Positions 1 to 64,000 of a stretch of DNA of 64,000 nucleotides are shown piece by piece (within the stretch, counting starts at the first letter, position 1; the number at the start of each line of letters is the position of its first letter). Below the pieces are notes generated by a model. It saw only the letters and a program-made list of their open reading frames with translations. It did no database searches and was not told the DNA's origin. Both the position numbers and the translations under genes were made by a program. Source of the DNA: Clostridia bacterium (GTDB lineage Bacteria > Bacillota > Clostridia > Christensenellales > Borkfalkiaceae); NCBI GenBank assembly GCA_017468085.1, contig JAFUJR010000030.1, positions 62,001 to 126,000 on the forward strand, written 5' to 3'.

Positions 1-918
1 TTTTACGGTAGGAATTTCTTGGCTCTTCTGCTTTTTGGGCGAACGAACCTTTCTGTAACCGCTCTTATCTTCGTCGAAATCCTCCACCGTCATACCCTGC
101 TGACGGGCAAGCGTACGCTTGGAAAGCGGTTTCTTTTCGCTGTACGTTTTCTCAAACGTCTTCTTTTTAGCGGGCGCAGAGAAATTCTTGCTTTCTTTCG
201 GCGCGGTAATAGGCGCTGCGATGGGCGCATTTCCGCCCATAGGGCGGGTAGGTCTTGAACCGGACGCCGTCGGTCTGTTGCCGTAAGGTTTGTCGCCTGC
301 GGGACGAGTAGGTCTATCGCCAGCGGGACGGGGGCGATAGGTAGAAGAACCGCCGAGCGTGGTTTCTACGCCGGGTTTTGCCACGTATACGCCCTGTTCT
401 TGTCCGTTACGGAAATATCTGGGCGCGCGCGGCGCAGCGGGAGCTGCTTTAGGCACGAAAGTACGCGCCTCCGGCTTCGCTTCTGCTTTGGGCGCGGGCT
501 TTTCTTCCGTCTTTTCTTCAACGGGTTTCGCCTCCGCCTTGACCTCGGGCTCTGCGGGAACTTCCTCTACGGGCTGTTCCGTTTCCGCCTTTTTCTTGGT
601 TGCCTTCTTTTTGGGTTTTTCCGCTTCGGGAGCAGGCTTTTCCGCTTCGGCTTTCGCCTCTGCTTCCGCCTTTGCTTTCGCTTCTGCCTCAGCCGCGGCT
701 TTTGCCGCTTCCTCCGCTGCGATACGCGCTTGCTCCTGCGCGATTGCCGCCGCTTCCACCGCATCACGCTCCGCTTTTTCCGCCTCTAATGCGGACAGCT
801 TTTTTAAAATTTCAGCAAGGCTCTTTTCTGTGGAAGAAAGGCGTTTTTGCAGCCCGCCGAGCTGACCGTCGCCTAAAAGTCCCGTTAATTTTTCCACATT
901 TTCGTATTTTTTTGCCAT
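1..918 (-). CDS. infB: Translation initiation factor IF-2, N-terminal part (runs off window start)
   Basis: IF-2 delivers fMet-tRNA to the 30S subunit and promotes subunit joining. Only the first 306 codons are in the window: an Ala/Glu/Lys-rich, low-complexity N-terminal region (about residues 30-150, long runs of A, E and K), a Pro/Arg/Gly-rich linker, and then the conserved stretch MTVEDFDEDKSGYRKVR that precedes the first IF-2 core domain in Firmicutes. The GTPase domain lies outside. It is the last visible gene of rimP-nusA-rnpM-ylxQ-infB and starts 5 nt after ylxQ. The identification rests on that order plus the DEDKSGYR motif. Confidence 0.9.
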   Translation of the reverse strand, partial: MAKKYENVEKLTGLLGDGQLGGLQKRLSSTEKSLAEILKKLSALEAEKAERDAVEAAAIAQEQARIAAEEAAKAAAEAEAKAKAEAEAKAEAEKPAPEAEKPKKKATKKKAETEQPVEEVPAEPEVKAEAKPVEEKTEEKPAPKAEAKPEARTFVPKAAPAAPRAPRYFRNGQEQGVYVAKPGVETTLGGSSTYRPRPAGDRPTRPAGDKPYGNRPTASGSRPTRPMGGNAPIAAPITAPKESKNFSAPAKKKTFEKTYSEKKPLSKRTLARQQGMTVEDFDEDKSGYRKVRSPKKQKSQEIPTVK

Positions 919-922
919 AGGT

Positions 923-1249
923 TCAGTTGTTTCCTCCCGAATAGAATGTAAACTCAGATTGATTTTTTGCTTCCGCGACGATTGCCGCCGCCAAATTTTC
1001 GTCCGTGATCGCAATCGCCTTGACTGCGGGACGGTGTAACAGTTCGCCGAGCAAGCCCCCGTCCGTCATAATCAGCGGACAGCCGAATTTTTCGTGCGCC
1101 TGCACGGCTGGTTTAAAGGAATTTTTGCCGATTGCGCCGTCCGCCATCAAAAGCTTAACCCCTTTTTTTTGCCGTTCGATCATTTCCACGCCGAAGATAA
1201 TTTTTCGTGCGCGGATACAAAAACCGAGGTAGGTTTCAATTTTATTCAT
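923..1249 (-). CDS. ylxQ: L7Ae-family ribosomal/RNA-binding protein YlxQ
   Basis: A small (108 aa) member of the L7Ae/L30e/S12e/Gadd45 family, thought to bind kink-turn RNA. It shows the family fold signature: an N-terminal helix followed by LGFCIRARKIIFGVE, then a VKLLMADGAIGKNS strand-turn and a CPLIMT strand. A longer reading frame extends upstream, but the start at MNKIETY is chosen because AAGGAGG lies at the right distance before it. This gives an 8-nt overlap with rnpM, typical of the nusA operon. The precise cellular role of YlxQ is not established. Confidence 0.85.
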   Translation of the reverse strand: MNKIETYLGFCIRARKIIFGVEMIERQKKGVKLLMADGAIGKNSFKPAVQAHEKFGCPLIMTDGGLLGELLHRPAVKAIAITDENLAAAIVAEAKNQSEFTFYSGGNN

Positions 1250-1514
1250 TCCCAACCCCGTCCTCCTTGACGCCGCGATATACCTCTTCGCCCACCTGCG
1301 ACGCAAACGCTTTATGCAACAGCTTTTTATCGCTCATTTTCTTTAAGCAAGCCTCGTCCGCGCAGACGTACGCGCCGCGCCCCGCCGCTTTGCCCGTAGG
1401 GTCGAAAAAGATTTCGCCAAGCGCGTTTTTCACCACGCGCGTCATCTCTTTTTTGGGTTTCATTACACGACACGCAATACACATGCGCATCGGAATTTTT
1501 TTCGTTTTAGGCAT
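1242..1514 (-). CDS. rnpM: RNase P modulator RnpM (YlxR)
   Basis: A 90-aa YlxR-family protein. The family signature is clear: RMCIACRVMKPKKEM near the N-terminus, then DPTGKAAGRGAYVC and a C-terminal basic helix. YlxR-like proteins bind RNA, and the Bacillus homologue has been reported to modulate RNase P. It sits between nusA and ylxQ, the invariant position in Firmicutes. The usual second cysteine pair is present (CADEACL). Confidence 0.88.
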   Translation of the reverse strand: MPKTKKIPMRMCIACRVMKPKKEMTRVVKNALGEIFFDPTGKAAGRGAYVCADEACLKKMSDKKLLHKAFASQVGEEVYRGVKEDGVGNE

Positions 1515-1555
1515 ACTTGCCTCCCATCGTTACCGATTTTTCGGTAGCAAACGGA

Positions 1556-2647
1556 TTATTCCTCGTCTGCTTCCTCTTCTGCTTCAAGCGCCGCCAAAAC
1601 TTCAGCCGCTTCGGGCGAAGACGCGCTCTTTACGTCGATTTTCCAGCCCGTCAATCTTGCCGCCAAACGCGCGTTTTGACCGTCGCGGCCAATCGCCAAG
1701 GACAACTTTTCGTCGGGTACGATTGCCATTGCGCTGCGTTCGCCGCGCGCCGTAACGGAAAGCACCGTCGCAGGCGACAACGCCTTGTAAATAAACGCCA
1801 AGGGGTCTTCGTTCCACGTGATGATGTCGATTTTTTCGCCGCCCAGTTCCGCTACGACGGCGTTTACTCTTGCGCCTCTGTTACCAACGCACGCGCCGAC
1901 TGCGTCCACGCGGGGGTCGTTGGAATAAATTGCCATTTTGGTACGGTGTCCGGGTTCACGCGCGATCTCTTTGATTTCCACGATACCTTGCGCAATTTCG
2001 GGTACTTGCTCTTCAAAGAGCTTCTTTACCAAACCCTGCGCGGTACGGGACACGACGATTTGCGAATTTTTACCGTTGTTCTTTACGCGCTTTACGAACA
2101 CCTTCAATCTGTCGCCGACTGCGTAGGTTTCGGTGTTTACTCTGTCTTGCGGGGGCATAACGCCTTCAATTTTCTTGTCGCCGAGTTCTACGTACACGTT
2201 GCGTTCGTCAATTTTACGGATCACGCCTTCCATCAACTCCCCTTCTTTGTCCGAAAATTCCGAGAATGTGTTGTCGCGTTCCGCTTCGTGTAATTTCTGT
2301 AAAATGACCTGCTTCGCCGTTTGCGCCGCAATACGCCCAAAATCCTTGGGGATAAAGTGCTTTACGATAGCGTCGCCGATTTGGTGGTTGGGGTCGAGCT
2401 CCTGCGCGTCCTCTAAGGAAATTTCTCTGTCCTTATCTTCCACCTCCGCTACGACGTAGCGCGTAGCGCTAAAATCGATAGTGCCAAGCTCTGCGTTCAA
2501 GGATACGCTGATTTCCGCGCCGCCTTCAAACTGTTTTTTGTATGCGGACGCAAGCGCGTTTTCAAGCGTTGCAATAAACGCTTCTTCGCTAATGCCTTTT
2601 TCTCTAACCAAATCGGTAAGCGCCGCAAAAAACTCTCTGTTTTCCAT
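1556..2647 (-). CDS. nusA: Transcription termination/antitermination factor NusA
   Basis: NusA binds RNA polymerase and controls pausing, termination and antitermination. The 363-aa protein matches the short Firmicutes form without C-terminal acidic repeats. The N-terminal polymerase-binding domain covers about residues 1-125. An S1 domain follows at about 130-200 (GELMEGVIRKIDERNVYVEL). Two KH domains follow, with signatures VGACVGNRGARV and LAIGRDGQNARLAARL. The tail is acidic (EAEEEADEE). It is the second gene of the rimP operon, with an 89-nt gap to rimP that may hold regulatory structure. Confidence 0.96.
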   Translation of the reverse strand: MENREFFAALTDLVREKGISEEAFIATLENALASAYKKQFEGGAEISVSLNAELGTIDFSATRYVVAEVEDKDREISLEDAQELDPNHQIGDAIVKHFIPKDFGRIAAQTAKQVILQKLHEAERDNTFSEFSDKEGELMEGVIRKIDERNVYVELGDKKIEGVMPPQDRVNTETYAVGDRLKVFVKRVKNNGKNSQIVVSRTAQGLVKKLFEEQVPEIAQGIVEIKEIAREPGHRTKMAIYSNDPRVDAVGACVGNRGARVNAVVAELGGEKIDIITWNEDPLAFIYKALSPATVLSVTARGERSAMAIVPDEKLSLAIGRDGQNARLAARLTGWKIDVKSASSPEAAEVLAALEAEEEADEE

Positions 2648-2736
2648 TGTTTTGTTCTCCTATTAAATTTTCGTGCTTTATCGTTACGTTTTTATTTTTT
2701 GATAACGGAATCGCTCCGCAAAGTTTTGCCTTGATT

Positions 2737-3207
2737 TTAAAGCAAGCCGTCGAAATCAATCGCGCGGCAGATTTTTGCAATCTTCGCCTTTTCCAGCTTC
2801 CACTCGCCGTCTTTTTCCTGTAAGTATACGCAATGCTCGTCGTGTCCGTTTAATACCAACTCGAAAAATTTTTTACCCTTGATAGGCGCGAACAAGCGAA
2901 CCTCCACCTTTTTGCCGATGCACTTTTTAAAATCGCGTTCGGTTTTAAGCGGTCTGTCCAAACCGGGGCTGGATACGTTGAGGGTGTAAGGCGCGCCGAA
3001 AGTCGGGTCCACCTCGTCCAACACGGGGTCGATTGCGCGGTGGAACTTTTCACAGGTGTTTAAGTCTACGCCGCTGTCCGTGTCGATATAGACGGTGAGA
3101 GCGGGCTCTTTGCCTTGCTTAAACTCCACTTCGACGATTTCGATTTCCATTTCGTCCGCGATGGGCTGTAACGCGTTTTGTATTTCCTCTACGGGTTTTA
3201 TTTTCAT
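2737..3207 (-). CDS. rimP: Ribosome maturation factor RimP
   Basis: RimP assists late 30S subunit assembly. The 156-aa protein has the two-domain layout. The N-terminal alpha/beta domain carries VDLNTCEKFHRAIDPVLDE and the conserved YTLNVSSPGLDRPL motif. A small C-terminal Sm-like beta-barrel ends in KAKIAKICRAIDF. The start follows a GGGGG ribosome-binding sequence. It is the first gene of the nusA-infB operon and has its own promoter and a leader hairpin upstream. Confidence 0.95.
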   Translation of the reverse strand: MKIKPVEEIQNALQPIADEMEIEIVEVEFKQGKEPALTVYIDTDSGVDLNTCEKFHRAIDPVLDEVDPTFGAPYTLNVSSPGLDRPLKTERDFKKCIGKKVEVRLFAPIKGKKFFELVLNGHDEHCVYLQEKDGEWKLEKAKIAKICRAIDFDGLL

Positions 3208-3231
3208 GCCGTTTTACCCCCGATATAACAT

Positions 3232-3260
3232 ATTGAGAGCGGCGATTCGCCGCTCTCAAT
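3232..3260 (-). promoter_or_regulatory. Perfect 13-bp leader hairpin upstream of rimP
   Basis: ATTGAGAGCGGCG and its exact complement flank a 3-nt loop. The hairpin lies between the rimP promoter (-10 at 3287-3292) and the rimP ribosome-binding site. It would start about 20 nt into the transcript. No U-tract follows, so it is not an intrinsic terminator. It could be a mRNA-stability element or a binding site for autoregulation of the nusA-infB operon (inference). Confidence 0.6.
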
Positions 3261-3286
3261 AATCGTAATCGTTATTAAGTGATTTC

Positions 3287-3315
3287 ATTATAACATTATC
3301 CCTTGCGTTTTGCAA
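3287..3315 (-). promoter_or_regulatory. Sigma-A promoter of the rimP-nusA-infB operon
   Basis: On the minus strand TTGCAA (3310-3315) and TATAAT (3287-3292) are separated by 17 nt. The predicted start site is near 3280, giving a leader of about 70 nt that contains the 13-bp hairpin. This suggests that the operon is transcribed separately from the upstream lipoprotein gene. Confidence 0.7.
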
Positions 3316-3362
3316 GCGTTTTTACAGCTTTTTCCAAACTTTTTCTAAAGAAAAACCTTAAT

Positions 3363-4025
3363 TTACTTTATTTTATTCACTTCGCAGTTGTAAGACTCGA
3401 AAATATCGCGCACCTTGGCAAGCGAGCTGCAATCCATTTCTAAAAGGAATTGACCAGTCGCCGAAAAGCCTCCGCCTTTAATAGGCGAAAACGTAACGAT
3501 TATTGACGCACCCGTTTCATACGCGTACAAGTACGAAATTTCCTCTTCCAAACTTCCATCAAAATGCAAATAAGCCCGATAAACGGAGGAAACGCTCAAT
3601 TCCGACACCTCGACACGGTCTGACAAAACCAAATTTACAATCGTAGAAAAATTAAAACGTTTTTTGACCTGCTCCTTCAGTTCGTCCGACAAAGAGCTCC
3701 ACGTTCCGGCAAAAGTTCCCTCGTATTCACCTCGCGCGGTTTCGATAATCTGGAACCATTGTTCAAACGTGGGCGTTGAAATACTGTATACGCTCACAGG
3801 CGCATTATAATCTTCGGCGAGCGCGTTGGAAAAATCGTATTCCGTCGCATTTAAAAGCGTCTTAAATTCTTCGCTTTTTGCCATTTCTTCCATCACAAGT
3901 GCGGTTTCCACCCCACTTTCGTAGAGTTCCGCCTCTTTTTGTTCCTCTCCTTTACCGCAAGAAATCAATATTATTGAAAAAACAGCTAAAATAAAACAAC
4001 TTATTTTAAGGATTATTTTCTTCAT
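3363..4025 (-). CDS. Lipoprotein of unknown function
   Basis: A 220-aa protein with a lipoprotein signal: basic MKK start, hydrophobic core to about residue 20, and a lipobox ending ILISC (Cys about 23). It should be anchored on the outer face of the membrane. The rest has no family I recognise; it is acidic, with an ISTPTFEQWFQI stretch and a predicted alternation of helices and strands. It is inserted between methylglyoxal synthase and rimP, inside a neighbourhood otherwise conserved in Firmicutes, and a hairpin with a copy of the dispersed 17-bp motif sits directly upstream. Confidence 0.75.
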   Translation of the reverse strand: MKKIILKISCFILAVFSIILISCGKGEEQKEAELYESGVETALVMEEMAKSEEFKTLLNATEYDFSNALAEDYNAPVSVYSISTPTFEQWFQIIETARGEYEGTFAGTWSSLSDELKEQVKKRFNFSTIVNLVLSDRVEVSELSVSSVYRAYLHFDGSLEEEISYLYAYETGASIIVTFSPIKGGGFSATGQFLLEMDCSSLAKVRDIFESYNCEVNKIK

Positions 4026-4044
4026 ATCCGCCTCTTAATCATTA

Positions 4045-4060
4045 TTCAACGCATACCTGC
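4045..4060 (-). repeat. Dispersed 17-bp motif, copy 1 (last base lost)
   Basis: Top strand TTCAACGCATACCTGC, between mgsA and the lipoprotein gene. This copy is embedded in a hairpin (4048-4073). Confidence 0.7.
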
Positions 4061-4073
4061 TATGCGTTTTTTT
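4048..4073 (+). terminator. Terminator-like hairpin built on the dispersed motif
   Basis: AACGCATA and TATGCGTT form an 8-bp stem around the loop CCTGC, followed on the plus strand by a run of seven T. The polarity would stop plus-strand transcription, yet no plus-strand gene lies nearby. It is therefore either a guard against antisense transcription or a by-product of the repeat. Confidence 0.55.
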
Positions 4074-4091
4074 GATTGTTTTTACTGCCGT

Positions 4092-4463
4092 TTAATCCGC
4101 CAAAATATAATTTGCCGTAGAACGGTTGGTTGCGATGGGAATATCGTACACCACCGCGATACGAAGCAACGCCTTGACGTCGGGATCGTGGGGTTGCGCC
4201 GCAAGCGGGTCCCAAAAGAAAATTACCTTATCAATCGCCTTTTCGCTCATCTTCGCACCGATTTGCAAATCGCCGCCGAGCGGGCCCGAAAAATACCCCT
4301 TTACCTCCAAGCCCGTCGCTTCAGACACCAACCTCGCCGTCGTGCCCGTGCCGCAAAGCTTGTATTTTTGCAACTGCTCTTTATGCGCAATCGCCCAATT
4401 CACCAAATCGTGCTTCTTGTTGTCGTGCGCAATCAGCGCAAGCGTTTTTACTTTGTTTTTCAT
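4092..4463 (-). CDS. mgsA: Methylglyoxal synthase
   Basis: Converts dihydroxyacetone phosphate to methylglyoxal plus phosphate, a bypass of lower glycolysis. The 123-aa length and motifs fit the family: LIAHDNKKHDLVNW at the N-terminus, CGTGTTARLV (phosphate binding), SGPLGGDLQIG with the catalytic aspartate, and FFWDPLAAQPHDPDVKALLR. An ATTATA element (TATAAT on the minus strand) at 4485-4490 may be a -10 box. The gene interrupts the usual polC-rimP adjacency. Confidence 0.95.
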   Translation of the reverse strand: MKNKVKTLALIAHDNKKHDLVNWAIAHKEQLQKYKLCGTGTTARLVSEATGLEVKGYFSGPLGGDLQIGAKMSEKAIDKVIFFWDPLAAQPHDPDVKALLRIAVVYDIPIATNRSTANYILAD

Positions 4464-4529
4464 ATTTTTCTCCTCTTTTGTAGTATTATATCCTTATTTT
4501 TTCGTTGGCATATACACGTTTAAAATGCT

Positions 4530-4546
4530 TTCAACGCATACCTGCC
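4530..4546 (-). repeat. Dispersed 17-bp motif, copy 2
   Basis: Top strand TTCAACGCATACCTGCC. Intergenic, between mgsA and the PolC-like gene. Identical to the copy inside ribF at 29838. Confidence 0.7.
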
Positions 4547-4574
4547 CGCCTGTTTTTCCTTTTTAGCGCCGCAT

Positions 4575-6149
4575 TTACTTTAAGCCGCCCTTGGCTTTTA
4601 CCAGCTCGATAAACACCTTTGCGGTAACGCATGCGTCGTCAAACGCGCGGTGGTGATTAAACTCAAATCCGTAATAGCCCGCAACGGAATTCAACTTATA
4701 GTTGGGCAATTTTCCGCGCAAAACGTCCTGCGCCAAAGTCAGCGTATCGTACTGTTTTTTGTCGAACGTATACCCGTTCTGTTCGCCGTAATATTGCACG
4801 AAGCGGTAGTCGAACGTAACGTTATGTCCAACCAAAATCGCGCCGTCCGTAAACTTGAAGAAATCGGCAAGCACTTTATCCACCTCGGGCGCGCCGACAA
4901 GGTCCGCGTCGCAAATGCCCGTAAGGTCGATAATTTCCCTCGAAAGTCGCTGATTGCACGCTACGAACGAAGAAAATTTTTCTACGATTTCGCCGTTTAC
5001 GATCTTTACCGCGCCGATTTCAATGATTTTATCCATCTTACCCATAGACGGCAGGTTGTTCAAGCCCGTCGTTTCCAAGTCGAAACAAACGAACACGTTC
5101 TTTTTCAAATCGTCGGGTACGAAAGTATCGTCAAACAACCCCGCCTGCGCAAAATCTACGTAGGGCTCGGGGAATACGGCGTGATAAAATTTAGGAACGG
5201 GCTTACTCTTTCTCGCAACGGGCTCAAAGTCCGCAGGGGGCGTTCCGTAATTGATTTTCGCCGCCTTAAAAGATTTAAAACCGTTGTATTCCTCATTCGC
5301 GCCCGTCAAAACGATTTTGTCGCCCACCTTAATTTGGCGCACCTTCTCCACCGTCGCTTTCTTGGGGAAATAGGTCGTACGGACGTTCCCCGTTCCGTCG
5401 CTTACCGTAACGGAAAAACGGGTGCGTTCCATATCCTCGCCCGTCTTTTCGTTGTGGCGAGTATATTTAATTTCTTCAATATATACCACGTCGCCGCACA
5501 CGGAATAAGGCTCGTCCAAATCAAAGCAATCGGACATATAAACCGCTTTGGTCGGTCTTTCGTCCGCACCGTCAATTTTTACGAAATCGCATATCGGGAA
5601 ATAACGGATCTCGCGCGCCGCAACCTCCTCGGTATCTTCGGGTATTTCGTCTAAAATAGACGCGTCGGGCGCGGCTTTTTCCACCACCCGAACGTTTCCG
5701 TAAAAGGTACCGCAATACCCGCTCATCAAATACCTGCTTACCTCGTCCAGGATTTTCCCCGACGAAAAAAGGGATTGCTCGCCCGAGGCGATCTCCACGT
5801 AAAACTGCGCGCCGCTCGTCAACATTTCCACTTTGATATCTTCCATGGAAAGAAATGCCGAAGCCGCGGGAAAATTCTTTTGAATATAGTCAAAAATTTT
5901 GTTTTTTAAGATGGCTTCGTCAGGCACGCGCTTGACGATTTTTAAGCGCGCGGTAAAACCGTCGGGCAAGTAAGCCTGACTTATCTCTTTTGCCTGCGCC
6001 TCGTCCATCGCGGAATACGTCTTGTCCGTTACCAAAAAGAATTCTGCCGAGTTATCCTTTTTCGCTACGGTGATTCCGCACAAAATCGCATTTTTTAATC
6101 CGTTCAAATTGCGGATTTCTTCTAAATACTGTTCCGTCTTACTCGCCAT
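4575..6149 (-). CDS. PolC-like protein lacking the polymerase: N-terminal, OB-fold and DEDDh exonuclease domains
   Basis: A 524-aa protein at the polC position (just after ispG). Residues 1 to about 200 resemble the PolC N-terminal region. An OB-fold follows at about 215-300 (DGTGNVRTTYFPKK...KVGDKIVLTG). A complete DEDDh 3'-5' exonuclease occupies about 352-524: FDLETTG (D357, E359), NVTFDY (about D447) and HHRAFDDAC (about H501, D505). The protein then ends. No PHP signature is seen between OB and exonuclease, and no DNA polymerase III alpha domain follows in the 110 nt before mgsA. It may act as a stand-alone proofreading or repair nuclease. It overlaps ispG by 11 nt, so the reading frame is intact and probably expressed. 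Confidence 0.85.
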   Translation of the reverse strand: MASKTEQYLEEIRNLNGLKNAILCGITVAKKDNSAEFFLVTDKTYSAMDEAQAKEISQAYLPDGFTARLKIVKRVPDEAILKNKIFDYIQKNFPAASAFLSMEDIKVEMLTSGAQFYVEIASGEQSLFSSGKILDEVSRYLMSGYCGTFYGNVRVVEKAAPDASILDEIPEDTEEVAAREIRYFPICDFVKIDGADERPTKAVYMSDCFDLDEPYSVCGDVVYIEEIKYTRHNEKTGEDMERTRFSVTVSDGTGNVRTTYFPKKATVEKVRQIKVGDKIVLTGANEEYNGFKSFKAAKINYGTPPADFEPVARKSKPVPKFYHAVFPEPYVDFAQAGLFDDTFVPDDLKKNVFVCFDLETTGLNNLPSMGKMDKIIEIGAVKIVNGEIVEKFSSFVACNQRLSREIIDLTGICDADLVGAPEVDKVLADFFKFTDGAILVGHNVTFDYRFVQYYGEQNGYTFDKKQYDTLTLAQDVLRGKLPNYKLNSVAGYYGFEFNHHRAFDDACVTAKVFIELVKAKGGLK

Positions 6150-7191
6150 CTAATAACAACCTTATCTCTTTAAAAAATTCTTCCTCGGCGCAATCTGCCG
6201 CCACTTTTTTATACGGCTCTCCTTTCTTAAAAACAAGACAAGAGCCTTTACCGCCTGCAATACCCAAATCCGCGTCCCTCGCCTCGCCGGGACCGTTGAC
6301 GACGCAACCCATCACGGCGATTTTCGCGCGTTTATTGTACGGACGAACAAACTCCGTAACTTTATTCGCAAGCGACATACTCTCCCACTCGCATCTACCG
6401 CAAGTCGGGCACGCCACCACCTCGACGAATTCCTCGTCCAAGCCGCACGCGCGCAGAATATGCTTTGCTGCGTATACCTCGCGCACGGGGTCGTCGGTGA
6501 GCGAAACGCGAATAGTATCCCCCACGCCGTTTAAAAGCAGAGCGCCTATGCCCACTGCGCTCTTCACGATCCCCGCCTCCGTCGTTCCTGCCTCCGTTAC
6601 GCCGAGATGAAGGGGGTAAGAAGTGCGATTTGCAAGGAGCATGTACGCGTTCACCGTCAATTTTACGTCCGACGCCTTTACCGAAATAACGATATCGTTC
6701 ACGCCAAATTTTTCTAAAATGCCCACGTTGCAGAGGGCGCTTTCGACAAGCGCTTCCGCGCTCCGTCCGTATTTTTCCAAAAAGTTTTTTTCGATACTGC
6801 CCGTGTTTGAGCCGACGCGCACGGGGATTTTATGCGCCTTTACGCAGTCCGCAACGAACTTGATTTCCTTTTCGCCGCCGATATTGCCCGGGTTGATGCG
6901 CACCTTGTTTGCGCCGTTTTCAATCGCCGTCACGGCAAGCTTGGGCGAAAAATGAATATCCGCAACGAGCGGCGTATGAATTTTATTCACCACGGAGCGC
7001 ACAGCCAAGGCGTCCGCCTCGTCGGAAATCGCCACGCGCACGATTTCGCAACCCGCTTTTTCCAAGGCGAGAATTTGCGCCACCGTCCTTTCCACGTCCG
7101 CCGTTTTGGTCGTCGTCATCGATTGAATTTTTACCCTCTCGCCGCCGCCAAGTAAAACGCCGCCGACAGAAATCCTCTTGCTTTCGCGCAT
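6139..7191 (-). CDS. ispG: 4-hydroxy-3-methylbut-2-enyl diphosphate synthase (flavodoxin)
   Basis: IspG is an iron-sulfur enzyme of the MEP isoprenoid pathway that converts MEcPP to HMBPP. The 350-aa protein shows the TIM-barrel N-terminus (IQSMTTTKTADVERTVAQI, LVADIHFSPKLA, KVRINPGNIG) and the cluster-binding C-terminal half with CPTCGRCEWES and AVMGCVVNGPGEARDADLGIAGG. The start follows a GGAGT ribosome-binding site. It overlaps the downstream PolC-like gene. Confidence 0.97.
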   Translation of the reverse strand: MRESKRISVGGVLLGGGERVKIQSMTTTKTADVERTVAQILALEKAGCEIVRVAISDEADALAVRSVVNKIHTPLVADIHFSPKLAVTAIENGANKVRINPGNIGGEKEIKFVADCVKAHKIPVRVGSNTGSIEKNFLEKYGRSAEALVESALCNVGILEKFGVNDIVISVKASDVKLTVNAYMLLANRTSYPLHLGVTEAGTTEAGIVKSAVGIGALLLNGVGDTIRVSLTDDPVREVYAAKHILRACGLDEEFVEVVACPTCGRCEWESMSLANKVTEFVRPYNKRAKIAVMGCVVNGPGEARDADLGIAGGKGSCLVFKKGEPYKKVAADCAEEEFFKEIRLLLDGE

Positions 7192-7207
7192 GTTAAAAAC
7201 TCCGTTT

Positions 7208-7672
7208 TTACTTATTTTTTTCCGTTTTCATCATCTGTTTTAATTCCGTCATAAAGGAGGACAAATCCTTAAACGAACGGTAAACGGACGCATATCGCAC
7301 GTAAGAAATCTCGTCCACCTTTTTCAAGCGTTCCATGACCATTTCACCAATCGTCTTGGTCGTAATTTCGCTTTCCATGCTGTTGTAAACTTGCTTGGAA
7401 ATATCCGCCACCATATCGTCGATGACCGACATTGGCACGGGACGTTTTTCGCAAGATTTGATGATTCCGTTACGGATTTTTTCCGCGTTAAAGGATTCGC
7501 GCGTGCCGTTATTTTTCACTACGAGCACGGGTGTAACTTCAATCGTTTCGTAGGTGGTAAACCGTCTGCCGCAACCTATGCATTCCCTGCGGCGGCGTAT
7601 CGTTCTATCGTCGTCCGCACTGCGGGAATCCACCACTTTGCTCTCCGTACAATCACAATATAAACACTTCAT
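7208..7672 (-). CDS. nrdR: Transcriptional repressor NrdR
   Basis: NrdR senses ATP/dATP and represses ribonucleotide reductase genes. The 154-aa protein has the N-terminal zinc ribbon (C3-x2-C6 ... C-x2-C within RRRECIGCGRRFTTYE) and the ATP-cone domain (VVKNNGTRESFNAEKIRNGIIKSCEKRPV...). Length is standard. The 44-nt gap to rarA upstream contains one copy of the dispersed motif. Confidence 0.96.
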   Translation of the reverse strand: MKCLYCDCTESKVVDSRSADDDRTIRRRRECIGCGRRFTTYETIEVTPVLVVKNNGTRESFNAEKIRNGIIKSCEKRPVPMSVIDDMVADISKQVYNSMESEITTKTIGEMVMERLKKVDEISYVRYASVYRSFKDLSSFMTELKQMMKTEKNK

Positions 7673-7692
7673 ATTTTTCGTCCTTTTTTAGT

Positions 7693-7709
7693 TTCAACGC
7701 GCACCTGCC
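7693..7709 (-). repeat. Dispersed 17-bp motif, copy 3
   Basis: Top strand TTCAACGCGCACCTGCC, followed by TATGGCGTT, which gives a partial palindrome. It lies between the rarA stop and the nrdR start. Identical 17-mer to the copy at 59606. Confidence 0.7.
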
Positions 7710-7716
7710 TATGGCG

Positions 7717-9045
7717 TTACGCCTTTTTACCTTTGCGCTTACGGATTTCCTTAACCTCGTTTTCGTACCCGTTATCACTTGGAATATAATAAATTTTATC
7801 CTTGAGTGAATCGGGCAGATATTGCTGTTCAACGTACCCGCCGTAAGCATGCGGATATTTATACTGCTGCCCTTTTGCCTTATCCTCGGGGCTTGCCTTA
7901 GACGTATCCTTTAAATGGGGAGGCACGTTGTCGTCGCGCGTATCTCTCGCGTCCGCAACCGCCGCATACATCGCCTCCACGACGGAGTTGCTCTTTTCCG
8001 CCTCGCAAACGTAAATAATGGCTTGCGCCAACGGAATACGCGCCTCGGGATAACCGATTTTTTCCAATGCGTACATTGCCGACGTAGCAATTTGCAATGC
8101 GCGCGGGTCTGCCATACCCACGTCCTCCGCCGAATGCACGACCAGCCGACGGGCAACGAGCATAGGATCGCAACCGCCCTCGATTAAGCGCATGGCATAG
8201 TATAACGCCGCGTTTGCGTCGCTACCGCGCAAGGACTTGCAAAACGCCGACAGGAAGTCGTAATAAGTACTTTCGTTGTACGACAACGCTTTGCGTTGAA
8301 TGGATTGCTCCGCGTCGGCAAGCGTAACGTGTACGTTCCCGTTGCCGTCGGGCGAGGTGGTCAAAGCCGCCAATTCAAGGGCATTGTACGCCGAACGTAA
8401 ATCTCCCGCCGCCATTACGGCGATATGCTCGATTGCTTCGTCGTCTACTTGAATATTTTGTCTGCCCAATCCCTTATGACGGTTTTTTACCGCCGCCTTC
8501 AACGCGCCGATAATATCCTCGTTGGAAAGGTGCTTAAACTCAAACACCCGACAGCGGGACACGATAGCCGGCGTCATAGAAGCGTACGGATTTTCCGTCG
8601 TCGAGCCAATGAAAATAATCGTGCCTTGTTCGATTGCGGGCAAAAGGGAATCGCTCTGCGTTTTGTTAAAGCGGTGGCACTCGTCCAACAAAAGGTAAGT
8701 GCGCTTGTTAAAAAGTTTTAAATTGTCGCGCGCCTGCTCCACCGCCTTTTTGACGTCCGCGACGCCTGCGTTTACAGCGTTGAGCTTGATAAACTCCCCG
8801 TTCGTGCGCAATGCGATAATGTTCGCCAAAGTCGTTTTTCCGCAACCGGGCGGGCCCCAAAAAATACAGCTCCCCAGCCTATCCGTCGCGATTGCGCGGC
8901 GTAAAAGCGAGCCTTCCGCAACGATGTGCTTCTGCCCGATAAATTCATCCAGCGAATTGGCGCGCATACGTTCTGCAAGCGGTTTCGCCGTTTCTTCATT
9001 TCTGTTAAAATCGAATAAATCCATACTCTTTTTCCGTTTAGTCAT
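7717..9045 (-). CDS. rarA: Replication-associated recombination protein RarA (MgsA/WRNIP1 family AAA+ ATPase)
   Basis: RarA acts at stalled forks and single-strand gaps. The 442-aa protein has a Walker A motif GPPGCGKTT, a Walker B motif LLLDECHRF, the sensor GSTTENPYASM and the C-terminal tetramerisation region (GGCDPMLVARRLVVHSAEDVG; HAYGGYVEQQYLPD). N-terminal SLDEFIGQKHIV is the usual clamp-loader-like start. MDLFDF at residue 8 is an alternative start. It overlaps the upstream patatin gene by 8 nt. Confidence 0.95.
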   Translation of the reverse strand: MTKRKKSMDLFDFNRNEETAKPLAERMRANSLDEFIGQKHIVAEGSLLRRAIATDRLGSCIFWGPPGCGKTTLANIIALRTNGEFIKLNAVNAGVADVKKAVEQARDNLKLFNKRTYLLLDECHRFNKTQSDSLLPAIEQGTIIFIGSTTENPYASMTPAIVSRCRVFEFKHLSNEDIIGALKAAVKNRHKGLGRQNIQVDDEAIEHIAVMAAGDLRSAYNALELAALTTSPDGNGNVHVTLADAEQSIQRKALSYNESTYYDFLSAFCKSLRGSDANAALYYAMRLIEGGCDPMLVARRLVVHSAEDVGMADPRALQIATSAMYALEKIGYPEARIPLAQAIIYVCEAEKSNSVVEAMYAAVADARDTRDDNVPPHLKDTSKASPEDKAKGQQYKYPHAYGGYVEQQYLPDSLKDKIYYIPSDNGYENEVKEIRKRKGKKA

Positions 9046-9868
9046 TCACTCTCGTGCCCGTGTGTTTTTGTTTCGTGCTTCTATGCGGACGTTTAAGCGC
9101 CTTTCTGATGTCGTTCGCTTTCAGCTTGCCAAGCTCGTACCCTTTTTCGTAGGCGAACCGAATGGGCTTTAAGTCGTATTGGCTCATATTGCCAAGCTCG
9201 GGTTCTAACCAGAAATCAATGATATCCTCAAAATCTTCTTTGCGGCGCGCCGTGCGGTAATTGTCCATAATGTCAATTGTTTCAATCAACATTTTCAAAA
9301 CGTTCGGCGCGTCCTCGCTTGCGTCGCGATGTCCGAGCACGTCTACGCCCACGACGACGTCCGCCCCCATTTGCTTGACCTGCGAAACGGGAACGCGCTC
9401 TAAAATGCCCCCGTCTATCAATCGCATTCCGTTCTTTTCTAAAGGACTGAACACAACGGGAATACTCGCCGACGCCACCACCGCGTCTATCAAACTCCCC
9501 GAAGAAAATTCGATAAGTTGTTGCGAAATCATATCTACGGCGTAACAGCGGAAAGGGATTTTTAAATCCTCAAACTTAATGTCGCCGATATATTTGATAA
9601 GCAGTTCACGGATTTTTTTTGTACCGGAAACGCCGCTCCGCTTGCCCGTAAGCGCGAGGATATCCAAAAGGCGCAGATTAAACGCCGCCGTTTTAATTTC
9701 TTCTATCGTCAAGCCAGCCGCGTAAGCCGCGCCGACTACCGCGCCCATCGAACTGCCCGTGATGAAGTCGGGTTTTACCCCCACCTCTTCCAATGCACGT
9801 AAAAAACCAATATGCGCCACACCTCGGCTACCGCCGGAACCCAATGCCAAACCAAGCGTTTTTTTCAA
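9038..9868 (-). CDS. Patatin-like phospholipase (RssA/YlbK type)
   Basis: A 276-aa cytosolic lipid acyl hydrolase candidate with a Ser-Asp dyad. The oxyanion-hole motif is GSGGSRGVAHIGFLRAL near the N-terminus. The nucleophile elbow is GSSMGAVVGAAYA (Ser about 41). The catalytic Asp lies in the DGG motif (LIDGGILERVPV). The start codon is TTG, supported by a GAGGGG sequence at suitable spacing and by the family N-terminus MKKTLGLALGSGGSRG. The C-terminal basic tail overlaps rarA. The natural substrate is unknown. Confidence 0.9.
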   Translation of the reverse strand: MKKTLGLALGSGGSRGVAHIGFLRALEEVGVKPDFITGSSMGAVVGAAYAAGLTIEEIKTAAFNLRLLDILALTGKRSGVSGTKKIRELLIKYIGDIKFEDLKIPFRCYAVDMISQQLIEFSSGSLIDAVVASASIPVVFSPLEKNGMRLIDGGILERVPVSQVKQMGADVVVGVDVLGHRDASEDAPNVLKMLIETIDIMDNYRTARRKEDFEDIIDFWLEPELGNMSQYDLKPIRFAYEKGYELGKLKANDIRKALKRPHRSTKQKHTGTRVND

Positions 9869-9935
9869 TTTCTTCCCCTCTCTTCACTATCTTTATGAAA
9901 AAAATTATGTATGCCGCACACAAAAAAATTATTTT

Positions 9936-10793
9936 TTACTCCGTTTTGGCATATGCGCCGAGGAGTTTGCACTCCAATGCGTCGCCACGGATCGCCGAAA
10001 GCATTTTTTGCGTTTCTTCACTTGCCACGTTGCATTCCGCCTCGATAAAGAAGCGGTATTCGCCCGGTCTGTCCTTGACGGGACGGCTTTCAATTTTCGT
10101 CAAATTGACGCCGTAGCTTGCAATCACTTCCAAAAGCCCCAAAAGCCCGCCGGGACGGTGCGGCCCTACAAGCGAGAAGAACAGCTTTTCCCCATTTTGG
10201 GGCAGATTATTTTCCCCTTTTTTGATTAAAAGGAATTGCGTAAAGTTGTTCGGCTCATCCGAAATACTCGTTTTTCCAAGCACGAAACCGCCGCGTAAAT
10301 TTTCGGTGTGCGCCCCCGCTATCGCCGCACTCTTACCCGTTTCGTCCTCCATAGCGCGCGCAATACCAAAACCCGTAGATTCCGTTTCGCGCAACGCTGC
10401 AAAGGGCATTTCTCTGCTTAAAAAGCCCGCGCATTGGTCGAGCGCTTGACGGTGAGAATATACTCTGCCGATTTGCGAAAGAGGGGTACCCTCCTTATAA
10501 ATCAGTCTGTGCTCGATACGAACGATCAATTCTTTGACTGCATAAAGATTGGAAGCGGCTTGCAACAAATCGAGATTTTGCGAAACGCCCCCTTGCAAAC
10601 TGTTTTCAATGGGAATCGCCGCCGCGTCCACTCTGCCGTTTTCTACCGCGGAAAGCACCTCGGGAAAATTGCGGAACGGCACGCATTCGTCCCAATTGAC
10701 CGTGGACTGCGCGCCCGTAGATTCTGCTTTTAAAAATTCTTTTGCCGCGAGGTGAGAATAGCTCCCCTCCGGCCCTAAAAATGCAATTTTCAT
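9936..10793 (-). CDS. pheA: Prephenate dehydratase
   Basis: Converts prephenate to phenylpyruvate, the committed step to phenylalanine. The start at MKIAFLGPEGSYSHLAA is preferred over an upstream frame extension because GAGGT precedes it. Dehydratase motifs: VDAAAIPIENSLQGGV, ESTGFGIARAM and NNFTQFLLI. A C-terminal ACT domain (FFSLVGPHRPGGLLGLLEVIASYGVNLTKIESRP) should give feedback inhibition by Phe. No chorismate mutase domain is fused. It is the next gene after aroF, with a 264-nt gap. Confidence 0.95.
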   Translation of the reverse strand: MKIAFLGPEGSYSHLAAKEFLKAESTGAQSTVNWDECVPFRNFPEVLSAVENGRVDAAAIPIENSLQGGVSQNLDLLQAASNLYAVKELIVRIEHRLIYKEGTPLSQIGRVYSHRQALDQCAGFLSREMPFAALRETESTGFGIARAMEDETGKSAAIAGAHTENLRGGFVLGKTSISDEPNNFTQFLLIKKGENNLPQNGEKLFFSLVGPHRPGGLLGLLEVIASYGVNLTKIESRPVKDRPGEYRFFIEAECNVASEETQKMLSAIRGDALECKLLGAYAKTE

Positions 10794-11057
10794 ATTTTTT
10801 ACCTCAAAAATAATCAATAGTTTCGTTTAATTTTGTTTCGTTCAAGATCGTAAGTTTGTGTAAATGTTGAATGCTGAGTGCGGAATGCGCAATTATAGCT
10901 AAAATTTTTACGCTCGCCCGTTCAAGGACGGAAAAACGGTGGAGAAGGGTTGCAGATTCGCGTAAAATACGGGTTCTGCCCGCAGGGAGTTTACTGGGCG
11001 TAAATGACTAAGGGCAGGTTCCGTTTTTGCGATGAAGGTGCGCCCTTATACGCCGTC
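10794..11057. other. Intergenic region with a diverged copy of the alr-upstream repeat
   Basis: 264 nt without a gene. It shares AATGCTGAGTGCGGAATGCG with the start of the repeat region at 15719. It also has a related CGCCCGTTCAAGGACGG segment where that region has CGCCCCGTTAAAGAACGG. A TATAAT occurs on the minus strand near 10896-10901 without a convincing -35. Otherwise nothing recognised. Confidence 0.5.
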
Positions 11058-12080
11058 TTAGACTTGGGAAGCGAGGTCTAAGAGCAACCTCTCCGTATCC
11101 GTCCACCCGATACAAGGGTCGGTGATGGATTTGCCGAACACTTCGTCGTGTTTTTGATTGCCTTCCTCCAAGAAACTTTCAATCATAAAGCCCTTTACGA
11201 TGCGCTTGAAATCCGCGTCGAAACGGCGGTTTTGCATTACCTCCTCCGCAATACGGATTTGCTGACGGAATTGCTTTGCCGAGTTGGAGTGATTGCAGTC
11301 GATAACGATTGCAGGGTTTTCCAAATTACTGCCGCGATACATTTCTTCGAGCTTCATGACCGTTTCGTAATGGAAATTGGGCACGTCGACGCCCGCCCCG
11401 TCCACACCGCCGCGCAAAATAGCGTGTGCGTAAGGGTTGCCGTTAGAGCTAACTTGATAGTTGCGATATTTAAACACCTGCGGACTCTGCGCCGCGAAAA
11501 TAGAATTGACGAGCGCAATTATGTTTCCGCTCATCGGGTTTTTCATGCCGACGGGCGCGTCGATACCGCTCGCTACTTGGCGGTGAAGCTGGTCTTCTAC
11601 GCTCCTTGCGCCAACGGCGTGATAGGAAAGCAAATCTTCCACATACGGCGTGTTTTCGGGATAGAGCATTTCGTCCGCGGACGTCAAACCCGATTCGTTG
11701 ATTGCCGCAAGGTGCAAGGCGCGAATACTGCGAATTCCGCGTGCGATATCCGCCGCCCCTTCGGGGTCGGGCTGTAAAAACATACCCTTATAGCCAACGC
11801 CCTTGGTGCGGGGTTTGTTCGTGTAAATGCGAGGCACGATAACCAGTTTTTCCTTTACCTGCTCGTTTAATTTACCCAAACGGGAAATATATTCGAGCGT
11901 AGGAGCCGGCTCGTGCGCGGAACAAGGTCCGACGACGACGAGCATTTTTTCGCTTCTGCCTGCGATAACGTCGCGGATTTCCTTATCGCGCTCCGCTTTG
12001 ATTGCCTGCATTGCAGGCGTCATGGGCTTTTCCGCAATAAATTCCTCAGGCTCGGGAATAAAACATTGCTTTTCTAACAT
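11058..12080 (-). CDS. aroF: 3-deoxy-7-phosphoheptulonate (DAHP) synthase, class I alpha (AroF/G/H type)
   Basis: First enzyme of the shikimate pathway: PEP plus erythrose 4-phosphate to DAHP. The 340-aa protein shows VVGPCSAHEP, RIYTNKPRTKGVGYKG, GARSVEDQLHRQVASG, PVGMKNPMSGN, ILRGG, IDCNHSNS and SITDPCIGW, with the metal-binding Cys, His, Glu and Asp in place. This is the E. coli AroG-like subtype rather than the beta subtype common in Bacillota. The symbol is generic. It stands apart from the other aro genes (40-45 kb) but near pheA. Confidence 0.93.
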   Translation of the reverse strand: MLEKQCFIPEPEEFIAEKPMTPAMQAIKAERDKEIRDVIAGRSEKMLVVVGPCSAHEPAPTLEYISRLGKLNEQVKEKLVIVPRIYTNKPRTKGVGYKGMFLQPDPEGAADIARGIRSIRALHLAAINESGLTSADEMLYPENTPYVEDLLSYHAVGARSVEDQLHRQVASGIDAPVGMKNPMSGNIIALVNSIFAAQSPQVFKYRNYQVSSNGNPYAHAILRGGVDGAGVDVPNFHYETVMKLEEMYRGSNLENPAIVIDCNHSNSAKQFRQQIRIAEEVMQNRRFDADFKRIVKGFMIESFLEEGNQKHDEVFGKSITDPCIGWTDTERLLLDLASQV

Positions 12081-12108
12081 AATCGTTCTCCTTATATTCT
12101 CTCAATAA

Positions 12109-12594
12109 TCATTTTTTGTTTTGTATAAAACGTAACACTTCTTCGCTGACGTATTCGTCAAACGGCGTGCCGAATTTTAAACTGTTGCGCACCATAGACG
12201 AGCTGACGTGCAACAATTCTTGCCGACAAGGCAAATACACCGCAATCAAGTCCTTGTCCAACTTCTTGCTCGCATAAAAATTCGCGTTTTCAAAATCCAA
12301 ATCCGTGCCGTTGCGAATACCGCGCACGTAAATTTTCGTATTCTCTTTTTCCAAAAGCTCGGCAACCGTCCCTTCAAAACAAAGGGTGCGAACGCGCGGC
12401 TCGTTTGCATACTCTAAACGGAGCATTTCCAGTCGTTCTTCCACGGTAAAACAAGGGTTTTTGGACGGATTGACGAGCACGGCAAGCACCACCTCGTCAA
12501 ACATTTGCAAGCAGTCCTGCACCACCGCCCTATGCCCGAGCGTAGGCGGGTCAAAGGAGCCTGCAAATACGCATTTCTTCTTTGTGTTTTCCAT
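12109..12594 (-). CDS. coaD: Phosphopantetheine adenylyltransferase
   Basis: Penultimate step of coenzyme A synthesis: transfers AMP from ATP to 4'-phosphopantetheine. The 161-aa protein has the nucleotidyltransferase signature GSFDPPTLGHRAVVQD, YVRGIRNGTDLDFE and the C-terminal VSSSMVRNSLKFG. Usual length. It follows rsmD by 3 nt, the standard rsmD-coaD pairing. Confidence 0.95.
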   Translation of the reverse strand: MENTKKKCVFAGSFDPPTLGHRAVVQDCLQMFDEVVLAVLVNPSKNPCFTVEERLEMLRLEYANEPRVRTLCFEGTVAELLEKENTKIYVRGIRNGTDLDFENANFYASKKLDKDLIAVYLPCRQELLHVSSSMVRNSLKFGTPFDEYVSEEVLRFIQNKK

Positions 12595-12597
12595 TGC

Positions 12598-13152
12598 TTA
12601 CCCCTCCTTTTTTATGCGGAAAAAGGTGACGTACGTCTTTCCGTACTTTCTTTCATCGTATTTTTCCAAACCGTCTACCTCGCCCTCAAAAGCGCGGTCC
12701 CGCTCGTACACGGCAATGCCGTTTTCGCTTAAAAGCCCTTTTTGCGCAATGATCTCCAACGCCTTTTTTCCGTAATCAAAACGGTAGGGCGGGTCGAGGA
12801 AAATCAAATCGAATTTGCCGCGCAACACGCTCAAACAAGAAAGATAATCGCCCTGCGTTACCTTTGCTTCCTCGCCGTTGACGGGGATCTTCAGCGCAGC
12901 CAAGTTCTTTTTGACAATCGCCAAGCTATCCTTGGAAAAGTCGTTAAAAACGACCTCTTTCGCACCGCGCGACAAGCTCTCCAACCCGAGCGAACCGCTA
13001 CCCGCAAACAAGTCTAAAACCCGCGCGCCGTACAGCTTCAACGCAAGGATATTAAACAGAGATTCCTTTGCCCTATCCGAGGTGGGACGGACGTCTTCGC
13101 CCGGAAATTCCGACAAAACTCTGCTTCTGTATTTTCCGCCGATAATCCTCAT
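12598..13152 (-). CDS. rsmD: 16S rRNA (guanine(966)-N(2))-methyltransferase RsmD
   Basis: SAM-dependent methyltransferase for m2G966 in 16S rRNA. The start MRIIGGKYRSR is chosen over one 3 codons upstream because of the GGAGT site and the family N-terminus. Motif I is VLDLFAGSGSLGLESLSRGA. The catalytic DPPY motif is FLDPPYRFDYGKK. C-terminal VYERDRAFEG and KYDERKYGKTYVTFFR are typical. 184 aa. Confidence 0.94.
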   Translation of the reverse strand: MRIIGGKYRSRVLSEFPGEDVRPTSDRAKESLFNILALKLYGARVLDLFAGSGSLGLESLSRGAKEVVFNDFSKDSLAIVKKNLAALKIPVNGEEAKVTQGDYLSCLSVLRGKFDLIFLDPPYRFDYGKKALEIIAQKGLLSENGIAVYERDRAFEGEVDGLEKYDERKYGKTYVTFFRIKKEG

Positions 13153-13184
13153 AAATCTCACTCCAAGACAGGCAATTTTTATAT

Positions 13185-13201
13185 TTCAAGGCGCACCTGC
13201 C
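13185..13201 (-). repeat. Dispersed 17-bp motif, copy 4
   Basis: Top strand TTCAAGGCGCACCTGCC, one mismatch from the majority form. Intergenic, between the membrane-protein stop and rsmD. Confidence 0.65.
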
Positions 13202-13214
13202 TATCGCATTTACC

Positions 13215-13955
13215 TTATTTGCGCTTTTTGGGCTTCGTGCCGGGCAAGCCGCCGTAGTTGATTTTCTTGGGCTTGTTTGCCAAGTCCTTAGAAGCTTGGT
13301 CCGCAATCTGTTGCTGACGGATAACCTTGTTTCTGCGCGCATAAGCGCCGATGATGTAAAATACGCCGGAAATAACGACGGGAACAAGCGCAAACGCGAT
13401 GGTGATAAAATATGAAATAGACGTGCCGTCCACGAAATTCGACGCGTAGAAAGGCAACACCGACCAACCCGAAATCAAAGTCAAAATCATCGTCGGCGCA
13501 TTCAAGCCGTTTGCGTCAATATCCGACTGCATACAACCGAACACGATACCCGTGGCGATTGTTAAAATCGCCGTGATCGCCCCGAAAGTAAACCCTTTCC
13601 AAACGCGGTATTCTTTCGCCTCTTTGTGCGAGGACATTTTGTAAGGATTGCCGTAAGCGTCCTCCGTGGAACGTTTTACGTTACCCGAAACGAGCTGCTC
13701 GTAATGGGACCCGCCGTGCGCCCAACAGATAAGCCCGTTATACGCCGCCGCCGCTACGATACAGACAATCGTCCAAATCTTGGTGGACGTTTTCCAAACC
13801 ATTTTAAATTCCGTACTTTCGGAACTCGATCTGGACATCAACATAAACATGATCAATCCCGCGCAAATATACATAAACAGCGAAGGTAAGGACGCCTTAA
13901 CGATCTCCCAGACGTATCTACCAAACCATTTAAGTTTTTTCTTTACGTTTGCCAT
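13215..13955 (-). CDS. Predicted integral membrane protein of unknown function
   Basis: 246 aa with about five hydrophobic segments: 20-40 (SLFMYICAGLIMFML), 58-75 (IWTIVCIVAAAAYNGLIC), 118-140 (TFGAITAILTIATGIVFG), 155-170, and 180-205 (ITIAFALVPVVISGVFYIIGAYA). The C-terminus is basic and cytoplasmic (KPKKINYGGLPGTKPKKRK). No family is recognised. A clear ribosome-binding site (TAGGAG) supports the start. It sits between 5-formyl-THF cyclo-ligase and rsmD, with no functional hint from neighbours. Confidence 0.8.
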   Translation of the reverse strand: MANVKKKLKWFGRYVWEIVKASLPSLFMYICAGLIMFMLMSRSSSESTEFKMVWKTSTKIWTIVCIVAAAAYNGLICWAHGGSHYEQLVSGNVKRSTEDAYGNPYKMSSHKEAKEYRVWKGFTFGAITAILTIATGIVFGCMQSDIDANGLNAPTMILTLISGWSVLPFYASNFVDGTSISYFITIAFALVPVVISGVFYIIGAYARRNKVIRQQQIADQASKDLANKPKKINYGGLPGTKPKKRK

Positions 13956-13982
13956 AAGTATATCTCCTAAATTTTTCTCTTT

Positions 13983-14612
13983 TCAGTTTTTTCTTTTGGG
14001 CGCAAGTATGCGCTTTTCCGTTACGATAAAATCCAATTGCATATCCCGCTTTTCCGACGGCACGTCGTTTTGTATTTGAAAATCGTAACAATACCCAATC
14101 CGCAACGCTTGCGGATGATTTTGCAGATACCTATCGTAATATCCGCCGCCGTACCCAAGCCGATTCCCTTGCTCGTCCACGGCAAGTAAGGGCGTGATTA
14201 CAACGTGCATTTCTGCTTGCGACGGCTCGCCGATGGGCTCTCGTATGCCGTATCGGTTGACGGAGAAATCCTCTCCGCACTCCACCGCCAAAAGTTTCCC
14301 GTTTTCTATCCTCGGCGCGTACGTCTTTGCGCCCCGTAAAGCCAAGCCTTCAACAAGCTTGTCCGTCGGCGCTTCCAAGGAGTAGGATAGGTAAGTAAAC
14401 ACGTTTAAACGCGTACCTGCCCCCTCTGTTAACAAAATTTCCTCGCTTAACGCCGCATAGAGCTTGAAGAAATTTTTAACCAAACGCTCCTCTTTTATAT
14501 CCCTGTTTTCATTTTGCGCGCGCCGCTTTTTGGCGTATTCGCGCAGTTGCCTTTTTCTTTCTTCCACCGACAAAGACGGCGTTTCGACAAATGTAAATTT
14601 ATTCGTATCCAT
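13983..14612 (-). CDS. 5-formyltetrahydrofolate cyclo-ligase
   Basis: ATP-dependent conversion of 5-formyl-THF to 5,10-methenyl-THF. The true start is MDTNKFTFVE; the frame upstream merely reads through alr. Family motifs: ERKRQLREYAKKRR (substrate-binding arginines), the glycine-rich loop GNRLGYGGGYYDRYL and the C-terminal VPSEKRDMQLDFIVTE. Residues GAGTRLNV in the middle are encoded by a copy of the dispersed 17-bp motif. 209 aa, overlapping alr by 14 nt. Confidence 0.92.
   Translation of the reverse strand: MDTNKFTFVETPSLSVEERKRQLREYAKKRRAQNENRDIKEERLVKNFFKLYAALSEEILLTEGAGTRLNVFTYLSYSLEAPTDKLVEGLALRGAKTYAPRIENGKLLAVECGEDFSVNRYGIREPIGEPSQAEMHVVITPLLAVDEQGNRLGYGGGYYDRYLQNHPQALRIGYCYDFQIQNDVPSEKRDMQLDFIVTEKRILAPKRKN
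14405..14421 (-). repeat. Dispersed 17-bp motif, copy 5 (inside 5-formyl-THF cyclo-ligase)
   Basis: Top strand TTAAACGCGTACCTGCC. Read in the gene frame as GCA GGT ACG CGT TTA AAC (A G T R L N). Confidence 0.65.
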
Positions 14613-15654
14613 ACCTAATTTCCGCCCGTCTTGTCGCCGCGCAAAGCACCTCGTAAGAAATCGTACCTGCCGCCGTCGCCTGCTCCTCTGCATTGGACAA
14701 AACGACGATTGCTTCGCCCCGCTTTTTTCTTCCGTTGACGATACACGCGTCCATGCAAAGCGCTTGGCTTTTATCGTTTGCGGAAAGCAATCCGCCTCGC
14801 TTATCCCGCAAAAAACCGTCGGCGTACCCCACGCGGAGCACGGATAAATTTTGTACTTTATCAATGCACGGAGCGCCGTAACCCGCGCCGCCGTAGCTCG
14901 CTTTTCTCGTTGCGGTAACCTTGGTTTGCACAGTCATTGCCCGTTGCAAATGCAGGTCATTCGCCGCCTTTCCCGTATCCGTCGGCGTAGGCAAATATCC
15001 GTACAACCCTAAACCTATCCGCACGCCGTCGAAAGCGAATTCTTCGCCGAGCAAACCGCCGTACGTTGCGCTGAGATGCGCAACGGCGTTTGGATAGCGC
15101 CGCTTAACGATTTGTTCCGCTCGCACAAATAAAGCGCGTTGTGCTTCTGCAACCGTTTTTGTACAAGTGTACAAATGTGAATACACGCCGCCCACTTCGA
15201 TAAAGGGATGGTTCTGCAGTAATTTACAAACCTTGCCGAGCATAGATAAGTTCATGCCGTAACGGTTCATGCCCGTGTTGACTTTGAGATGTACGCGAAT
15301 GTGCAAACGGCGTTTTTGACAGACGTCTGCGATAAGCCTTGCCGTCCACAAATCGGGCACGGTTGCCGTGAATGCGTTGACGGCGAGGGCGTAAACCTCT
15401 TTTTCGTCCATAGGCGGGGTGAATACGAGTATTTCTTTACCGCACGCCGCCAAACGAATGGCGATTGCCTCGTCGATAAGCGCCACTGCAAAGCCGTCCG
15501 CGATATTGGATAAACAAGCCGTAACCTCTTCCGCGCCGTGTCCGTAGGCGTTGGCTTTCACCACCGCAAGCAAACGGGTTTTCGTCAGCGTTTTAAAGGC
15601 TTTTGCGTTGTTTTGAATGGCCGTTAAATTAACGTTCGCTATCACTTTTTGCAT
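14599..15654 (-). CDS. alr: Alanine racemase
   Basis: PLP enzyme making D-alanine for peptidoglycan. The 351-aa protein has the PLP lysine in LLAVVKANAYGHGAEE (about K33) and the second-base tyrosine region KASYGGAGYGAPC. Also present are MNRYGMN, RIGLGLYGY and the C-terminal AGTISYEVLCAA. No clear Shine-Dalgarno precedes the ATG; the leader carries a GAACAAC/GTTGTTC hairpin and the tandem repeats. It overlaps the next gene. Confidence 0.94.
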   Translation of the reverse strand: MQKVIANVNLTAIQNNAKAFKTLTKTRLLAVVKANAYGHGAEEVTACLSNIADGFAVALIDEAIAIRLAACGKEILVFTPPMDEKEVYALAVNAFTATVPDLWTARLIADVCQKRRLHIRVHLKVNTGMNRYGMNLSMLGKVCKLLQNHPFIEVGGVYSHLYTCTKTVAEAQRALFVRAEQIVKRRYPNAVAHLSATYGGLLGEEFAFDGVRIGLGLYGYLPTPTDTGKAANDLHLQRAMTVQTKVTATRKASYGGAGYGAPCIDKVQNLSVLRVGYADGFLRDKRGGLLSANDKSQALCMDACIVNGRKKRGEAIVVLSNAEEQATAAGTISYEVLCAATRRAEIRYGYE

Positions 15655-15737
15655 ACTTTATGAGTATGCGTGGGAACAACAAAGTTGTTCACCTATAAAT
15701 GCGGAATTGCGTTCCGCAAATGCTGAGTGCGGAATGC

Positions 15738-16041
15738 GCAACGCCGTATTGCGCAAGTTTTTCCCCACGCCCCGTTAAAGAACGGGAAAACGGAGCAAGA
15801 CGCAAGCAAGACAAGGCGCACGAGGACAGCCCGAGGGCGTGTACTTAGACGTACATAACCGAGGGTTACCGCAGTGCAACGCCGTATTGCGCAGGTTTTC
15901 CCCACGCCCCGTTAAAGAACGGGAAAACGGAGCAAGACGCAAGCAAGACAAGGCGCACGAGGACAGCCCGAGGGCGTGTACTTAGACGTACATAACCGAG
16001 GGTTACCGCAGCGCAACGCCGTATTGCGCAGCGGTTTCCCC
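15738..16041. repeat. Tandem 137-138 bp repeat, about 2.2 copies
   Basis: Copy 1 runs from 15738, copy 2 from 15876 and a partial copy from 16013. Each begins GCAACGCCGTATTGCGCA. Each contains an imperfect CCCGTTAAAGAACGGG hairpin and then AAGGCGCACGAGGACAGCCC, a GTACTTAGACGTAC palindrome and GAGGGTTACCGCAG. The copies are almost identical, differing by about one indel and a few bases. The region fills most of the 391-nt gap between alr and the zinc-ribbon gene. No open reading frame of note. It looks like a recently duplicated intergenic element. Confidence 0.85.
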
Positions 16042-16045
16042 GTTT

Positions 16046-16747
16046 TTAATTGCTAAAGATAAGTCTGTGGCAGTTATCACACTCGATAGTCCCCCCGCCC
16101 GTCAGCTTACTGCGCGCAGCCAAAGGCGGCTCCATACTGCAGAAAGGACATCGGTTGCTGACCAAGCCCCCCACGACGGGGAAAAGCTTTTCCTTGCGCT
16201 TGGTTTGATATTTTTGCATAAGCTCGGCAGGGACAGCCTTTGCAAGCTCGGCAAGCTCTTTTTCGAGCGCCGCTTTTTCGCCTGCGCGGCTCGCCTTTAC
16301 CGCCTTATATTTTTCGGACGCTTCCGCATATTGCTTTTGCGCAGAAATTACTTGTTTTTTGAGCTTTTGATATTCCGCGTCAATTTCCTTAATCGAGGTC
16401 AAAAGGTTGTTCAAATCCGCCTTGATTTTCTTGATTTGGTCAACTTTCAACTGCGCTTTTTTCTGATAGAACGCAATGTCTGCGCCGCCCGTTACCAGCT
16501 CGTCGAGGTTGTCGAAGTCCTTTAATGTCTCTTCCAACTGCTCGTATTTTGCCGTCAAACCGTCCGCTTCCGCACGGAGCGAAATGGCTTTCGTTTCTAA
16601 CGAATCCAACTTTTCGGGTGCGGTTTCGAGGAATTTTTTGAGCTTAACGTACTCTTTTCTCTCGTCGCAACTTGCAAGCTCGCGTTCCAGCTTATACAGC
16701 TTTTTGTCCACTTCCTGATAACTTAAAATTGCTTGTAACTGTAACAT
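16046..16747 (-). CDS. Coiled-coil protein with C-terminal C4 zinc ribbon (DUF164 type)
   Basis: 233 aa. Residues about 10-180 are a long helical hairpin rich in K/E/L heptads. The C-terminus has the zinc ribbon NRCPFCSMEPPL...GTIECDNCHRLIF (four Cys). This family is widespread, nearly always next to nif3-like genes; the molecular role is not well established (nucleic-acid binding is suggested). The gene is followed by the repeat region, which probably marks the end of the rpoD-cluster transcript. Confidence 0.88.
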   Translation of the reverse strand: MLQLQAILSYQEVDKKLYKLERELASCDERKEYVKLKKFLETAPEKLDSLETKAISLRAEADGLTAKYEQLEETLKDFDNLDELVTGGADIAFYQKKAQLKVDQIKKIKADLNNLLTSIKEIDAEYQKLKKQVISAQKQYAEASEKYKAVKASRAGEKAALEKELAELAKAVPAELMQKYQTKRKEKLFPVVGGLVSNRCPFCSMEPPLAARSKLTGGGTIECDNCHRLIFSN

Positions 16748-16762
16748 ATAATACTCCCTTCG

Positions 16763-17563
16763 TCAAAGCAGTTCGCCGTCCGTGTGATATTCGCACGGAA
16801 TGCTCAACTGCCGACGCATTTTTTCGTAATAATTTTGAAAACCGTAGTTTTCGGACGCGTAGTGCGTCAAAATGATAAGCGCAAGCCCTTCTTCCAAGGC
16901 AAGCGAAATGAGGTGGTGTTTAAAATCGGACGAAATAACCACGCCCGCGCCCTCGCTCGCCGCAAAGGCAATTGCCCCCTCGTCCACACCCGCGCCGCAA
17001 AAGCTCGCCGCGCGGTTGATTTTTCTCGTCTTATCGCCGTAAACGAGGATACGCTCCGTCGAAAAAACGTCTTTCATATTCTTGGCAAGGTCGGCAAGCG
17101 TACCTTCCTTTACGCCGTATACCCTGCCGTAGCCGCCGCCCGTAAGGGGGTGCATAACGCTGATATTTTCTGCGCCGCCGCCCGCCGCAAGGCAAACGCC
17201 TTCCATTAGGCTTTGGTCGACGCCGCCCTCCGCGCCGTCGAGATTGAGATGCATGGAAAGGACGGAAATACCGTGCTTGATGCACTCCACCAGTTTACCG
17301 CCGAGCGGTTCGTCTTCGCAAATATGCGAAATCTTCCCGTAAATCGCAGGATGATGGGTGATGATGAGGTTTGCGCCTATCTCGCACGCCTTCGCAATTG
17401 CCGCCGCGCTCAAATCGAGGGTAAATAAAACGCCCTTGATTTCGTCGCCCGTATCCACAAGCACGCCGCTATTGTCGTATGCGCCGTAGAGCCTGCAATA
17501 TTCGTCGCTCAAGCGCTTGGGCGCGATACCGTCTGCAATTTTATAAATTTCACTTAATTTCAC
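16763..17563 (-). CDS. Nif3-like dinuclear metal centre protein (YqfO/GTP cyclohydrolase I type 2 family)
   Basis: 266 aa with the metal-binding His motifs: NLIITHHPAIYG near residue 65, SMHLNLDGAEGGVDQSLME near 105, and the C-terminal VVISSDFKHHLISLALEEGLALIILTHYASE. The family binds two metal ions; the biochemical function is still debated. It overlaps trmK by 14 nt, the usual trmK-nif3 pair. Confidence 0.9.
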   Translation of the reverse strand: MKLSEIYKIADGIAPKRLSDEYCRLYGAYDNSGVLVDTGDEIKGVLFTLDLSAAAIAKACEIGANLIITHHPAIYGKISHICEDEPLGGKLVECIKHGISVLSMHLNLDGAEGGVDQSLMEGVCLAAGGGAENISVMHPLTGGGYGRVYGVKEGTLADLAKNMKDVFSTERILVYGDKTRKINRAASFCGAGVDEGAIAFAASEGAGVVISSDFKHHLISLALEEGLALIILTHYASENYGFQNYYEKMRRQLSIPCEYHTDGELL

Positions 17564-18251
17564 CTTGCAACACTCCTTCCAATCTTTGTTTGCGCCGTTG
17601 TAATTCCGCCCGATTTTCCTCGCTGATAGAAGGCTCAGACAGATATTTATCCAAGTTTTTAACCAGCTTTTTCATGCGGGAAACGAACGCCTCGCCCATC
17701 CGCGCAAGATTTTCTCTGCCGAACTCATATTCCGCGTCCGTGTAGGGCTTTAGGCAAATTTCATCGCATACCTGCCCCCCGCCTTTTTTTGCGCCGCCGA
17801 CGATCACCTCGTAATATTTTCCGTCGAAAAAGGTAAAATCCCGCACGATATACCCCCCGTTTTCATGGATATACCTGCGCAATTTTTCCGCGTCGTGCAT
17901 GGGCTGAAAAACAAACCGCGCGGGCATAAACCCGTGTTCCTCGTGCGAGAGAATGTGGATGATTTCACTGCCGCCCATACCGGCAATCAATACCTGCTCG
18001 GTATCTTTCGGCACGCCGAAAAATCCGTCGCCAAGCACGGAAATCGCCTTGCCCGAACGAAGATAGGGCGAGAGTAAACTTTCCGCTTTTGCCAAACTTC
18101 CCTTGCTCACGTCGGATAAAATCGCCCGTTCGCAAAGCCCGTTTTTCAGCATATATTCGCTGCAATAACCGTGGTCGCACCCTACGTCGGCAAAGGTTTT
18201 GCAGGGCGCAAGCAAGGAACACAGCGTGTCGATCCGCTTTCCGTAGCTCAT
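17550..18251 (-). CDS. trmK: tRNA (adenine(22)-N(1))-methyltransferase TrmK
   Basis: SAM-dependent methylation of A22 in tRNA. The 233-aa protein starts RIDTLCSLLAPCKTFADVGCDHGYCSEYMLKNG, with motif I as FADVGCDHGY, followed by LIAGMGGSEIIHIL and FVFQPMHDAEKLRRYIHENGGYI. The stretch GGGQVCDEI is encoded by a copy of the dispersed motif. It lies immediately after rpoD with a 1-nt overlap. Confidence 0.94.
   Translation of the reverse strand: MSYGKRIDTLCSLLAPCKTFADVGCDHGYCSEYMLKNGLCERAILSDVSKGSLAKAESLLSPYLRSGKAISVLGDGFFGVPKDTEQVLIAGMGGSEIIHILSHEEHGFMPARFVFQPMHDAEKLRRYIHENGGYIVRDFTFFDGKYYEVIVGGAKKGGGQVCDEICLKPYTDAEYEFGRENLARMGEAFVSRMKKLVKNLDKYLSEPSISEENRAELQRRKQRLEGVLQGEIK
17760..17776 (-). repeat. 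Dispersed 17-bp motif, copy 6 (inside trmK)
   Basis: Top strand TTCATCGCATACCTGCC. Gene frame CAG GTA TGC GAT GAA (Q V C D E), a different phase from copy 5. Confidence 0.65.
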
Positions 18252-19306
18252 TATTCAAGGAAATCTTTAAGACGTTTGCTACGCGAGGGATGACGGAGTT
18301 TACGAAGCGCCTTTGCTTCGATTTGACGGATGCGTTCACGGGTAACGTTGAATTCTTTACCCACTTCCTCCAAGGTTCTGGGCTTGCCGTCCTTGATGCC
18401 GTAACGCAACTGAAGCACCCTTTCTTCACGGGGCGTGAGCGTACCGAGGATTTCCATCAACTGCTCTTTGAGCATTGTAGACGCGACGGATTCGCTAGGG
18501 GTTGCCGTTTTTTCATCTTCGATGAAATCGCCAAGGTGGCTGTCCTCTTCCTCACCGATAGGCGTTTCCAACGAAACGGGGTCTTGCGCGATTTTTTGAA
18601 TTTCGCGAACGCGGTCCTCCGTTACGCCCATCTTTTCGGCAATTTCCGCGGGGGTGGGTTCTCTGCCCAAATCCTGCAAGAGCATACGCTGTACTCTCGT
18701 AAGTTTGTTGATGGTTTCCACCATATGCACGGGAATACGAATGGTGCGCGCTTGGTCTGCAATCGCACGGGTAATGGATTGACGAATCCACCACGTTGCG
18801 TACGTAGAGAACTTAAAGCCTTTTTGATAATCGAATTTCTCCACCGCTTTCATCAGCCCGAGATTTCCCTCTTGAATGAGGTCGAGAAAGAGCATACCTC
18901 TGCCCACGTAACGCTTGGCAATGGAAACCACCAAACGCAGGTTGGCTTCGGAAAGTCTTTTACGCGCTGCGGCGTCGTTTTCCTGCATACGTTTTGCAAG
19001 CTCGATTTCTTCTTCCGCCGAAAGCAAAGGCACTCTGCCAATATCCTTTAAATACATCTTGACGGGATCGTCCAAGCCGACGTCGGAGAGGGCTTGTTCA
19101 AAGAGCTCTCTATCTCTTGCGTCCTCGTCGACGATTTGAATGCCCGCTTCGCCAATGGATTTATACACGTAATCCATCTGCGCCGCGTCCGTATCGAATT
19201 TTTCCATAATATCGCAAAGCGCGTTTGTGGAAATACTACCTTTCTTGCCGTAATTGGTAACGATTCCTGCAATGATTTCATTGAGTTTTTGCTCGGATAT
19301 AGTCAT
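18251..19306 (-). CDS. rpoD: RNA polymerase primary sigma factor SigA (RpoD)
   Basis: Housekeeping sigma-70. The 351-aa protein has a short region 1.1, then [21 protein letters not shown] (1.2), [39 protein letters not shown] (2.2-2.4), region 3 and the region 4.2 helix-turn-helix [33 protein letters not shown]. The ribosome-binding site is GGAGG. Order dnaG-rpoD-trmK-nif3 matches other Bacillota. Confidence 0.97.
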
Positions 19307-19357
19307 TTTTTTCCTCCGTTTATACCAAACAGTTATCTGTTTTGTTTCCTTTTATTT

Positions 19358-21169
19358 TTAATTCCGCTTTAAGCGGTTTCGTTCCTTGATAAGCTCGGAA
19401 AGCTGTTTCGCCAGTCCCTTGCGCGTTTCTTCGTCCGTCGTTGCGGCGTATGCTTTATTACAGTTGGCGATTTCCGCTTCTATCCGTTCCCCTTTAAGCG
19501 CTCGAACGCTGTCAGAGAAAAAACGCTCCGCTACCTCGCCGGAAAGCTTGTCCTCATAGTTGAAGTCGAGAATTTTGTTGAGTTCGGGACAATTTTCGTC
19601 TAATACCTCAAACAGTTCGCTCGGGCGTATCCTCTCCCCCGCGTTTTCCCGTTCGCAGACGTAGTCCGCAACGACGATTTGCGTTTCGTCCGAGAAATCG
19701 ACCTCGCGCAGATTAAAGCCTTTGGCATACGGCGCGGCGAATAGCTTTGCCGCCAAAATAAACCGCTTTGCCTTGACGGATTTATCCGTTTCCGCGTCCG
19801 TTTCCACAATGCGTTGGGCGGGAACGGAGGTGATTTGCGGCGGTTCGTCGCCCCCCTTTTTCACGTTCCGTAAATCCCTTTCTAATGCGTTGTAAGTAAT
19901 ACCCGTTTTATCGCGGAGCTTTTTGAGAAGTTCCTCCCTTACGCTCTCGCTTTCCGCCTCTGCGACGATGGCAAGCGCCTCACTCAAGAAACGGCGTTTT
20001 TCCGTGGTGTCGGAAAGGTCGTATTTTTGCTCGGCGTAATGGATTTTAAAATCGATGAGCGGCATCGCGTCGTCCAAGCATTTTTGGTAGACGTCCTTGC
20101 CCTGTTTCACCACGTCGTCGGGGTCTGCCCCCTCGGGCAGAGGTACGACGCGGACGGTCAAGCCCTCGTCCTTTAAAATCTCCAAGCCGCGAATGGTGTT
20201 TTTCTGACCTGCAAAATCCCCGTCGTAGCTGATAAGCACGTTGTCGGAATACCGTTTGACAAGCCGCGCCTGCTCTTTGGTGAGCGCAGTGCCCATAGAC
20301 GCGACTACGTTTTCAAATCCCGCTTGATAAAGGGAAATGGTATCCATATACCCCTCAACGAAAATGACGTTGGGAATGGATTGCTGACGTTTCAGCTTTT
20401 TCAGCAAATTGATATTGTAAAGAATTTTACTCTTATTAAAGAGTATCGTTTCTTTCGTATTCTTGTATTTGGCGAAATCCTTTTTCTCCAAAATTCTGCC
20501 GCCGAACGCCACCACCTCGTCAAACGCGTTAATGATGGGAAAAATCAATCTGCCGCCCTGTGCGTCGATCAACCGTCCGCTCTTGCTTTCCTGCAACACC
20601 CCGCTGTCGAGCAAGTCCTGCCGCATAAAGCCTTTACCCGCAAGGAAATCGGGCAACCCGTAAAAATCCAACGACGCGCCAAGACCGAATTTTTTGACGG
20701 TGGTCGGGGATAACCCTCGACGGGCGATGTACTGCAAATGCGCCTCCGCCCTCTCGTCGCCGCTGTATAAATTGGAGAGGTAAAACCTCGCCGATTCCAG
20801 CATGATTTTAGCGAGCGCGTCCCGCTTTTTCTTTTGTTGCAGAGAACGTTCGCTGTCAAAATTCCCTTCGGGAACTTCCATTTTCGCCCTTGCCGCCAAA
20901 ATACGAACGGCGCCGATGAAATCCGTGCTTTCAATCTCTTGCACGAAGCGCAACACGTCCCCCGAAACCCCGCAACCGAAGCAGTGATAAAATTGGTCGT
21001 TTTCACTCACGGAAAAGGAGGGCGTTCGCTCGTGATGGAAGGGACAGCAAGCCCAATGGTTTCCGCCCTTTCTATCCAGCGCTACGTAACTGCGCACGAC
21101 CTCGACAATGTCGTTTTTCTGTTTTAACGCCCGTAAAAATTCGGCGTCTATACCCTTGCCTCCGCTCAC
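19358..21169 (-). CDS. dnaG: DNA primase DnaG
   Basis: Synthesises RNA primers for replication. The 603-aa protein has the N-terminal zinc-binding domain (CCPFHHERTPSFSVSENDQFYHCFGCGVSGDV). The TOPRIM core includes VIFVEGYMDTISLYQAG and NVLISYDGDFAGQ. A helicase-binding C-terminal domain follows. The start is GTG (GTGAGC) preceded by TAGGAGG and overlapping the dgt stop codon by 3 nt. The protein ends with KERNRLKRN. Confidence 0.97.
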   Translation of the reverse strand: MSGGKGIDAEFLRALKQKNDIVEVVRSYVALDRKGGNHWACCPFHHERTPSFSVSENDQFYHCFGCGVSGDVLRFVQEIESTDFIGAVRILAARAKMEVPEGNFDSERSLQQKKKRDALAKIMLESARFYLSNLYSGDERAEAHLQYIARRGLSPTTVKKFGLGASLDFYGLPDFLAGKGFMRQDLLDSGVLQESKSGRLIDAQGGRLIFPIINAFDEVVAFGGRILEKKDFAKYKNTKETILFNKSKILYNINLLKKLKRQQSIPNVIFVEGYMDTISLYQAGFENVVASMGTALTKEQARLVKRYSDNVLISYDGDFAGQKNTIRGLEILKDEGLTVRVVPLPEGADPDDVVKQGKDVYQKCLDDAMPLIDFKIHYAEQKYDLSDTTEKRRFLSEALAIVAEAESESVREELLKKLRDKTGITYNALERDLRNVKKGGDEPPQITSVPAQRIVETDAETDKSVKAKRFILAAKLFAAPYAKGFNLREVDFSDETQIVVADYVCERENAGERIRPSELFEVLDENCPELNKILDFNYEDKLSGEVAERFFSDSVRALKGERIEAEIANCNKAYAATTDEETRKGLAKQLSELIKERNRLKRN

Positions 21170-22194
21170 GAAAGCACACCTCCTATCGAAAAGGTCGTGG
21201 GAATGAAAATACTCTCAAACACGGTAACGGCGTATCTGTCCGTCATACCCGAAAGATAGTCGCAAACGACCCGTCCCTTTCCGTCTTTTTCTAAATGTAT
21301 CAAATACTGCTTGGGCAACTTTTCTACGTTCGCCATGAAATATTCGAACATCTGCGTGAGCATACGCGCCGCTCGGTCTTGAATGACCTTGTTCGACCAA
21401 CCGTATACCCGTTCAAACATAAACGCACGCAGGGCGTTGGTTGCGCCCATTACCTCGTCCGACATCCGCACGGACGGCTGATTGTACGAGCTTTCGTAAA
21501 TGTCCGCAATCGCCGTGTGGATACGGGCTTTCGTCGTATTCCCCAGCCTTTCCACCGCCTCCTTGGGCAGTTCTTCTTCCTTAATGAGCCCCGCTCGAAG
21601 AGCGTCCTCAATGTCGTGGTTGATATAGGCGATTCTGTCCGCAAGCGAAACGGCTTCGCCCTCTAACGTGGCAGGCTTGCCAGAGCTCTTATGTTGCAAA
21701 ATTCCGTCGCGTACCTCGTAAGTGAGGTTAAGACCACGCCCACTCTTTTCGATGACGTCCACCACGCGGACGGATTGCTCGTTGTGCATAAAGCCCGTAC
21801 TGGAAAGCTGCGCAAGCACCTTTTCGCCGACGTGTCCGAATGGGGTATGCCCCAAATCGTGCCCAAGCGCAATCGCCTCGGCTAAGTCCTCGTTTAACGC
21901 GAGCGAACGGGCAATCGAGCGGGCAATTTGCGAAACGTCGAGGGTATGCGTCAAACGCGTGATGTAATGGTCGCCCTCAGGCGCAAAAAACACTTGCGTT
22001 TTATTTTTCAGACGCTTGAAAGAATTGGCGTAGATAATTCTGTCCCGATCACGCCCAAATTCCGTGCGGAAATCACAGCTCGTTTCCTCGCGCGCTCTGC
22101 CCCTCGTATTTTCGGAAAGGGTTGCGTATTTAGAAAGAACGTTTCTTTCGTTTTCGCATATCCGTTCCCGTACCGTTTTTACCGTTTTATCCAC
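21166..22194 (-). CDS. dgt: HD-domain dGTP triphosphohydrolase-like protein
   Basis: 342 aa. HD motifs: RLTHTLDVSQIARSIARSL (first His), IALGHDLGHTPFGHVGE (HD), YINHDIEDAL (late Asp); the N-terminal RTEFGRDRDRIIYANSFKRLKNKTQVF is the hallmark of Dgt. Family members hydrolyse dNTPs to nucleosides and triphosphate. The start is taken as GTG at 22194 (VDKTVKTVRE), preceded by AAGGAG, since the only ATG upstream lies in AT-rich non-coding sequence. Pairing with dnaG is common in Clostridia. The symbol is by family. Confidence 0.88.
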   Translation of the reverse strand: MDKTVKTVRERICENERNVLSKYATLSENTRGRAREETSCDFRTEFGRDRDRIIYANSFKRLKNKTQVFFAPEGDHYITRLTHTLDVSQIARSIARSLALNEDLAEAIALGHDLGHTPFGHVGEKVLAQLSSTGFMHNEQSVRVVDVIEKSGRGLNLTYEVRDGILQHKSSGKPATLEGEAVSLADRIAYINHDIEDALRAGLIKEEELPKEAVERLGNTTKARIHTAIADIYESSYNQPSVRMSDEVMGATNALRAFMFERVYGWSNKVIQDRAARMLTQMFEYFMANVEKLPKQYLIHLEKDGKGRVVCDYLSGMTDRYAVTVFESIFIPTTFSIGGVLS

Positions 22195-22388
22195 CTTATC
22201 ACTCCTTGCCTTTATGCGTTTGCCCTCGCCGAAATATATTATTATATATAATATATTCGACAAAACTTTTCGATTTCCTCTTTTTTTTCGAAACTTTTTT
22301 AAAAAAATTTTTATAAAGGGGATTTTTCACGACGATTTTCGACGAGGCTTCGTTTTTAGCTTTCGTCCAAAAACGACTTGATTTAACA

Positions 22389-22405
22389 TTCAACGCGTAC
22401 ATGGG
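22389..22405 (-). repeat. Dispersed 17-bp motif, degenerate copy 7
   Basis: Top strand TTCAACGCGTACATGGG. The first 12 bases match exactly; the CCTGCC end is altered. Confidence 0.45.
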
Positions 22406-22429
22406 TGGGGTGTTTTGCATTTTACGCAC

Positions 22430-22459
22430 AAAAAAACGCCGATTTTTTTCGACGTTTTT
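22430..22459 (-). terminator. Probable intrinsic terminator after the acyltransferase gene
   Basis: On the minus strand ACGTCGA and TCGGCGT pair around an A-rich loop, followed by a T-run. The position, 30 nt after the stop codon at 22489, fits. Confidence 0.55.
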
Positions 22460-22488
22460 CGTTTGACGTTCTATTTTGGGCTCACAGC

Positions 22489-23367
22489 CTATTTTTCCTC
22501 GCCGTAAACGAGGGGAATACCGTAAACCTCTTCGTATTTCGCTTTACAAAGCTCGTAGGCTTTTTCTTTCATTTCTTCTGCGCCCCGCTTTTCGCCAAGC
22601 TCCGTATTGGGATATATGGGCGGCATGATATGCAAGGTCATTCGTTGAATGGGATAACCGTCGCCGTCCAACCGCTCGTCGTCTTCCATCGTGATAAAGG
22701 TGGGCAAAACGGGCACGTCCGCCTTGTACGCCATCTTAAACCCGCCGACCTTGAAGGGACGGGGCTTACGATAATTCCACCACATACCCTGCTCGGGGTA
22801 AATTAAAATGCTTTCACCATTTTTGAGCAAGGTGTTTACCGCAGACATAAAATTCATCATCGTACGGCGGTTGCTGGAAAGGGGTAAGGTGTTGCAATGA
22901 CGGAATAAATATCCGTACAAACCGGGGAAATTGGTATAGTTCCCCTCTCGAATTACCTTGTAAAGGTATTTTTTTGGCAACGCCTTACGAATGCAGTGAA
23001 AAACCACGTAATTATCGAAAGCGTGGAAGTGGTTGCAGGTGATGATTGCGCCGTTTTTGAGGGCGGAAAGGTGTTCTTCCCCGGTTACGCCGTCGATCAC
23101 CAAAATATCCTTTTTGATAAGGTTTAAGAAATATTTATCCCCGATGATGTTGGCGATTTTTCTGCCGACCTTGCTGGAAAACTTTTTACACAGATAGTCC
23201 ACTTTGTCGGGCAAAAGCTCGGGGGCGGGAGGATCGTTTTCCACGTCCTCGTCAAAACGCCCTGCGCGCTCGTATTCCTTTATCCTCTGCAGTACCTCGC
23301 GGCGGCCCTCCGAAAGCCTCACCTCGTCCATGGTACCCTCGTTTTGTGTTTCAATTAACGTTTCCAT
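22489..23367 (-). CDS. PlsC-type 1-acylglycerol-3-phosphate O-acyltransferase-like protein
   Basis: About 292 aa. The acyltransferase motifs are present: H-x4-D block in IITCNHFHAFDNYVVFHC, then NRRTMMNFMSAVNTLLKNGESILIYPEQGMWW (PEQG in place of the usual PEGT) and FKVGGFKMAYKADVPVLPTFI. A 100-residue N-terminal part precedes the catalytic domain. The substrate is uncertain; phosphatidic acid or glycolipid synthesis is likely. The start is ambiguous: METLIETQ (chosen), a GTG 12 codons upstream, or an ATG 12 codons downstream; none has a strong ribosome-binding site. It overlaps the GT8 gene, so the two are probably co-expressed. Confidence 0.85.
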   Translation of the reverse strand: METLIETQNEGTMDEVRLSEGRREVLQRIKEYERAGRFDEDVENDPPAPELLPDKVDYLCKKFSSKVGRKIANIIGDKYFLNLIKKDILVIDGVTGEEHLSALKNGAIITCNHFHAFDNYVVFHCIRKALPKKYLYKVIREGNYTNFPGLYGYLFRHCNTLPLSSNRRTMMNFMSAVNTLLKNGESILIYPEQGMWWNYRKPRPFKVGGFKMAYKADVPVLPTFITMEDDERLDGDGYPIQRMTLHIMPPIYPNTELGEKRGAEEMKEKAYELCKAKYEEVYGIPLVYGEEK

Positions 23368-24433
23368 ATCGTTTCCCGTATACTTTAAAATATCCGTCGG
23401 CACGGTCTATTTCGCTTTGCGCCAAAGCCTTTAAGCTTGCCTCACAATTTTTTGCAGCCTCTACGCCTTGTTCGTTAAAACTCTTTCTCATACCCAAAAT
23501 CAAGTCGTAAAATTCCGTCTTTTCCGCATATTCCCAAAAATATTCTTGGTAGGGAATGTCTGAAAAGTTCCAAGGCTTCCACGTCATAAGGTAATGTACG
23601 ATACGCAAATCCTCGCGAGGAAGTCTATCGGGCGCAACGGGCGTTTTGTTCCATGCGCGCGGCAAGCGCAAAATTCTGTCTTGACAGAGTACGTTTAGGT
23701 AGTCCTCGTCTTGGATAACTGTAAATTTATATTTCTTTAAGAGGTCTGCAAACTGTTCGTAAAAGCCTTCTTCGCGAAAGCCCTTGAGATTCATTAAAAT
23801 AACGCCTGCGTTGAAGAAATAATCGGCGTCTAAGCCGTCCACCTCGCTCACGTAACGCTTATAAACGTTAAAGCTGTTTACCCCCTCGCAAGGCGCGCCG
23901 CCAATGAGGTTGTTACCCAAATCGTAATTATACAACTCGCTTATGTCCCCCAAAACGACGGTGTCGCAATCTAAATAGATTGCCTTATCGTACTGCGGAA
24001 ACATCTCGGCGATGAATACGCGGAAATAAGTGGTTTGACTGTAATAATCACGAATGTGCAAATGCGCCGCGATCAGCTTTAACTTTTCCGTTACGTCCAC
24101 GAATTGAATGTGGAAGCACTCCTTTTCGTTATAGCGTAAAATCTTTTCTTTATAATCCTCGTCCACACCCGAATTTAAAACGTACATTTCATAATCGTAT
24201 TCATGCGAGGAATTTTCCCAAATAGATTCGAGGGTGATGGCAAGGAAGGGCAAATATTTGTTGTCCGTCGCAAAGAAAATAGGCACGACGCCTTTTTTCG
24301 CTTTAACTTCTCCTTTTTTATTCTCTTCCGCCTTGGACGCGCCCCTATCCGCCTTCACGGGCGTTGTAAGCGGAACGTCCGATTCGTTCCAACCGAGTCG
24401 ATTAAATCCTTTTTCATTTTTCGTTTGGTTCAT
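23351..24433 (-). CDS. Glycosyltransferase family 8 protein (GT8 paralogue 1)
   Basis: 360 aa retaining GT-A glycosyltransferase. Motifs: VPIFFATDNKYLPFLAITLES (nucleotide-sugar binding), AIYLDCDTVVLGDI (DxD metal site), FNAGVILMNL, and RIVHYLMTWKPW (the H-x-x-x-x-K-P-W motif). The first 45 residues are a charged tail (SKAEENKKGEVKAKK). The acceptor is unknown; GT8 enzymes often build LPS, teichoic acid or protein-linked glycans. The start has a perfect GGAGG. The promoter and a phased box array lie upstream. Translationally coupled to an acyltransferase, which points to a glycolipid or envelope role. Confidence 0.92.
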   Translation of the reverse strand: MNQTKNEKGFNRLGWNESDVPLTTPVKADRGASKAEENKKGEVKAKKGVVPIFFATDNKYLPFLAITLESIWENSSHEYDYEMYVLNSGVDEDYKEKILRYNEKECFHIQFVDVTEKLKLIAAHLHIRDYYSQTTYFRVFIAEMFPQYDKAIYLDCDTVVLGDISELYNYDLGNNLIGGAPCEGVNSFNVYKRYVSEVDGLDADYFFNAGVILMNLKGFREEGFYEQFADLLKKYKFTVIQDEDYLNVLCQDRILRLPRAWNKTPVAPDRLPREDLRIVHYLMTWKPWNFSDIPYQEYFWEYAEKTEFYDLILGMRKSFNEQGVEAAKNCEASLKALAQSEIDRADGYFKVYGKRYGNVN

Positions 24434-24548
24434 AATTTAACCTCCGTTCTTCTTTGTAATAAAACCGCCGCCTTAAGGCGCTTTCCGTTATGGATATTCT
24501 TTTTGTCCGGAGAGAAACGCATTTACCGCGCCAACCGTTCGCAAAGGA

Positions 24549-24577
24549 ATCATATCCTATTTTATCCAAAAACGCAA
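24549..24577 (-). promoter_or_regulatory. Promoter of GT8 gene 1
   Basis: Minus strand: -35 TTGCGT (24572-24577), 17-nt spacer, -10 TATGAT (24549-24554). The sequence around it (GGTTG then TTTTTGGA after the -35) is shared with the promoter of GT8 gene 2. Confidence 0.65.
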
Positions 24578-24597
24578 CCTATCAACCGCAGAAAACG

Positions 24598-24697
24598 CTC
24601 TACCCTTTCAAAGCGCCACTCTACCGAGGAAATTGTCACTCTATTCCATGACAATTTGCACTCTACCGTGGGTAGATATGCACTCTACCGTGAGTAG
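24598..24697 (-). promoter_or_regulatory. Phased array of five CTCTAC boxes upstream of the GT8-1 promoter
   Basis: Top strand CTCTAC/CTCTAT at 24598, 24619, 24639, 24661 and 24683, spaced 21, 20, 22 and 22 nt, about two helical turns. The two distal boxes are palindromic: TCTACCGTGGGTAGA and TCTACCGTGAGTAGA. The first box begins 21 nt upstream of the -35 edge, exactly as at GT8 gene 2. This is consistent with a cooperative activator or repressor array. Confidence 0.7.
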
Positions 24698-24915
24698 AAT
24701 TGCCGTTTTTAAAGGTATTTTTAACAATTTCAACACAAAACATTCATTTTTAATAAATACTATCTTTTGGTGTTATATAAACGTAGTATTAGCCGTTAAA
24801 CAAATTGAAGACATATCATTTCTTTTTTCTTATTTCCAAAATAAAAGGGGACGAGCCGTTTACACTTCGTCGCACACGTATACGTATATATAAAGGAAGA
24901 ATATAATGCGGCATA

Positions 24916-24941
24916 GAAAAAAGGGGCAGAAAATCTGCCCC
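24916..24941 (-). terminator. Intrinsic terminator of GT8 gene 2
   Basis: Minus strand GGGGCAGA-TTT-TCTGCCCC stem-loop followed by TTTTTT, starting 10 nt after the GT8-2 stop codon. Confidence 0.85.
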
Positions 24942-24950
24942 TGCCCCGCT

Positions 24951-25976
24951 TTAAAATTTACGGCTCAGATAAAAGAAGGACTGCGCTGCCGTTAAGCGGT
25001 GAAATTTCCGACAATCCATACCTACCTGTCTCATTTCCTTAGCCCTGCCGATGCTCTTGTAATAATTATCCTCTCTTGCCGCTTCCTTTAACGCCAAAGC
25101 AATAAGATTTTTTTCTGCTTGCGCGTCCGCCGCCCTCTTTTCGTCCGTATATGCTGTTAACGTGTCGCATATGCGCTCGTAAAAGACAGTCTTCTTTGCG
25201 TAATACCAAAAATACTCCTCGAATAAAATATTTTTGTAATGCCACGGCTTCAACGTCAAATTGTAATGAATTAATTTCGGGTGATACGTATCCTCGTCGC
25301 CGCCGATAGGCATTCTGTTCCAGTCCACGTCGATATAAGTTACTTTGTCTTTGCAAATCACGTTGAGGTAATCTTGGTCTTGCGCTACGGAAAACTTATA
25401 TTGCCCTAACAGCGTACAAAACTTTTGATAAAAATTTTCTTTACGGAAGCGTGTTAAATTCATCAAAATTACGCCCGCGTTGAAATATTTTTCCGCGTCG
25501 ATCCCCAAAGCCTCTTTCGTGTACACGCGGAAAGCGGGAACAGCCGCCACCGCACCGTCGGGAATTGCGCCGATCAAATTGCCTTGTAGGTCAACGTTGA
25601 ACAGCTCGCTTACGTCGCCAAGCAATACCGTGTCGCCGTCAATATACAGCGCCTTTTCGTATTGTGGGAACATATCTGCGATAAAAATACGATAATACGT
25701 CGCGCCCGTGTAATAATCGCGAAGCTGCAAGGACGCTTTGACTTCCTCGATTTGTGCGGATACGTTTAAGAAGGTAATGCGAAAATCCTCCTCCTCGTAT
25801 TTTTTCAACTCCGCACAATCGGGCGTATCCATCTTTTCGTTCAAGACGTAAATTTCATAATGATGATTTCTATCCGCATTTTCTTTTAAGGAACAAATGG
25901 ACACCGCTAAGTACGGCAAATAGTTTTCGTCCGCGGCATAAAAAATGGGGATAATTTTCTTTTCTGTTTGTTTCAT
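24951..25976 (-). CDS. Glycosyltransferase family 8 protein (GT8 paralogue 2)
   Basis: 341 aa paralogue of the neighbouring GT8. Motifs: IIPIFYAADENYLPYLAVSICSL, ALYIDGDTVLLGDVSELF (DxD), YFNAGVILMNLTRFR, IHYNLTLKPWHYKNILFEEYFWYYA. The C-terminus differs from paralogue 1. The start at MKQTEKK is preferred: AGGATG lies 8 nt upstream and the predicted transcription start (near 26031) excludes the longest frame. An ATG at 26027 would give a nearly leaderless start and a 17-residue charged extension. It has its own promoter, box array and terminator, so it is a single-gene unit. Confidence 0.9.
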   Translation of the reverse strand: MKQTEKKIIPIFYAADENYLPYLAVSICSLKENADRNHHYEIYVLNEKMDTPDCAELKKYEEEDFRITFLNVSAQIEEVKASLQLRDYYTGATYYRIFIADMFPQYEKALYIDGDTVLLGDVSELFNVDLQGNLIGAIPDGAVAAVPAFRVYTKEALGIDAEKYFNAGVILMNLTRFRKENFYQKFCTLLGQYKFSVAQDQDYLNVICKDKVTYIDVDWNRMPIGGDEDTYHPKLIHYNLTLKPWHYKNILFEEYFWYYAKKTVFYERICDTLTAYTDEKRAADAQAEKNLIALALKEAAREDNYYKSIGRAKEMRQVGMDCRKFHRLTAAQSFFYLSRKF

Positions 25977-26037
25977 AGTTTTTTCATCCTGTCTTTTGGT
26001 TTTGGCGAACGTACCTCTTTTCGCCATCGACAATGCT

Positions 26038-26066
26038 ATTTTATATCAGTTTTTCCAAAAAGACAA
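26038..26066 (-). promoter_or_regulatory. Promoter of GT8 gene 2
   Basis: Minus strand: -35 TTGTCT (26061-26066), 17-nt spacer, -10 TAAAAT (26038-26043). The spacer starts TTTTTGGA, as in GT8 gene 1. Confidence 0.65.
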
Positions 26067-26086
26067 CCTACTAAACACGAAAAATA

Positions 26087-26210
26087 CTCTACTTAATTTT
26101 TTTCGCTCTACAACGAGATCAAAGCCATTCTACGCAAATTTTTGTCATTCTACGGGGGCAAAAAAGCGCTCTACCCACGGTAGAATTTAAAATCTACTGT
26201 GAGTAGAGCG
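26087..26210 (-). promoter_or_regulatory. Phased array of six CTCTAC-like boxes upstream of the GT8-2 promoter
   Basis: Boxes YTCTAC (ATCTAC in the last) at 26087, 26106, 26128, 26148, 26169 and 26192; spacings 19, 22, 20, 21, 23 nt. Distal boxes are again palindromic (TCTACCCACGGTAGA, TCTACTGTGAGTAGA). The proximal box begins 21 nt upstream of the -35. Confidence 0.7.
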
Positions 26211-26271
26211 CTTGATTTTTAAGCAATTTAGCAACACCTGCTTTATCCTCTCTTTATATCGAGCGACCCTA

Positions 26272-26715
26272 TTAACGCTCGCAGTCCAACAAAATGGTAA
26301 CGGGGCCGTCGTTATATTGCTCGATTTGCATATCCGCACCGAACACACCCTTTTTGACGGGTACGCCGTAAGCGGACAATTCCTTTACCGCAAACTCGTA
26401 CAAGGGTTCTGCTTTTTCGGGGCGTTCCGCCAAAGTAAAGCTGGGTCGGTTGCCGTGCGACGCGTCGCCGTATAAGGTGAACTGCGAAACGAGCAAAACC
26501 TCGCCACCGACGTCCTTGACGGACAAGTTCATTTTTCCGTTTTCATCCTCAAAAACCCGTAATCCCGCTATTTTTTTGGCAAGGTACGCCGCTTCCTTTT
26601 CGGTATCCCCAACTTTTACGCCGAGAAAAACCGTCAAGCCAAACGGGATTTCGGACACCGTTTTTCCGTCTACGGAAAGGCGAGTTTGTTTCACTCTCTG
26701 TACTACCGCTTTCAT
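26272..26715 (-). CDS. dtd: D-aminoacyl-tRNA deacylase
   Basis: Removes D-amino acids (and glycine from tRNA-Ala) from mischarged tRNAs. The 147-aa protein shows MKAVVQRVKQTRLSVDG, GLTVFLGVKVGDTEKEAAYLAKKI, the catalytic SQFTLYGD and the NRPSF motif just after it (GNRPSFTLAERPE), and GVFGADMQIEQYNDGPVTILLD. Start with GAGGT ribosome-binding site. Confidence 0.96.
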   Translation of the reverse strand: MKAVVQRVKQTRLSVDGKTVSEIPFGLTVFLGVKVGDTEKEAAYLAKKIAGLRVFEDENGKMNLSVKDVGGEVLLVSQFTLYGDASHGNRPSFTLAERPEKAEPLYEFAVKELSAYGVPVKKGVFGADMQIEQYNDGPVTILLDCER

Positions 26716-26800
26716 AATATTACCTCAAAAATGCGTAAAGGAACGCAGGATTAAAAAATCCCGCATTCCTTGATCGTTTGCTTTGCTTTAAAAACGTAGA

Positions 26801-27364
26801 TTATACGCGGCTCATATATTCGCCCGTTCTCGTATCGATACGGATGGTTTCGCCTTCTTCTACGAACATGGGAACTTGAATGGTTGCGCCCGTTTCTACC
26901 TTTGCGTTCTTCATAACGTTGGTAGCGGTGTTGCCCTTAACGCCGGGTTCCGCTTCGATAACTTTCAGTTCAACGAAGTTTTCGGGTTCAACGGAGAACG
27001 CTTTGCCGTAAAGGAATTTCACGGTTACGCTGTCGTTTTCTTTGATATACTTCAACGCGTCTTCAACCTGATCGAAGGTAAGGTTTTCTTGGTTCCATTC
27101 TTCGTCCATGAATACGTAGAATTCGCCGTCGAAATAGGAATACGACATCTTCTTCGTTTCTACCTGCGCCGTTTCAAGTTTCGTCGTAGGGTTGAACGTT
27201 TCGTTAGACAAAACTTGCCCCGTAACTACGTTCTTCAACGTACATCTTACGAACGCCGCGCCTTTGCCGGGCTTAACGTGCTGGAATTCGGTAACGGTGT
27301 AAACGCCGCTCTTGTACTCGAAAGTAACGCCTTTACGAATATCGCCTGCCAAAATCTGTGCCAT
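26801..27364 (-). CDS. efp: Translation elongation factor P
   Basis: EF-P relieves ribosome stalling at polyproline. The 187-aa protein has the KOW-like domain I ([35 protein letters not shown]), an OB domain II and domain III ending [17 protein letters not shown]. The modification-site loop is KPGKGAA with Lys at the usual position. The paired downstream position of the Xaa-Pro peptidase is typical. Confidence 0.97.
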
Positions 27365-27405
27365 ACAATTTTTCTCCTTGTATACTAATTATTATTTTTC
27401 TTGAT

Positions 27406-28467
27406 TTATAAAATAATGAGATTTCTATCCGTCTTGGACATAAAGCTCTTTACTTTTCCGTTTTGTAACGTAACCGTATCTTCGATACGGATACCGTATT
27501 CGCCCGCCTTGTACACACCCGGTTCGTCTGAGAAAACCATATTATCGCAAAGGACTTGCTCGCCCTTAACGCTAAGCGAAGGTCTTTCGTGGATATTCAA
27601 GCCGACGCCGTGCCCGAGCGAGTGGGTGAACAGCTCGCCATAGCCGCAAGCCTTGAGATACTCTCTTGCAATCGCGTCCGCTTCAATGCCCGTCATACCG
27701 CTGACAAGTTTTTCCTTGACGAGTTCGTGCGCGGTAAGCACCGCTTGATACGCCTTTTTAAATTCTTCGTGCTTGCCGTCGTCGCCAAAGAGGAAGGTGC
27801 GCGTGATATCCGAGCAATAGCCGTTGACTTTGCAACCAAAGTCGATAAGGATCTCGTCGCCGAATTTGAGTTTGGTGTTTCCCGTTTCGTGATGGGGTAC
27901 AGCCGCGTGCGGACCAAACGCCACGATAGTGGAAAACGACGTGCCCTGCGCGCCGAGTTTGCGCATTTTATATTCGAGCAGCGCCGCGATTTCCGCTTCC
28001 GTCATACCCTCTTTGATTTCGGGCAAAAGCTCGTTAAAAGCGTCCTCTGCAATTTCGCACGCCTTTTGTATATTGGAAAGCTCCCATTCGTTTTTCGTTT
28101 CCATCAAAGGGAAAAGGGTAGTGTCCGCCTCGACGAGCTTCACGCCGATTTTTTCCAATTTAAGAAAGTCTGCGTGAGAGGTTTCGTTAAAGGAAACGGC
28201 GACGATTTTATAATCTTTTAAAATATCGGAAACCTTGCGCCCAGCCCAAAGGACAGGGGTAACTTCCGTACCCGCAAACAGCTTTTCCGCCGCCTCAATA
28301 TAACGGGAATCGGTAAAGAGGGTAACGCCGTTTTTATCGACGAGCACCGCGCCGTTTTCAGGGCCGAAACCCGTAACGTACTGCATCAAATACTCGCAGG
28401 TTACGAATAACGCCTCTGCTTTGAGCTTGATTTGATTAAAAACTTTTTTACCGTTCGTCTGTATCAT
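27406..28467 (-). CDS. Xaa-Pro aminopeptidase (M24 family)
   Basis: Cleaves N-terminal residues preceding proline. The start MIQTNGKKVFNQ is chosen because GAGAGGA precedes it; a longer frame exists. 353 aa. The creatinase-like N-terminal domain covers 1-120. The pita-bread catalytic domain follows, with metal ligands in EILIDFGCKVNGYCSDITRTF (two Asp), THSLGHGVGLNIHERPSL (His, Glu) and the final IRIEDTVTL (Glu). It lies directly upstream of efp in transcription order, as in many Bacillota. Confidence 0.93.
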   Translation of the reverse strand: MIQTNGKKVFNQIKLKAEALFVTCEYLMQYVTGFGPENGAVLVDKNGVTLFTDSRYIEAAEKLFAGTEVTPVLWAGRKVSDILKDYKIVAVSFNETSHADFLKLEKIGVKLVEADTTLFPLMETKNEWELSNIQKACEIAEDAFNELLPEIKEGMTEAEIAALLEYKMRKLGAQGTSFSTIVAFGPHAAVPHHETGNTKLKFGDEILIDFGCKVNGYCSDITRTFLFGDDGKHEEFKKAYQAVLTAHELVKEKLVSGMTGIEADAIAREYLKACGYGELFTHSLGHGVGLNIHERPSLSVKGEQVLCDNMVFSDEPGVYKAGEYGIRIEDTVTLQNGKVKSFMSKTDRNLIIL

Positions 28468-28531
28468 GGCTATCCTCTCTCCATCTATTTTAGCAAAAAA
28501 TTCCGCTTTCGTCAAGTATCCTACGACAATT

Positions 28532-29377
28532 TTATAAGGCAAAGTAAGCGTTTTTCATATATTTTGCGTCTTCCGCTTGCGTTCCCGCCGATTCGCTGAC
28601 GATATACGGCTGCAATTTCAGCTCTTTAAGCGCGACGGCGAGAGGCTCGAATTCGGGTCCGTATACGCTATCCTCAAAGGTCAAATGCTTGATTTCACCC
28701 TTGGCGGAATACATGATTTTAGAGAAATGTACGTGAAAATTTTGCATACGCTCGAAACCGAGCTCGTCAATCATATACTGCAAGCGGGAGCGATAATCCT
28801 CCACCGTTTTGAGGCTACCCTGCTCCCTCGCGTTGATATGCCCAAAGTCCACGCAAGGCGTGAACACGGGGTCAATTTTACAAAAACGGACGATTTCCTC
28901 CACCGTACCGATTTGGGCGAGCTTGCCCATCGTTTCAGGACAGAAGATAAGGTCTTGCAAGTCGTTTAAATATATGTAGTCGCGCAGAATTTTAAGGCGT
29001 TCTTCCGTGAGCGCAACCGCTTCTTCGCGCGTAGCCTTGCCCTGCGCCGCGGGGTGGAATACGATTCGTCTGCCGCCCATAAGCTTGACCATCTTCGCAC
29101 TGTCGAGCACGTAGCCGTAAGACTTTGCCGCCATCTCGTCGTCGGGGTTTGCAAAGTTGATAAAATAAGGCGCGTGAACGGAAATTTCCACGCCTGCGTT
29201 CTGAAACGCTTCGCCAATGGAAATCGCTTTATCCTCACTCATTCTCACCCCTCTGCCAAAAGAATATTCAAAGCAGTCCAAACCGCGGTTTTTGACGAAC
29301 GCCGCCGCCTCCTCGGTGTGGGTGTAGCCCTCCGCATAAAAACTTTCACAGTTGCCGCTTGGCCCAAATTTAATCAT
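28532..29377 (-). CDS. TIM-barrel AP endonuclease IV-like protein
   Basis: 281 aa, AP endonuclease family 2 fold. Likely metal ligands: SVHAPYF, IVFHPAAQ, FCPETMGKL, CVDFGHINA, NFHVHFSK and the terminal VSESAG. The later ligand motif is HLTFED rather than the DRHE of classical Nfo, so DNA endonuclease activity is probable but not certain; sugar isomerase-type activity is the alternative. It overlaps ribF by 8 nt. Confidence 0.82.
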   Translation of the reverse strand: MIKFGPSGNCESFYAEGYTHTEEAAAFVKNRGLDCFEYSFGRGVRMSEDKAISIGEAFQNAGVEISVHAPYFINFANPDDEMAAKSYGYVLDSAKMVKLMGGRRIVFHPAAQGKATREEAVALTEERLKILRDYIYLNDLQDLIFCPETMGKLAQIGTVEEIVRFCKIDPVFTPCVDFGHINAREQGSLKTVEDYRSRLQYMIDELGFERMQNFHVHFSKIMYSAKGEIKHLTFEDSVYGPEFEPLAVALKELKLQPYIVSESAGTQAEDAKYMKNAYFAL

Positions 29378-30236
29378 TCTCTCTTACCGTCCTTATATCT
29401 GATTGTAGTTGCGAAATCAACTCGTCCGCGCATCCAAATTTTTTTACGGGGCGCATATAGCGCACAAACTCGACTTTCAACGTTTTGCCGTATAAATTTC
29501 CGTCGAAACCGTCAAGATAGGTTTCCGTAAGCACCTGCGCGTTGTCGAAGGTCGGGCGCGCACCGTAGTTGGTGATACATTTATACGCTTTACCGTCTAA
29601 ACAAACGCGCGTTTCGTACACGCCTTGCTTTAAGGGAAATTTTTCCTTGGGATAAAGAATATTCGCCGTAGGAAAACCGAGCGTCCTGCCTACCTGCCTA
29701 TCTTTCACCACCTCGCCGACGAGGAAGAAATTTTCGCCCAAAAGCGCGTTCGCCTTTTGCATTTCACCCGCTTCCAGCAAGGCTTTCACGGCGCGAGAGC
29801 TGATTTTTTCACCGTACATTTGCATGAGAGGCTGAATTTCAACGCATACCTGCCCCACCCGTTTGATAAATTCGGGCGTGCCCAACGCGCCTGCGCCAAA
29901 ACGGAAATCCTCCCCGCAGACGAAAAGTTTGGGGTTAAATTCCGTCGTTAATTTTTGTAAAAATTCCTCGGCGGAAAGGTCTTTGATTTCGGAAAAAGGA
30001 AGCTCGAACACAAAATCCACGCCGTTTTCACGGAAGATACGTTCCCTTTCGGCAAAGGTGAAAATATTTTCTTGCGCCTTGCCACCGATAATCGTCATCA
30101 CCCCGACGGGCAAGCCGCTCCGTTTGGCGTATGACAAAAGACGACGGTGCCCTAAATGTAAGCCGTCGAAGCCGCCCAGGAGCATCGCGCTCCCCTTGGT
30201 CATATCCTTTTGTGTAAACCAAACCGTTTTTAACAT
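29370..30236 (-). CDS. ribF: Bifunctional riboflavin kinase/FAD synthetase
   Basis: Makes FMN and FAD. 288 aa. The N-terminal FAD synthetase domain shows LGGFDGLHLGHRRLL (HxGH-like) and CGEDFRFGAGALGTPEF. The loop ISSRAVKALLEAGEMQKANALLGENF follows. The C-terminal kinase domain carries VGRTLGFPTANILY, GVYETRV and the PTF motif. Residues VGQVCVEIQ lie on an in-frame copy of the dispersed motif (29838-29854). It overlaps truB by 7 nt (standard truB-ribF pair). Confidence 0.95.
   Translation of the reverse strand: MLKTVWFTQKDMTKGSAMLLGGFDGLHLGHRRLLSYAKRSGLPVGVMTIIGGKAQENIFTFAERERIFRENGVDFVFELPFSEIKDLSAEEFLQKLTTEFNPKLFVCGEDFRFGAGALGTPEFIKRVGQVCVEIQPLMQMYGEKISSRAVKALLEAGEMQKANALLGENFFLVGEVVKDRQVGRTLGFPTANILYPKEKFPLKQGVYETRVCLDGKAYKCITNYGARPTFDNAQVLTETYLDGFDGNLYGKTLKVEFVRYMRPVKKFGCADELISQLQSDIRTVREND
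29838..29854 (-). repeat. Dispersed 17-bp motif, copy 8 (inside ribF)
   Basis: Top strand TTCAACGCATACCTGCC, identical to copy 2. Gene frame CAG GTA TGC GTT GAA (Q V C V E). Confidence 0.7.
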
Positions 30237-31114
30237 AACTTTATCTTTGCTTTCGCCTTCCCGTTTTTCACTTCGGCAAGCCCGTAAAAGGCGTCGCCTT
30301 GGTAAATTTTATACGTGCCGTTCTCGGCGTTTACAAACACCGTCATACCGTTAAAAAGTCTGCCCATATCCTTTTCGGGCAAGCGCAAATCCGCAAAAGG
30401 CAAAACGTCCTGCGTGGGGATAACGTGCGCTTCCAGCCATGAAAGGTCGGGGTCTTTTTCAAGGTCGACAAAATCGATGGCGTTGGGTAAAGTGAATATA
30501 CCGCTCTGCGTGCGGCAAAGCGCGCTCATCACCGCTTTCGTACCAAGCGCCGCCGCGATATCCCTTGCAAGGGAGCGAATATACGTGCCGCCGCCGCAAC
30601 GGATTTTGATGCGGAAGGTGTCGGGCTTATCTTCCAATCTGCCCAACAGTTCCATCCCGTAGATATGCACTTTTTTTGGAGGGAGCTCAAACTCTACGCC
30701 TGCGCGCGCCAAATCGTAGCCGCGTTTGCCGTTTACGTTCTTGGCGGAATACTTGGGCGGGACTTGCATAATATCCCCGAAAAAGGTGGGCAAAACCGCC
30801 GAAATTTCGCTTTCGTTAGGTACATGCCCTCCGCAAACGAGGTTTCCCGTACTATCTAACGTATCCGAATCCATGCCGAACGTAAACTCTGCGATATACT
30901 CTTTTTCTTTTTCTAAAAAGTAATCGAAAAGGCGGGTTGCATTGCCCACACCGACGGGCAACACGCCGCTTGCAAGCGGATCGAGCGTGCCCATATGTCC
31001 GCAGGGTACGCCCGTAAGCCACTTTAATTTATTGACCACCGTCGAGGAAGTTATCCCCGACGGCTTATTGACGTTGAAAAAACCAAAGGTTTTTATCTGT
31101 TGCGTTCTTTTCAC
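30230..31114 (-). CDS. truB: tRNA pseudouridine(55) synthase TruB
   Basis: Makes pseudouridine 55 in the T-loop of tRNA. 294 aa, GTG start with GGAG upstream. Motifs: GFFNVNKPSGITSSTVVNKLK, GHMGTLDPLASGVLPVGVG (catalytic Asp), EYIAEFTFGMDSDTLDSTG, CGGGTYIRSLARDIAAALG; a PUA-like C-terminal domain ends the protein. Confidence 0.95.
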   Translation of the reverse strand: MKRTQQIKTFGFFNVNKPSGITSSTVVNKLKWLTGVPCGHMGTLDPLASGVLPVGVGNATRLFDYFLEKEKEYIAEFTFGMDSDTLDSTGNLVCGGHVPNESEISAVLPTFFGDIMQVPPKYSAKNVNGKRGYDLARAGVEFELPPKKVHIYGMELLGRLEDKPDTFRIKIRCGGGTYIRSLARDIAAALGTKAVMSALCRTQSGIFTLPNAIDFVDLEKDPDLSWLEAHVIPTQDVLPFADLRLPEKDMGRLFNGMTVFVNAENGTYKIYQGDAFYGLAEVKNGKAKAKIKLC

Positions 31115-31126
31115 TTTGCGCTCCGT

Positions 31127-33565
31127 TTAGCGAAGTTCGACGCCGAGCTTAAATTTCAAGTTGTTCAAAATCTTCTTCACGAAATTATCCAACGTTTCGG
31201 GCGTGAACGCCTTTTCCGTCTGCGCGTCGGGGGTGAAGGTGAGCGTAAACGCCATACTCTTTTTTCCTTCGGGAATTTGACCGCCGCGATATACGTCGAA
31301 GAGTTTGGCTTTCGTTACGTATTTGCACGAATGCATCAGCACCTCCTCCACTTCCGCGCAGGTCAATTTCTCGTCTGCGAGCAAAGCAAGGTCGCGATCC
31401 ACCGCAGGGAATTTTGGCAAATTCTTGTAACGAATATTATCGTCCAGCGCCGCTTCCAATGCGCTCAAATCCAACTCGCCCAAGTACACTTTTTTATCCA
31501 AACCGAGCGAAAGGGCGATAGCAGGGTCGAGTTCACCGATACAACCGACGGTTTCCTTGCCGAAAATCACGTTTGCGGAAACGCCGGGGTGCAAGTAAGA
31601 TTTCTCCGCGCGTTCATAGGTGAAATTCACGTGGAATACTTCCGCAATTTTCTCGACTGCGCCCTTCATATCAAAGAAATCGTTTTTGCCGCCCCATACA
31701 CCGAGTACGACGTGCTTTCTTTCGTCGGGCTGTTCGCTCGCCGCCGTGTTGCGAGGATAGTAAACGTTTGCCGTTTCAAACTGTCTGCCTACGTCGTTAC
31801 CGCGACGGATATTGCGCACGGCGTTCATCAACATAGACGGCGCAAGGAAGGTACGCATTACGGAAAGCTCCTCACTGATAGGGTTGAGGATACGGACGGC
31901 GTTGCGCTCCGTTGCGTCCGCAGGCAATTTCATCAAATCGAAATCCTTGGGGGAATAGAAGGAATAATTATACGCCTCGGAGAAGCCCTGACCGCGCAAG
32001 AGGTTTTTAAGGTGCAGTTCCTTTTTCTGCTCGTCCGTAAGACCGCCGCCCGTTACGCTCGCCTTTTCGAGGAAGGTGGGAATGATGTGGTCATAGCCGT
32101 ACATACGGATAATTTCTTCCGCCAAATCGGGGTAGCCGTCCACGTCGTCGCGATAGCCGGGAATGGTTACCGTAAGGCTGTCGCCGCAAATTTCGGGTTG
32201 GAAATTAAGACGGGATAAAATGCTTTCGATCTCCGCGTTAGGCACTTCAATACCCAAAAGGGCGTTGATTTTCGCAATGCTCGCCGTCATTGTGCGGAGG
32301 GTCAAATCCGCCGCGCAAACGTCCGCGCACATCTTCGTTACCCTGCCGCAACCGAGCGCCTCGATAAGGTGCAGAGCTCTATCCATACCATATCCGTTGG
32401 TGTAGGCGTCCACGCCCTTTTCAAAGCGGGAGGAGGAATCGGAGGACTGACCGAGCGCGCGGGAAGTCTTTCTTACGTTATCGCGCGCGAATTTCGCCGA
32501 TTCAAAATACACGTTTTGCGTACTGTCCTTAATTTCGCTGTTCAAGCCGCCCATGATACCCGCAAGCGCTACGGGCTTTGCGCCGTCGCAAATGACGAGG
32601 TTATCCGTCTTTAAAGTAAATTCTTTTTCGTCGAGCGTAACGATTTTTTCGCCGTCCGTTGCTCTGCGGACGATAATTTTTCTGCCGCCGAGATCGTCTG
32701 CGTCGAACGCGTGCATGGGCTGACCCATTTCAAGCAAGACGAAGTTGGTAATATCAACGATGGGCGAGATGGAACGAATACCCGAAAGCGCAAGGCGTTT
32801 CCGCATCCAAGCGGGAGAAACGCCGCCCTTTACGTTTTCTACGTAATGCCCTACGTAGCGGGGGCAAAGGTCGGGCGCGTGTACTTCGACGGTGATGGGC
32901 GCCGCAGTCGTTTCGTACGCCGTATAGGATACGTCGGGCGCTTTAAAAGGCTTATTGAGCACAGCTGCCACCTCGCGCGCGATACCCAAAATACATTGAC
33001 AATCGGGGCGGTTTGCCGTAATGGAAATATCAAAAATCCAATCGTCTAAGCCGACGATTTTCTTAATATCCTCGCCCACGGGCGCGTCTTTTGCCAAATC
33101 CAAAAGGCCGTTGACTTCCGCTCCGGGATAAAAATCGTCGTTTATGCCAAGCTCCTCACCAGAGCAGAGCATACCGAAGGATTCTACGCCGCGGAGTTTG
33201 CCTTTTTTAATTTTCTTGACGGCGTCGGGGTTCTTTTCGAGGACTTCGGGGTTACTTTCCGCGACGGTAGAGCCGTCCAATGCGCAAGGCGTTTTCATGC
33301 CTACGTAAACGTTGGGCGCGCCCGTAACGATTTGCAATTCGCGTCCGTGTTCTTCACCGCAATCCACCACGCAAATCTGCATATGGTCGCTGTCGGGATG
33401 AGGGGTAAGCGCTTTAACTTCGCCAACTACAACGCGGTTGATTTTACTGCCGAGATAGCTAAGTTCCTCTACCTCAAAACCGCAGGAAAAGAGCTTTTCC
33501 GCAAGCTCCTGCGCGGAAATATCAATATCTACGTAATCTTTTAACCAACTGAAAGGTGCTTTCAT
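31127..33565 (-). CDS. pheT: Phenylalanyl-tRNA synthetase beta subunit
   Basis: 812 aa, full length. In order: an EMAP-like tRNA-binding domain (about 40-155), B3/B4 editing domain (about 210-380), B5 DNA-binding-like domain (405-475), the catalytic-like core (490-700) and the C-terminal FDX-ACB domain (PKFPAVDRDLALLADEK...GKKSMAFTLTF). Forms an alpha2-beta2 enzyme with PheS, directly upstream in the same transcript. Confidence 0.97.
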   Translation of the reverse strand: MKAPFSWLKDYVDIDISAQELAEKLFSCGFEVEELSYLGSKINRVVVGEVKALTPHPDSDHMQICVVDCGEEHGRELQIVTGAPNVYVGMKTPCALDGSTVAESNPEVLEKNPDAVKKIKKGKLRGVESFGMLCSGEELGINDDFYPGAEVNGLLDLAKDAPVGEDIKKIVGLDDWIFDISITANRPDCQCILGIAREVAAVLNKPFKAPDVSYTAYETTAAPITVEVHAPDLCPRYVGHYVENVKGGVSPAWMRKRLALSGIRSISPIVDITNFVLLEMGQPMHAFDADDLGGRKIIVRRATDGEKIVTLDEKEFTLKTDNLVICDGAKPVALAGIMGGLNSEIKDSTQNVYFESAKFARDNVRKTSRALGQSSDSSSRFEKGVDAYTNGYGMDRALHLIEALGCGRVTKMCADVCAADLTLRTMTASIAKINALLGIEVPNAEIESILSRLNFQPEICGDSLTVTIPGYRDDVDGYPDLAEEIIRMYGYDHIIPTFLEKASVTGGGLTDEQKKELHLKNLLRGQGFSEAYNYSFYSPKDFDLMKLPADATERNAVRILNPISEELSVMRTFLAPSMLMNAVRNIRRGNDVGRQFETANVYYPRNTAASEQPDERKHVVLGVWGGKNDFFDMKGAVEKIAEVFHVNFTYERAEKSYLHPGVSANVIFGKETVGCIGELDPAIALSLGLDKKVYLGELDLSALEAALDDNIRYKNLPKFPAVDRDLALLADEKLTCAEVEEVLMHSCKYVTKAKLFDVYRGGQIPEGKKSMAFTLTFTPDAQTEKAFTPETLDNFVKKILNNLKFKLGVELR

Positions 33566-33583
33566 TTTTCTTTTCCCTCCCTA

Positions 33584-34597
33584 TCATTCTTCGAACTGCT
33601 CGATAAAACGAACGTCGTTTTCAAACAGCGTTTTGATGTTGTTGATGCCGTATTTGAGCATGGCGATACGCTCGATACCCATACCGAACGCAAAGCCCGT
33701 GTATTCGTCGGGGTCTACGCCGCAATTTTCCAAGACGTGGCGGTTGACCATACCCGCGCCAAGCACCTCTATCCAGCCCGTGCCCTTGCAAAGACGGCAG
33801 CCCTTACCGCCGCATTCCGAACAGCTTAAATCGACCTCTACGCTCGGTTCGGTGAAAGGGAAATAGGAGGGACGGAGGCGTACCTTGGTGCTGTCCGTAA
33901 ACATCTTACGCGCAAATTCCGCAAGCATACCCTGCAAGTCGCAAAGGGTGATACCTTTGTCTACGACAAGCCCTTCCATCTGGTGGAACATGGGCGAGTG
34001 CGTCGCGTCGTCGTCCGAACGGAAAACTCTGCCCGGCGATAAAATTTTGATGGGCGGAGCGTCCTGCTCCATAACGCGAATCTGCCCTGCCGACGTCTGC
34101 GTGCGCAGAAGAAGATTTTCGGCAAGGTAGAAAGTGTCCTGCATATCGCGCGCGGGGTGATCCTTGGGGGTGTTGAGCGCGGTAAAATTATAATAATCCG
34201 TTTCGATTTCCGGCCCTTCAAACACCTTAAAGCCCATGCCCGCAAAAATGTCGATGAGCTGATTTTTAACGAGCGTGATAGGGTGCAACGCGCCTGCCTT
34301 ATAGGTTTTGCCCGGCATCGTGATATCGATACGCTCGCTTGCGTATTTCTTTTCCATTTCCATTTGACGGACGATTGCGGCGCGCGCCTCAAACTTTTCT
34401 TCCACGTCCTGCTTGAACTCGTTCACCAGCTTACCAAAAGCAGGTTTTTCCTCTTTGGCGAGATCTTTCATGCCGCCCATAATAACCTTGAGCGCGGATT
34501 GGAATTTGACTTTGAGCTCGTAAAGCGCTCTGCCCGTTTCCGTCTGTTGCATTGCACTCGTGATTTCCGCGCGCAACGCTTCGATTTTTTCTTTCAT
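33584..34597 (-). CDS. pheS: Phenylalanyl-tRNA synthetase alpha subunit
   Basis: Catalytic subunit, 337 aa. The start is [15 protein letters not shown] after a GGAGG site; the longer frame runs into the leader. N-terminal coiled coil (1-95), then [49 protein letters not shown] (motif 1/2 region), [28 protein letters not shown]-like motif and motif 3 [18 protein letters not shown]. Expression is controlled by the T-box leader immediately upstream. Confidence 0.97.
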
Positions 34598-34651
34598 ATT
34601 TGCCTCCGTAATTTTTACGATAATTTTTTTTAATTTAGGGTGCGGATAACA

Positions 34652-34925
34652 GAAAAACGCCCTGCGCGCCTTGACCAATCAAAGCGCGCAGGGCGAATTG
34701 CTCCGCTGTACCACCTGCATTTATACGGCGTTTGCCGTACCTCGTTTTACGCCGTAACGCCGCGTTTTTGCGTTCCTCCCTACCCCTTACTTTGCAAGGC
34801 TCAAAAGGACGGCTCCAAAGTGAAAGGGAATTTTCCGTTATCCAACCCGTCTTTCAGCCTAAGGACGGCGCTCTCTGCTTGGACAATTTGTTGAAAAACA
34901 CCCGCTTTTTCATTGCCTTTATAAG
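34652..34925 (-). promoter_or_regulatory. T-box riboswitch (tRNA-Phe) controlling pheST
   Basis: Minus strand. The T-box sequence AGGTGGTACAGCGGAGC is at 34702-34718, followed by a GCCCTGCGCGC...GCGCGCAGGGC terminator stem with a T-run (34652-34695). In the upstream Stem I region a GGCTGAAAG loop and a TTC triplet (34822-34824, followed by ACTTTGGAG) fit a Phe specifier. Uncharged tRNA-Phe should stabilise the antiterminator and allow pheST transcription. No other gene occupies the 342-nt gap. Confidence 0.92.
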
Positions 34926-34939
34926 ATTTTTATTGTTGC

Positions 34940-35716
34940 TTATGCTTCCGCTTTTTCTTCCGTAGCTTCGGTTGCCGCCGCTTCTTCGGTTGCTTCTGCG
35001 TTTTCAGCGTTTTCTTCGCCCTCTTTCGTTTCTTCTTCAGGGAGAGGAGGCGCGATACGCTCTAACAACGCGCGGATTTCGCCAAGCAATACGGTAGGCG
35101 CGTTTGCCTTTTCTTCCGCGATACGAGCCGCTTCTTCCGCCGCCGCTTTTTCCGCTTCTTCCTTTGCCTTTGCTTCTGCAGCAGCCGCCGCTTCCGCTTC
35201 CGCTACTTGTTGTGCATAGATAGCCTTCGCTTGCTTACGGGAAACCTTTTGTTCTTTACGGATTGCCTTGATTGCTTTCGTCTTATCGGACTTTGCCTCT
35301 GCAATAAACTTCTTGTTATTTTCCGCAATTGTATTCATCGTTTTAACAATAAGGAAGAGCACGAACGCCGTAATGAAGAAATTGATGATTGCAATAATCA
35401 AAGAACCCCAGTCGATATAAATGGAATTTGCAAGGTCGAGAATAGATTTTCCCGTTGCTTCATCAAAGATATAAACAGGGCGCAAAGGCGTAACTGCACC
35501 TGCAAGACCTTGACCTTTCGTAATGATAGCTAACAACCAGTTGATTAAAGGCTTCAATACGTAGTTACTTACGCCGTTTACGATTGCCGTGAACGCACCG
35601 CCGACGATAACACCGACAGCCATATCGAGGACGTTGCCACGAGTGATAAACTTCTTAAATTCTTCAAAGAATTTCTTAATGGGATTAGGTTTCTTTTCCT
35701 TTTTTTCTTTTGCCAT
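34940..35716 (-). CDS. mscL: Large-conductance mechanosensitive channel MscL with expanded cytoplasmic linker
   Basis: 258 aa against about 130-150 for typical MscL. The N-terminal amphipathic helix and TM1 (FKKFITRGNVLDMAVGVIVGGAFTAIVNG) and TM2 (SLIIAIINFFITAFVLFLIVKTMN) are canonical. After TM2 there is a helical segment (KAIKAIRKEQKVSRKQAKAIY) and about 60 residues of Ala/Glu repeats. Then comes the usual C-terminal bundle helix (TVLLGEIRALLERI), followed by a 40-residue acidic Glu/Ala tail. A perfect consensus promoter lies upstream. The pore should function normally; the role of the added segments is unknown. Confidence 0.93.
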   Translation of the reverse strand: MAKEKKEKKPNPIKKFFEEFKKFITRGNVLDMAVGVIVGGAFTAIVNGVSNYVLKPLINWLLAIITKGQGLAGAVTPLRPVYIFDEATGKSILDLANSIYIDWGSLIIAIINFFITAFVLFLIVKTMNTIAENNKKFIAEAKSDKTKAIKAIRKEQKVSRKQAKAIYAQQVAEAEAAAAAEAKAKEEAEKAAAEEAARIAEEKANAPTVLLGEIRALLERIAPPLPEEETKEGEENAENAEATEEAAATEATEEKAEA

Positions 35717-35731
35717 AAGACACCTCTTTTG

Positions 35732-35746
35732 TAACGGCTTTGCCGT
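35732..35746 (-). other. Hairpin in the mscL leader
   Basis: AACGGC-TTT-GCCGTT, a perfect 6-bp stem, between the mscL promoter and its ribosome-binding site. It could affect translation or mRNA stability (inference). Confidence 0.45.
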
Positions 35747-35758
35747 TTGATTTTTTTT

Positions 35759-35787
35759 ATTATACTATCTGGCAAAAAATTTGTCAA
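35759..35787 (-). promoter_or_regulatory. Consensus sigma-A promoter of mscL
   Basis: Minus strand TTGACA (35782-35787), 17-nt spacer, TATAAT (35759-35764). A perfect match on both boxes. Confidence 0.85.
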
Positions 35788-35884
35788 CAAAAAAAAGCGC
35801 CGAATTCCCCTTTTTACAAGGTTTCAACGCATTTTTTTGCAGTTTTATTCTATTTTCTACTTCGTTACTGCCCGTACACGAAAT

Positions 35885-36115
35885 CTAAGAAGATTTTCCA
35901 CCGATTGCGCTTGGCGTACGTTTGCAAAGTTCCTCTAAAAGCGCGGCGTCCTTTTCCGTTTCGCGGAGCAGACGGGAAATTTCCCCCTCCGCCTCTTTCC
36001 GCTCGGCAAATTTCAAAGCCTGACCGTAGCGGAATTGCAGGTTTTTCTCGTAAAAATACATATCTTTAACACTGTCCGCTTCGTTGAGCGTGATTTCACG
36101 TTTCTCAAGTTTCAT
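35885..36115 (-). CDS. Small coiled-coil protein of unknown function
   Basis: 76 aa, charged and largely helical (KEAEGEISRLLRETEKDAALLEELCKR). No signal or membrane segment. It starts with an ATGA overlap to the next small gene, so the two are translationally coupled. The ribosome-binding region (GAGGTGAAGG) lies partly in a copy of the dispersed 17-bp motif. No family recognised. Confidence 0.6.
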   Translation of the reverse strand: MKLEKREITLNEADSVKDMYFYEKNLQFRYGQALKFAERKEAEGEISRLLRETEKDAALLEELCKRTPSAIGGKSS

Positions 36116-36357
36116 TTGCCTTCACCTCGCACCTGCCCCTCACCTTTTTCCTTTTTTGCCTTACCGTAGAGCAGTTCTTCCAATGCTTTTTCCCTCTCCT
36201 TGTGGCGCATTTGTAACTCCTCCATTTTTTTTGCGATCCGCGCGTCGATTAAAAGGCGAGAATATATCCCTGCCTTCTTCGCCGCCAGTCCCTCCATTTG
36301 GAGCAAAAGCTCTATTTGCGCCCGCTCGTTACCCGTTCTTTCATAATTTGCTTGCAT
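36112..36357 (-). CDS. Small coiled-coil protein of unknown function
   Basis: 81 aa, helical and rich in K/E/L/A (IAKKMEELQMRHKEREKALEELLYGKAKKEK). The C-terminal GEGQVRGEGK is encoded by a motif copy at 36121-36137. A GGGGGTG ribosome-binding site precedes the ATG. Together with the overlapping gene it forms a two-gene unit of unknown role, between mscL and nth. Confidence 0.6.
   Translation of the reverse strand: MQANYERTGNERAQIELLLQMEGLAAKKAGIYSRLLIDARIAKKMEELQMRHKEREKALEELLYGKAKKEKGEGQVRGEGK
36121..36137 (-). repeat. Dispersed 17-bp motif, copy 9 (end of small gene)
   Basis: Top strand TTCACCTCGCACCTGCC. Gene frame GGG CAG GTG CGA GGT GAA (G Q V R G E). Confidence 0.5.
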
Positions 36358-36411
36358 AAAAACACCCCCGTACCCGCAGTATGCGATTTACGAGGGCGTA
36401 TTATTCGTCCT

Positions 36412-37059
36412 TTATTTTTTTATAGGGTTTTTGTTGGATTTTGCATAATCGCAAAAAGCGCGCAAGGTGCAGTTTTCGCAATCGGGGCGTTGAGAATGGC
36501 ACACCCGTCTACCGTGATAAATCAGCCAATGATGCGCCTTTGACCAATCGCATTTTGGAATAGCTTTATTCAAGCCTGCCTCTACCTCCAAGGGCGTGTT
36601 GCCTTTGGCAAGCCCCAAACGGTTGCTTACCCGAAAGACGTGGGTATCCACCGCAATCGCGTCGCCGCCGAACGCAACGGAATAGACGACGTTCGCCGTC
36701 TTTTTTCCTACGCCTGCAAGGGACATCAGTTCCTCCACCGTATTAGGCACTTCGCCGCCGAACTTTTCGAGAATATCTCTGCTTGCGGAAAGGATGTGCT
36801 CGGCTTTCATGCGGTAAAAACCGCAGGAAAAAATGAATTTTTCAAGCTCCGTTTGCGTGAGCGCAAGCATCGAGCTTGGCGTGTTGTGGGCTTGGAATAA
36901 AACTTCCGTTACCTTATTCACCCTCTCGTCCGTGCATTGCGCGGATAATATTACCGCGACAAGCAGTTCGTACGGCGTAGAAAATTTTAACGCCGGTTTT
37001 GCGCCGTAATAAAGTTTTTCCAGTTCGGCAAGAGCCAACGTTTTATCTGTACGTTTCAT
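36412..37059 (-). CDS. nth: Endonuclease III
   Basis: DNA glycosylase/AP lyase for oxidised pyrimidines. 215 aa from MKRTDKTLALAEL. Motifs: helix-hairpin-helix LMSLAGVGKKTANVV with the catalytic Lys, IAVDTHVFRVSNRLGL with the catalytic Asp, and the [4Fe-4S] site CHSQRPDCENCTLRAFC (C-x6-C-x2-C-x5-C). The start has no Shine-Dalgarno and lies 9 nt after a good -10 box, so the transcript may be nearly leaderless. Confidence 0.96.
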   Translation of the reverse strand: MKRTDKTLALAELEKLYYGAKPALKFSTPYELLVAVILSAQCTDERVNKVTEVLFQAHNTPSSMLALTQTELEKFIFSCGFYRMKAEHILSASRDILEKFGGEVPNTVEELMSLAGVGKKTANVVYSVAFGGDAIAVDTHVFRVSNRLGLAKGNTPLEVEAGLNKAIPKCDWSKAHHWLIYHGRRVCHSQRPDCENCTLRAFCDYAKSNKNPIKK

Positions 37060-37068
37060 AATACGAAT

Positions 37069-37097
37069 AGTATAACACACTTGTTTTTTTATTGCAA
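37069..37097 (-). promoter_or_regulatory. Promoter of nth, very close to the start codon
   Basis: Minus strand TTGCAA (37092-37097), 17-nt spacer, TATACT (37069-37074). The ATG is at 37059, so the leader would be about 3-4 nt. Confidence 0.6.
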
Positions 37098-37126
37098 GCG
37101 TTTACGCAAAATTCCTTTAAAATTCA

Positions 37127-37143
37127 TTCAACGCGTACCTGCT
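37127..37143 (-). repeat. Dispersed 17-bp motif, copy 10
   Basis: Top strand TTCAACGCGTACCTGCT. Intergenic; its end touches the stop of the DUF3343 gene. Confidence 0.65.
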
Positions 37144-37414
37144 ACCGCTCTTTATACCAAAAATAGGGTTGGAGCGAGAGCTTCCCCGCCGTAAAATCCA
37201 TTCTATAAAAGCCTTTGAAGGACGTATATTTGCCCGTTTTTAAAATTGCGCTTGCTTTTGGCGCGTCCCGTCCGTCTAACTGCACGCAAATCCCACAGCC
37301 TATCCGCGCCTCTTTGGGCGTAGGAACGAGAATTGCCGAAACGCCGTATCTTTTTAATCGTTCCGCATAATCGACGCTATGCGAACGAGAACGAAAAACC
37401 GCCAAAATAATCAT
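37142..37414 (-). CDS. DUF3343 family protein (putative Se/S carrier-like)
   Basis: 90 aa. The family features are the N-terminal IILAVFRSRSHSVDYAERLKRYGV and the GCGICVQLDG motif, whose two Cys are proposed to carry sulfur or selenium. A GAGGAGG site precedes the start. It is divergent from a cysteine-desulfurase-like gene, a partnership often seen and consistent with persulfide transfer (inference). Confidence 0.82.
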   Translation of the reverse strand: MIILAVFRSRSHSVDYAERLKRYGVSAILVPTPKEARIGCGICVQLDGRDAPKASAILKTGKYTSFKGFYRMDFTAGKLSLQPYFWYKER

Positions 37415-37534
37415 ATCATACCTACCTCCTCTTTGGAATACTATACTGTAAAGGGATAATCAAGCCCGATCTGCGAGGGTCAACTTTATTCCTTATAATA
37501 TAATGTATGAGAAAAACAAAGCAAGAGGTGTGTT

Positions 37535-38692
37535 ATGATTTATTTTGATAATGCCGCTACGGGCGGCAGAAAACCCGACCAAGTGCTTACCGCCGTGCAG
37601 TCCGCCGTGCGCGTATGCGCCAACCCAGGACGTAGCGGGCATAAACTTGCCCTTACCTGCGCACGGCTCACGCAAGATTGCCGAAACGCCTTAAACGACT
37701 TTTTCGGCGGTTACGGCTTAGACCGCGTCGTCTTTACCAAAAACTGCACGGAGGCGTTGAATATCGCCCTCTTCGGCGCGTTGCAAAAAGGCGACCACGT
37801 CGTAACGACCTGCATGGAGCACAACTCCGTACTCCGTCCCCTATACGCCCTTAAAGCGGCGGGGATCATCACCTATGACGTCTGTCCCTTAACGGGCGAA
37901 AAAGGCGAGGCGAACGTGCAAGCGGAATGCATACGCGCTCTACTCCGTCCCAATACGCGCGCCGTGGTGGTAACAACTGCCTCGAACGTGAACGGCGCCA
38001 TCCCCGACCTTGACAAGATCCGCGCCGTACTGCCCGAGCATATTCTGCTTATCTGCGACGGAGCGCAGGGCTGCGGACATCTGCCTATCGATATGCAAAA
38101 AACGAAAATCGACGCTTTAGCGGTTGCGGGACACAAGGGTATGCACGGCATACAAGGAAGTAGCGCCCTCCTTTTTTCTCAGCGCCTCGATCCCGCCCCC
38201 TTTTGCTACGGAGGAACGGGCTCGGTGAGCAACCTCTTGGAAATGCCCGATTTTTACCCTGACCGATTGGAGGCGGGAACACTCTCTTTCCCCGCCATTA
38301 TTTCCTTGTTGGAAGGAACGAGATATTTGACAGTCAACGGTAGGCGCGCGCAAAATAAACTCACTAAGTTGACAAAACAGCTGCTTGACGGACTTGCGAC
38401 ATTGCCCGATTACACGGCGTACTCCGCGCTCAATCCGTGCGGTATCGTGGCGTTTGCACACCGTGTTTATTCCCCTGAATATATCGCGCAAAGACTTTCG
38501 GACGGTTACGGAATCGCATTGCGGAGCGGCTTACACTGCGCGCCGCTCATGCACGAAGCGCTCGGCTCTTTAGACGGCGGTTTGGTACGCGCCTCGCTAT
38601 CCCATTTCAATTCCGAAAAAGAGGTGGAACTGTTTTTAAACGCCCTGCAAGAGATTGCCCGCGAAAAGCCGCGCGGGTCAGATTTCTTTTAA
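37535..38692 (+). CDS. Class V aminotransferase / cysteine desulfurase-like protein
   Basis: 385 aa PLP enzyme. Motifs: MIYFDNAATGGRKPD, FTKNCTEALNIALFG, THCMEHNSV-like (TTCMEHNSVLRPL), ICDGAQGCGHLPIDM, and the PLP lysine in AVAGHKGMHGIQGSSALLF. The C-terminal Cys loop is LRSGLHCAPLMHEALGSL. Resembles the SufS/CsdB group that removes S or Se from (seleno)cysteine. The plus-strand start has GAGGTG upstream and a TATAAT near 37495-37502. Probably works with the divergent DUF3343 protein. Confidence 0.88.
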   Translation: MIYFDNAATGGRKPDQVLTAVQSAVRVCANPGRSGHKLALTCARLTQDCRNALNDFFGGYGLDRVVFTKNCTEALNIALFGALQKGDHVVTTCMEHNSVLRPLYALKAAGIITYDVCPLTGEKGEANVQAECIRALLRPNTRAVVVTTASNVNGAIPDLDKIRAVLPEHILLICDGAQGCGHLPIDMQKTKIDALAVAGHKGMHGIQGSSALLFSQRLDPAPFCYGGTGSVSNLLEMPDFYPDRLEAGTLSFPAIISLLEGTRYLTVNGRRAQNKLTKLTKQLLDGLATLPDYTAYSALNPCGIVAFAHRVYSPEYIAQRLSDGYGIALRSGLHCAPLMHEALGSLDGGLVRASLSHFNSEKEVELFLNALQEIAREKPRGSDFF

Positions 38693-39001
38693 TTTATCGA
38701 CGATGGAGCGCAATTTCCGCCGTTGCACCGCGTCGAGCATAGGCGCAAAACTTTGATAAAACCGCTCGATTTCCTCGTTGGACAGCGTACCCGCGCGCTT
38801 GCTTTTTTCCGCTTGCAATAAAATATTTTTGAGCATAGCCGCGTTACTTTTGCCGTTGTATGCGCGCGCGATTTGTTTAGCGAGGTCTTCGGCGTTTGCC
38901 GTCGTAGACGAATTCCCACCCTCGGCGTTTTGCGCGGTCTGCCCCGCGGTAGGGTTAGCGTCCGTTTGCTTTGCGTACTCTTTAAAACTTTTCATTTTCA
39001 C
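38678..39001 (-). CDS. Small protein of unknown function
   Basis: 107 aa. The N-terminal half (residues 8-40) is low-complexity Asn/Thr/Ala-rich; the C-terminal half is helical (NAAMLKNILLQAEKSKRAGTLSNEEIERFYQSFAPMLDAVQRRKLRSIVDKLKEI). A GGAGGTG site supports expression. It overlaps the end of the desulfurase gene by 15 nt on the opposite strand and is divergent from another small gene. No family recognised. Confidence 0.65.
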   Translation of the reverse strand: MKMKSFKEYAKQTDANPTAGQTAQNAEGGNSSTTANAEDLAKQIARAYNGKSNAAMLKNILLQAEKSKRAGTLSNEEIERFYQSFAPMLDAVQRRKLRSIVDKLKEI

Positions 39002-39048
39002 ACCTCCAAATACTACATTGTATTCGGAGCGGCGCGGATTTGGCTACA

Positions 39049-39078
39049 TTTACATCTTTGCACGCGTGCGCATATAAT
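39049..39078 (+). promoter_or_regulatory. Promoter overlapping the start of the 39084 gene
   Basis: TTTACA (39049-39054), 18-nt spacer, TATAAT (39073-39078). The ATG begins 6 nt after the -10, so the mRNA would be leaderless. Confidence 0.55.
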
Positions 39079-39083
39079 AAAAT

Positions 39084-39467
39084 ATGGAAATTTTGATTTT
39101 GGTTTTATTATATTACCTTTCGCAAAACCCCGCCTTCGCGGAAAGCGTCAAACCGTTGATGGGGAAGATTAAGGACTCCGAGCAGATGCTGAATTTTTTA
39201 AACGACCTATCCAAATTTTCGGGCGCGTTTGGCAGTTTTGGCGGCAACGCACCCGACCAAAAATCGGGCGCAACGGACAAAAAGCCCGACGATAAAAAGG
39301 GCAAGACGGAGGACGAAAAAGGCTGGACGGACGAGGGCAAGGGTTGGACGGACGGCGAATCCTGTTCTTCCTCGCAAGAGGACAAAAAAAATCCGCAATC
39401 CCCCACGCAAGGGATTGCAGACGAATTTATACAAAATATTTTGGATAGCTACTTAAAAAAGAGGTGA
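39084..39467 (+). CDS. Small protein with N-terminal hydrophobic helix, unknown function
   Basis: 127 aa. Starts MEILILVLLYYLSQNPAFAES, a short hydrophobic helix. A helical segment follows (MGKIKDSEQMLNFLNDLSKFSGAFGSF), then a Lys/Asp/Glu/Ser-rich disordered region with a GWTDEGKGWTDGE repeat, and a C-terminal helix (IADEFIQNILDSYLKKR). No Shine-Dalgarno is visible. The divergent 38678 protein shares helical C-terminal character, so they may be partners. No family recognised. Confidence 0.6.
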   Translation: MEILILVLLYYLSQNPAFAESVKPLMGKIKDSEQMLNFLNDLSKFSGAFGSFGGNAPDQKSGATDKKPDDKKGKTEDEKGWTDEGKGWTDGESCSSSQEDKKNPQSPTQGIADEFIQNILDSYLKKR

Positions 39468-39474
39468 GCCTCTT

Positions 39475-40173
39475 TTACACAATCGAAAAACCGCCGTTGA
39501 CGGGGATATCTGCGCCCGTAACGTAATCGTTTTCGTACAGATATTCCACGGCGCGCGCGACGTCCTCGCCCGTGCCCAGCCTGCCCATGGGAATTTCTTC
39601 TTTAATCGCCTGTATATCTTCGACGGAAAAATGGGCGTTCATCGGCGTATCGATCACGCCCGGCGAAACGCTGTTAACGCGAACGCCCGACCAACCTAAC
39701 TCTTTTGCGAGGGCTTTGGTGAAGCCAAGAAGCGCGGCTTTGGAAGCGGAATACACACTCTCGCAACTGCCGCCGACTTCCCCCCAAACGGAAGAAATGT
39801 TGACGATAAGTCCGTTTCTTTTATCAATCATACTCCTTGCCGCTTCGCGCGAGCAAAGAAAAGCGCCGCCCATATTTACGGACATCACCCGCTCATATTC
39901 CTCGTAGGAAATATCTTGTATTTGCTTGATAAGGGAAATGCCCGCGTTGTTGACGAGCACGTCCACCCTGCCGATTTTTTTAAAGAGCGACGCAACCTCG
40001 TCTTCCTTGGAAACGTCCGCTTTGTACACCTCGACGCCCAGCGCAGCAAGGGAATTTGCATTTTCTTCATCGCGGGAATATACCGCGCAAACGCGGAACC
40101 CTTTTTGTTTGAATTTTAAGGCGATACTTCTGCCTATCCCACGGACGCCGCCCGTGATTAAAATTGTTTTCAT
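39475..40173 (-). CDS. Short-chain dehydrogenase/reductase (FabG-like)
   Basis: 232 aa classical SDR. Cofactor site TGGVRGIGRSIALKF, NNAG motif (VLVNNAGIS), catalytic Ser in VNISSVWGEVGG and the Y-x3-K in YSASKAALLGFTKALAKELG. Basic residue at the start of beta-2 (YSRDEE) suggests NADPH. The substrate is unknown; 3-oxoacyl-ACP reductase is the closest family. It is the last gene of the aro run, and its start codon lies inside a copy of the dispersed motif. Confidence 0.88.
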   Translation of the reverse strand: MKTILITGGVRGIGRSIALKFKQKGFRVCAVYSRDEENANSLAALGVEVYKADVSKEDEVASLFKKIGRVDVLVNNAGISLIKQIQDISYEEYERVMSVNMGGAFLCSREAARSMIDKRNGLIVNISSVWGEVGGSCESVYSASKAALLGFTKALAKELGWSGVRVNSVSPGVIDTPMNAHFSVEDIQAIKEEIPMGRLGTGEDVARAVEYLYENDYVTGADIPVNGGFSIV

Positions 40174-40185
40174 CGCGTACCTGCC
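40169..40185 (-). repeat. Dispersed 17-bp motif, copy 11 (on the SDR start codon)
   Basis: Top strand TTCATCGCGTACCTGCC. On the minus strand the ATG follows GGCAGGTACGCG directly, so the motif may also supply the ribosome-binding site. Identical to copy 12. Confidence 0.7.
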
Positions 40186-40192
40186 CCCCGTT

Positions 40193-40702
40193 TTAGCCGT
40201 TTTGGATAAGATTTATAATTTCGTTTGCGAGCTCGTCAGCCGTCTTTTTATCTACGTCTACGACGTAGTCTGCAGTCTGCTCGTAGACGGGCGTACGCTC
40301 GGCTAAAAGTTTGGCAATGCGCGCGTTTACGCTCTCCGTTTTCGATTGCAAAAGCGGGCGTGTTCCGTCCGCGCTTAAACGCTTGGACAAGGTTTCCAGT
40401 CCTGCGCGTAAAAAGACGATTTTGCCGTTTTGTTTGAGCATATCGACGTTTTCCGCGCGGAGCACCAAGCCGCCGCCCGTGGAAATAATCAACCCGTCTT
40501 TCTCCGAAAGCTCTTGGACGGCGTTCCTTTCCAACGCGCGGAAATGCGCCTCGCCGTACTTTTCGAAAATATCCGAAATTTTGCCGTGCCGCGCCTCGAT
40601 AAGTCCGTCGGTATCCACCCAGCTTCGCCCCGTGCGCTCTGCTATTTTTATGCCGACGGTGGTTTTACCCGAGCCCATCATGCCGCTTAATATAAGGTTC
40701 AT
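40193..40702 (-). CDS. aroK: Shikimate kinase
   Basis: Phosphorylates shikimate at the 3-hydroxyl. 169 aa with Walker A GMMGSGKTTVG, WVDTDGLIEARHG (shikimate-binding Asp), ALERNAVQEL (Arg), ISTGGGLVLR (GGGxxL) and RPLL in the lid. Usual length. Follows aroQ in the operon. Confidence 0.95.
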   Translation of the reverse strand: MNLILSGMMGSGKTTVGIKIAERTGRSWVDTDGLIEARHGKISDIFEKYGEAHFRALERNAVQELSEKDGLIISTGGGLVLRAENVDMLKQNGKIVFLRAGLETLSKRLSADGTRPLLQSKTESVNARIAKLLAERTPVYEQTADYVVDVDKKTADELANEIINLIQNG

Positions 40703-40743
40703 ACTTTGCTCCGTTTTGCTTGCAAGCGCCTATTCCGCGCCGA

Positions 40744-41178
40744 TTATTTTCCGCCTTTCAACGCGCAGATCGCCGCCATATAGCTATGCTTGCCAAATCC
40801 GCAAATTACGCCCTTGCAAACCTCGGAAAGCACGCTCGTTTTACGGAATTCTTCGCGCGCGTGCACGTTGGACATATGCACTTCGGCAACGGGAATATCA
40901 ATTGCCGCAATCGCGTCGCGAAGCGCATAGCTGTAATGGGTGAACGCGCCCGCATTGAGAATAACGGCGTCGTGCGTTTTGCCCAAAAACGCCTCGTGCA
41001 GTTTGTTGACGAGTTCCCCTTCGATATTGCTTTGATAGAAATCTGCGCTATCCCCTTGCGAAGCGCAAAACGCCGCGAGCTCTGCGTTGATTTGCTCTAA
41101 GGTTTGCGTACCGTAAACGCCCTGTTCGCGTTTGCCCGTGAGGTTGAGATTGACTCCGTTGATGACCAAAAATTTCAT
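40744..41178 (-). CDS. aroQ: 3-dehydroquinate dehydratase, type II
   Basis: 144 aa. Motifs: FLVINGVNLNLTGKREQGVYGTQTLEQIN (catalytic Tyr and flexible lid), YQSNIEGELVNKLHEAF, VILNAGAFTHYSYALRDAIAAIDIPVAEVHMSNVHAREEFR (catalytic His in VHMSN). Dehydrates 3-dehydroquinate to 3-dehydroshikimate. AAGGAAGG ribosome-binding site. Confidence 0.96.
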   Translation of the reverse strand: MKFLVINGVNLNLTGKREQGVYGTQTLEQINAELAAFCASQGDSADFYQSNIEGELVNKLHEAFLGKTHDAVILNAGAFTHYSYALRDAIAAIDIPVAEVHMSNVHAREEFRKTSVLSEVCKGVICGFGKHSYMAAICALKGGK

Positions 41179-41197
41179 ATTCTACCTTCCTTCAAGG

Positions 41198-42001
41198 TTA
41201 TTTTTGTATAAATTGACGGTAAAACGCCGTCGCTTGCTTATCGTTTGGCGTTATATCCAAATACAGACAATCGGCGTAGTAGGCTTGATAAAAAAGCATT
41301 GCCGCGCCGTTTAAAATTTGCAATCCCTGCGCCTCGGCAAGGCGTAAAAATTCCGATTTTTCGGGGGTATAAATCAAGTCGATTGCCACGCTTGCACCCT
41401 CGAACGCCTGCGCCGTTACGGGGGAACGCCCTTCGCTGTCGTGCATACCCACGCCCGTGCAGTTGACGAGAATATCAAAACCGCCTATCTCTGCGCCGTC
41501 GGCAGGCGTAACGCCTATCTCCGCGCAGGTTTCCAACAGCTTTTCCCTACGGCGTTGATACATATATACGTCCGCGCCCGCTTTTTTGAGGATCGCCGCC
41601 GTACTTCTGCCCGAACCGCCGCCGCCAAGGACGAGGATTTTTTTATTTTTCACCTCAATATTCGCTTCGCGGAGCATCAGCATGAAGCCCGCGCCGTCCG
41701 TGTTGTAACCCTTTCCGCTTGCCGTTACGACGGTATTGACCGCCCCGAAATCGAGCGCGTCGCCCGTAACCTCGCTTAAATATCCCATTACGTCGCGCTT
41801 GTAGGGAATCGTAACGTTGAAGCCGTCGAAATCCCCCATCAACGTGCGCATCGTGCTGTCAAAATCCTGCATAGAAACGGAATAGCGAGTATACTCGCAA
41901 TCCACGCCGAGCCGCGCCAAAATGAAGACGTGGATTTTTCCGCTTGTCGATTTAGAAACGTCTTTTCCAACAAGGGCAAGGCGTAATTTTTTTACGTTCA
42001 T
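41198..42001 (-). CDS. aroE: Shikimate dehydrogenase
   Basis: NADPH-dependent reduction of 3-dehydroshikimate. 267 aa. Motifs: RLALVGKDVSKSTSGKIH (substrate serines), FDGFNVTIPYKRDVMGYL (catalytic Lys), FGAVNTVV, GYNTDGAGF (catalytic Asp), the cofactor loop LVLGGGGSGRSTA and the C-terminal NGAAMLFYQAYYA. The start codon is inside a motif copy. Confidence 0.94.
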   Translation of the reverse strand: MNVKKLRLALVGKDVSKSTSGKIHVFILARLGVDCEYTRYSVSMQDFDSTMRTLMGDFDGFNVTIPYKRDVMGYLSEVTGDALDFGAVNTVVTASGKGYNTDGAGFMLMLREANIEVKNKKILVLGGGGSGRSTAAILKKAGADVYMYQRRREKLLETCAEIGVTPADGAEIGGFDILVNCTGVGMHDSEGRSPVTAQAFEGASVAIDLIYTPEKSEFLRLAEAQGLQILNGAAMLFYQAYYADCLYLDITPNDKQATAFYRQFIQK

Positions 42002-42013
42002 CGCGTACCTGCC
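41997..42013 (-). repeat. Dispersed 17-bp motif, copy 12 (on the aroE start codon)
   Basis: Top strand TTCATCGCGTACCTGCC, the same 17-mer and the same placement as at the SDR gene. Confidence 0.7.
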
Positions 42014-42019
42014 CCCTCT

Positions 42020-43276
42020 TTAGCCTAATTTCAAGCCGATTTTTTCAAAGAAATCGGGGAAAGAAATCGCGCAGCATTCACCGCGGGAAAGATTGCCGCC
42101 ATTTTCCGACGCGATCATTCCCACCGCCGCCGTCATGGCGATCCTGTGGTCTAAATAACTGTCCATATCTCCGCCGCGAAGTTTGCGCTTGCCACGGATG
42201 CTCCAACCGTCGGGAAGCTCGGTGCAATCGCCGCCGAGGCGATTGATAAGCTCCGCCGTCGTGCGGATTCTGTCGCTCTCTTTCACACGAAGCTCCTTCG
42301 CGCCCGTGATACGGCTCTCGCCGTCCGCAAACGCGCATAAGAGCGCAATTAAGGGCAATTCGTCAATCATTGCAGGCACGTCCTGCGCCGTCAAAGAAAT
42401 GCCGCGCATATCCGATTTTTCGACGAGAATATCCGCCTTTTCCTCACCGCCCGAAACACCGCGATGAAGTAAAGAATACCGTACGCCCAACCGCTCGAAC
42501 GCCGTCAAAATGCCCGTGCGCGTAGGATTTACGCCGACGTTTTTGCAAAGGGTTTTGCCCTTGAGTGCGCCGAGCGCCATAAAATACGCCGCCGAGGAAA
42601 TATCCGCAGGCACGCAAACGTCCACCGCTTGAAGGTTGCTCTTTTTGACCGCCACGGAATTGCCGTCTACGCGTATATCCGCACCCATCGCCGCAAGCAT
42701 ACGCTCGGTATGATCTCGGGACGGAATGGGCTCGGTCAGGATCGTTTCGCCGTCGGCGGAAATTCCCGCAAGCAGCACCGCGCTTTTCACTTGCGCAGAC
42801 GAAACGGAAATATCCACCTTTGCGCCGCGTAAGGGTTTGGGCAAAACGCATACGGGCGCGTGTCCGTCCGTCGTTTGGATTTCCGCGCCGAGCAAAGACA
42901 ACGGCTCGGCAACCCTTTTCATGGGACGGGAGGACAGCGACGCGTCGCCCACGAGGGTGGCTTGGACTTGTTTCCCTGCCAAAAAGCCCGTCAAAAGGCG
43001 AATAGTCGTACCCGAGTTTCCGCAATTTAATCGTTGGCCCTGCCGAAAATTCGGCGTGCCTTTGATATGCAGCGATTGACCGTCCGCTTCAATTTCCGCG
43101 CCCAACGCGCGCATACAGTCCATGGTGGAAAGGCAGTCCTCGCCCATGAGCGCGCCCGTAACGAACGCTTCGCCCTCCGCGCCTGCATTGAACATGATTG
43201 CGCGGTGGGTTATCGATTTGTCGCCGGGGAGAGTAAACTCGCCCTCAAAATATCCCCTGCCATCAATTCGTTGCAT
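42020..43276 (-). CDS. aroA: 3-phosphoshikimate 1-carboxyvinyltransferase (EPSP synthase)
   Basis: 418 aa. Motifs: LPGDKSITHRAIMFNAGAEGE (PEP/S3P-binding Lys), LNCGNSGTTIRLLTGFLAG, DASLSSRPMKRV, SSAQVKSAVLLAGI, VPADISSAAYFM, IDELPLIALLCAFADGES and DHRIAMTAAVGMIAS. The LNCGNSGTTIRL signature has Gly at the glyphosate-sensitivity position and no obvious class II substitutions. The start is within the GGAGGCAGGTATGC sequence, which is again a motif copy. Confidence 0.96.
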   Translation of the reverse strand: MQRIDGRGYFEGEFTLPGDKSITHRAIMFNAGAEGEAFVTGALMGEDCLSTMDCMRALGAEIEADGQSLHIKGTPNFRQGQRLNCGNSGTTIRLLTGFLAGKQVQATLVGDASLSSRPMKRVAEPLSLLGAEIQTTDGHAPVCVLPKPLRGAKVDISVSSAQVKSAVLLAGISADGETILTEPIPSRDHTERMLAAMGADIRVDGNSVAVKKSNLQAVDVCVPADISSAAYFMALGALKGKTLCKNVGVNPTRTGILTAFERLGVRYSLLHRGVSGGEEKADILVEKSDMRGISLTAQDVPAMIDELPLIALLCAFADGESRITGAKELRVKESDRIRTTAELINRLGGDCTELPDGWSIRGKRKLRGGDMDSYLDHRIAMTAAVGMIASENGGNLSRGECCAISFPDFFEKIGLKLG

Positions 43277-43283
43277 ACCTGCC
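43267..43283 (-). repeat. Dispersed 17-bp motif, copy 13 (on the aroA start codon)
   Basis: Top strand TTCGTTGCATACCTGCC. The aroA ATG is the ATG of GGTATGC. Confidence 0.55.
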
Positions 43284-43307
43284 TCCTACCTTTTCGATTT
43301 CCGTCGT

Positions 43308-44363
43308 TTATTTTACGTATTTAATTAAGCAATTTTTATATTCCGCAAAGGGCAAGTCCAACATCGTCCATGCCCCTTTATCTTTTGCCACCGCCATACG
43401 GATTTTGCCGTCGTCTGCGTTCTTCTTGTCCGCTCTTGCGTTTTCTGCCGCTTCCCCTATTTGGGAAAAGTCGGGAACGGATTGGGGCGCAACCGCCAAC
43501 GCCTTATCAATGAGCGCAAGCAATCTTTCGCCGTACACTCGGTTGCAAACGCCTTGCTCGATGGCGATTTTCGTTTCGATACGCATACCAAAGAGCACCC
43601 CCTCGCCGTGGGAAAGCCCGCTTGCAAGCTCAATGGCGTGCCCCGTCGTATGCCCGACGTTTAAGGACTTGCGCTCCCCGTTTTCCTTTTCGTCCGCTTC
43701 CACCACCCGAGCCTTATGGCGAATACAAAGCCCCGTTAACGACGCCCAAAAGTCAAGGTCGTCAAACTTCCCCGTATTACGCTCCAGCTCGTCAAAAATT
43801 TCAGCGTTGAGCGCGGCGTATTTGACGATTTCCCCAAGTCCGCACTTAATTTCACGAGGGGGCAAGGTCTTTAAAAACTCGGACGAAACGAGCACCTCGC
43901 AGGGTTGATAAAACGCGCCCACGACGTTTTTTACGCCGCCCAAATCCACCGCCGTTTTTCCGCCGACGCTGCTATCTACCTGCGCGAGCAGGCTTGTGGG
44001 AATTTGCACGCAAGACACGCCGCGCATAAAAAGCGCTGCCGCAAGCCCTGCGATATCCCCCACTACGCCGCCGCCAACGGCGAACACGCGCGAAGTTCGA
44101 TGCATACCTGCCCTCGCCATTTCGTTTAAAATGGCTTGCAATTCGCTGAAATTCTTATTTTCTTCCCCGGCAGGCAAAACGAAAATTCGCGCGTCTGAAA
44201 AATATTTTTCAAACCATGCGGAATAGAGGGCGCGTACGTTGCTGTCCGTAACGACAAAGTTTTTTTGACCCGCCGTCAAAACAGGCAAGCGCGCCGTTAT
44301 CGCCTCTGTGCCGATATGAATTTGGCTCTCCATAGAAGGAGCTTTTAAAGTTATCGTCTGCAT
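43308..44363 (-). CDS. aroB: 3-dehydroquinate synthase
   Basis: NAD- and metal-dependent cyclisation of DAHP. 351 aa. Motifs: PAGEENKNFSELQAIL, VFAVGGGVVGDIAGLAAALFMRGVSCVQIPTSLLAQVDSSVGGKTAVDLGGVKN, CGLGEIVKYA (metal Glu), LNVGHTTGHAIE (metal His) and SHGEGVLFGM. The stretch ARAGMHRTSR is encoded across a motif copy; this loop is normally variable. Confidence 0.95.
   Translation of the reverse strand: MQTITLKAPSMESQIHIGTEAITARLPVLTAGQKNFVVTDSNVRALYSAWFEKYFSDARIFVLPAGEENKNFSELQAILNEMARAGMHRTSRVFAVGGGVVGDIAGLAAALFMRGVSCVQIPTSLLAQVDSSVGGKTAVDLGGVKNVVGAFYQPCEVLVSSEFLKTLPPREIKCGLGEIVKYAALNAEIFDELERNTGKFDDLDFWASLTGLCIRHKARVVEADEKENGERKSLNVGHTTGHAIELASGLSHGEGVLFGMRIETKIAIEQGVCNRVYGERLLALIDKALAVAPQSVPDFSQIGEAAENARADKKNADDGKIRMAVAKDKGAWTMLDLPFAEYKNCLIKYVK
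44096..44112 (-). repeat. Dispersed 17-bp motif, copy 14 (inside aroB)
   Basis: Top strand TTCGATGCATACCTGCC. Gene frame GCA GGT ATG CAT CGA (A G M H R). Confidence 0.6.
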
Positions 44364-44373
44364 AATTATCCCT

Positions 44374-45513
44374 TTACGGAAGTTTGTTATAGCGTTCTGC
44401 TACTTCCGCCGCCGTATCGCCGCCAAGCCGCTTTGCCACGGCGTTTGCAAGCACCTCGGCAACTACCGCCTCCGCAATGATTTCTAAGGCAAAAACGGCG
44501 CATACGTCGCTCCGCTCCGTTGCGGCAACCGTACCGCTCTTATCTGCAAAATCCACCGTCTTCAAGCCTTGCATCAAGGTGGGAATAGGCTTCATTGCCA
44601 CGCGCAAAATCAGTTCTTCGCCGTTGGACATACCCCCTTCAATACCGCCCGCGCGGTTGGTTTCGCGGTAAAATCCACGCGCTTCGTCGTAGAAAATTTC
44701 GTCGTGGATTTCCTTGCCGCTCTTTTCCGTAACGGAAAAACCCGCGCCGATTTCCACGCCCTTGACCGCCTGAATGCTCATCAAGCCTTGCGCGAGCTGC
44801 GCGTCCAGCTTTTCCGCGTACGTCATCATACTGCCAAAGCCGCTTTTAAGCCCTTTGACGCGGATCTCTACGCCGCCGCCCGCCGTATCTCCCGCCGCTT
44901 TTAACGCAGTGATTTTTTCAATCGCTTGCTCTTCGAGTTTTTCGTCAAGCATACCGAGCGCCGTCGTTTTTGCGCGCAAGAGCTCGTTAAACGCATACCT
45001 GCCCCCGTCTTTTACGCCGCAGACCTCGTAAACGTAGCCCGCAATTTCAACGCCCAACGCGGCAAGATAGCTTTTAAACACCTCGCCCGCCGCCACGCGG
45101 ATTGCCGTTTCACGCGCGGACGCTCTCTCCAAAATGTTCCGTGCGTCTTCTTGCGCAAATTTCAGCATTCCCGTCAAATCGGCGTGTCCGGGGCGGACTT
45201 TCGTAACGCGTTTTGCCGCCATAGCCCCATCGTCGCAATTTTCCGCAGACATACAAGTTTCCCAATTTGCAAAATCCTTGTTATAAATGCAGAGAGTTAC
45301 GGGACTTCCAAGCGTTTCGCCGTTTCTTACGCCCGTCAAAATTTCCACGCGGTCTTTTTCGATTTTTTGGCGCGCGCCGCGGCCAAAACCGCTCTGTCGA
45401 AGGGCGAGCGCCCCGTTGATTTTTTCCGTTTCTATTTTTAAATGCGCGGGCAAGCCCTCGATAATGGCAACGAGCGCTTTGCCGTGCGATTCACCCGCCG
45501 TCGTGAGTTTCAT
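44374..45513 (-). CDS. aroC: Chorismate synthase
   Basis: FMN-dependent final step to chorismate. 379 aa. Motifs: TTAGESHGKALVAIIEGLPA, RQSGFGRGARQKIEKD, VRPGHADLTGMLKF, ARNILERASARETAIRVAAGE, AGGIEGGMSNGEELILRVAMKPI and a C-terminal R-S-D-V-C-A pattern. The segment KDGGRYAFNELL is on a motif copy. First aro gene after clpC, 12 nt apart. Confidence 0.96.
   Translation of the reverse strand: MKLTTAGESHGKALVAIIEGLPAHLKIETEKINGALALRQSGFGRGARQKIEKDRVEILTGVRNGETLGSPVTLCIYNKDFANWETCMSAENCDDGAMAAKRVTKVRPGHADLTGMLKFAQEDARNILERASARETAIRVAAGEVFKSYLAALGVEIAGYVYEVCGVKDGGRYAFNELLRAKTTALGMLDEKLEEQAIEKITALKAAGDTAGGGVEIRVKGLKSGFGSMMTYAEKLDAQLAQGLMSIQAVKGVEIGAGFSVTEKSGKEIHDEIFYDEARGFYRETNRAGGIEGGMSNGEELILRVAMKPIPTLMQGLKTVDFADKSGTVAATERSDVCAVFALEIIAEAVVAEVLANAVAKRLGGDTAAEVAERYNKLP
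44987..45003 (-). repeat. Dispersed 17-bp motif, copy 15 (inside aroC)
   Basis: Top strand TTAAACGCATACCTGCC. Gene frame GGC AGG TAT GCG TTT AAC (G R Y A F N), the third phase. Confidence 0.65.
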
Positions 45514-45524
45514 GGCGTACTCCT

Positions 45525-48092
45525 TTATCTCTTATCAAATACGAATTTCCCGCCGAAATAATCGACGGTAACTCTTTGTCCGTTCCGCACTTTACCAAGC
45601 AAAATTTCTTCGGAAAGCTGGTCTTCGACGCGGCGTTGGATAACGCGCTTTAACGGTCTTGCGCCGTACTGTGCGTCATAGCCCTCCTCCACGATGGCGT
45701 TCAAGGCAGGCTCGGTAACCGTCAACACGATGCCGCGCTGTTCCAATACGCGCTTGGCAAGCGATTGAATGATCTTCGTGCCGATACGCATACAATCCTG
45801 CGTAGAAAGTTTGTGGAAAACGATAATATCGTCCATTCTGTTCAAAAATTCAGGTCGGAATTTTTCTTTGAGCGCCTTGGTGATATTTTCCTTCATCGAA
45901 TCGTACTCTTTTTCGCCGACGCCGTCGCCGCTTCTGCCCTCGCCGGCAAAGCCGTAAACGCCCGTGCGCTGGCGTTCCGCCTCGGACGCGCCGACGTTGG
46001 ACGTCAAAATGATGACCGCATTTTTAAAGCTGACCGTCCTGCCCTTGCTGTCCGTCAAACGCCCGTCGTCCAAAATTTGAAGGAGCAGATTGAAAACGTC
46101 GGGGTGCGCCTTTTCGATTTCGTCAAACAAAATGACGCAATACGGGGTGGTGCGCACCTTGTCGGTGAGCTGACCCGTCTGCAAATCCTCGTAACCGACA
46201 TAGCCGGGAGGCGCGCCGATCAGCTTGGAAATAGCTTGCTTTTCCATATATTCGCTCATATCCAAGCGAATCATCTGTTCTTCCGAACCGAACATAACCT
46301 CCGCAAGCGCCTTACAAAGGTCGGTTTTACCCACGCCCGTAGGGCCGACGAAAATAAACGAGCCAATCGGCTTGGACGGGTCTTTAAGCCCTGCCCTTGC
46401 ACGGCGAATCGCTTTCGCTACGGCGTTCACCGCCTCGTTTTGCCCGATAATACGCTTATGCAAATCCTCTTCCAAGCGCAGGAGTTTTTGTCCTTCCTCT
46501 TGGGTAATGTTCATAAGCGGAATGCGCATACGCGCGCTGACGATTGCCGCTACGTGCTCCGCGCCGATGGCATATCTGCCGTCGGGCAAAAGTTTGGGCG
46601 ATTGCGCTTGCCGTAACGCTTTGATCCGTTCTTCAACAAGTATGCGCTTATTGAACGCTTCGTTGGCGAGCGCGTATTCGTTGCGTTTTTCGTGCATGGC
46701 GCGTTCTTCTTCCAATAGCATCGCTTCCTGCATTGCCTCTTGCAATTCCACACCGCCGCCGTCCTGCACGATGCGTACTCTTGCCGCCGCCTCGTCCACA
46801 AGGTCGATGGCTTTGTCAGGTAAAAATCTGTCGTTGATATAGCGAGCGGAAAGTTTGACCGCCGCCTCCACCGCCTCGTCGGAGATGACGATGCCGTGAT
46901 GTTCTTCATATTTCGGGCGCAAGCCCTTGATGATGGTGATAGCGTCCGCTTGCGAAGGCTCTTCTACGTATACGGGCGTAAAGCGGCGCTCGAGCGCGCT
47001 GTCCTTTTCGATATATTTACGGTATTCCTCAATCGTCGTTGCGCCAATGACCTGCAAATCGCCGCGCGCAAGCAAGGGCTTTAAGATATTCGCCGCGTCC
47101 ATACTGTTGTCCGCAGAGCCGCCCACGCCGACGAGGGTGTGGATTTCGTCAATAAACAAAACGATATCTCCGTCCTCGGTAACGGTGTCGATAAGACCTT
47201 TCAGCTTTTCTTCAAAGTCGCCGCGATAACGGGTGCCCGCAAGCATACCCGGCAAATCCACCGAGAAAATGCGTTTGTTGATAAGCTGGTCGGGCACTTG
47301 ATTTTTGACGACGAGCTGCGCGATCCCTTCGACAATCGCACTCTTACCGACGCCCGGTTCGCCTACGAGCACGGGATTGTTTTTCAATCGGCGAGAAAGG
47401 ACTTGCACCACCTTTTCGATCTCCCGTTTTCTGCCGATCACGGGGTCCATTTTGCCGCGCGCCGCGCGTTCCGTCATATCCGTACCGCAACCGTCCAACG
47501 CTTCCGTATTGCGGTGCACGGAAGGTTTGTTTTTATTTTTGCTTGCCACTTTCGTCGTTTTTTGGCGCTGTGCATCGCTGTTCTCCGTCGGGAAATTCGT
47601 CTCCGTCGGCGGGGTATAACTACCGCCGTTTTCAAAATCGGTTGCGCCCGATTTTTTACGGTTAACGTACGCGCTGATTGTCGCAACCGTCTTTGCGCGC
47701 ATATCCGAAATTTCCCCCATCGTCGCCAAAAAACGGGCGGCGCGGCAGGTGGGCACGCACAAAATTTCGTAAAGAAGGTGCGCCGTACCGGCTTTTATTC
47801 CCTCGTCCGTCGCGGATTCCACCGCTCGGTCATACATCTTTTTGGTGTTGGGCGTTAAGCCTACGCCCGCATATTTGGTATCTACGTTGCTACGGAAAAT
47901 CTGCTCGTATTTCTGTTTGCTTACCCCCGACGAAAGAAGAATTTTGCAAGCCTCGCATTCAGGTAAAGATAAAAAGGCGTAGATAAAATGCTCGCTCCCG
48001 ATAAAATCAGTGCCAGCCACTTCCGTCGCCGTTTGTCCTGCAAGTTCAAACGCCAATCTTAAATTTTCCGTCGCCATCGACAAAAAATGCAT
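45525..48092 (-). CDS. clpC: ATP-dependent Clp protease ATPase subunit ClpC
   Basis: 855 aa Hsp100 unfoldase; feeds arginine-phosphorylated proteins to ClpP. The N-terminal double-repeat domain covers 1-145. AAA1 has Walker [10 protein letters not shown] and [15 protein letters not shown] middle domain with [11 protein letters not shown] follows. AAA2 has [10 protein letters not shown] and [18 protein letters not shown]-terminal D2-small domain ends the protein ([23 protein letters not shown]). The start [11 protein letters not shown] follows AAGGAGC. An about 45-residue Ser/Lys/Asn-rich linker at 155-200 follows the N domain. Confidence 0.96.
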
Positions 48093-48152
48093 AGTTGCTC
48101 CTTTATACACACGGGCGTTTCACCCGTAAAATTCTATATTTTTTACCTATTT

Positions 48153-49187
48153 TTAAACCTGTTTTTTACGCGCAAGCCCTACAAGTTCGGGAAGAGCAAC
48201 GCCCACCGTTTCCGCGCGGATCTCGTCGCACTTTTTCTCGCTGATAGTCTGCAAACCGTTGCTCAGGCGGAAGGTCGCAGGTCGCATCGCCGTGAAGAAA
48301 TCCTCAAAACCCGCGTTGTCGCGAACCTCAAAAAAATCAAGCGCCATGCCAAGCCGCACGTCCGACATCTTTTCTAAAAATTCTTTGTAGGTAAGCAATG
48401 CGCAATGGGTAAGCGTTCCGTACGCGCGTAAGCACCTATCCCGAAGCAACACGCCCGAACGCTTCGCCATTTCCTCACGGGCGCGAATTTCCAAATCGCA
48501 CACCGTCATCGTCGCGCGCGTCATCTGCTCCAAAAGCTCGCTTTCGGTCAAGCCGAGCGTACGCTCGTTGCTGATTTGATAAAAATACCCTTCGGCGTTC
48601 GTACCCTCGCCAAACGCGCCGCGCACCGTCATACCTTGCGCTTTGATGGAGGGCAAAAGTTTTTTTAACCCGCCGTTTTCGGTAAGACCGGGTAAAAACA
48701 TCATCACGGACGCGCGCATACCCGTGCCAAGGTTGCTGGGACAAGCGGTGAGAAACCCCAGCTTGTCGTTAAAAGCAAAATCGTAGGTTGCCGCAAGTCC
48801 GTCGTCGATACCGCTCACGCGCTCGTACGCCTTGTATAAATCAAAGCCCCTGCAAATATATTGCTCGCGCAAATGGTCTTCTTCGTTGACCATAATCGAA
48901 ATAGAATTATCCGAAGAAACGAACGCCGCGCCGCGCTTACTTTTTAAAAGCGCGGGACTGATCAAGTATTGTTCTTGCAGCCACAGAGCGTTCAGCTTGT
49001 CCAGCATTGCCACGTCGTATTTGGTAAACTCGTCAATCTTTTTCAATCCCTCGCCTACGAGATAGGCGACGTCCTCTGCCTGCGCGTCGTCCATACGCTT
49101 GGGGAAAGGATAAGACGCGAAGTTTCGCGCAAGACGGATTCGAGTGGAGATTACGATTGTTTCGATAAAACTTTGCGGGTTCGCCAT
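48153..49187 (-). CDS. mcsB: Protein arginine kinase McsB
   Basis: 344 aa guanidino kinase that phosphorylates arginines to tag proteins for ClpCP. Motifs: IVISTRIRLARNFASYPFP (nucleotide-binding arginines), SIMVNEEDHLREQYICRGFDL (catalytic Glu), FLTACPSNLGTGMRASVMMFLPGL (catalytic Cys) and RGAFGEGTNAEGYFYQISNERTLGLTESE. Overlaps mcsA by 37 nt. Confidence 0.96.
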   Translation of the reverse strand: MANPQSFIETIVISTRIRLARNFASYPFPKRMDDAQAEDVAYLVGEGLKKIDEFTKYDVAMLDKLNALWLQEQYLISPALLKSKRGAAFVSSDNSISIMVNEEDHLREQYICRGFDLYKAYERVSGIDDGLAATYDFAFNDKLGFLTACPSNLGTGMRASVMMFLPGLTENGGLKKLLPSIKAQGMTVRGAFGEGTNAEGYFYQISNERTLGLTESELLEQMTRATMTVCDLEIRAREEMAKRSGVLLRDRCLRAYGTLTHCALLTYKEFLEKMSDVRLGMALDFFEVRDNAGFEDFFTAMRPATFRLSNGLQTISEKKCDEIRAETVGVALPELVGLARKKQV

Positions 49188-49699
49188 ACGAATTCCTCCT
49201 CTATCGCCGACTTAGAGCGCATGGACGAAAGTTTGTCCGCATAGCCCTTGGCGTCCTCGAAATTGTTTTCTGCCTGCAATTTGGCGATGATGAGCTCCAA
49301 CTCGTAACACTGCCGCTCAAAGCGTACTTTTTCCAACGCTTTTTTGCGGAGCGTTTCGTCGTAAACCTCGCCGCCGTACTGGGTTTCTCCGTATTCTAAA
49401 GGGAGCATTTTGCCCGTGTGCGCGCGCTCGCCCTGCATTTTGACGATTAAGGGGGCGATCCCCTCGCTCATCGCCTGATAACAATGGGCGCACCCCACCA
49501 ATTTACCTGCGTTTACCTCTTGTAAAGTTATCCCACAATACGGACAAACGGACAGCGTTTCCCCGTCCGTTTTTGCCATATCGTCTAAGAAAAGCCGAGC
49601 ATAACAGTCCATGCAGTAATACTCCGTCGTCCTTTTCCCGTTTTTAAATTGTTCATACGATTTTGTCGCTTCTTTTTGCTTACAATGACAGCACCGCAT
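49151..49699 (-). CDS. mcsA: McsA, zinc-binding activator of McsB
   Basis: 182 aa. The N-terminal zinc ribbons are MRCCHCKQKEATKSYEQFKNG...YYCMDCYARL and VCPYCGITLQEVNAGKLVGCAHCYQAM. A C-terminal UVR-like helix pair follows (LELIIAKLQAENNFEDAKGYADKLSSM). Activates McsB kinase. In Bacillota it is usually preceded by ctsR; here an XRE regulator precedes it. Confidence 0.93.
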   Translation of the reverse strand: MRCCHCKQKEATKSYEQFKNGKRTTEYYCMDCYARLFLDDMAKTDGETLSVCPYCGITLQEVNAGKLVGCAHCYQAMSEGIAPLIVKMQGERAHTGKMLPLEYGETQYGGEVYDETLRKKALEKVRFERQCYELELIIAKLQAENNFEDAKGYADKLSSMRSKSAIEEEFVWRTRKVLSKQS

Positions 49700-49714
49700 A
49701 TACTTTCTCCGTTT

Positions 49715-50401
49715 TTATTCCCCGTCCGTTTGCTCGGAAGCAGGTTGCTCTGCTTCGGCAGTTTCTGACTCTAACGCCTGCTTTTCCTTGATTTTTTTTG
49801 CACGGAAAAGCCCCCAGAAACACTCTAACACCTGCAAAGGAATACCCAAAATAAAGATGAGCCACAACGCGGAATAATCTTGACCGTAACGCATTAAAAT
49901 AAATCGCACCGTCAAAAAAATGCTGGTAAGCGCGGACCATATGAGGGAGGTGATCGCCGTAAAATGCACCATCTTATATTTCCACATACCCGAAAACACG
50001 ATGAGTACGATGGCATTTGCCGCCACCGCGTACAAGAAGGACAGCCACCAATGCGCGGCGTTGGGCATCAAAAGCTGCATCGTAATAAAGAAACAGGTTG
50101 CCACAAGCCATACGATACCGCTGGATAAAAGCATGATCCACACGCGTGAATTTCTTGGGCGTTTTTCCTTTTTCTCAGGCTCGTCCGTGCGGACAAGGTC
50201 GTTTAAGGTAACGCCGTAAAGTTCGGCAAGTTGCATCAAGGTGTATACGTCGGGCGCGCCGTTTGCACTCTCCCATTTCGACACCGATTTATCCGAGTAA
50301 TTAATCTTCTCGGCAAGTTCTGCTTGCGTTAAACCTGCCTCCTTACGGTAAAAGACGAGGTTTTTAGCTATAATTTTATTGATTTCAGAATTATTTTCCA
50401 T
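49715..50401 (-). CDS. XRE-family regulator with C-terminal membrane segments
   Basis: 228 aa. The N-terminal helix-turn-helix is LVFYRKEAGLTQAELAEKINYSDKSVSKWESANGAPDVYTLMQLAELYGV (about 15-66). A basic linker and four or five hydrophobic helices follow (80-100, 110-135, 140-160, 165-190). The tail is acidic (EAEQPASEQTDGE). A membrane-anchored DNA-binding protein of unknown signal. It sits where ctsR normally lies, 15 nt before mcsA, and probably heads the mcsA-mcsB-clpC-aro transcript. No Shine-Dalgarno; the promoter -10 is 6 nt from the ATG. Confidence 0.85.
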   Translation of the reverse strand: MENNSEINKIIAKNLVFYRKEAGLTQAELAEKINYSDKSVSKWESANGAPDVYTLMQLAELYGVTLNDLVRTDEPEKKEKRPRNSRVWIMLLSSGIVWLVATCFFITMQLLMPNAAHWWLSFLYAVAANAIVLIVFSGMWKYKMVHFTAITSLIWSALTSIFLTVRFILMRYGQDYSALWLIFILGIPLQVLECFWGLFRAKKIKEKQALESETAEAEQPASEQTDGE

Positions 50402-50407
50402 ACTACC

Positions 50408-50436
50408 ATCATACCACTTTTTTCTCTATCCGTCAA
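50408..50436 (-). promoter_or_regulatory. Promoter of the XRE-mcsA-mcsB-clpC transcript
   Basis: Minus strand TTGACG (50431-50436), 17-nt spacer, TATGAT (50408-50413). The predicted start site coincides with the first base of the XRE start codon (50401). Confidence 0.65.
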
Positions 50437-50623
50437 GTCCATTACGCATTTTTTCGCATTTTTTCCTACACTATTTATCCGCCGGCGCGTGCGAGAGGGA
50501 TTTGGGGAAACTCGAAATACAAATTCGCTTACCTGTCTACCGCAACCCTGCCACGCGGAATCCCCCCGCCCAAAGACGGATTACACTTGTCGCCTTGCGA
50601 CAAATTTTACTCAAAATCCCCCT

Positions 50624-50640
50624 ACCAGGTACGCGTTGAA
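50624..50640 (+). repeat. Dispersed 17-bp motif, single plus-strand copy 16
   Basis: Plus strand ACCAGGTACGCGTTGAA; only the first two bases and C3 region differ from the common form. Lies between genes near the proS terminator. Confidence 0.55.
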
Positions 50641-50654
50641 AATAAAAATGGCGC

Positions 50655-50685
50655 AAAAAACGAGCCGCTTCAACGGCTCGTTTTT
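50655..50685 (-). terminator. Intrinsic terminator of proS
   Basis: Minus strand ACGAGCCG and CGGCTCGT around a 6-nt loop, followed by TTTTTTG. Also preceded by an A-run, so it may work in both directions. Confidence 0.85.
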
Positions 50686-50714
50686 CCATATTTAATATGC
50701 AATTTTCTATACGA

Positions 50715-52145
50715 TTAGTAAGCGCGCGCGTATACGATAACGTGCTCTGCCTTTTCGCCGCAAACCGCGCATTTTTCCGCCGTTTCGCCCTCTGCAAAAA
50801 CGCGAGCCGTCGCAGCCGTCTCTTCCTTGATTTTATCTTCGCACGCTCTGCAACCGCACCAACCTGCTTTTACAAAGTTGCCTGCCTCGACGCCTGCAAG
50901 AATACCCTGCATATCGTCCGCGTAGACGATACGGCTATCACGACGAGCGCGCGCCGCGCTAAGCAAATCGCCCTGCACCTGCGCAAGCAAGCTCTTGACA
51001 CTTTCCGCCGCGTTTTCCAAAGGCATTTCAATTTTTTCAAAGGTATCACGGCGAGCGCAAAGCATTTTTCCGTTTTCGATATCGCGAGGACCGAGCTCGA
51101 TACGCACGGGCACGCCCTTCATTTCCCACTCGTTAAACTTCCAGCCGGGACTGTTGTCCGTCGCGTCCAAAACGACGCGAACGCCTGCTTTTTCAAGCTC
51201 TGCTTTGAGTTCTTCGCACTTTTCGATAACGCCGCCCTTGCGCGCCGCAATGGGTACGATAACGACCTGCGTAGGCGCAACGACGGGCGGAAGCACCAAG
51301 CCGCGCTCGTCGCCGTGGGTCATAATGATTGCACCGATAAGACGGGTGGAAACGCCGAACGAGGTGGTGTACGCGTTTTGCAAACCGCCCTCTTGCCCTT
51401 GATATTCAAGGTTGAAAGCCTTTGCAAAGTTTTGACCCATGTAATGGGAAGTCCCCGACTGCAAGCTCTTGCCGTCCTTCATCATCGCTTCCATCGTGTA
51501 AGTAGCCACTGCGCCTGCAAAGCGTTCTTTTTCCGTCTTTCTGCCCGTCAATACGGGGATTGCAAGGCAATTTTCCATAAATTCTTGATAAACGCCAAGC
51601 ATCGTCAAGGCAAATTCTTCCGCCTCTTTGTCACTGACGTGCGCCGTGTGCCCCTCGTGCCACAAAAATTCGCTGGTACGAAGGAAAGGACGGGTGGTTT
51701 TTTCCCAACGCATTACGTTACACCACTGGTTGACTTTCAAAGGCAAATCACGGTAAGATTGCACCCACTTCGCCATCATCGTGCCGATGATCGTTTCGGA
51801 CGTGGGACGGATCGCGAGGGGCTCGGAAAGTTCTTCTCCGCCTGCATGCGTAACCACCGCAACCTCGGGAGCAAAACCCTCTACGTGCTCTGCCTCCTTA
51901 GTGAAATAGCTCATGGGGATAAGCAGGGGGAAATATGCGTTTTGCACGCCGTTTTGCTTAAAGCGTGCGTCTAATTCCTTTTGGATATTTTCCCAAATTG
52001 CATAACCGTAGGGACGGATGACCATCGTGCCTTTTACGGGACCGTAATCGACGAGCTTCGTCTTTAAAACGACGTCCGTATACCACTGCGGAAAGTCCGC
52101 GTTGATGTCTGCAATCTGTTCTACGAATTGAGTTTCTTTTGCCAT
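50715..52145 (-). CDS. proS: Prolyl-tRNA synthetase (short archaeal/eukaryotic-like type)
   Basis: 476 aa class II synthetase. Motif 2: NQWCNVMRWEKTTRPFLRTSEFLWHEGHTAH; motif 3 region SHYMGQNFAKAF...GVSTRLIGAIIMTHGDERGLVLPP. An anticodon-binding domain and a C-terminal zinc-like domain (CRACEDKIKEE...EKCAVCGEKAEHVIVYARAY) follow. No INS editing domain, so this is the ProS type 3 found in some Clostridia. Confidence 0.95.
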   Translation of the reverse strand: MAKETQFVEQIADINADFPQWYTDVVLKTKLVDYGPVKGTMVIRPYGYAIWENIQKELDARFKQNGVQNAYFPLLIPMSYFTKEAEHVEGFAPEVAVVTHAGGEELSEPLAIRPTSETIIGTMMAKWVQSYRDLPLKVNQWCNVMRWEKTTRPFLRTSEFLWHEGHTAHVSDKEAEEFALTMLGVYQEFMENCLAIPVLTGRKTEKERFAGAVATYTMEAMMKDGKSLQSGTSHYMGQNFAKAFNLEYQGQEGGLQNAYTTSFGVSTRLIGAIIMTHGDERGLVLPPVVAPTQVVIVPIAARKGGVIEKCEELKAELEKAGVRVVLDATDNSPGWKFNEWEMKGVPVRIELGPRDIENGKMLCARRDTFEKIEMPLENAAESVKSLLAQVQGDLLSAARARRDSRIVYADDMQGILAGVEAGNFVKAGWCGCRACEDKIKEETAATARVFAEGETAEKCAVCGEKAEHVIVYARAY

Positions 52146-52172
52146 GATAACCTCTAAAAATCTCTTATTTCC

Positions 52173-52709
52173 TTATTTTTTACTCGTGAAAATGTCTTTA
52201 TATGCCGAAATGCATTTATTAATGATTTCCATCGCTTCGTCGCGATGACAAATTTCCTTCACCGTCGTTTTCTTGTGTTCCAACGTTTTGTAAACCTCGA
52301 AGAAATGCATCATTTCCTCATAGACGTGCTTGGGCAGCTCGTGAATGTCGTAATAATTGTTGTAGGTAGGGTCGCCGAAAGGAATGGCAATGATCTTTTC
52401 ATCCAACGAGCCGCCGTCTATCATTTTGATAACGCCAATGGGGTAGCACCGAACGAGGGTACAAGGATAAATCGCTTCGTTACAGAGCACCAAAACGTCC
52501 AAGGGGTCGCCGTCGTCCGCGAACGTTCTGGGGATAAAACCGTAGTTTGCAGGATAAACCGTGGACGTGTAGAGCACGCGGTCAAGTTTCAAAAGCCCCG
52601 TGTCCTTGTCTAACTCATATTTTGCTTTACAGCCTTTTGGAATTTCAATGAATACTTCAAAACTTTTCGCCGTGATCCTCTTCGAATCGATATCGTGCCA
52701 AATATTCAT
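52173..52709 (-). CDS. ppa: Inorganic pyrophosphatase (family I)
   Basis: Hydrolyses PPi. 178 aa from MNIWHDIDS, where GGAGG lies 7 nt upstream; the ATG two codons earlier is too close to it. Motifs: FEVFIEIPKGCKAKYELDKDTGLLKLDRVLYTSTVYPANYGFIPRTFADDGDPLDVLVL (the D-x2-D-x4-D metal block DDGDPLD). Similar to the Clostridial variant with an extended C-terminus. Confidence 0.95.
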   Translation of the reverse strand: MNIWHDIDSKRITAKSFEVFIEIPKGCKAKYELDKDTGLLKLDRVLYTSTVYPANYGFIPRTFADDGDPLDVLVLCNEAIYPCTLVRCYPIGVIKMIDGGSLDEKIIAIPFGDPTYNNYYDIHELPKHVYEEMMHFFEVYKTLEHKKTTVKEICHRDEAMEIINKCISAYKDIFTSKK

Positions 52710-53032
52710 CTTCATACCTCCACAATTTCTTTTGCAATATTTTAACACATTTTTGCCCGCAATGCAACCTCTAAACACGCCTTTTTATATTTTTTCTTAC
52801 GAAAAATTATCGCAAAACACGTTCATCTCGTACCTGCCCCTATGTTTTTACAAAATTTTTAACACAAAAGACGGGATTACTCGCTTCGCTCGTAGTGTCG
52901 TTGCTCGACACCCGTCGTTGTATTTCGTATTTCCACATTATCCGCAACTCGCACGTAAGGAGCTTGCGACGGAATAGCGAGCCTGCGAGCGTCAGTCGTG
53001 GTAATCCACGAGTTCTCACGAGTCTGTAACGC
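52710..53032. other. Gene-free region with dispersed motif and small inverted repeats
   Basis: No gene seen. Includes a motif copy (52822) and several short inverted repeats: GTGTCG-TTGCT-CGACAC near 52900, CGTGG-TAAT-CCACG near 53000. The 52870-53020 part is rich in CGCTCG/GCGAGC and may be a degraded interspersed repeat. Confidence 0.5.
52822..52838 (-). repeat. Dispersed 17-bp motif, copy 17
   Basis: Top strand TTCATCTCGTACCTGCC; the second half matches, with two or three changes in the first. Intergenic. Confidence 0.55.
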
Positions 53033-53066
53033 CAAAAAAGGCCACCGACAAGCGGTGGTCTTTTTT
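53033..53066 (-). terminator. Terminator after tRNA-Ser
   Basis: ACCACCG-CTTGT-CGGTGG stem with T-runs on both sides. On the minus strand it directly follows the tRNA CCA end. Confidence 0.8.
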
Positions 53067-53157
53067 GGCGCAGAAGACGAGATTCGAACTCGTGCTACGG
53101 TTTTCCCATACTACTCCCTTAGCAGGGGAGCCCCTTGAGCCTCTTGGGTACTTCTGC
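53066..53157 (-). tRNA. tRNA-Ser (anticodon GCU)
   Basis: Minus strand. The acceptor stem GCAGAAG pairs with CTTCTGC, followed by a G discriminator and an encoded CCA. The anticodon arm CTCCC-CTGCTAA-GGGAG has anticodon GCU (53121-53123). A long variable arm (TAGTATGGGAAAACCGTAGC) is class II, as in tRNA-Ser. The T-loop GTTCGAATC is intact. Confidence 0.95.
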
Positions 53158-53182
53158 ATGGCTCATATTCAAAAGCTATAAT

Positions 53183-53211
53183 ACTATATCATATTTTTTA
53201 ATGCTTGTCAA
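53183..53211 (-). promoter_or_regulatory. Promoter of tRNA-Ser
   Basis: Minus strand TTGACA (53206-53211), 17-nt spacer, TATAGT (53183-53188); about 25 nt upstream of the mature tRNA. Confidence 0.75.
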
Positions 53212-53304
53212 AGATTTTTACCGCCAAAAAAGAAAATTTTTAAGGAATTTTTGTCAAACGCTATGCGGAAATGAATTTTCTTATAAGAAAACATTCCCAA
53301 ATAC

Positions 53305-53334
53305 TTGACCTTTTTACATGAAATGCGTTATAAT
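53305..53334 (+). promoter_or_regulatory. Promoter of nagB
   Basis: TTGACC (53305-53310), 18-nt spacer, TATAAT (53329-53334). It is 40 nt upstream of the nagB ATG. Confidence 0.75.
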
Positions 53335-53373
53335 AATTATTGTTAAAAAATATATTTTACCGAGGTGTAAAAA

Positions 53374-54096
53374 ATGAAAGTTATTATTGTGGAAAATTAC
53401 GACGAAATGAGCAAAAAAGCGGCGGACATTATGATTGACCTCGTCAAAAATAATCCCAACGCCGTGCTTGGTTTGGCAACGGGCTCCAGCCCTATCGGTA
53501 TGTATAAATATATGGCGCAAGACTGCCAAAACGGCGGCGCAAGCTATAAAAACGTTTCCACCGTCAACCTCGACGAATACGTAGGCTTGACTGCGGACCA
53601 CGACCAAAGCTATGCGTACTTTATGCGCACCAATCTTTTCAACCATATCGACATCGACCAAAAGAACACCAACCTGCCCTGCGGCAGTGCGCCCGACGCG
53701 CAGAACGAGTGCGACAGATACAACGCGCTCCTTGAAACGATGAAACAAGACGTACAGGTTTTAGGGCTCGGCTCGAACGGCCACATCGGTTTCAACGAAC
53801 CGAACACCCCGTTTGATTCCGTAACCCACCTTGTTGACCTTACGGAAAACACCATCAAGGACAACTCTCGTCTCTTTAACTCCATTGACGAAGTACCCCG
53901 TCAAGCCCTTTCGATGGGTATCAAAAATATCATGCAGGCAAAGTCCATTCTCATGGTCGTTTCGGGCAAAAATAAAGCCGAGGCTGTACGCGGCATGGTC
54001 AAGGGAGAAGTTACCCCTGCCCTCCCCGCTTCCGTGCTTCAGCTTCACCCTTTCGTTACCGTCATTTGCGATAAGGACGCGGCAAGCCTGCTTTGA
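53374..54096 (+). CDS. nagB: Glucosamine-6-phosphate deaminase
   Basis: Converts glucosamine 6-phosphate to fructose 6-phosphate and ammonia, using amino sugars from cell-wall turnover. 240 aa. Motifs: LGLATGSSPIGMYKYM, TVNLDEYVGL (catalytic Asp), GLGSNGHIGFNEPNTPFDS (His/Glu relay) and GMVKGEVTPALPASVLQLHP. Start with GAGGTG site. Single-gene unit with its own promoter and terminator. Confidence 0.97.
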   Translation: MKVIIVENYDEMSKKAADIMIDLVKNNPNAVLGLATGSSPIGMYKYMAQDCQNGGASYKNVSTVNLDEYVGLTADHDQSYAYFMRTNLFNHIDIDQKNTNLPCGSAPDAQNECDRYNALLETMKQDVQVLGLGSNGHIGFNEPNTPFDSVTHLVDLTENTIKDNSRLFNSIDEVPRQALSMGIKNIMQAKSILMVVSGKNKAEAVRGMVKGEVTPALPASVLQLHPFVTVICDKDAASLL

Positions 54097-54143
54097 TAAG
54101 CGCGCCAACAACTTAATTAAGTATGCTAAACAAAAATAATTTA

Positions 54144-54174
54144 CCGCGGCAAACAAAAAACGCCGCGGTTTTTT
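54144..54174 (+). terminator. Terminator of nagB
   Basis: CCGCGGC and GCCGCGG stem, 11-nt A-rich loop, followed by TTTTTT. Confidence 0.85.
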
Positions 54175-54241
54175 GTGTTGATTTGATGAAATTTTCCTAC
54201 ATTATAAAATTATATGTGGATTTTTTTATAAAACGATTGAT

Positions 54242-54271
54242 TTTACAGAAAATTTATGCTAAAATTATAAT
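54242..54271 (+). promoter_or_regulatory. Promoter of the plus-strand lipoprotein genes
   Basis: TTTACA (54242-54247), 18-nt spacer, TATAAT (54266-54271). The 54360 gene begins about 80 nt later after a GGAGG site. Confidence 0.6.
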
Positions 54272-54359
54272 GTAGTATTATGGGAAATTATTCCCTGCAA
54301 AAATTGCGATAAATCAGAAATAAAAGTGATAAATCAGACGATTTTTCTTGGAGGTAATT

Positions 54360-54767
54360 ATGAAATTCTTTAAAAAATTAGCTATCGCTTGCCTTACCCT
54401 TACCATGTTTGCAGGTCTTGCGACTTTCGCGGCTTGCGGCGGCGAAAACGGAACAGACAACAGCCCTTCCGATACGGCAAGCCAGCCCGCGCAAACGGAA
54501 GGCTTTAAATTTAAAATTGTAAAGGCGGACAACACCCCCGCCGTTGGCTACGTAGTACAGCTTTGCAAACAAACCTGCGTTTTCAGCGACCCCGCAGACG
54601 AGAACGGCGAAATCACTTTTGGCGGCGGCGAAGGCGAGGTTGCGTATGAAATTCACGTATTTACCGCCCTCCCTCAAAACGGCGGTACGTCAGTTGAATT
54701 TACGGGCGAAACCCACACCCCTGCCGAATATAGCGACGACGTTATCCTTTTGACCCTTAAAAACTAA
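54360..54767 (+). CDS. Small lipoprotein with a single beta-sandwich (transthyretin-like) domain
   Basis: 135 aa. Signal peptide with lipobox TFAAC (Cys about 26), a Ser/Thr/Gln-rich spacer, then one domain (FKFKIVKADNTPAVGYVVQLCKQTCVFSDPADENGEITFGG...) of the kind that resembles the N-terminal domain of the next protein. Two Cys in VQLCKQTC could form a disulfide. Surface exposed; function unknown. First of three consecutive lipoproteins. Confidence 0.8.
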   Translation: MKFFKKLAIACLTLTMFAGLATFAACGGENGTDNSPSDTASQPAQTEGFKFKIVKADNTPAVGYVVQLCKQTCVFSDPADENGEITFGGGEGEVAYEIHVFTALPQNGGTSVEFTGETHTPAEYSDDVILLTLKN

Positions 54768-54808
54768 TCCCCCGCTCTGCATAGCGCAGACGCAAAACGG
54801 AGAATTCT

Positions 54809-57733
54809 ATGAAATTATTTAAAAAACTCGCAATCCTCGCCACGGCATTTCTTTTAAGCTTGGGCTTGGGAGTCGTCGCGGCTTGCGATAACGACCAAAA
54901 CGGTACGTCAAGCGACGTTTCGGGCAGCACGGACAGCACCGCTCCCGACGGCAGTTCCGATACGGAAAGCCCTACGGAGTACGTTTACCGCGTAAAGGTG
55001 CGTAACGCGGGCGGCTACGGTTTTAAAAACGTAACCGTCAACCTTTTGGACGGCGACGAAATCATCGCCACGGAAACCACGCACGACACGGGCTACGCCT
55101 ATTTTAACGGGGTAGAGGTGGGCAACTACGAAGTGCAGATCGAAGGACAGCCCAACGGTTATGCTACGCAAGAGGACGCGCACACCATCGCGCTTGCGGG
55201 TACGGACGTAGATTTTATCATCACCCCCACGGGCATTTTAGACGGCGAAGCGCCGAGCGGCACTCGCTATAAGCTCGGCGACGTAATGTACGACTTTACC
55301 GCAACGACGGTGGAAGAAGAAAAGTTTACTCTGTCTAAAATTTTAGAGGAAAAGCAGCTTGTCGTCATCAACTTTTGGGCGACGTGGTGCGGACCTTGTC
55401 AAGCAGAATTCCCTGCAATGAGCAACGCCCTCATTACCTACGGCGACCTCGTGGATTGCATTGCCGTCAGTACGACGGACTCAAAAAATCAAATCACCTC
55501 CGACAGTATTTTTACGAGCAACAAGCACGCCATCAATTTCGGCGCGGCGGGCGCGGGTGGATTGCAAACCTTGTTTGGCGCAGGCGCAGTCGTTCCGCAA
55601 ACGATTATGATTGACCGTTACGGCGTGGTCGTATTCTCGCACAGCGGTTCGATGACGGAAACGCGCGATTGGACGGTGCGTTTTGATAAATTTCTCGGCG
55701 AGGATTACGAGCCTTACGTTTGGGCAAATTCCGAAACCGTGGAAGGCGGCGACGGAAGCGAGGACGGCGGCACGAATTTGGTAGAGCCCAACGTCGACGC
55801 GCCCAAGCTCGAACATATTTCCGAATATTTCAACCCTACGGGCGGATTCCCCTTCCGTTGGCAAAAAGCGGGCGCCGTGGACGGCGATAAGGACTACGAT
55901 AAATATAATTGGCCTTGGTTGCCCGACGAAGAGGTTTATCAAGCGCCCACGGGCGAAACGGACGAAGAGGGCAACCCCATCACGGAAACGGCTACCCGTA
56001 AATTTATCCGTCCTGCTAACCGCTACGTACACGGCTCTTACGCCGTTTTGTACACCGAATACACCCCTACGGCGGCAGGTGAAACGCTTACCTTTGATTA
56101 TAAGCTGGGCACGGATGAGTACGACGTCCTCTACGTTATCGTAGACGGTATGCCCGTCAAGCAAATTTCCGGCGACAGATTGAGCTGGCAAACCTGCTAC
56201 GCTTACGTATTTGAAGAATACGAGGTGGACAAATCGCACGAAATCGTATTCATTTACCAAAAGGACGGCGAAACGACGGTCCACGAAGACGTCGTGCAGC
56301 TTTCTAATCTGCGCGTTATCAACCAAAACGAAATCCCTGCCGACGCAGGCGACAACGCGCACGTATTCCGTAACGCGGCAACCGTGCTTGCAGAAGGCGA
56401 GGACGCGAAAAAAGCGCAATACCTGTACTACGTGGACGTTGCGTTTAACGAAAAGGACACCTACTATCACGTTGATACGAACGGCAACGGCGTGGGCGAG
56501 GACGACGAGCCTATTCTGTTTGCAAACCTCCTGTTTACCTCCCCTTGGCACGATTCGTTAAGCGCGTGGTTACTTGCTTATTATAACTACTTCATCATCG
56601 AGGGCGCGAACTTCGCCTCCGTCGTAGAAGACTTTGCTTGGGAGGCAAATCAACCTACGGATATGTACGGTTACACGCCCGTTACAAAAGAGCTTCGAGA
56701 AGTTTTAGAGCTGATGACGGAATACGCAACCCCGCCCCAAGATTATCCTAAAAATTGGTCGGGCTCCCACCACGAAAAAGAATGGTTAGAGCTTTGCGTT
56801 TATTATCAGCATTACGGCGAAGAACCCTACGCCGATCCTATGAAAGGCATCACCTTCACCGCGGCAATCGAGTTAAAGGAAAGCACGGACGGAGAAAAGG
56901 TCGCAAACAAAATCGACGTCCCCTACTCCATCAATCCTCGCGGCTTTAAATACAAATTTACCGCGCCCGCGTCAGGCATTTACCGCGTTTATTCCGAAGG
57001 CACGTCCGACCCTTACGTATTTGTTTTTAATGATAAGCAAGAATTTATCAAAGACTACAACGATAAGCTGTTTATCGATTCTTGGGTGGAGGACGGCGAG
57101 GAAAAATTTGATTTCAACTTCGATTTCCGCATGGAAATGCAAGCAGGCGAAACGTGGTATTTCCTCTGCGCAAACTATTCCCCCGAGGATTTGACGGATT
57201 ATAACGTATTCGTCGAATACACGGGCACGGAATACTCCTACCTTACAAGCGCGGCGTCTTATTGGTCGCAAAACCTCACGACGGGCAAGCTGTTCATCGG
57301 CGACGCCATCGATTACGAATATTCCGACCCCGAACAAGGCGGCGACGGGTATTTCCATAAGGTAAACGAGGACGGCTCGCTCGGCAGCGTTATCTATTTG
57401 AGCATGAACCTGCCCACATACCTTTACAACACCGATTTCCATTCCGTTCTCGAAGCCTGGAAACTTCGCGATAAGGACGGCAATTGGATCGTCGGCGAGT
57501 GGGAAGGTAACGAATCGGAAAGACCTTTCTATTTCAACGGCACCGATTACACCCAAACCCTGTATTATTATTGGTTGTCGTCCATGCAAAACGAGGGCGA
57601 ATTGAACGGATTTGTTGCCGTCGATAAAGAGCTCTACGATATTTTAAAATACCTGAAAGAGCCGAACGACCCCGACAATACTTGGCTGATGATGTGCTAT
57701 TACGTCGAAACCATCACCTGCGAAAACGCATAA
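54809..57733 (+). CDS. Large lipoprotein with thioredoxin (TlpA-like) domain and repeated surface modules
   Basis: 974 aa. The lipobox is VVAAC (Cys about 26), followed by a Ser/Thr/Asp linker. An N-terminal beta-sandwich (YRVKVRNAGGYGFKNVTVNLLDGD) is at 52-140. A TlpA-like thioredoxin domain is at about 150-300 with WCGPC (Cys194 and Cys197), VINFWATW and VVPQTIMIDRYG. The rest is unusual. A beta-rich domain (about 340-515) holds HGSYAVLYTEYTPTAAGETLTFDYKL. Two copies of a helical module end in WLELCVYYQHYG and WLMMCYYVETITC. A pre-peptidase-like beta domain lies between them. Likely an outer-face redox protein. Confidence 0.8.
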   Translation: MKLFKKLAILATAFLLSLGLGVVAACDNDQNGTSSDVSGSTDSTAPDGSSDTESPTEYVYRVKVRNAGGYGFKNVTVNLLDGDEIIATETTHDTGYAYFNGVEVGNYEVQIEGQPNGYATQEDAHTIALAGTDVDFIITPTGILDGEAPSGTRYKLGDVMYDFTATTVEEEKFTLSKILEEKQLVVINFWATWCGPCQAEFPAMSNALITYGDLVDCIAVSTTDSKNQITSDSIFTSNKHAINFGAAGAGGLQTLFGAGAVVPQTIMIDRYGVVVFSHSGSMTETRDWTVRFDKFLGEDYEPYVWANSETVEGGDGSEDGGTNLVEPNVDAPKLEHISEYFNPTGGFPFRWQKAGAVDGDKDYDKYNWPWLPDEEVYQAPTGETDEEGNPITETATRKFIRPANRYVHGSYAVLYTEYTPTAAGETLTFDYKLGTDEYDVLYVIVDGMPVKQISGDRLSWQTCYAYVFEEYEVDKSHEIVFIYQKDGETTVHEDVVQLSNLRVINQNEIPADAGDNAHVFRNAATVLAEGEDAKKAQYLYYVDVAFNEKDTYYHVDTNGNGVGEDDEPILFANLLFTSPWHDSLSAWLLAYYNYFIIEGANFASVVEDFAWEANQPTDMYGYTPVTKELREVLELMTEYATPPQDYPKNWSGSHHEKEWLELCVYYQHYGEEPYADPMKGITFTAAIELKESTDGEKVANKIDVPYSINPRGFKYKFTAPASGIYRVYSEGTSDPYVFVFNDKQEFIKDYNDKLFIDSWVEDGEEKFDFNFDFRMEMQAGETWYFLCANYSPEDLTDYNVFVEYTGTEYSYLTSAASYWSQNLTTGKLFIGDAIDYEYSDPEQGGDGYFHKVNEDGSLGSVIYLSMNLPTYLYNTDFHSVLEAWKLRDKDGNWIVGEWEGNESERPFYFNGTDYTQTLYYYWLSSMQNEGELNGFVAVDKELYDILKYLKEPNDPDNTWLMMCYYVETITCENA

Positions 57734-57785
57734 ATCCCTTTCCGCCGTTCCTGCGGCGGGGGATAAACGATACGGAGTATACCTT

Positions 57786-59585
57786 ATGTTAAATTGGAAA
57801 AAAGTGATACAGCTCACCCTCGCATTCTTGTGCGTGGGGACAACCGCTCTTGCGATTGCGTGCGACAACGAAACGCCCGCAAACAGCGACCTTTCCTCCA
57901 CTACGGAAAGCGGATTGGATACGGAAAGCGACACGAACGGTAGCGACAGCAACGATACGGGAAGTGGCGGCGACAGCAGCGACACGAACAGCGGCGGCGA
58001 AGATATAGACGCCCCCTGCGAACACGTTTGGACGGCTGGCGGCATTTACGAATCCCCCTCCTGCACCAACGCGGGCAAACGCCTCTACGTATGTGAATTA
58101 GACCCCGACCACACCGAGCTGCGCGAAATCGGTTTTACACACGAATGGAGCGAGTGGACGTTCAGCGTAGAACCTACCTGTACGGAAGGGGGCGAAAAGA
58201 TACGCCATTGCTTACATTGCGAGGACGTAACGGAAACCGCGCCCGTTGCCGCATGGGGGCACAAACTGGACAACGGCATTTGCGAACGTTGCGAATACGG
58301 TCCCGTCTACCCCGAAGCGCCCGATAAAATCAATTACAGAAAACCCACCGCAAGCACGCCCGATATGGGCATTGACCCTTACGTCCGTTTCTCTCTCAAC
58401 GAGGGCTATTACGAATTCACGATTGGCAAAGAAGGAGTGCTTTGGGTGGACTGTAAAGTACCGAGCGCAGGACAGTACGCCTTATATTCCACCAACACGC
58501 CCACGGGCGTAACGGCGAAGAATCACGGCTCCAACACCTTCTTCATCAACGAAGCGGACGGCGTTGCGGCGCGTTCCCTGCCCGACGGAAATTTCTATGC
58601 GTCTATCAACGTTTCCGACGAGTTCTGGCACGACAGTTTCTGCCAAATTTTCGCATTCCGCGGCGCACCCGACACGGTTGTCCAAGTCCGTTTCGTCCGT
58701 ATTGACGAGGCGCAACAAGGCGTAAAATACGCAACGGAAACCGTTTATCCCCGTCAAATTGGCGAAAAAGCGAAAGACAGCGTAAGCGGTATGCAAATTA
58801 CCGTCGTCCCCTATACTTCCAAATATTATTATGACGAAACGAGCGGCTATTACCGCATGGGCACGTCTGCCGACCCCGGCGAGATCATTTACGTGGCAAT
58901 CACGAAAAAGGCAACGCGCATCAACGATTCGCTCGCTTTTGCCGATTTGGCGACCTTGGGCGTAGGCTACGCTTTGCACCACCACGACGATATCGACGGC
59001 ACGAAAGTATACAGAGATTACGCTTGGTTTTTGTGCAATTACGGCGGCGTAGGTAAAACGTCGGAAACGGGCAGAGATTTCATTCCCAACGAGGGGGACG
59101 AGAACGCGCTCTGCTACGAAAATTACGTCAACAACGACGGCGTATATCCCGTTACGCCCGAGCTTAAAGAGTTTCTTGAACTTTACGTTTCTTTGAATAC
59201 GCCCGTTACCCTGCAAGGGGAAACAAACCCCGCCGTTTTAGCGAACGCTTGGTTAGCGGCTTGTTATTATTACAAGGGTGTGCCTATGGGCGAACAGAGC
59301 AATCCCATCCCCGCAACCCCTTCCACATTTCAAGTAACGACAAGAGAACAGCAGTATACCTACTATGCGATATTCGCAGACGCGGAAGCCACGGAAACGC
59401 GCACCTATACTGCGACCATCACCGACGAAAATGCATTCGTTTACTTCGAGGACAAATCGTATAAAGGCGCTCAAACCTTTACCTTTACCCTCGATCCGAA
59501 CGAAAAAATCGTCTTTTACGTAGGGGCGCTCGATTATACGAGCATCAGCTTCACCATTACGGTTACGGAAAATAACGAAGCGTAA
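57786..59585 (+). CDS. Lipoprotein with Cys/His-rich repeats and the same surface module
   Basis: 599 aa. Lipobox LAIAC (Cys about 26) and a Gly/Ser/Asp linker to residue 76. Then a Cys/His-rich segment of three repeats, HVWTAGGIYESPSCTNAGK..C, HEWSEWTFSVEPTCTEGGEKIRHCLHC and HKLDNGICERCEYG, of a type seen in Clostridial surface proteins. A beta domain follows, then the module also found in the 974-aa neighbour (YPVTPELKEFLELYVSLNTPV...AWLAACYYYKG). A C-terminal beta domain (QQYTYYAIFADAEATETRTYTATI) ends it. Function unknown. Confidence 0.78.
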   Translation: MLNWKKVIQLTLAFLCVGTTALAIACDNETPANSDLSSTTESGLDTESDTNGSDSNDTGSGGDSSDTNSGGEDIDAPCEHVWTAGGIYESPSCTNAGKRLYVCELDPDHTELREIGFTHEWSEWTFSVEPTCTEGGEKIRHCLHCEDVTETAPVAAWGHKLDNGICERCEYGPVYPEAPDKINYRKPTASTPDMGIDPYVRFSLNEGYYEFTIGKEGVLWVDCKVPSAGQYALYSTNTPTGVTAKNHGSNTFFINEADGVAARSLPDGNFYASINVSDEFWHDSFCQIFAFRGAPDTVVQVRFVRIDEAQQGVKYATETVYPRQIGEKAKDSVSGMQITVVPYTSKYYYDETSGYYRMGTSADPGEIIYVAITKKATRINDSLAFADLATLGVGYALHHHDDIDGTKVYRDYAWFLCNYGGVGKTSETGRDFIPNEGDENALCYENYVNNDGVYPVTPELKEFLELYVSLNTPVTLQGETNPAVLANAWLAACYYYKGVPMGEQSNPIPATPSTFQVTTREQQYTYYAIFADAEATETRTYTATITDENAFVYFEDKSYKGAQTFTFTLDPNEKIVFYVGALDYTSISFTITVTENNEA

Positions 59586-59605
59586 AAATTAGGCGTAAAA
59601 TAAAA

Positions 59606-59622
59606 TTCAACGCGCACCTGCC
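59606..59622 (-). repeat. Dispersed 17-bp motif, copy 18
   Basis: Top strand TTCAACGCGCACCTGCC, same 17-mer as copy 3. It forms the left arm of the following terminator. Confidence 0.65.
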
Positions 59623-59643
59623 TATGGCAAGTGCGCGTTTTTC
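59609..59643 (+). terminator. Terminator of the lipoprotein genes
   Basis: AACGCGCAC and GTGCGCGTT form a 9-bp stem; TGCC-TAT-GGCA inside it can pair too. A T-rich run follows. It lies 24 nt after the 599-aa stop codon. Confidence 0.8.
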
Positions 59644-59669
59644 TTGTTTTTTAAGTTATAAAAAAGGAG

Positions 59670-60254
59670 TTACAGTTTCAGTAAAGGTCCAATTTCCGCT
59701 TGTAAATCCTCATAGTGCATCAACCCGTCTTTACGATATACAATCATCCCTTCTCGGTTGACAATCATCGTCCCGGGCAGAGCGCCGCTTGTAAAGCCAA
59801 GCGCTTTATATACGTCGTTATCTTCCTCGTACCTACCGAAAAGCAATTGATAATCCGCCCACGTCGGTTGATTTTTATCCATCCAATTAGAAACGAACTC
59901 CGCCGTAGCGTAGTATTCATGATTTAACGCAAGCACGACGACGTCGCTTTGGTGATCTTCTTGAAATTTATTAAAATCAGGCAATTCCGCAATACAAGAC
60001 GTACACCACGTCGCCCAAAAATTGACGACGACGATTTTACCGCGGCATTCCGAAAGGGTGATTTGTTCTTCACTTAACGTAAACTTGCCGTTCTCTGCTC
60101 TGTATGCCTGCACGGTAAAGTCGGGACATTCGTCCCCGATCTCCACCCCGCTCACAATGGGTTTATCTACAAAATTGAAATACGCGAGTCCACCGACAAG
60201 CACCGCCCCTGCAAGCGACCAGGCTACGATTTCCAGCACTTTTCTCTTATTCAT
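59670..60254 (-). CDS. TlpA-like membrane-anchored thioredoxin
   Basis: 194 aa. N-terminal signal anchor (residues 7-28) and an extracytoplasmic thioredoxin fold. Motifs: ECPDFTVQAYRAENGKFTL, VVNFWATWCTSCIAELPDFNKF with the redox pair Cys84/Cys87, and GALPGTMIVNREGMIVYRKDG with the cis-Pro loop. Probably reduces or oxidises thiols outside the membrane. The ATG overlaps the end of the polyferredoxin gene, so the two are co-translated. Confidence 0.88.
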   Translation of the reverse strand: MNKRKVLEIVAWSLAGAVLVGGLAYFNFVDKPIVSGVEIGDECPDFTVQAYRAENGKFTLSEEQITLSECRGKIVVVNFWATWCTSCIAELPDFNKFQEDHQSDVVVLALNHEYYATAEFVSNWMDKNQPTWADYQLLFGRYEEDNDVYKALGFTSGALPGTMIVNREGMIVYRKDGLMHYEDLQAEIGPLLKL

Positions 60255-61257
60255 CGCACACCTCCGTCGTCTGCTCCGTATTCGCGGAAACGACCTCGTT
60301 TTCGGGTTTCGTCGCGGACATGGGTGCTTGTTTTTGCAATAAAGCTGTCAACGGTTTGCCTTCGACAGCCGTCGGTGCGTCCGTTTCGTTTGCCTTAACG
60401 AACAGCTTGCTCCCCTTCCAAGAAATGGCTTTGGTGGGACAAACGGAAATACATTCGCCGCAGTGAATACACTCGTGGTCGCCCACCTTTTTAATATCCA
60501 TTTTGCACGCGCTGATACAAAGCCCGCAGTCGGTACACTTGGTTTTATCCAACTTTACGCCAAGGAGCGCAAGTTTAGAGAAAAATCCGTAAATTGCGCC
60601 GAGCGGACACAAAAACCGACAAAACACACGGAAAATAAACACGCTCAACACGCAAATTAAGACAAGCAAACTAAATTTCCAGCTAAACAGCGGCCCTAAA
60701 ATGGCAAGCAACGCTTCGTTTTTAACGTTGGAAAGCAAACCCACGCCCCCCTCGAACGTACCTGCCGGACAGATATATTCGCAAAAGCCGGGAACGGTAA
60801 ACACGCTGGGCACGATGACGACCAACACCACCAAAATTACGTATTTCAAATACGAAAGCACGCGCGTGACTTTGCTTTTTTGCAGTTTGGGCGTTTTGAT
60901 TTTATATAAAAGTTCTTGTCCAAACCCGACGGGACACAAAAATCCGCAAATAGTGCGTCCAAGCAACAGTCCAAACAAAATGATTATGCCGAATATGTAT
61001 GCAGGCAGACGGGTATCGGACGCAGACAATGCGTTTTGCAACGAACCGAGCGGACACGCCGCCACCGCCCCGGGGCAGGAATAACAATTCAACCCGGGCG
61101 TGCAGAGGTTTTTGGTCGGTCCTTTATAAATCTGACCGTTGAAAAAGCCTTTGACGTTTGCGTTGTACAACAGCGCCGTATAAATTTGTATGATACGGCG
61201 TTTGGACGGCTTATGGTCGACAAACCACTTTTTCAGTTTTGTAAAAAAATTCTTCAT
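60247..61257 (-). CDS. NapH-like membrane polyferredoxin (4Fe-4S)
   Basis: 336 aa. Four to five membrane segments carry paired Cys motifs: LNCYSCPGAVAACPLG, GRTICGFLCPVG, GFCEYICPAGTFEGG and FCRFLCPLGAIYG. A soluble part follows with two [4Fe-4S] ferredoxin clusters (CTDCGLCISACKMD and CIHCGECISVCPTKA). The C-terminal tail is variable. Such proteins pass electrons across the membrane from cytosolic donors. Paired with the TlpA gene, it may feed an extracytoplasmic thiol reductase (inference). Confidence 0.9.
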   Translation of the reverse strand: MKNFFTKLKKWFVDHKPSKRRIIQIYTALLYNANVKGFFNGQIYKGPTKNLCTPGLNCYSCPGAVAACPLGSLQNALSASDTRLPAYIFGIIILFGLLLGRTICGFLCPVGFGQELLYKIKTPKLQKSKVTRVLSYLKYVILVVLVVIVPSVFTVPGFCEYICPAGTFEGGVGLLSNVKNEALLAILGPLFSWKFSLLVLICVLSVFIFRVFCRFLCPLGAIYGFFSKLALLGVKLDKTKCTDCGLCISACKMDIKKVGDHECIHCGECISVCPTKAISWKGSKLFVKANETDAPTAVEGKPLTALLQKQAPMSATKPENEVVSANTEQTTEVCDE

Positions 61258-61270
61258 ACGTTTACCAACC

Positions 61271-62248
61271 TTAACCCAAACCTATGCACTGCGTACAAAT
61301 ATTTATCGCCTTTTGCAACACGTCCATCATTCCGCCGTTGCAAATCCCCACGACGATCAAAACAACCGCCGCGCACGCCAAAACGCCGCGCGCAATCCAC
61401 ACGGTAAGCACTTTCTTTTTTTCAACCGTAGCGTCATTTTCGCGCGTTTTTTGATTCACAACGCCTTTCTTTTTTACAGCTTTTGCAATAAAACCGTGCT
61501 TACAGCAAGGGCACTGATACGCGCAGTTCACCTTGCTTAACCGCAATTTTTTTTGACAATGCGGACAAGGCGTTTCAACACTTCCGTTTTCCACCTTTAT
61601 ATATTCGCCCAAGCCCTCTCTCAAGCCCTTGCCGTGCTTTGCCTGCGCCGCCACGGCTTGCTTGACGAGCGAAAGCTCCTTAGCCGTCAGGAAATTATCG
61701 TACACCGCCGCCACGGCAAGAAAAATCGAAACGCCGCCGATAAACGGCAACATATTTAAAAGCCGTTCCGCTACGCCGTTGCTTTCAGACAAAAATTCGG
61801 ATGGAGAATTGGGGGTATACGCGCCGCTGAAATAATATGCGCAAACGACGATCCCTGCAATGATCACCGCGCCGCAAACGCCCCAAAGAATTTTGCGAAG
61901 CAAAGAATACGACTTGTCTTTCAATGCGAATTTCCCGTCGTCAGGCAAGCGCGCACGCATCTTTTTCAACTGCGCCGCATAATCGACGTAGCCGCTCTTT
62001 TTCTTTTCCTCAGGGAACAGAATGCCCAAAACCAGATTTACGATAAGTCCAACGACCCAAATCCAAACAAACCACTGGATTTGCTGAAAATGCGCCGAAA
62101 TGCTCGCCGCAGAAAAGGGCTTGCTTTCCGCGCTATGGTAGATAGCCCAAACCTGCCATATCCACAAAACGCCCACGAAAACGGTATAAAGCCCGAATAC
62201 GATTGCGTAAATCGAACGCGCGCGTTGCGCTTTCGTTTTCGTTGCCAT
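61271..62248 (-). CDS. Membrane protein with zinc-ribbon, unknown function
   Basis: 325 aa from MATKTKAQRARS, preceded by AAAGGAGG; the longer frame is not supported. Hydrophobic segments: about 15-35, 55-75, 110-130, 155-175 and 295-320. Between the fourth and fifth is a four-Cys zinc ribbon (VETPCPHCQKKLRLSKVNCAYQCPCCKHGF). First gene of the minus-strand redox set, 13 nt before the polyferredoxin. No family recognised. Confidence 0.78.
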   Translation of the reverse strand: MATKTKAQRARSIYAIVFGLYTVFVGVLWIWQVWAIYHSAESKPFSAASISAHFQQIQWFVWIWVVGLIVNLVLGILFPEEKKKSGYVDYAAQLKKMRARLPDDGKFALKDKSYSLLRKILWGVCGAVIIAGIVVCAYYFSGAYTPNSPSEFLSESNGVAERLLNMLPFIGGVSIFLAVAAVYDNFLTAKELSLVKQAVAAQAKHGKGLREGLGEYIKVENGSVETPCPHCQKKLRLSKVNCAYQCPCCKHGFIAKAVKKKGVVNQKTRENDATVEKKKVLTVWIARGVLACAAVVLIVVGICNGGMMDVLQKAINICTQCIGLG

Positions 62249-62557
62249 AAAGCAATCCCTCCTTTGTCTTACTTCAAAACTACGCCAAAACGGCATATTA
62301 CTGCATTATCTTTATTATAATCCACCACCCCCGTTTTTGTCAAGTAAAACCCTCTAATTTTACAAAATCGGCGTTCGCTCCCCTTAAAACGAGAAAAATA
62401 TAATTTTTCTCCCGTTTTTTCTTGTCATTTACCCTAATTTATAGTATAATAATTACGTATAGTTTAACGTGGGGTTTTGTTTTTTAATATACGAATAAAA
62501 AAGACGAGATTTCACCCCGAAAAACACAAAAATCTAACCCCTAAAATTGGAGTTATT
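62249..62557. other. Intergenic region between the redox set and the GLUG lipoprotein
   Basis: 309 nt without a gene. It holds the plus-strand promoter at 62422-62450 and an AT-rich leader. Nothing else recognised. Confidence 0.5.
62422..62450 (+). promoter_or_regulatory. Promoter of the GLUG lipoprotein gene
   Basis: TTGTCA (62422-62427), 17-nt spacer, TATAAT (62445-62450); about 100 nt before the ATG. Confidence 0.7.
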
Positions 62558-64000
62558 ATGAAAAAATACTTAATTGCATTTTTACTTTCCCTCTCTTGCG
62601 GTTTTGCGTTTGCAGCAGTCGGTTGCGGAGAAAACAACACGGGCAACAGCTCGGACGGCGGTTCGTCGGATATTGTGTACACAGGCGAAAGCACGGTAAC
62701 CTTTGTGGGAGGCGAGGGCTTTGAGTACATTACGCAAACGGAAAGCGGCGCGGAAATCAAAAACGGCGAATACGTCGAGTTCCAAATTGACCTCGGCGGT
62801 TTCTATTTGGACAGCTCCCCCGTCGTTTACGTCAACGATATGCCCATAGCGCACGACGACAGCGGAAATTACCGCGTACTCGTTACGCAAGACGCGACTA
62901 TCCGCGTGGAAAACGTTAAAAAGGACGTTTCGCAAATCGACTCCACGGGGCTTGGCACGATGGATTCCCCTTTCGTAGTTTCCAAACCCATCGACCTTAT
63001 TTATATTGCCGACAAGGTAAACAGCGGCGTACAAAGCTACGTGCAAGGCGCATATATCCTTGCGGCTGATATCGATTGTAAGGGCGAAGAATTGAAGGTC
63101 ATCGGCGATTCTTCCACGGAAAACGCGTATTTCAGCGGCTGCTTCGTCTGCAATTACAACAGCGAAACGGGCGAGGTGTACGATTACTCCATTTCCAACT
63201 TCAAAATCAAATCCCGCACCGCCAATTACGTCGGCTTGTTCGGTACGGTGTACGCAGACCTTTCCGTTTCAAGCAGCGGCCTTTTCTACGGTATCAACCT
63301 TGAAAACTTCACGATTGAGGCAAGCCTCACCGACGAGCATATGGGGGACAGCAAAACCATCACTTGCGGCAGTTTGATTGGATACGGCGTAGGCGCGACC
63401 TTGTATCAATGCAGTGCGACAAACGGTAACGTCAACCTCACCGCAAACGAATATTATTTCTCGTACGTGGGCGGGCTTATCGGCTATCAACAAGCCTTCT
63501 ATTCCCCTGATTTTGATTATCATTTCCCGTCGGAAATCGCCTATTCCCATACGGACGTAAATATCCGCGCCTTTGAAGGCAAGGTGCTTGGCGCAGGCGG
63601 TATCGTAGGCTATATGACGACCAACTACCCCTCCGTTTCCGTCGCGTCCGTACATAATTCGTACGCGCTCGGCGACATATCGGGCGCAATGCGCAGCGGC
63701 GGCATTGCGGGTACGATGGGCAGATATTCCGTCGTAAGCAACTGCTACGCGTCGGGTATGATTTACGCTTCGTGCAATTTGGCGCTCGGCGATGAAGATT
63801 GGCCGAACGAATACAAAGTGGCAAGCGCAGGCGGGCTTGTCGGCTATGCGGAAAACGACACGATTGCACATGATTGTTTCTTCAACGGCGAAACGGGCGC
63901 AAACGCGGCGGCTGGCGAGGATTTCACCTTTACAAGCCCCCACGTCGCTTTCGGCGACCCCGCGGGTTATGCGTCTGTGACAGCACAGAAATATATCGCT
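62558..64000 (+). CDS. Lipoprotein with GLUG-type repeats (partial, runs off the window)
   Basis: 481 codons are present with no stop. Lipobox AVGC (Cys about 23) after a hydrophobic signal. An N-terminal domain (about 40-125) is followed by the STGLGTMDSPFVVSKPIDLIYIAD start of a beta-solenoid. GLUG-like repeats follow: YVGLFGTVYADL, CGSLIGYGVG, YVGGLIGYQQ, GAGGIVGYMTT, SGGIAGTMGR and AGGLVGYAEN. GLUG repeats occur in surface-anchored adhesins and peptidases; the effector domain, if any, lies beyond the window. Confidence 0.85.
   Translation, partial: MKKYLIAFLLSLSCGFAFAAVGCGENNTGNSSDGGSSDIVYTGESTVTFVGGEGFEYITQTESGAEIKNGEYVEFQIDLGGFYLDSSPVVYVNDMPIAHDDSGNYRVLVTQDATIRVENVKKDVSQIDSTGLGTMDSPFVVSKPIDLIYIADKVNSGVQSYVQGAYILAADIDCKGEELKVIGDSSTENAYFSGCFVCNYNSETGEVYDYSISNFKIKSRTANYVGLFGTVYADLSVSSSGLFYGINLENFTIEASLTDEHMGDSKTITCGSLIGYGVGATLYQCSATNGNVNLTANEYYFSYVGGLIGYQQAFYSPDFDYHFPSEIAYSHTDVNIRAFEGKVLGAGGIVGYMTTNYPSVSVASVHNSYALGDISGAMRSGGIAGTMGRYSVVSNCYASGMIYASCNLALGDEDWPNEYKVASAGGLVGYAENDTIAHDCFFNGETGANAAAGEDFTFTSPHVAFGDPAGYASVTAQKYIA

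What the first reader, a model, noticed from the sequence alone, without database searches (positions are those of the whole stretch)
4045..59622. A dispersed 17-bp motif, about 18 copies in 64 kb, almost all in one orientation
Top-strand TTCAACGCRYACCTGCC (minus-strand GGCAGGTRYGCGTTGAA) recurs at 4045, 4530, 7693, 13185, 14405, 17760, 22389 (degenerate), 29838, 36121, 37127, 40169, 41997, 43267, 44096, 44987, 52822 and 59606; one reverse copy is at 50624. Several are exact duplicates (4530 = 29838; 7693 = 59606; 40169 = 41997). 17 of 18 point the same way. A 17-mer at this density cannot be chance. It could be a polar genome signal (Chi- or KOPS-like), an uptake-type sequence, or a small mobile element. 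I know of no described family with this sequence.
Basis: seen in the sequence. Interest (0 to 1): 0.82.

Follow-up and report, generated by a model that had tools for sequence, protein, structure and literature searches.

The report
Replication-polar DNA-wrapping sites across chromosome
The chromosomes of a group of uncultured ruminant-gut bacteria are dotted with a fixed DNA sign that is flanked on both sides by evenly phased AT-rich stretches, as if built to wrap around a protein such as DNA gyrase, and that mostly points along the direction of DNA replication.

Summary
In detail: all 18 places are present (0.5 matches expected by chance). The 17-mer is the centre of a much larger site. The core is AAAnGAnGGGGGCAGGTAYGCGTTGAA, with rarer left halves on the same right half. 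It sits between AT-rich tracts repeating every ~11.6 bp, symmetric about core position ~4, detectable on average to about 100 bp each side. Sites are DNA-level: they hit every reading frame and both gene strands. They are enriched between genes, often within 30 nt after stop codons, and rare between divergent genes. 150 of 181 run with the inferred leading strand (188 of 242 with a third genome). Many are kept in place between species; they are abundant only in one clade of one uncultured Clostridia genus. Best explanation: a chromosome-wide set of strong DNA gyrase sites, with phased arms wrapping the enzyme and a strict core fixing it. The architecture resembles the published gyrase motif and Mu strong gyrase site, but the period is longer, the arms reach further, and three estimates of the cleavage point disagree, so the protein is not proven. 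Rivals: another DNA-wrapping organiser, or an uptake sequence (ComEC is present). A new variant of a known kind, possibly more.

The parts
4045..4061 (-). core, AGCAGGTATGCGTTGAA; intergenic
   Evidence: flank z 0.4
4530..4546 (-). core G-type, exact; intergenic; phased AT arms
   Evidence: flank z 2.7
7693..7709 (-). core G-type, exact; between the stop of the gene at 7717-9045 and the start of an NrdR-like gene at 7208-7672
   Evidence: flank z 2.9
13185..13201 (-). core G-type, 1 mismatch; intergenic, after the stop of the gene at 13215-13955
   Evidence: flank z 2.7
14405..14421 (-). core G-type, 1 mismatch, inside a 5-FTHF cyclo-ligase gene
   Evidence: flank z 2.1
17760..17776 (-). core G-type (A13 variant), inside a TrmK-like methyltransferase gene
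   Evidence: flank z 1.0
22389..22405 (-). core C-type (CCCATGTACGCGTTGAA), exact member of the second class; intergenic
   Evidence: flank z 2.5
29838..29854 (-). core G-type, exact, inside a riboflavin kinase/FAD synthetase gene
   Evidence: flank z 2.3
36121..36137 (-). core G-type, 2 mismatches, inside a small called gene
   Evidence: flank z 1.1
37127..37143 (-). core G-type, 1 mismatch; intergenic
   Evidence: flank z 1.2
40169..40185 (-). core G-type, A13 variant; its ATG is the start codon of the gene at 39475-40173
   Evidence: flank z 1.2
41997..42013 (-). core G-type, A13 variant; its ATG is the start codon of the gene at 41198-42001
   Evidence: flank z 1.4
43267..43283 (-). core-like, 3 mismatches, over the start of an EPSP synthase gene (42020-43276)
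   Evidence: flank z 1.7
44096..44112 (-). core G-type, 2 mismatches, inside a called gene
   Evidence: flank z 1.0
44987..45003 (-). core G-type, 1 mismatch, inside a called gene
   Evidence: flank z 1.7
50624..50640 (+). core, 1 mismatch to the ACCATG class; the only one of the 18 copies in the opposite direction; intergenic, next to a terminator-like hairpin
   Evidence: flank z 3.9 (highest in window)
52822..52838 (-). core G-type, 2 mismatches; intergenic; arms not phased
   Evidence: flank z -0.2
59606..59622 (-). core G-type, exact; forms an imperfect inverted repeat with a partial second copy 3 bp away
   Evidence: flank z 1.5
4430..4646 (-). example of a whole site: core at 4530-4546 plus about 100 bp on each side, the reach over which AT tracts phased at ~11.6 bp are seen on average over sites

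Best explanation
The motif is the specificity core of a large, chromosome-wide set of strong DNA gyrase sites. Shown: a strict, directional ~26-bp core; AT-rich tracts phased every ~11.6 bp on both sides, symmetric about core position ~4; frequent conservation in place; a position after genes and away from divergent promoters; orientation mostly with the inferred replication direction. Inferred: the AT tracts are minor-groove-inward bends that let both arms wrap right-handedly on the GyrA C-terminal domains, while the core lies in the DNA gate and sets register and direction. Gyrase bound there would remove positive supercoils arriving from co-directional transcription and the fork, and the direction of the core would decide which arm is presented as the strand to be passed.
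For: Phasing: own genome, 81 deduplicated sites, power 0.25/0.26 against control maxima 0.027/0.026 in 150 random sets; the same in 44 coding and 37 intergenic sites; symmetry r=0.88 at position 4.0. Weights learned on 181 sites from relatives' loci score 81 own sites with AUC 0.89, falling to z -1.1/-1.2 when shifted by 5-6 bp (some relatives' sites are orthologous to own ones). Architecture: the E. coli gyrase motif has a 36-bp centre and two 47-bp arms with 10.75-bp GC periodicity (PMC6379681, section 23 read). If the cleavage gap is laid on core positions 3-6, its arms should begin at -14 and +23; the first AT tracts here are at -18..-14 and 22..26. All three gyrases mapped in PMC12324340 show 10-11-bp periodic arms, topo IV does not or only weakly (section 12 read). 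The Mu strong gyrase site, fetched with its annotated cut, has AT peaks ~35, 47, 59 and 70 bp to the right of the cleavage centre. Place: 90 of 181 sites are intergenic although intergenic DNA is 11.5%; 64 of 112 intergenic sites with a co-oriented upstream gene lie less than 30 nt from its stop; divergent gaps 2 against 15.4 expected. Gyrase in E. coli accumulates downstream of active units (PMC6379681, passages). The GyrA/ParC family is found in 41 of 41 genus genomes.
Against: No binding data. Period 11.5-11.8 bp, not 10.75; faint periodicity reaches ~100 bp, beyond the 65 bp of the E. coli motif. Three estimates of the cleavage centre disagree: AT symmetry 4-4.5; the published gate preferences (-4G, -2A, +1G, +4C) fit best at 7.5 by hand; matching the Mu right arm asks for about 1. 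On Mu our arm model does not peak at the known cut: z 2.4, 2.25 or 2.0 four bp away (ranks 215, 280, 554 of 25,622 for three arm lengths), z 3.97 fifteen bp away with one arm length, and other Mu positions score as high. The Mu right arm's best period is 10.9 to 12.0 depending on the stretch taken, and 0.4 to 8% of Mu windows are as periodic. The sister clade has the same enzyme family but almost no sites. In E. coli downstream regions do not have raised motif scores (PMC6379681, passage). No gyrase is known to me to need a strict core. Ten chance 17-mers in unrelated taxa also have positive mean flank z (0.9-1.0, without an antiphase dip).
Confidence: 0.45

Rival explanations
1. A dedicated chromosome-organising protein, not gyrase, binds the directional core and wraps or bends about 200 bp around itself, marking replichores like a polar nucleoid or segregation signal.
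For: Strict asymmetric core with alternative left halves; arms longer than gyrase's; leading-strand polarity (150 of 181); uneven density: 2 sites in the first 160 kb of G026 C1 against 21 in the next 240 kb; sister clade with the same GyrA/ParC family lacks the sites.
Against: No candidate protein was found, and none was sought gene by gene; a wide right-handed wrap with phased AT is a known hallmark of gyrase.
Confidence: 0.28
2. A DNA-uptake sequence of a naturally competent Clostridia genus, with phased AT tracts helping DNA deformation at uptake, as in Haemophilus USS.
For: Clade-specific, high copy, in all reading frames, intergenic excess, inverted pairs (five overlapping 29-bp pairs) as uptake sequences have; ComEC match in 41 of 41 genus genomes; Haemophilus USS has bent AT tracts beside its core (PMC7811141, passages).
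Against: Arms are two-sided, about 100 bp and symmetric; sites are polar and uneven along the chromosome; ComEC is equally present in species without the motif.
Confidence: 0.12
3. A polar signal for a DNA motor or recombination enzyme (KOPS- or Chi-like).
For: Leading-strand bias 150 of 181; in convergent gaps, where no gene direction is favoured, 14 of 15 follow the leading strand.
Against: Such signals are short and unphased (recalled); here the arms carry independent information (AUC 0.89). Density is low, about 1 per 6-12 kb. On the G034 contig polarity is weaker (30 of 44) and absent in the 74 kb around its origin (7 to 9 of 17, depending on where oriC is put).
Confidence: 0.08
4. A dispersed mobile or REP/RAYT-type repeat.
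For: High copy; five inverted overlapping pairs and four tandem pairs at 31-32 bp.
Against: 17 of 25 alignable own sites kept with up to 3 mismatches in G026 at 73% flank identity, no insert in the printed alignments; unrelated flanks; Y1 transposase matches in G000 and G026 but none in site-rich G034.
Confidence: 0.03

Closest known systems
E. coli gyrase motif (Topo-Seq, PMC6379681)
   Same: central ~36 bp between two arms with phased AT/GC content, symmetric about the centre; gyrase enriched downstream of transcribed units
   Different: E. coli motif is degenerate with no fixed core and 10.75-bp period; here a strict directional 26-bp core, 11.5-11.8-bp period, longer arms, replication polarity
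[quoted passage not shown]
   Same: ~150-bp site with phased AT right arm, outer peaks ~11-12 bp apart; arms of Mu SGS are functionally unequal, so direction matters
   Different: single copy in a phage; left arm dispensable (PMC10052514, passages); no similarity to this core was looked for beyond the arm model; best local arm match lies about 4 bp from the cut centre
REP/BIME-2 elements of enterobacteria
   Same: dispersed, mostly extragenic, some bind gyrase (PMC6379681 passages)
   Different: REPs are palindromic and tied to RAYT (recalled and listing); this core is asymmetric, also inside genes in all frames, often kept in place
Haemophilus USS / Neisseria DUS
   Same: short core in hundreds of copies, lineage-specific, AT tracts beside the core (USS), inverted pairs
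   Different: no two-sided 11.6-bp phasing over ~200 bp and no replication polarity known to me (recalled)
KOPS / Chi
   Same: leading-strand polarity
   Different: short signals without phased arms (recalled)

Membership tests
Strong gyrase site / gyrase motif | Central ~36-bp segment between two arms with helically phased AT/GC content | tested here: met
Strong gyrase site / gyrase motif | Arm period 10-11 bp (10.75 in E. coli) | tested here: not met
   11.5-11.8 bp; Mu right arm itself 10.9-12.0 bp by stretch
Strong gyrase site / gyrase motif | Gate preferences -4G/+8C, -2A/+6T at the symmetry centre | tested here: inconclusive
   one half fits at 7.5, not at the AT symmetry centre 4-4.5 (compared by hand)
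Strong gyrase site / gyrase motif | Arm model finds a known strong gyrase site | tested here: inconclusive
   Mu: z 2.0-2.4 four bp and z 3.97 fifteen bp from the cut centre, other peaks as high
Strong gyrase site / gyrase motif | Binding, wrapping and cleavage by gyrase | not testable with these tools
   needs purified enzyme or Topo-Seq
DNA uptake sequence | Competence channel present in carriers | tested here: met
   ComEC family match 41 of 41, but also in motif-poor species
DNA uptake sequence | Preferential uptake of site-bearing DNA | not testable with these tools
   needs transformation assay
REP/RAYT | Palindromic unit with cognate RAYT in carriers | tested here: not met
   core asymmetric; no Y1_Tnp match in site-rich G034
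KOPS/Chi-like | Leading-strand polarity | tested here: met
   150 of 181; weaker on G034 C2, 30 of 44, and absent near its oriC
KOPS/Chi-like | Recognition by FtsK/SpoIIIE or RecBCD/AddAB | not testable with these tools
   none

The most novel reading that the evidence does not exclude
A bacterial clade has evolved a sequence-addressed, directional DNA-wrapping system: one fixed ~26-bp core with interchangeable left halves inside a ~200-bp right-handed wrapping code, repeated every ~6-12 kb, aligned with replication and placed behind genes, so that topology is controlled at fixed addresses rather than at degenerate sites. The wrapper is either a gyrase that has become sequence-specific or an unknown architectural protein.
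Probability: 0.5. Interest if true: 0.9.

Novelty: new variant of a known kind. Interest (0 to 1): 0.76.

Why it matters
The E. [quoted passage not shown] Here is a clade whose candidate sites can be read from sequence, tens to over a hundred per genome, in dozens of species. That would make testable whether gyrase position is hard-wired, why it should be directional, and how a chromosome-wide set of sites arises, since the sister clade lacks it. If the wrapper is not gyrase, a new chromosome-organising system awaits identification.

Tried and rejected
Start-codon/ribosome-binding-site reading: codon 13-15 of the core coincides with a called start in 6 of 242 sites; 40169 and 41997 in the window are such. 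Rejected as the general cause.

RNA element: Rfam gives only tRNA-Ser in the window; sites occur in all frames and both gene strands.

Mobile insert: rejected by conservation in place. The loci were mostly picked because they hold the motif, so only the comparison (own stretches against G026 stretches) is used for counts; even there the G026 stretches beyond C1 were chosen partly for having sites.

A different dispersed motif in motif-free G001: the top k-mers turned out to be a 69-bp tandem array in one place. Not a replacement motif.

gyrA as a preferred neighbour: motif within the fetched downstream stretch in 3 of 30 gyrA loci. Rejected as a rule.

Finding other core classes from arms alone: the top 206 arm maxima in own sequence hold 13 core sites with up to 5 mismatches against 1 of 206 random, and in G026 4 of 220 against 1 of 220; no new class emerged (the weights there came partly from the same sites).

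Genome-wide 11.3-11.5-bp AT periodicity: present in three motif-rich genomes and in pooled relatives with sites masked. Motif-poor genomes are mixed: G001 and G028 lack it, G031 unclear, pooled G007/G002/G010 looks like the rich ones with an interval touching zero. Not used as evidence.

Negative control for arms: 10 chance 17-mers in unrelated taxa have mean z 0.9-1.0 without antiphase dip, 7 viral contigs 0.2-0.3, 114 genus sites 1.58 with -0.9/-0.7 at 6 bp shift. The first is less clean than hoped.

Full report
1. Is it there? Yes. One search finds 19 matches at up to 3 mismatches (0.52 expected, largest 3 in 100 shuffles); all 18 reported places are among them. The own genome (G000, 2.06 Mb in 62 contigs) has 169 matches at up to 2 mismatches against 1 for the reversed pattern. 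That count is inflated: contigs C23 and C29 share DNA at 100% identity. Later counts leave C29 out or deduplicate, except the logo.

2. Where else? Of 36 other genomes of the genus searched, 34 have it (3 to 96 matches at up to 1 mismatch) and 2 have none; of 24 genomes of other families 1 has a single match. In a wider draw of 150 other genomes of the order (those 24 among them, 8 of the same family), 7 have one match each and none more; the reversed control gives 8 in 6 genomes. A capped scan of public genome contigs (115 stretches, listing in part) is dominated by ruminant-gut 'Clostridia'/'Clostridiales bacterium' MAGs, with 10 stretches that I set aside as unrelated taxa. In viral contigs there are 7 exact matches. 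A midpoint-rooted GyrA tree of 30 species puts G001, G002, G007, G010, G028 and G031 (0-8 matches) in one clade with full support, opposite the 24 others (10-116 matches in 22; two not counted).

3. What is it? The logo of 91 own hits (not deduplicated) extends the 17-mer to AAAnGAnGGGGGCAGGTAYGCGTTGAA. Other left halves occur on the same right half TAYGCGTTGAA: CCCA-CCCATG, ACC[AG]TG and a few GGCGTG/CCCGTG; the 'degenerate' window copy at 22389 is one. Patterns for all classes give 181 sites in 711 kb of own and 795 kb of G026 DNA (116 and 65), against 4 for the reversed patterns, and 61 more in 374 kb of G034.

4. Phased arms. Averaged over 279 deduplicated sites, AT content rises and falls every ~11.6 bp on both sides of the core. 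Smoothed maxima lie at -98, -86, -74, -63, -51, -39, -27, -16 and at 24, 36, 48, 59, 71, 83, 93, 105: symmetric about position ~4, strongest near the core. Own genome alone: 81 sites, 150 random sets, power about nine times the control maximum; coding and intergenic sites behave alike. Held-out scoring: AUC 0.89, 54% of sites above the 95th percentile of random positions, mean score inverted on a half-turn shift; the part 66-104 bp from the centre still carries signal (t 4.2). Single sites vary: for the 18 window sites z runs from -0.2 to 3.9.

5. Placement. Of 181 sites 90 are intergenic although called genes cover 88.5%. Of 87 with both neighbours, gaps between divergent genes have 2 against 15.4 expected, convergent 15 against 10.9, co-directional 70 against 60.8. 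In the set (279 sites, relatives included), 112 of 143 intergenic sites follow a co-oriented gene, 64 of them less than 30 nt after its stop (two of these overlap it). Genes are my own simple ORF/hexamer calls, not a published annotation. Intragenic sites fall in all three frames and on both strands: 92 on the gene's strand, 39 opposite.

6. Direction. 150 of 181 sites run with the leading strand inferred from gene majority, which GC skew supports at 180 of 181 sites. Convergent gaps, which favour no gene direction: 14 of 15 with the leading strand. Genes on the leading strand: 63 of 81; on the lagging strand: 6 of 10, so gene and replication direction are only partly separated. Cores with other left halves: 35 of 44 with the leading strand, so G-richness is not the sole cause. 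On G034 C2 the bias is weaker, 30 of 44 below 300 kb, and absent (7-9 of 17) in the 74 kb around its origin (dnaN, yidC, jag, holB, DnaA-box clusters and skew switch at 328-340 kb); with that contig the total is 188 of 242. Density is uneven: 2 sites in the first 160 kb of G026 C1, 21 in the next 240 kb.

7. Evolution. Of 80 own sites, 25 could be aligned to the held part of G026; 17 keep a core with up to 3 mismatches at the same place while flanks average 73% identity, 8 do not. In 46 alignments counted in both directions, the core is at least 15/17 identical in 59% against 21% of random 17-column windows. Where it is lost, the printed alignments show substitutions and gaps of at most 10 columns inside the core. 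Against the motif-free G001 only 1 own site could be aligned, so how sites arose was not tested.

8. Pairs. Among 242 sites in own, G026 and G034 stretches, nine neighbours lie within 150 bp (4.7 expected by chance at any spacing). All nine stand at 12 bp (five, opposite, a 29-bp inverted pair, perfect or nearly so) or 31-32 bp (four, same direction). Their number is unremarkable, their spacing is not: as if only some overlaps of two wraps fit (inference).

9. How it may work. A two-sided, symmetric, phased bending pattern with a period above 10.5 bp suggests DNA wound on a protein in a right-handed sense (inference). DNA gyrase is the classical right-handed wrapper: its E. coli motif has a 36-bp centre and two phased 47-bp arms (PMC6379681, section 23 read); the Mu strong gyrase site has AT in minor grooves facing the protein and a 156-bp loop (PMC11626157, passages) and an essential phased right arm (PMC6463007, section 22 read; PMC10052514, passages). 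Placing the gyrase cleavage gap on the AT symmetry centre puts the arms where the first AT tracts begin. I therefore commit to strong gyrase sites at 0.45.

10. What does not fit is told in the evidence-against field: longer period, longer arms, three disagreeing cleavage centres, the Mu scan missing the cut by 4 or 15 bp, the enzyme family shared with the site-poor clade, and an imperfect negative control. A distinct wrapping protein (0.28) or uptake sequence (0.12) remain open.

11. In print. Six 15-17-mers of the core occur in no paper of the held library; other searches (at most 12 titles and abstract starts seen in each) listed no such chromosome-wide site family that I recognised. Papers opened: passages of PMC12393610, PMC6379681, PMC12324340, PMC10052514, PMC11626157, PMC7811141, PMC6463007, PMC3814380, and the sections named above. 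Subscription literature is not covered.

Noticed in passing
G000 contigs C23 (about 6-67 kb) and C29: Same DNA at 100% identity in opposite orientation at every tested place: the MAG holds redundant contigs.
   Followed up: partly
G000 C20 14035-31991, C60 128173-170526, C23, C1: TCGGTATGACA, 17 copies against 0.2 expected, some in inverted clusters: another dispersed repeat of this genome, possibly MITE-like, not in the window.
   Followed up: partly
G026 C1 250.5-251 kb and 313.6-313.8 kb, C15, C13, C5: A family with GACTGGATGCA / AGTCTTATCTA / GGGTTAGATAC / AACTGTGGAGA 11-mers, dispersed and clustered.
   Followed up: no
G000 C17 3768-4185; G001 C14 37.9-39.0 kb: Tandem repeats of 45 bp and 69 bp, probably protein repeats.
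   Followed up: no
G034 C2 45895 (dnaA) and 328-340 kb (oriC region): dnaA lies about 290 kb from the dnaN/yidC/jag origin region, on the strand opposite to most genes around it.
   Followed up: partly
window 40169-40185 and 41997-42013; 5 ATG and 1 TTG cases of 242 sites: Core variants GGGGGCAGGTACGCGATGAA double as ribosome-binding site and start codon.
   Followed up: partly
G004 C28 20448-21781: A GyrA/ParC-family frame is split in two with one TGA inside; assembly error or decay not checked.
   Followed up: no
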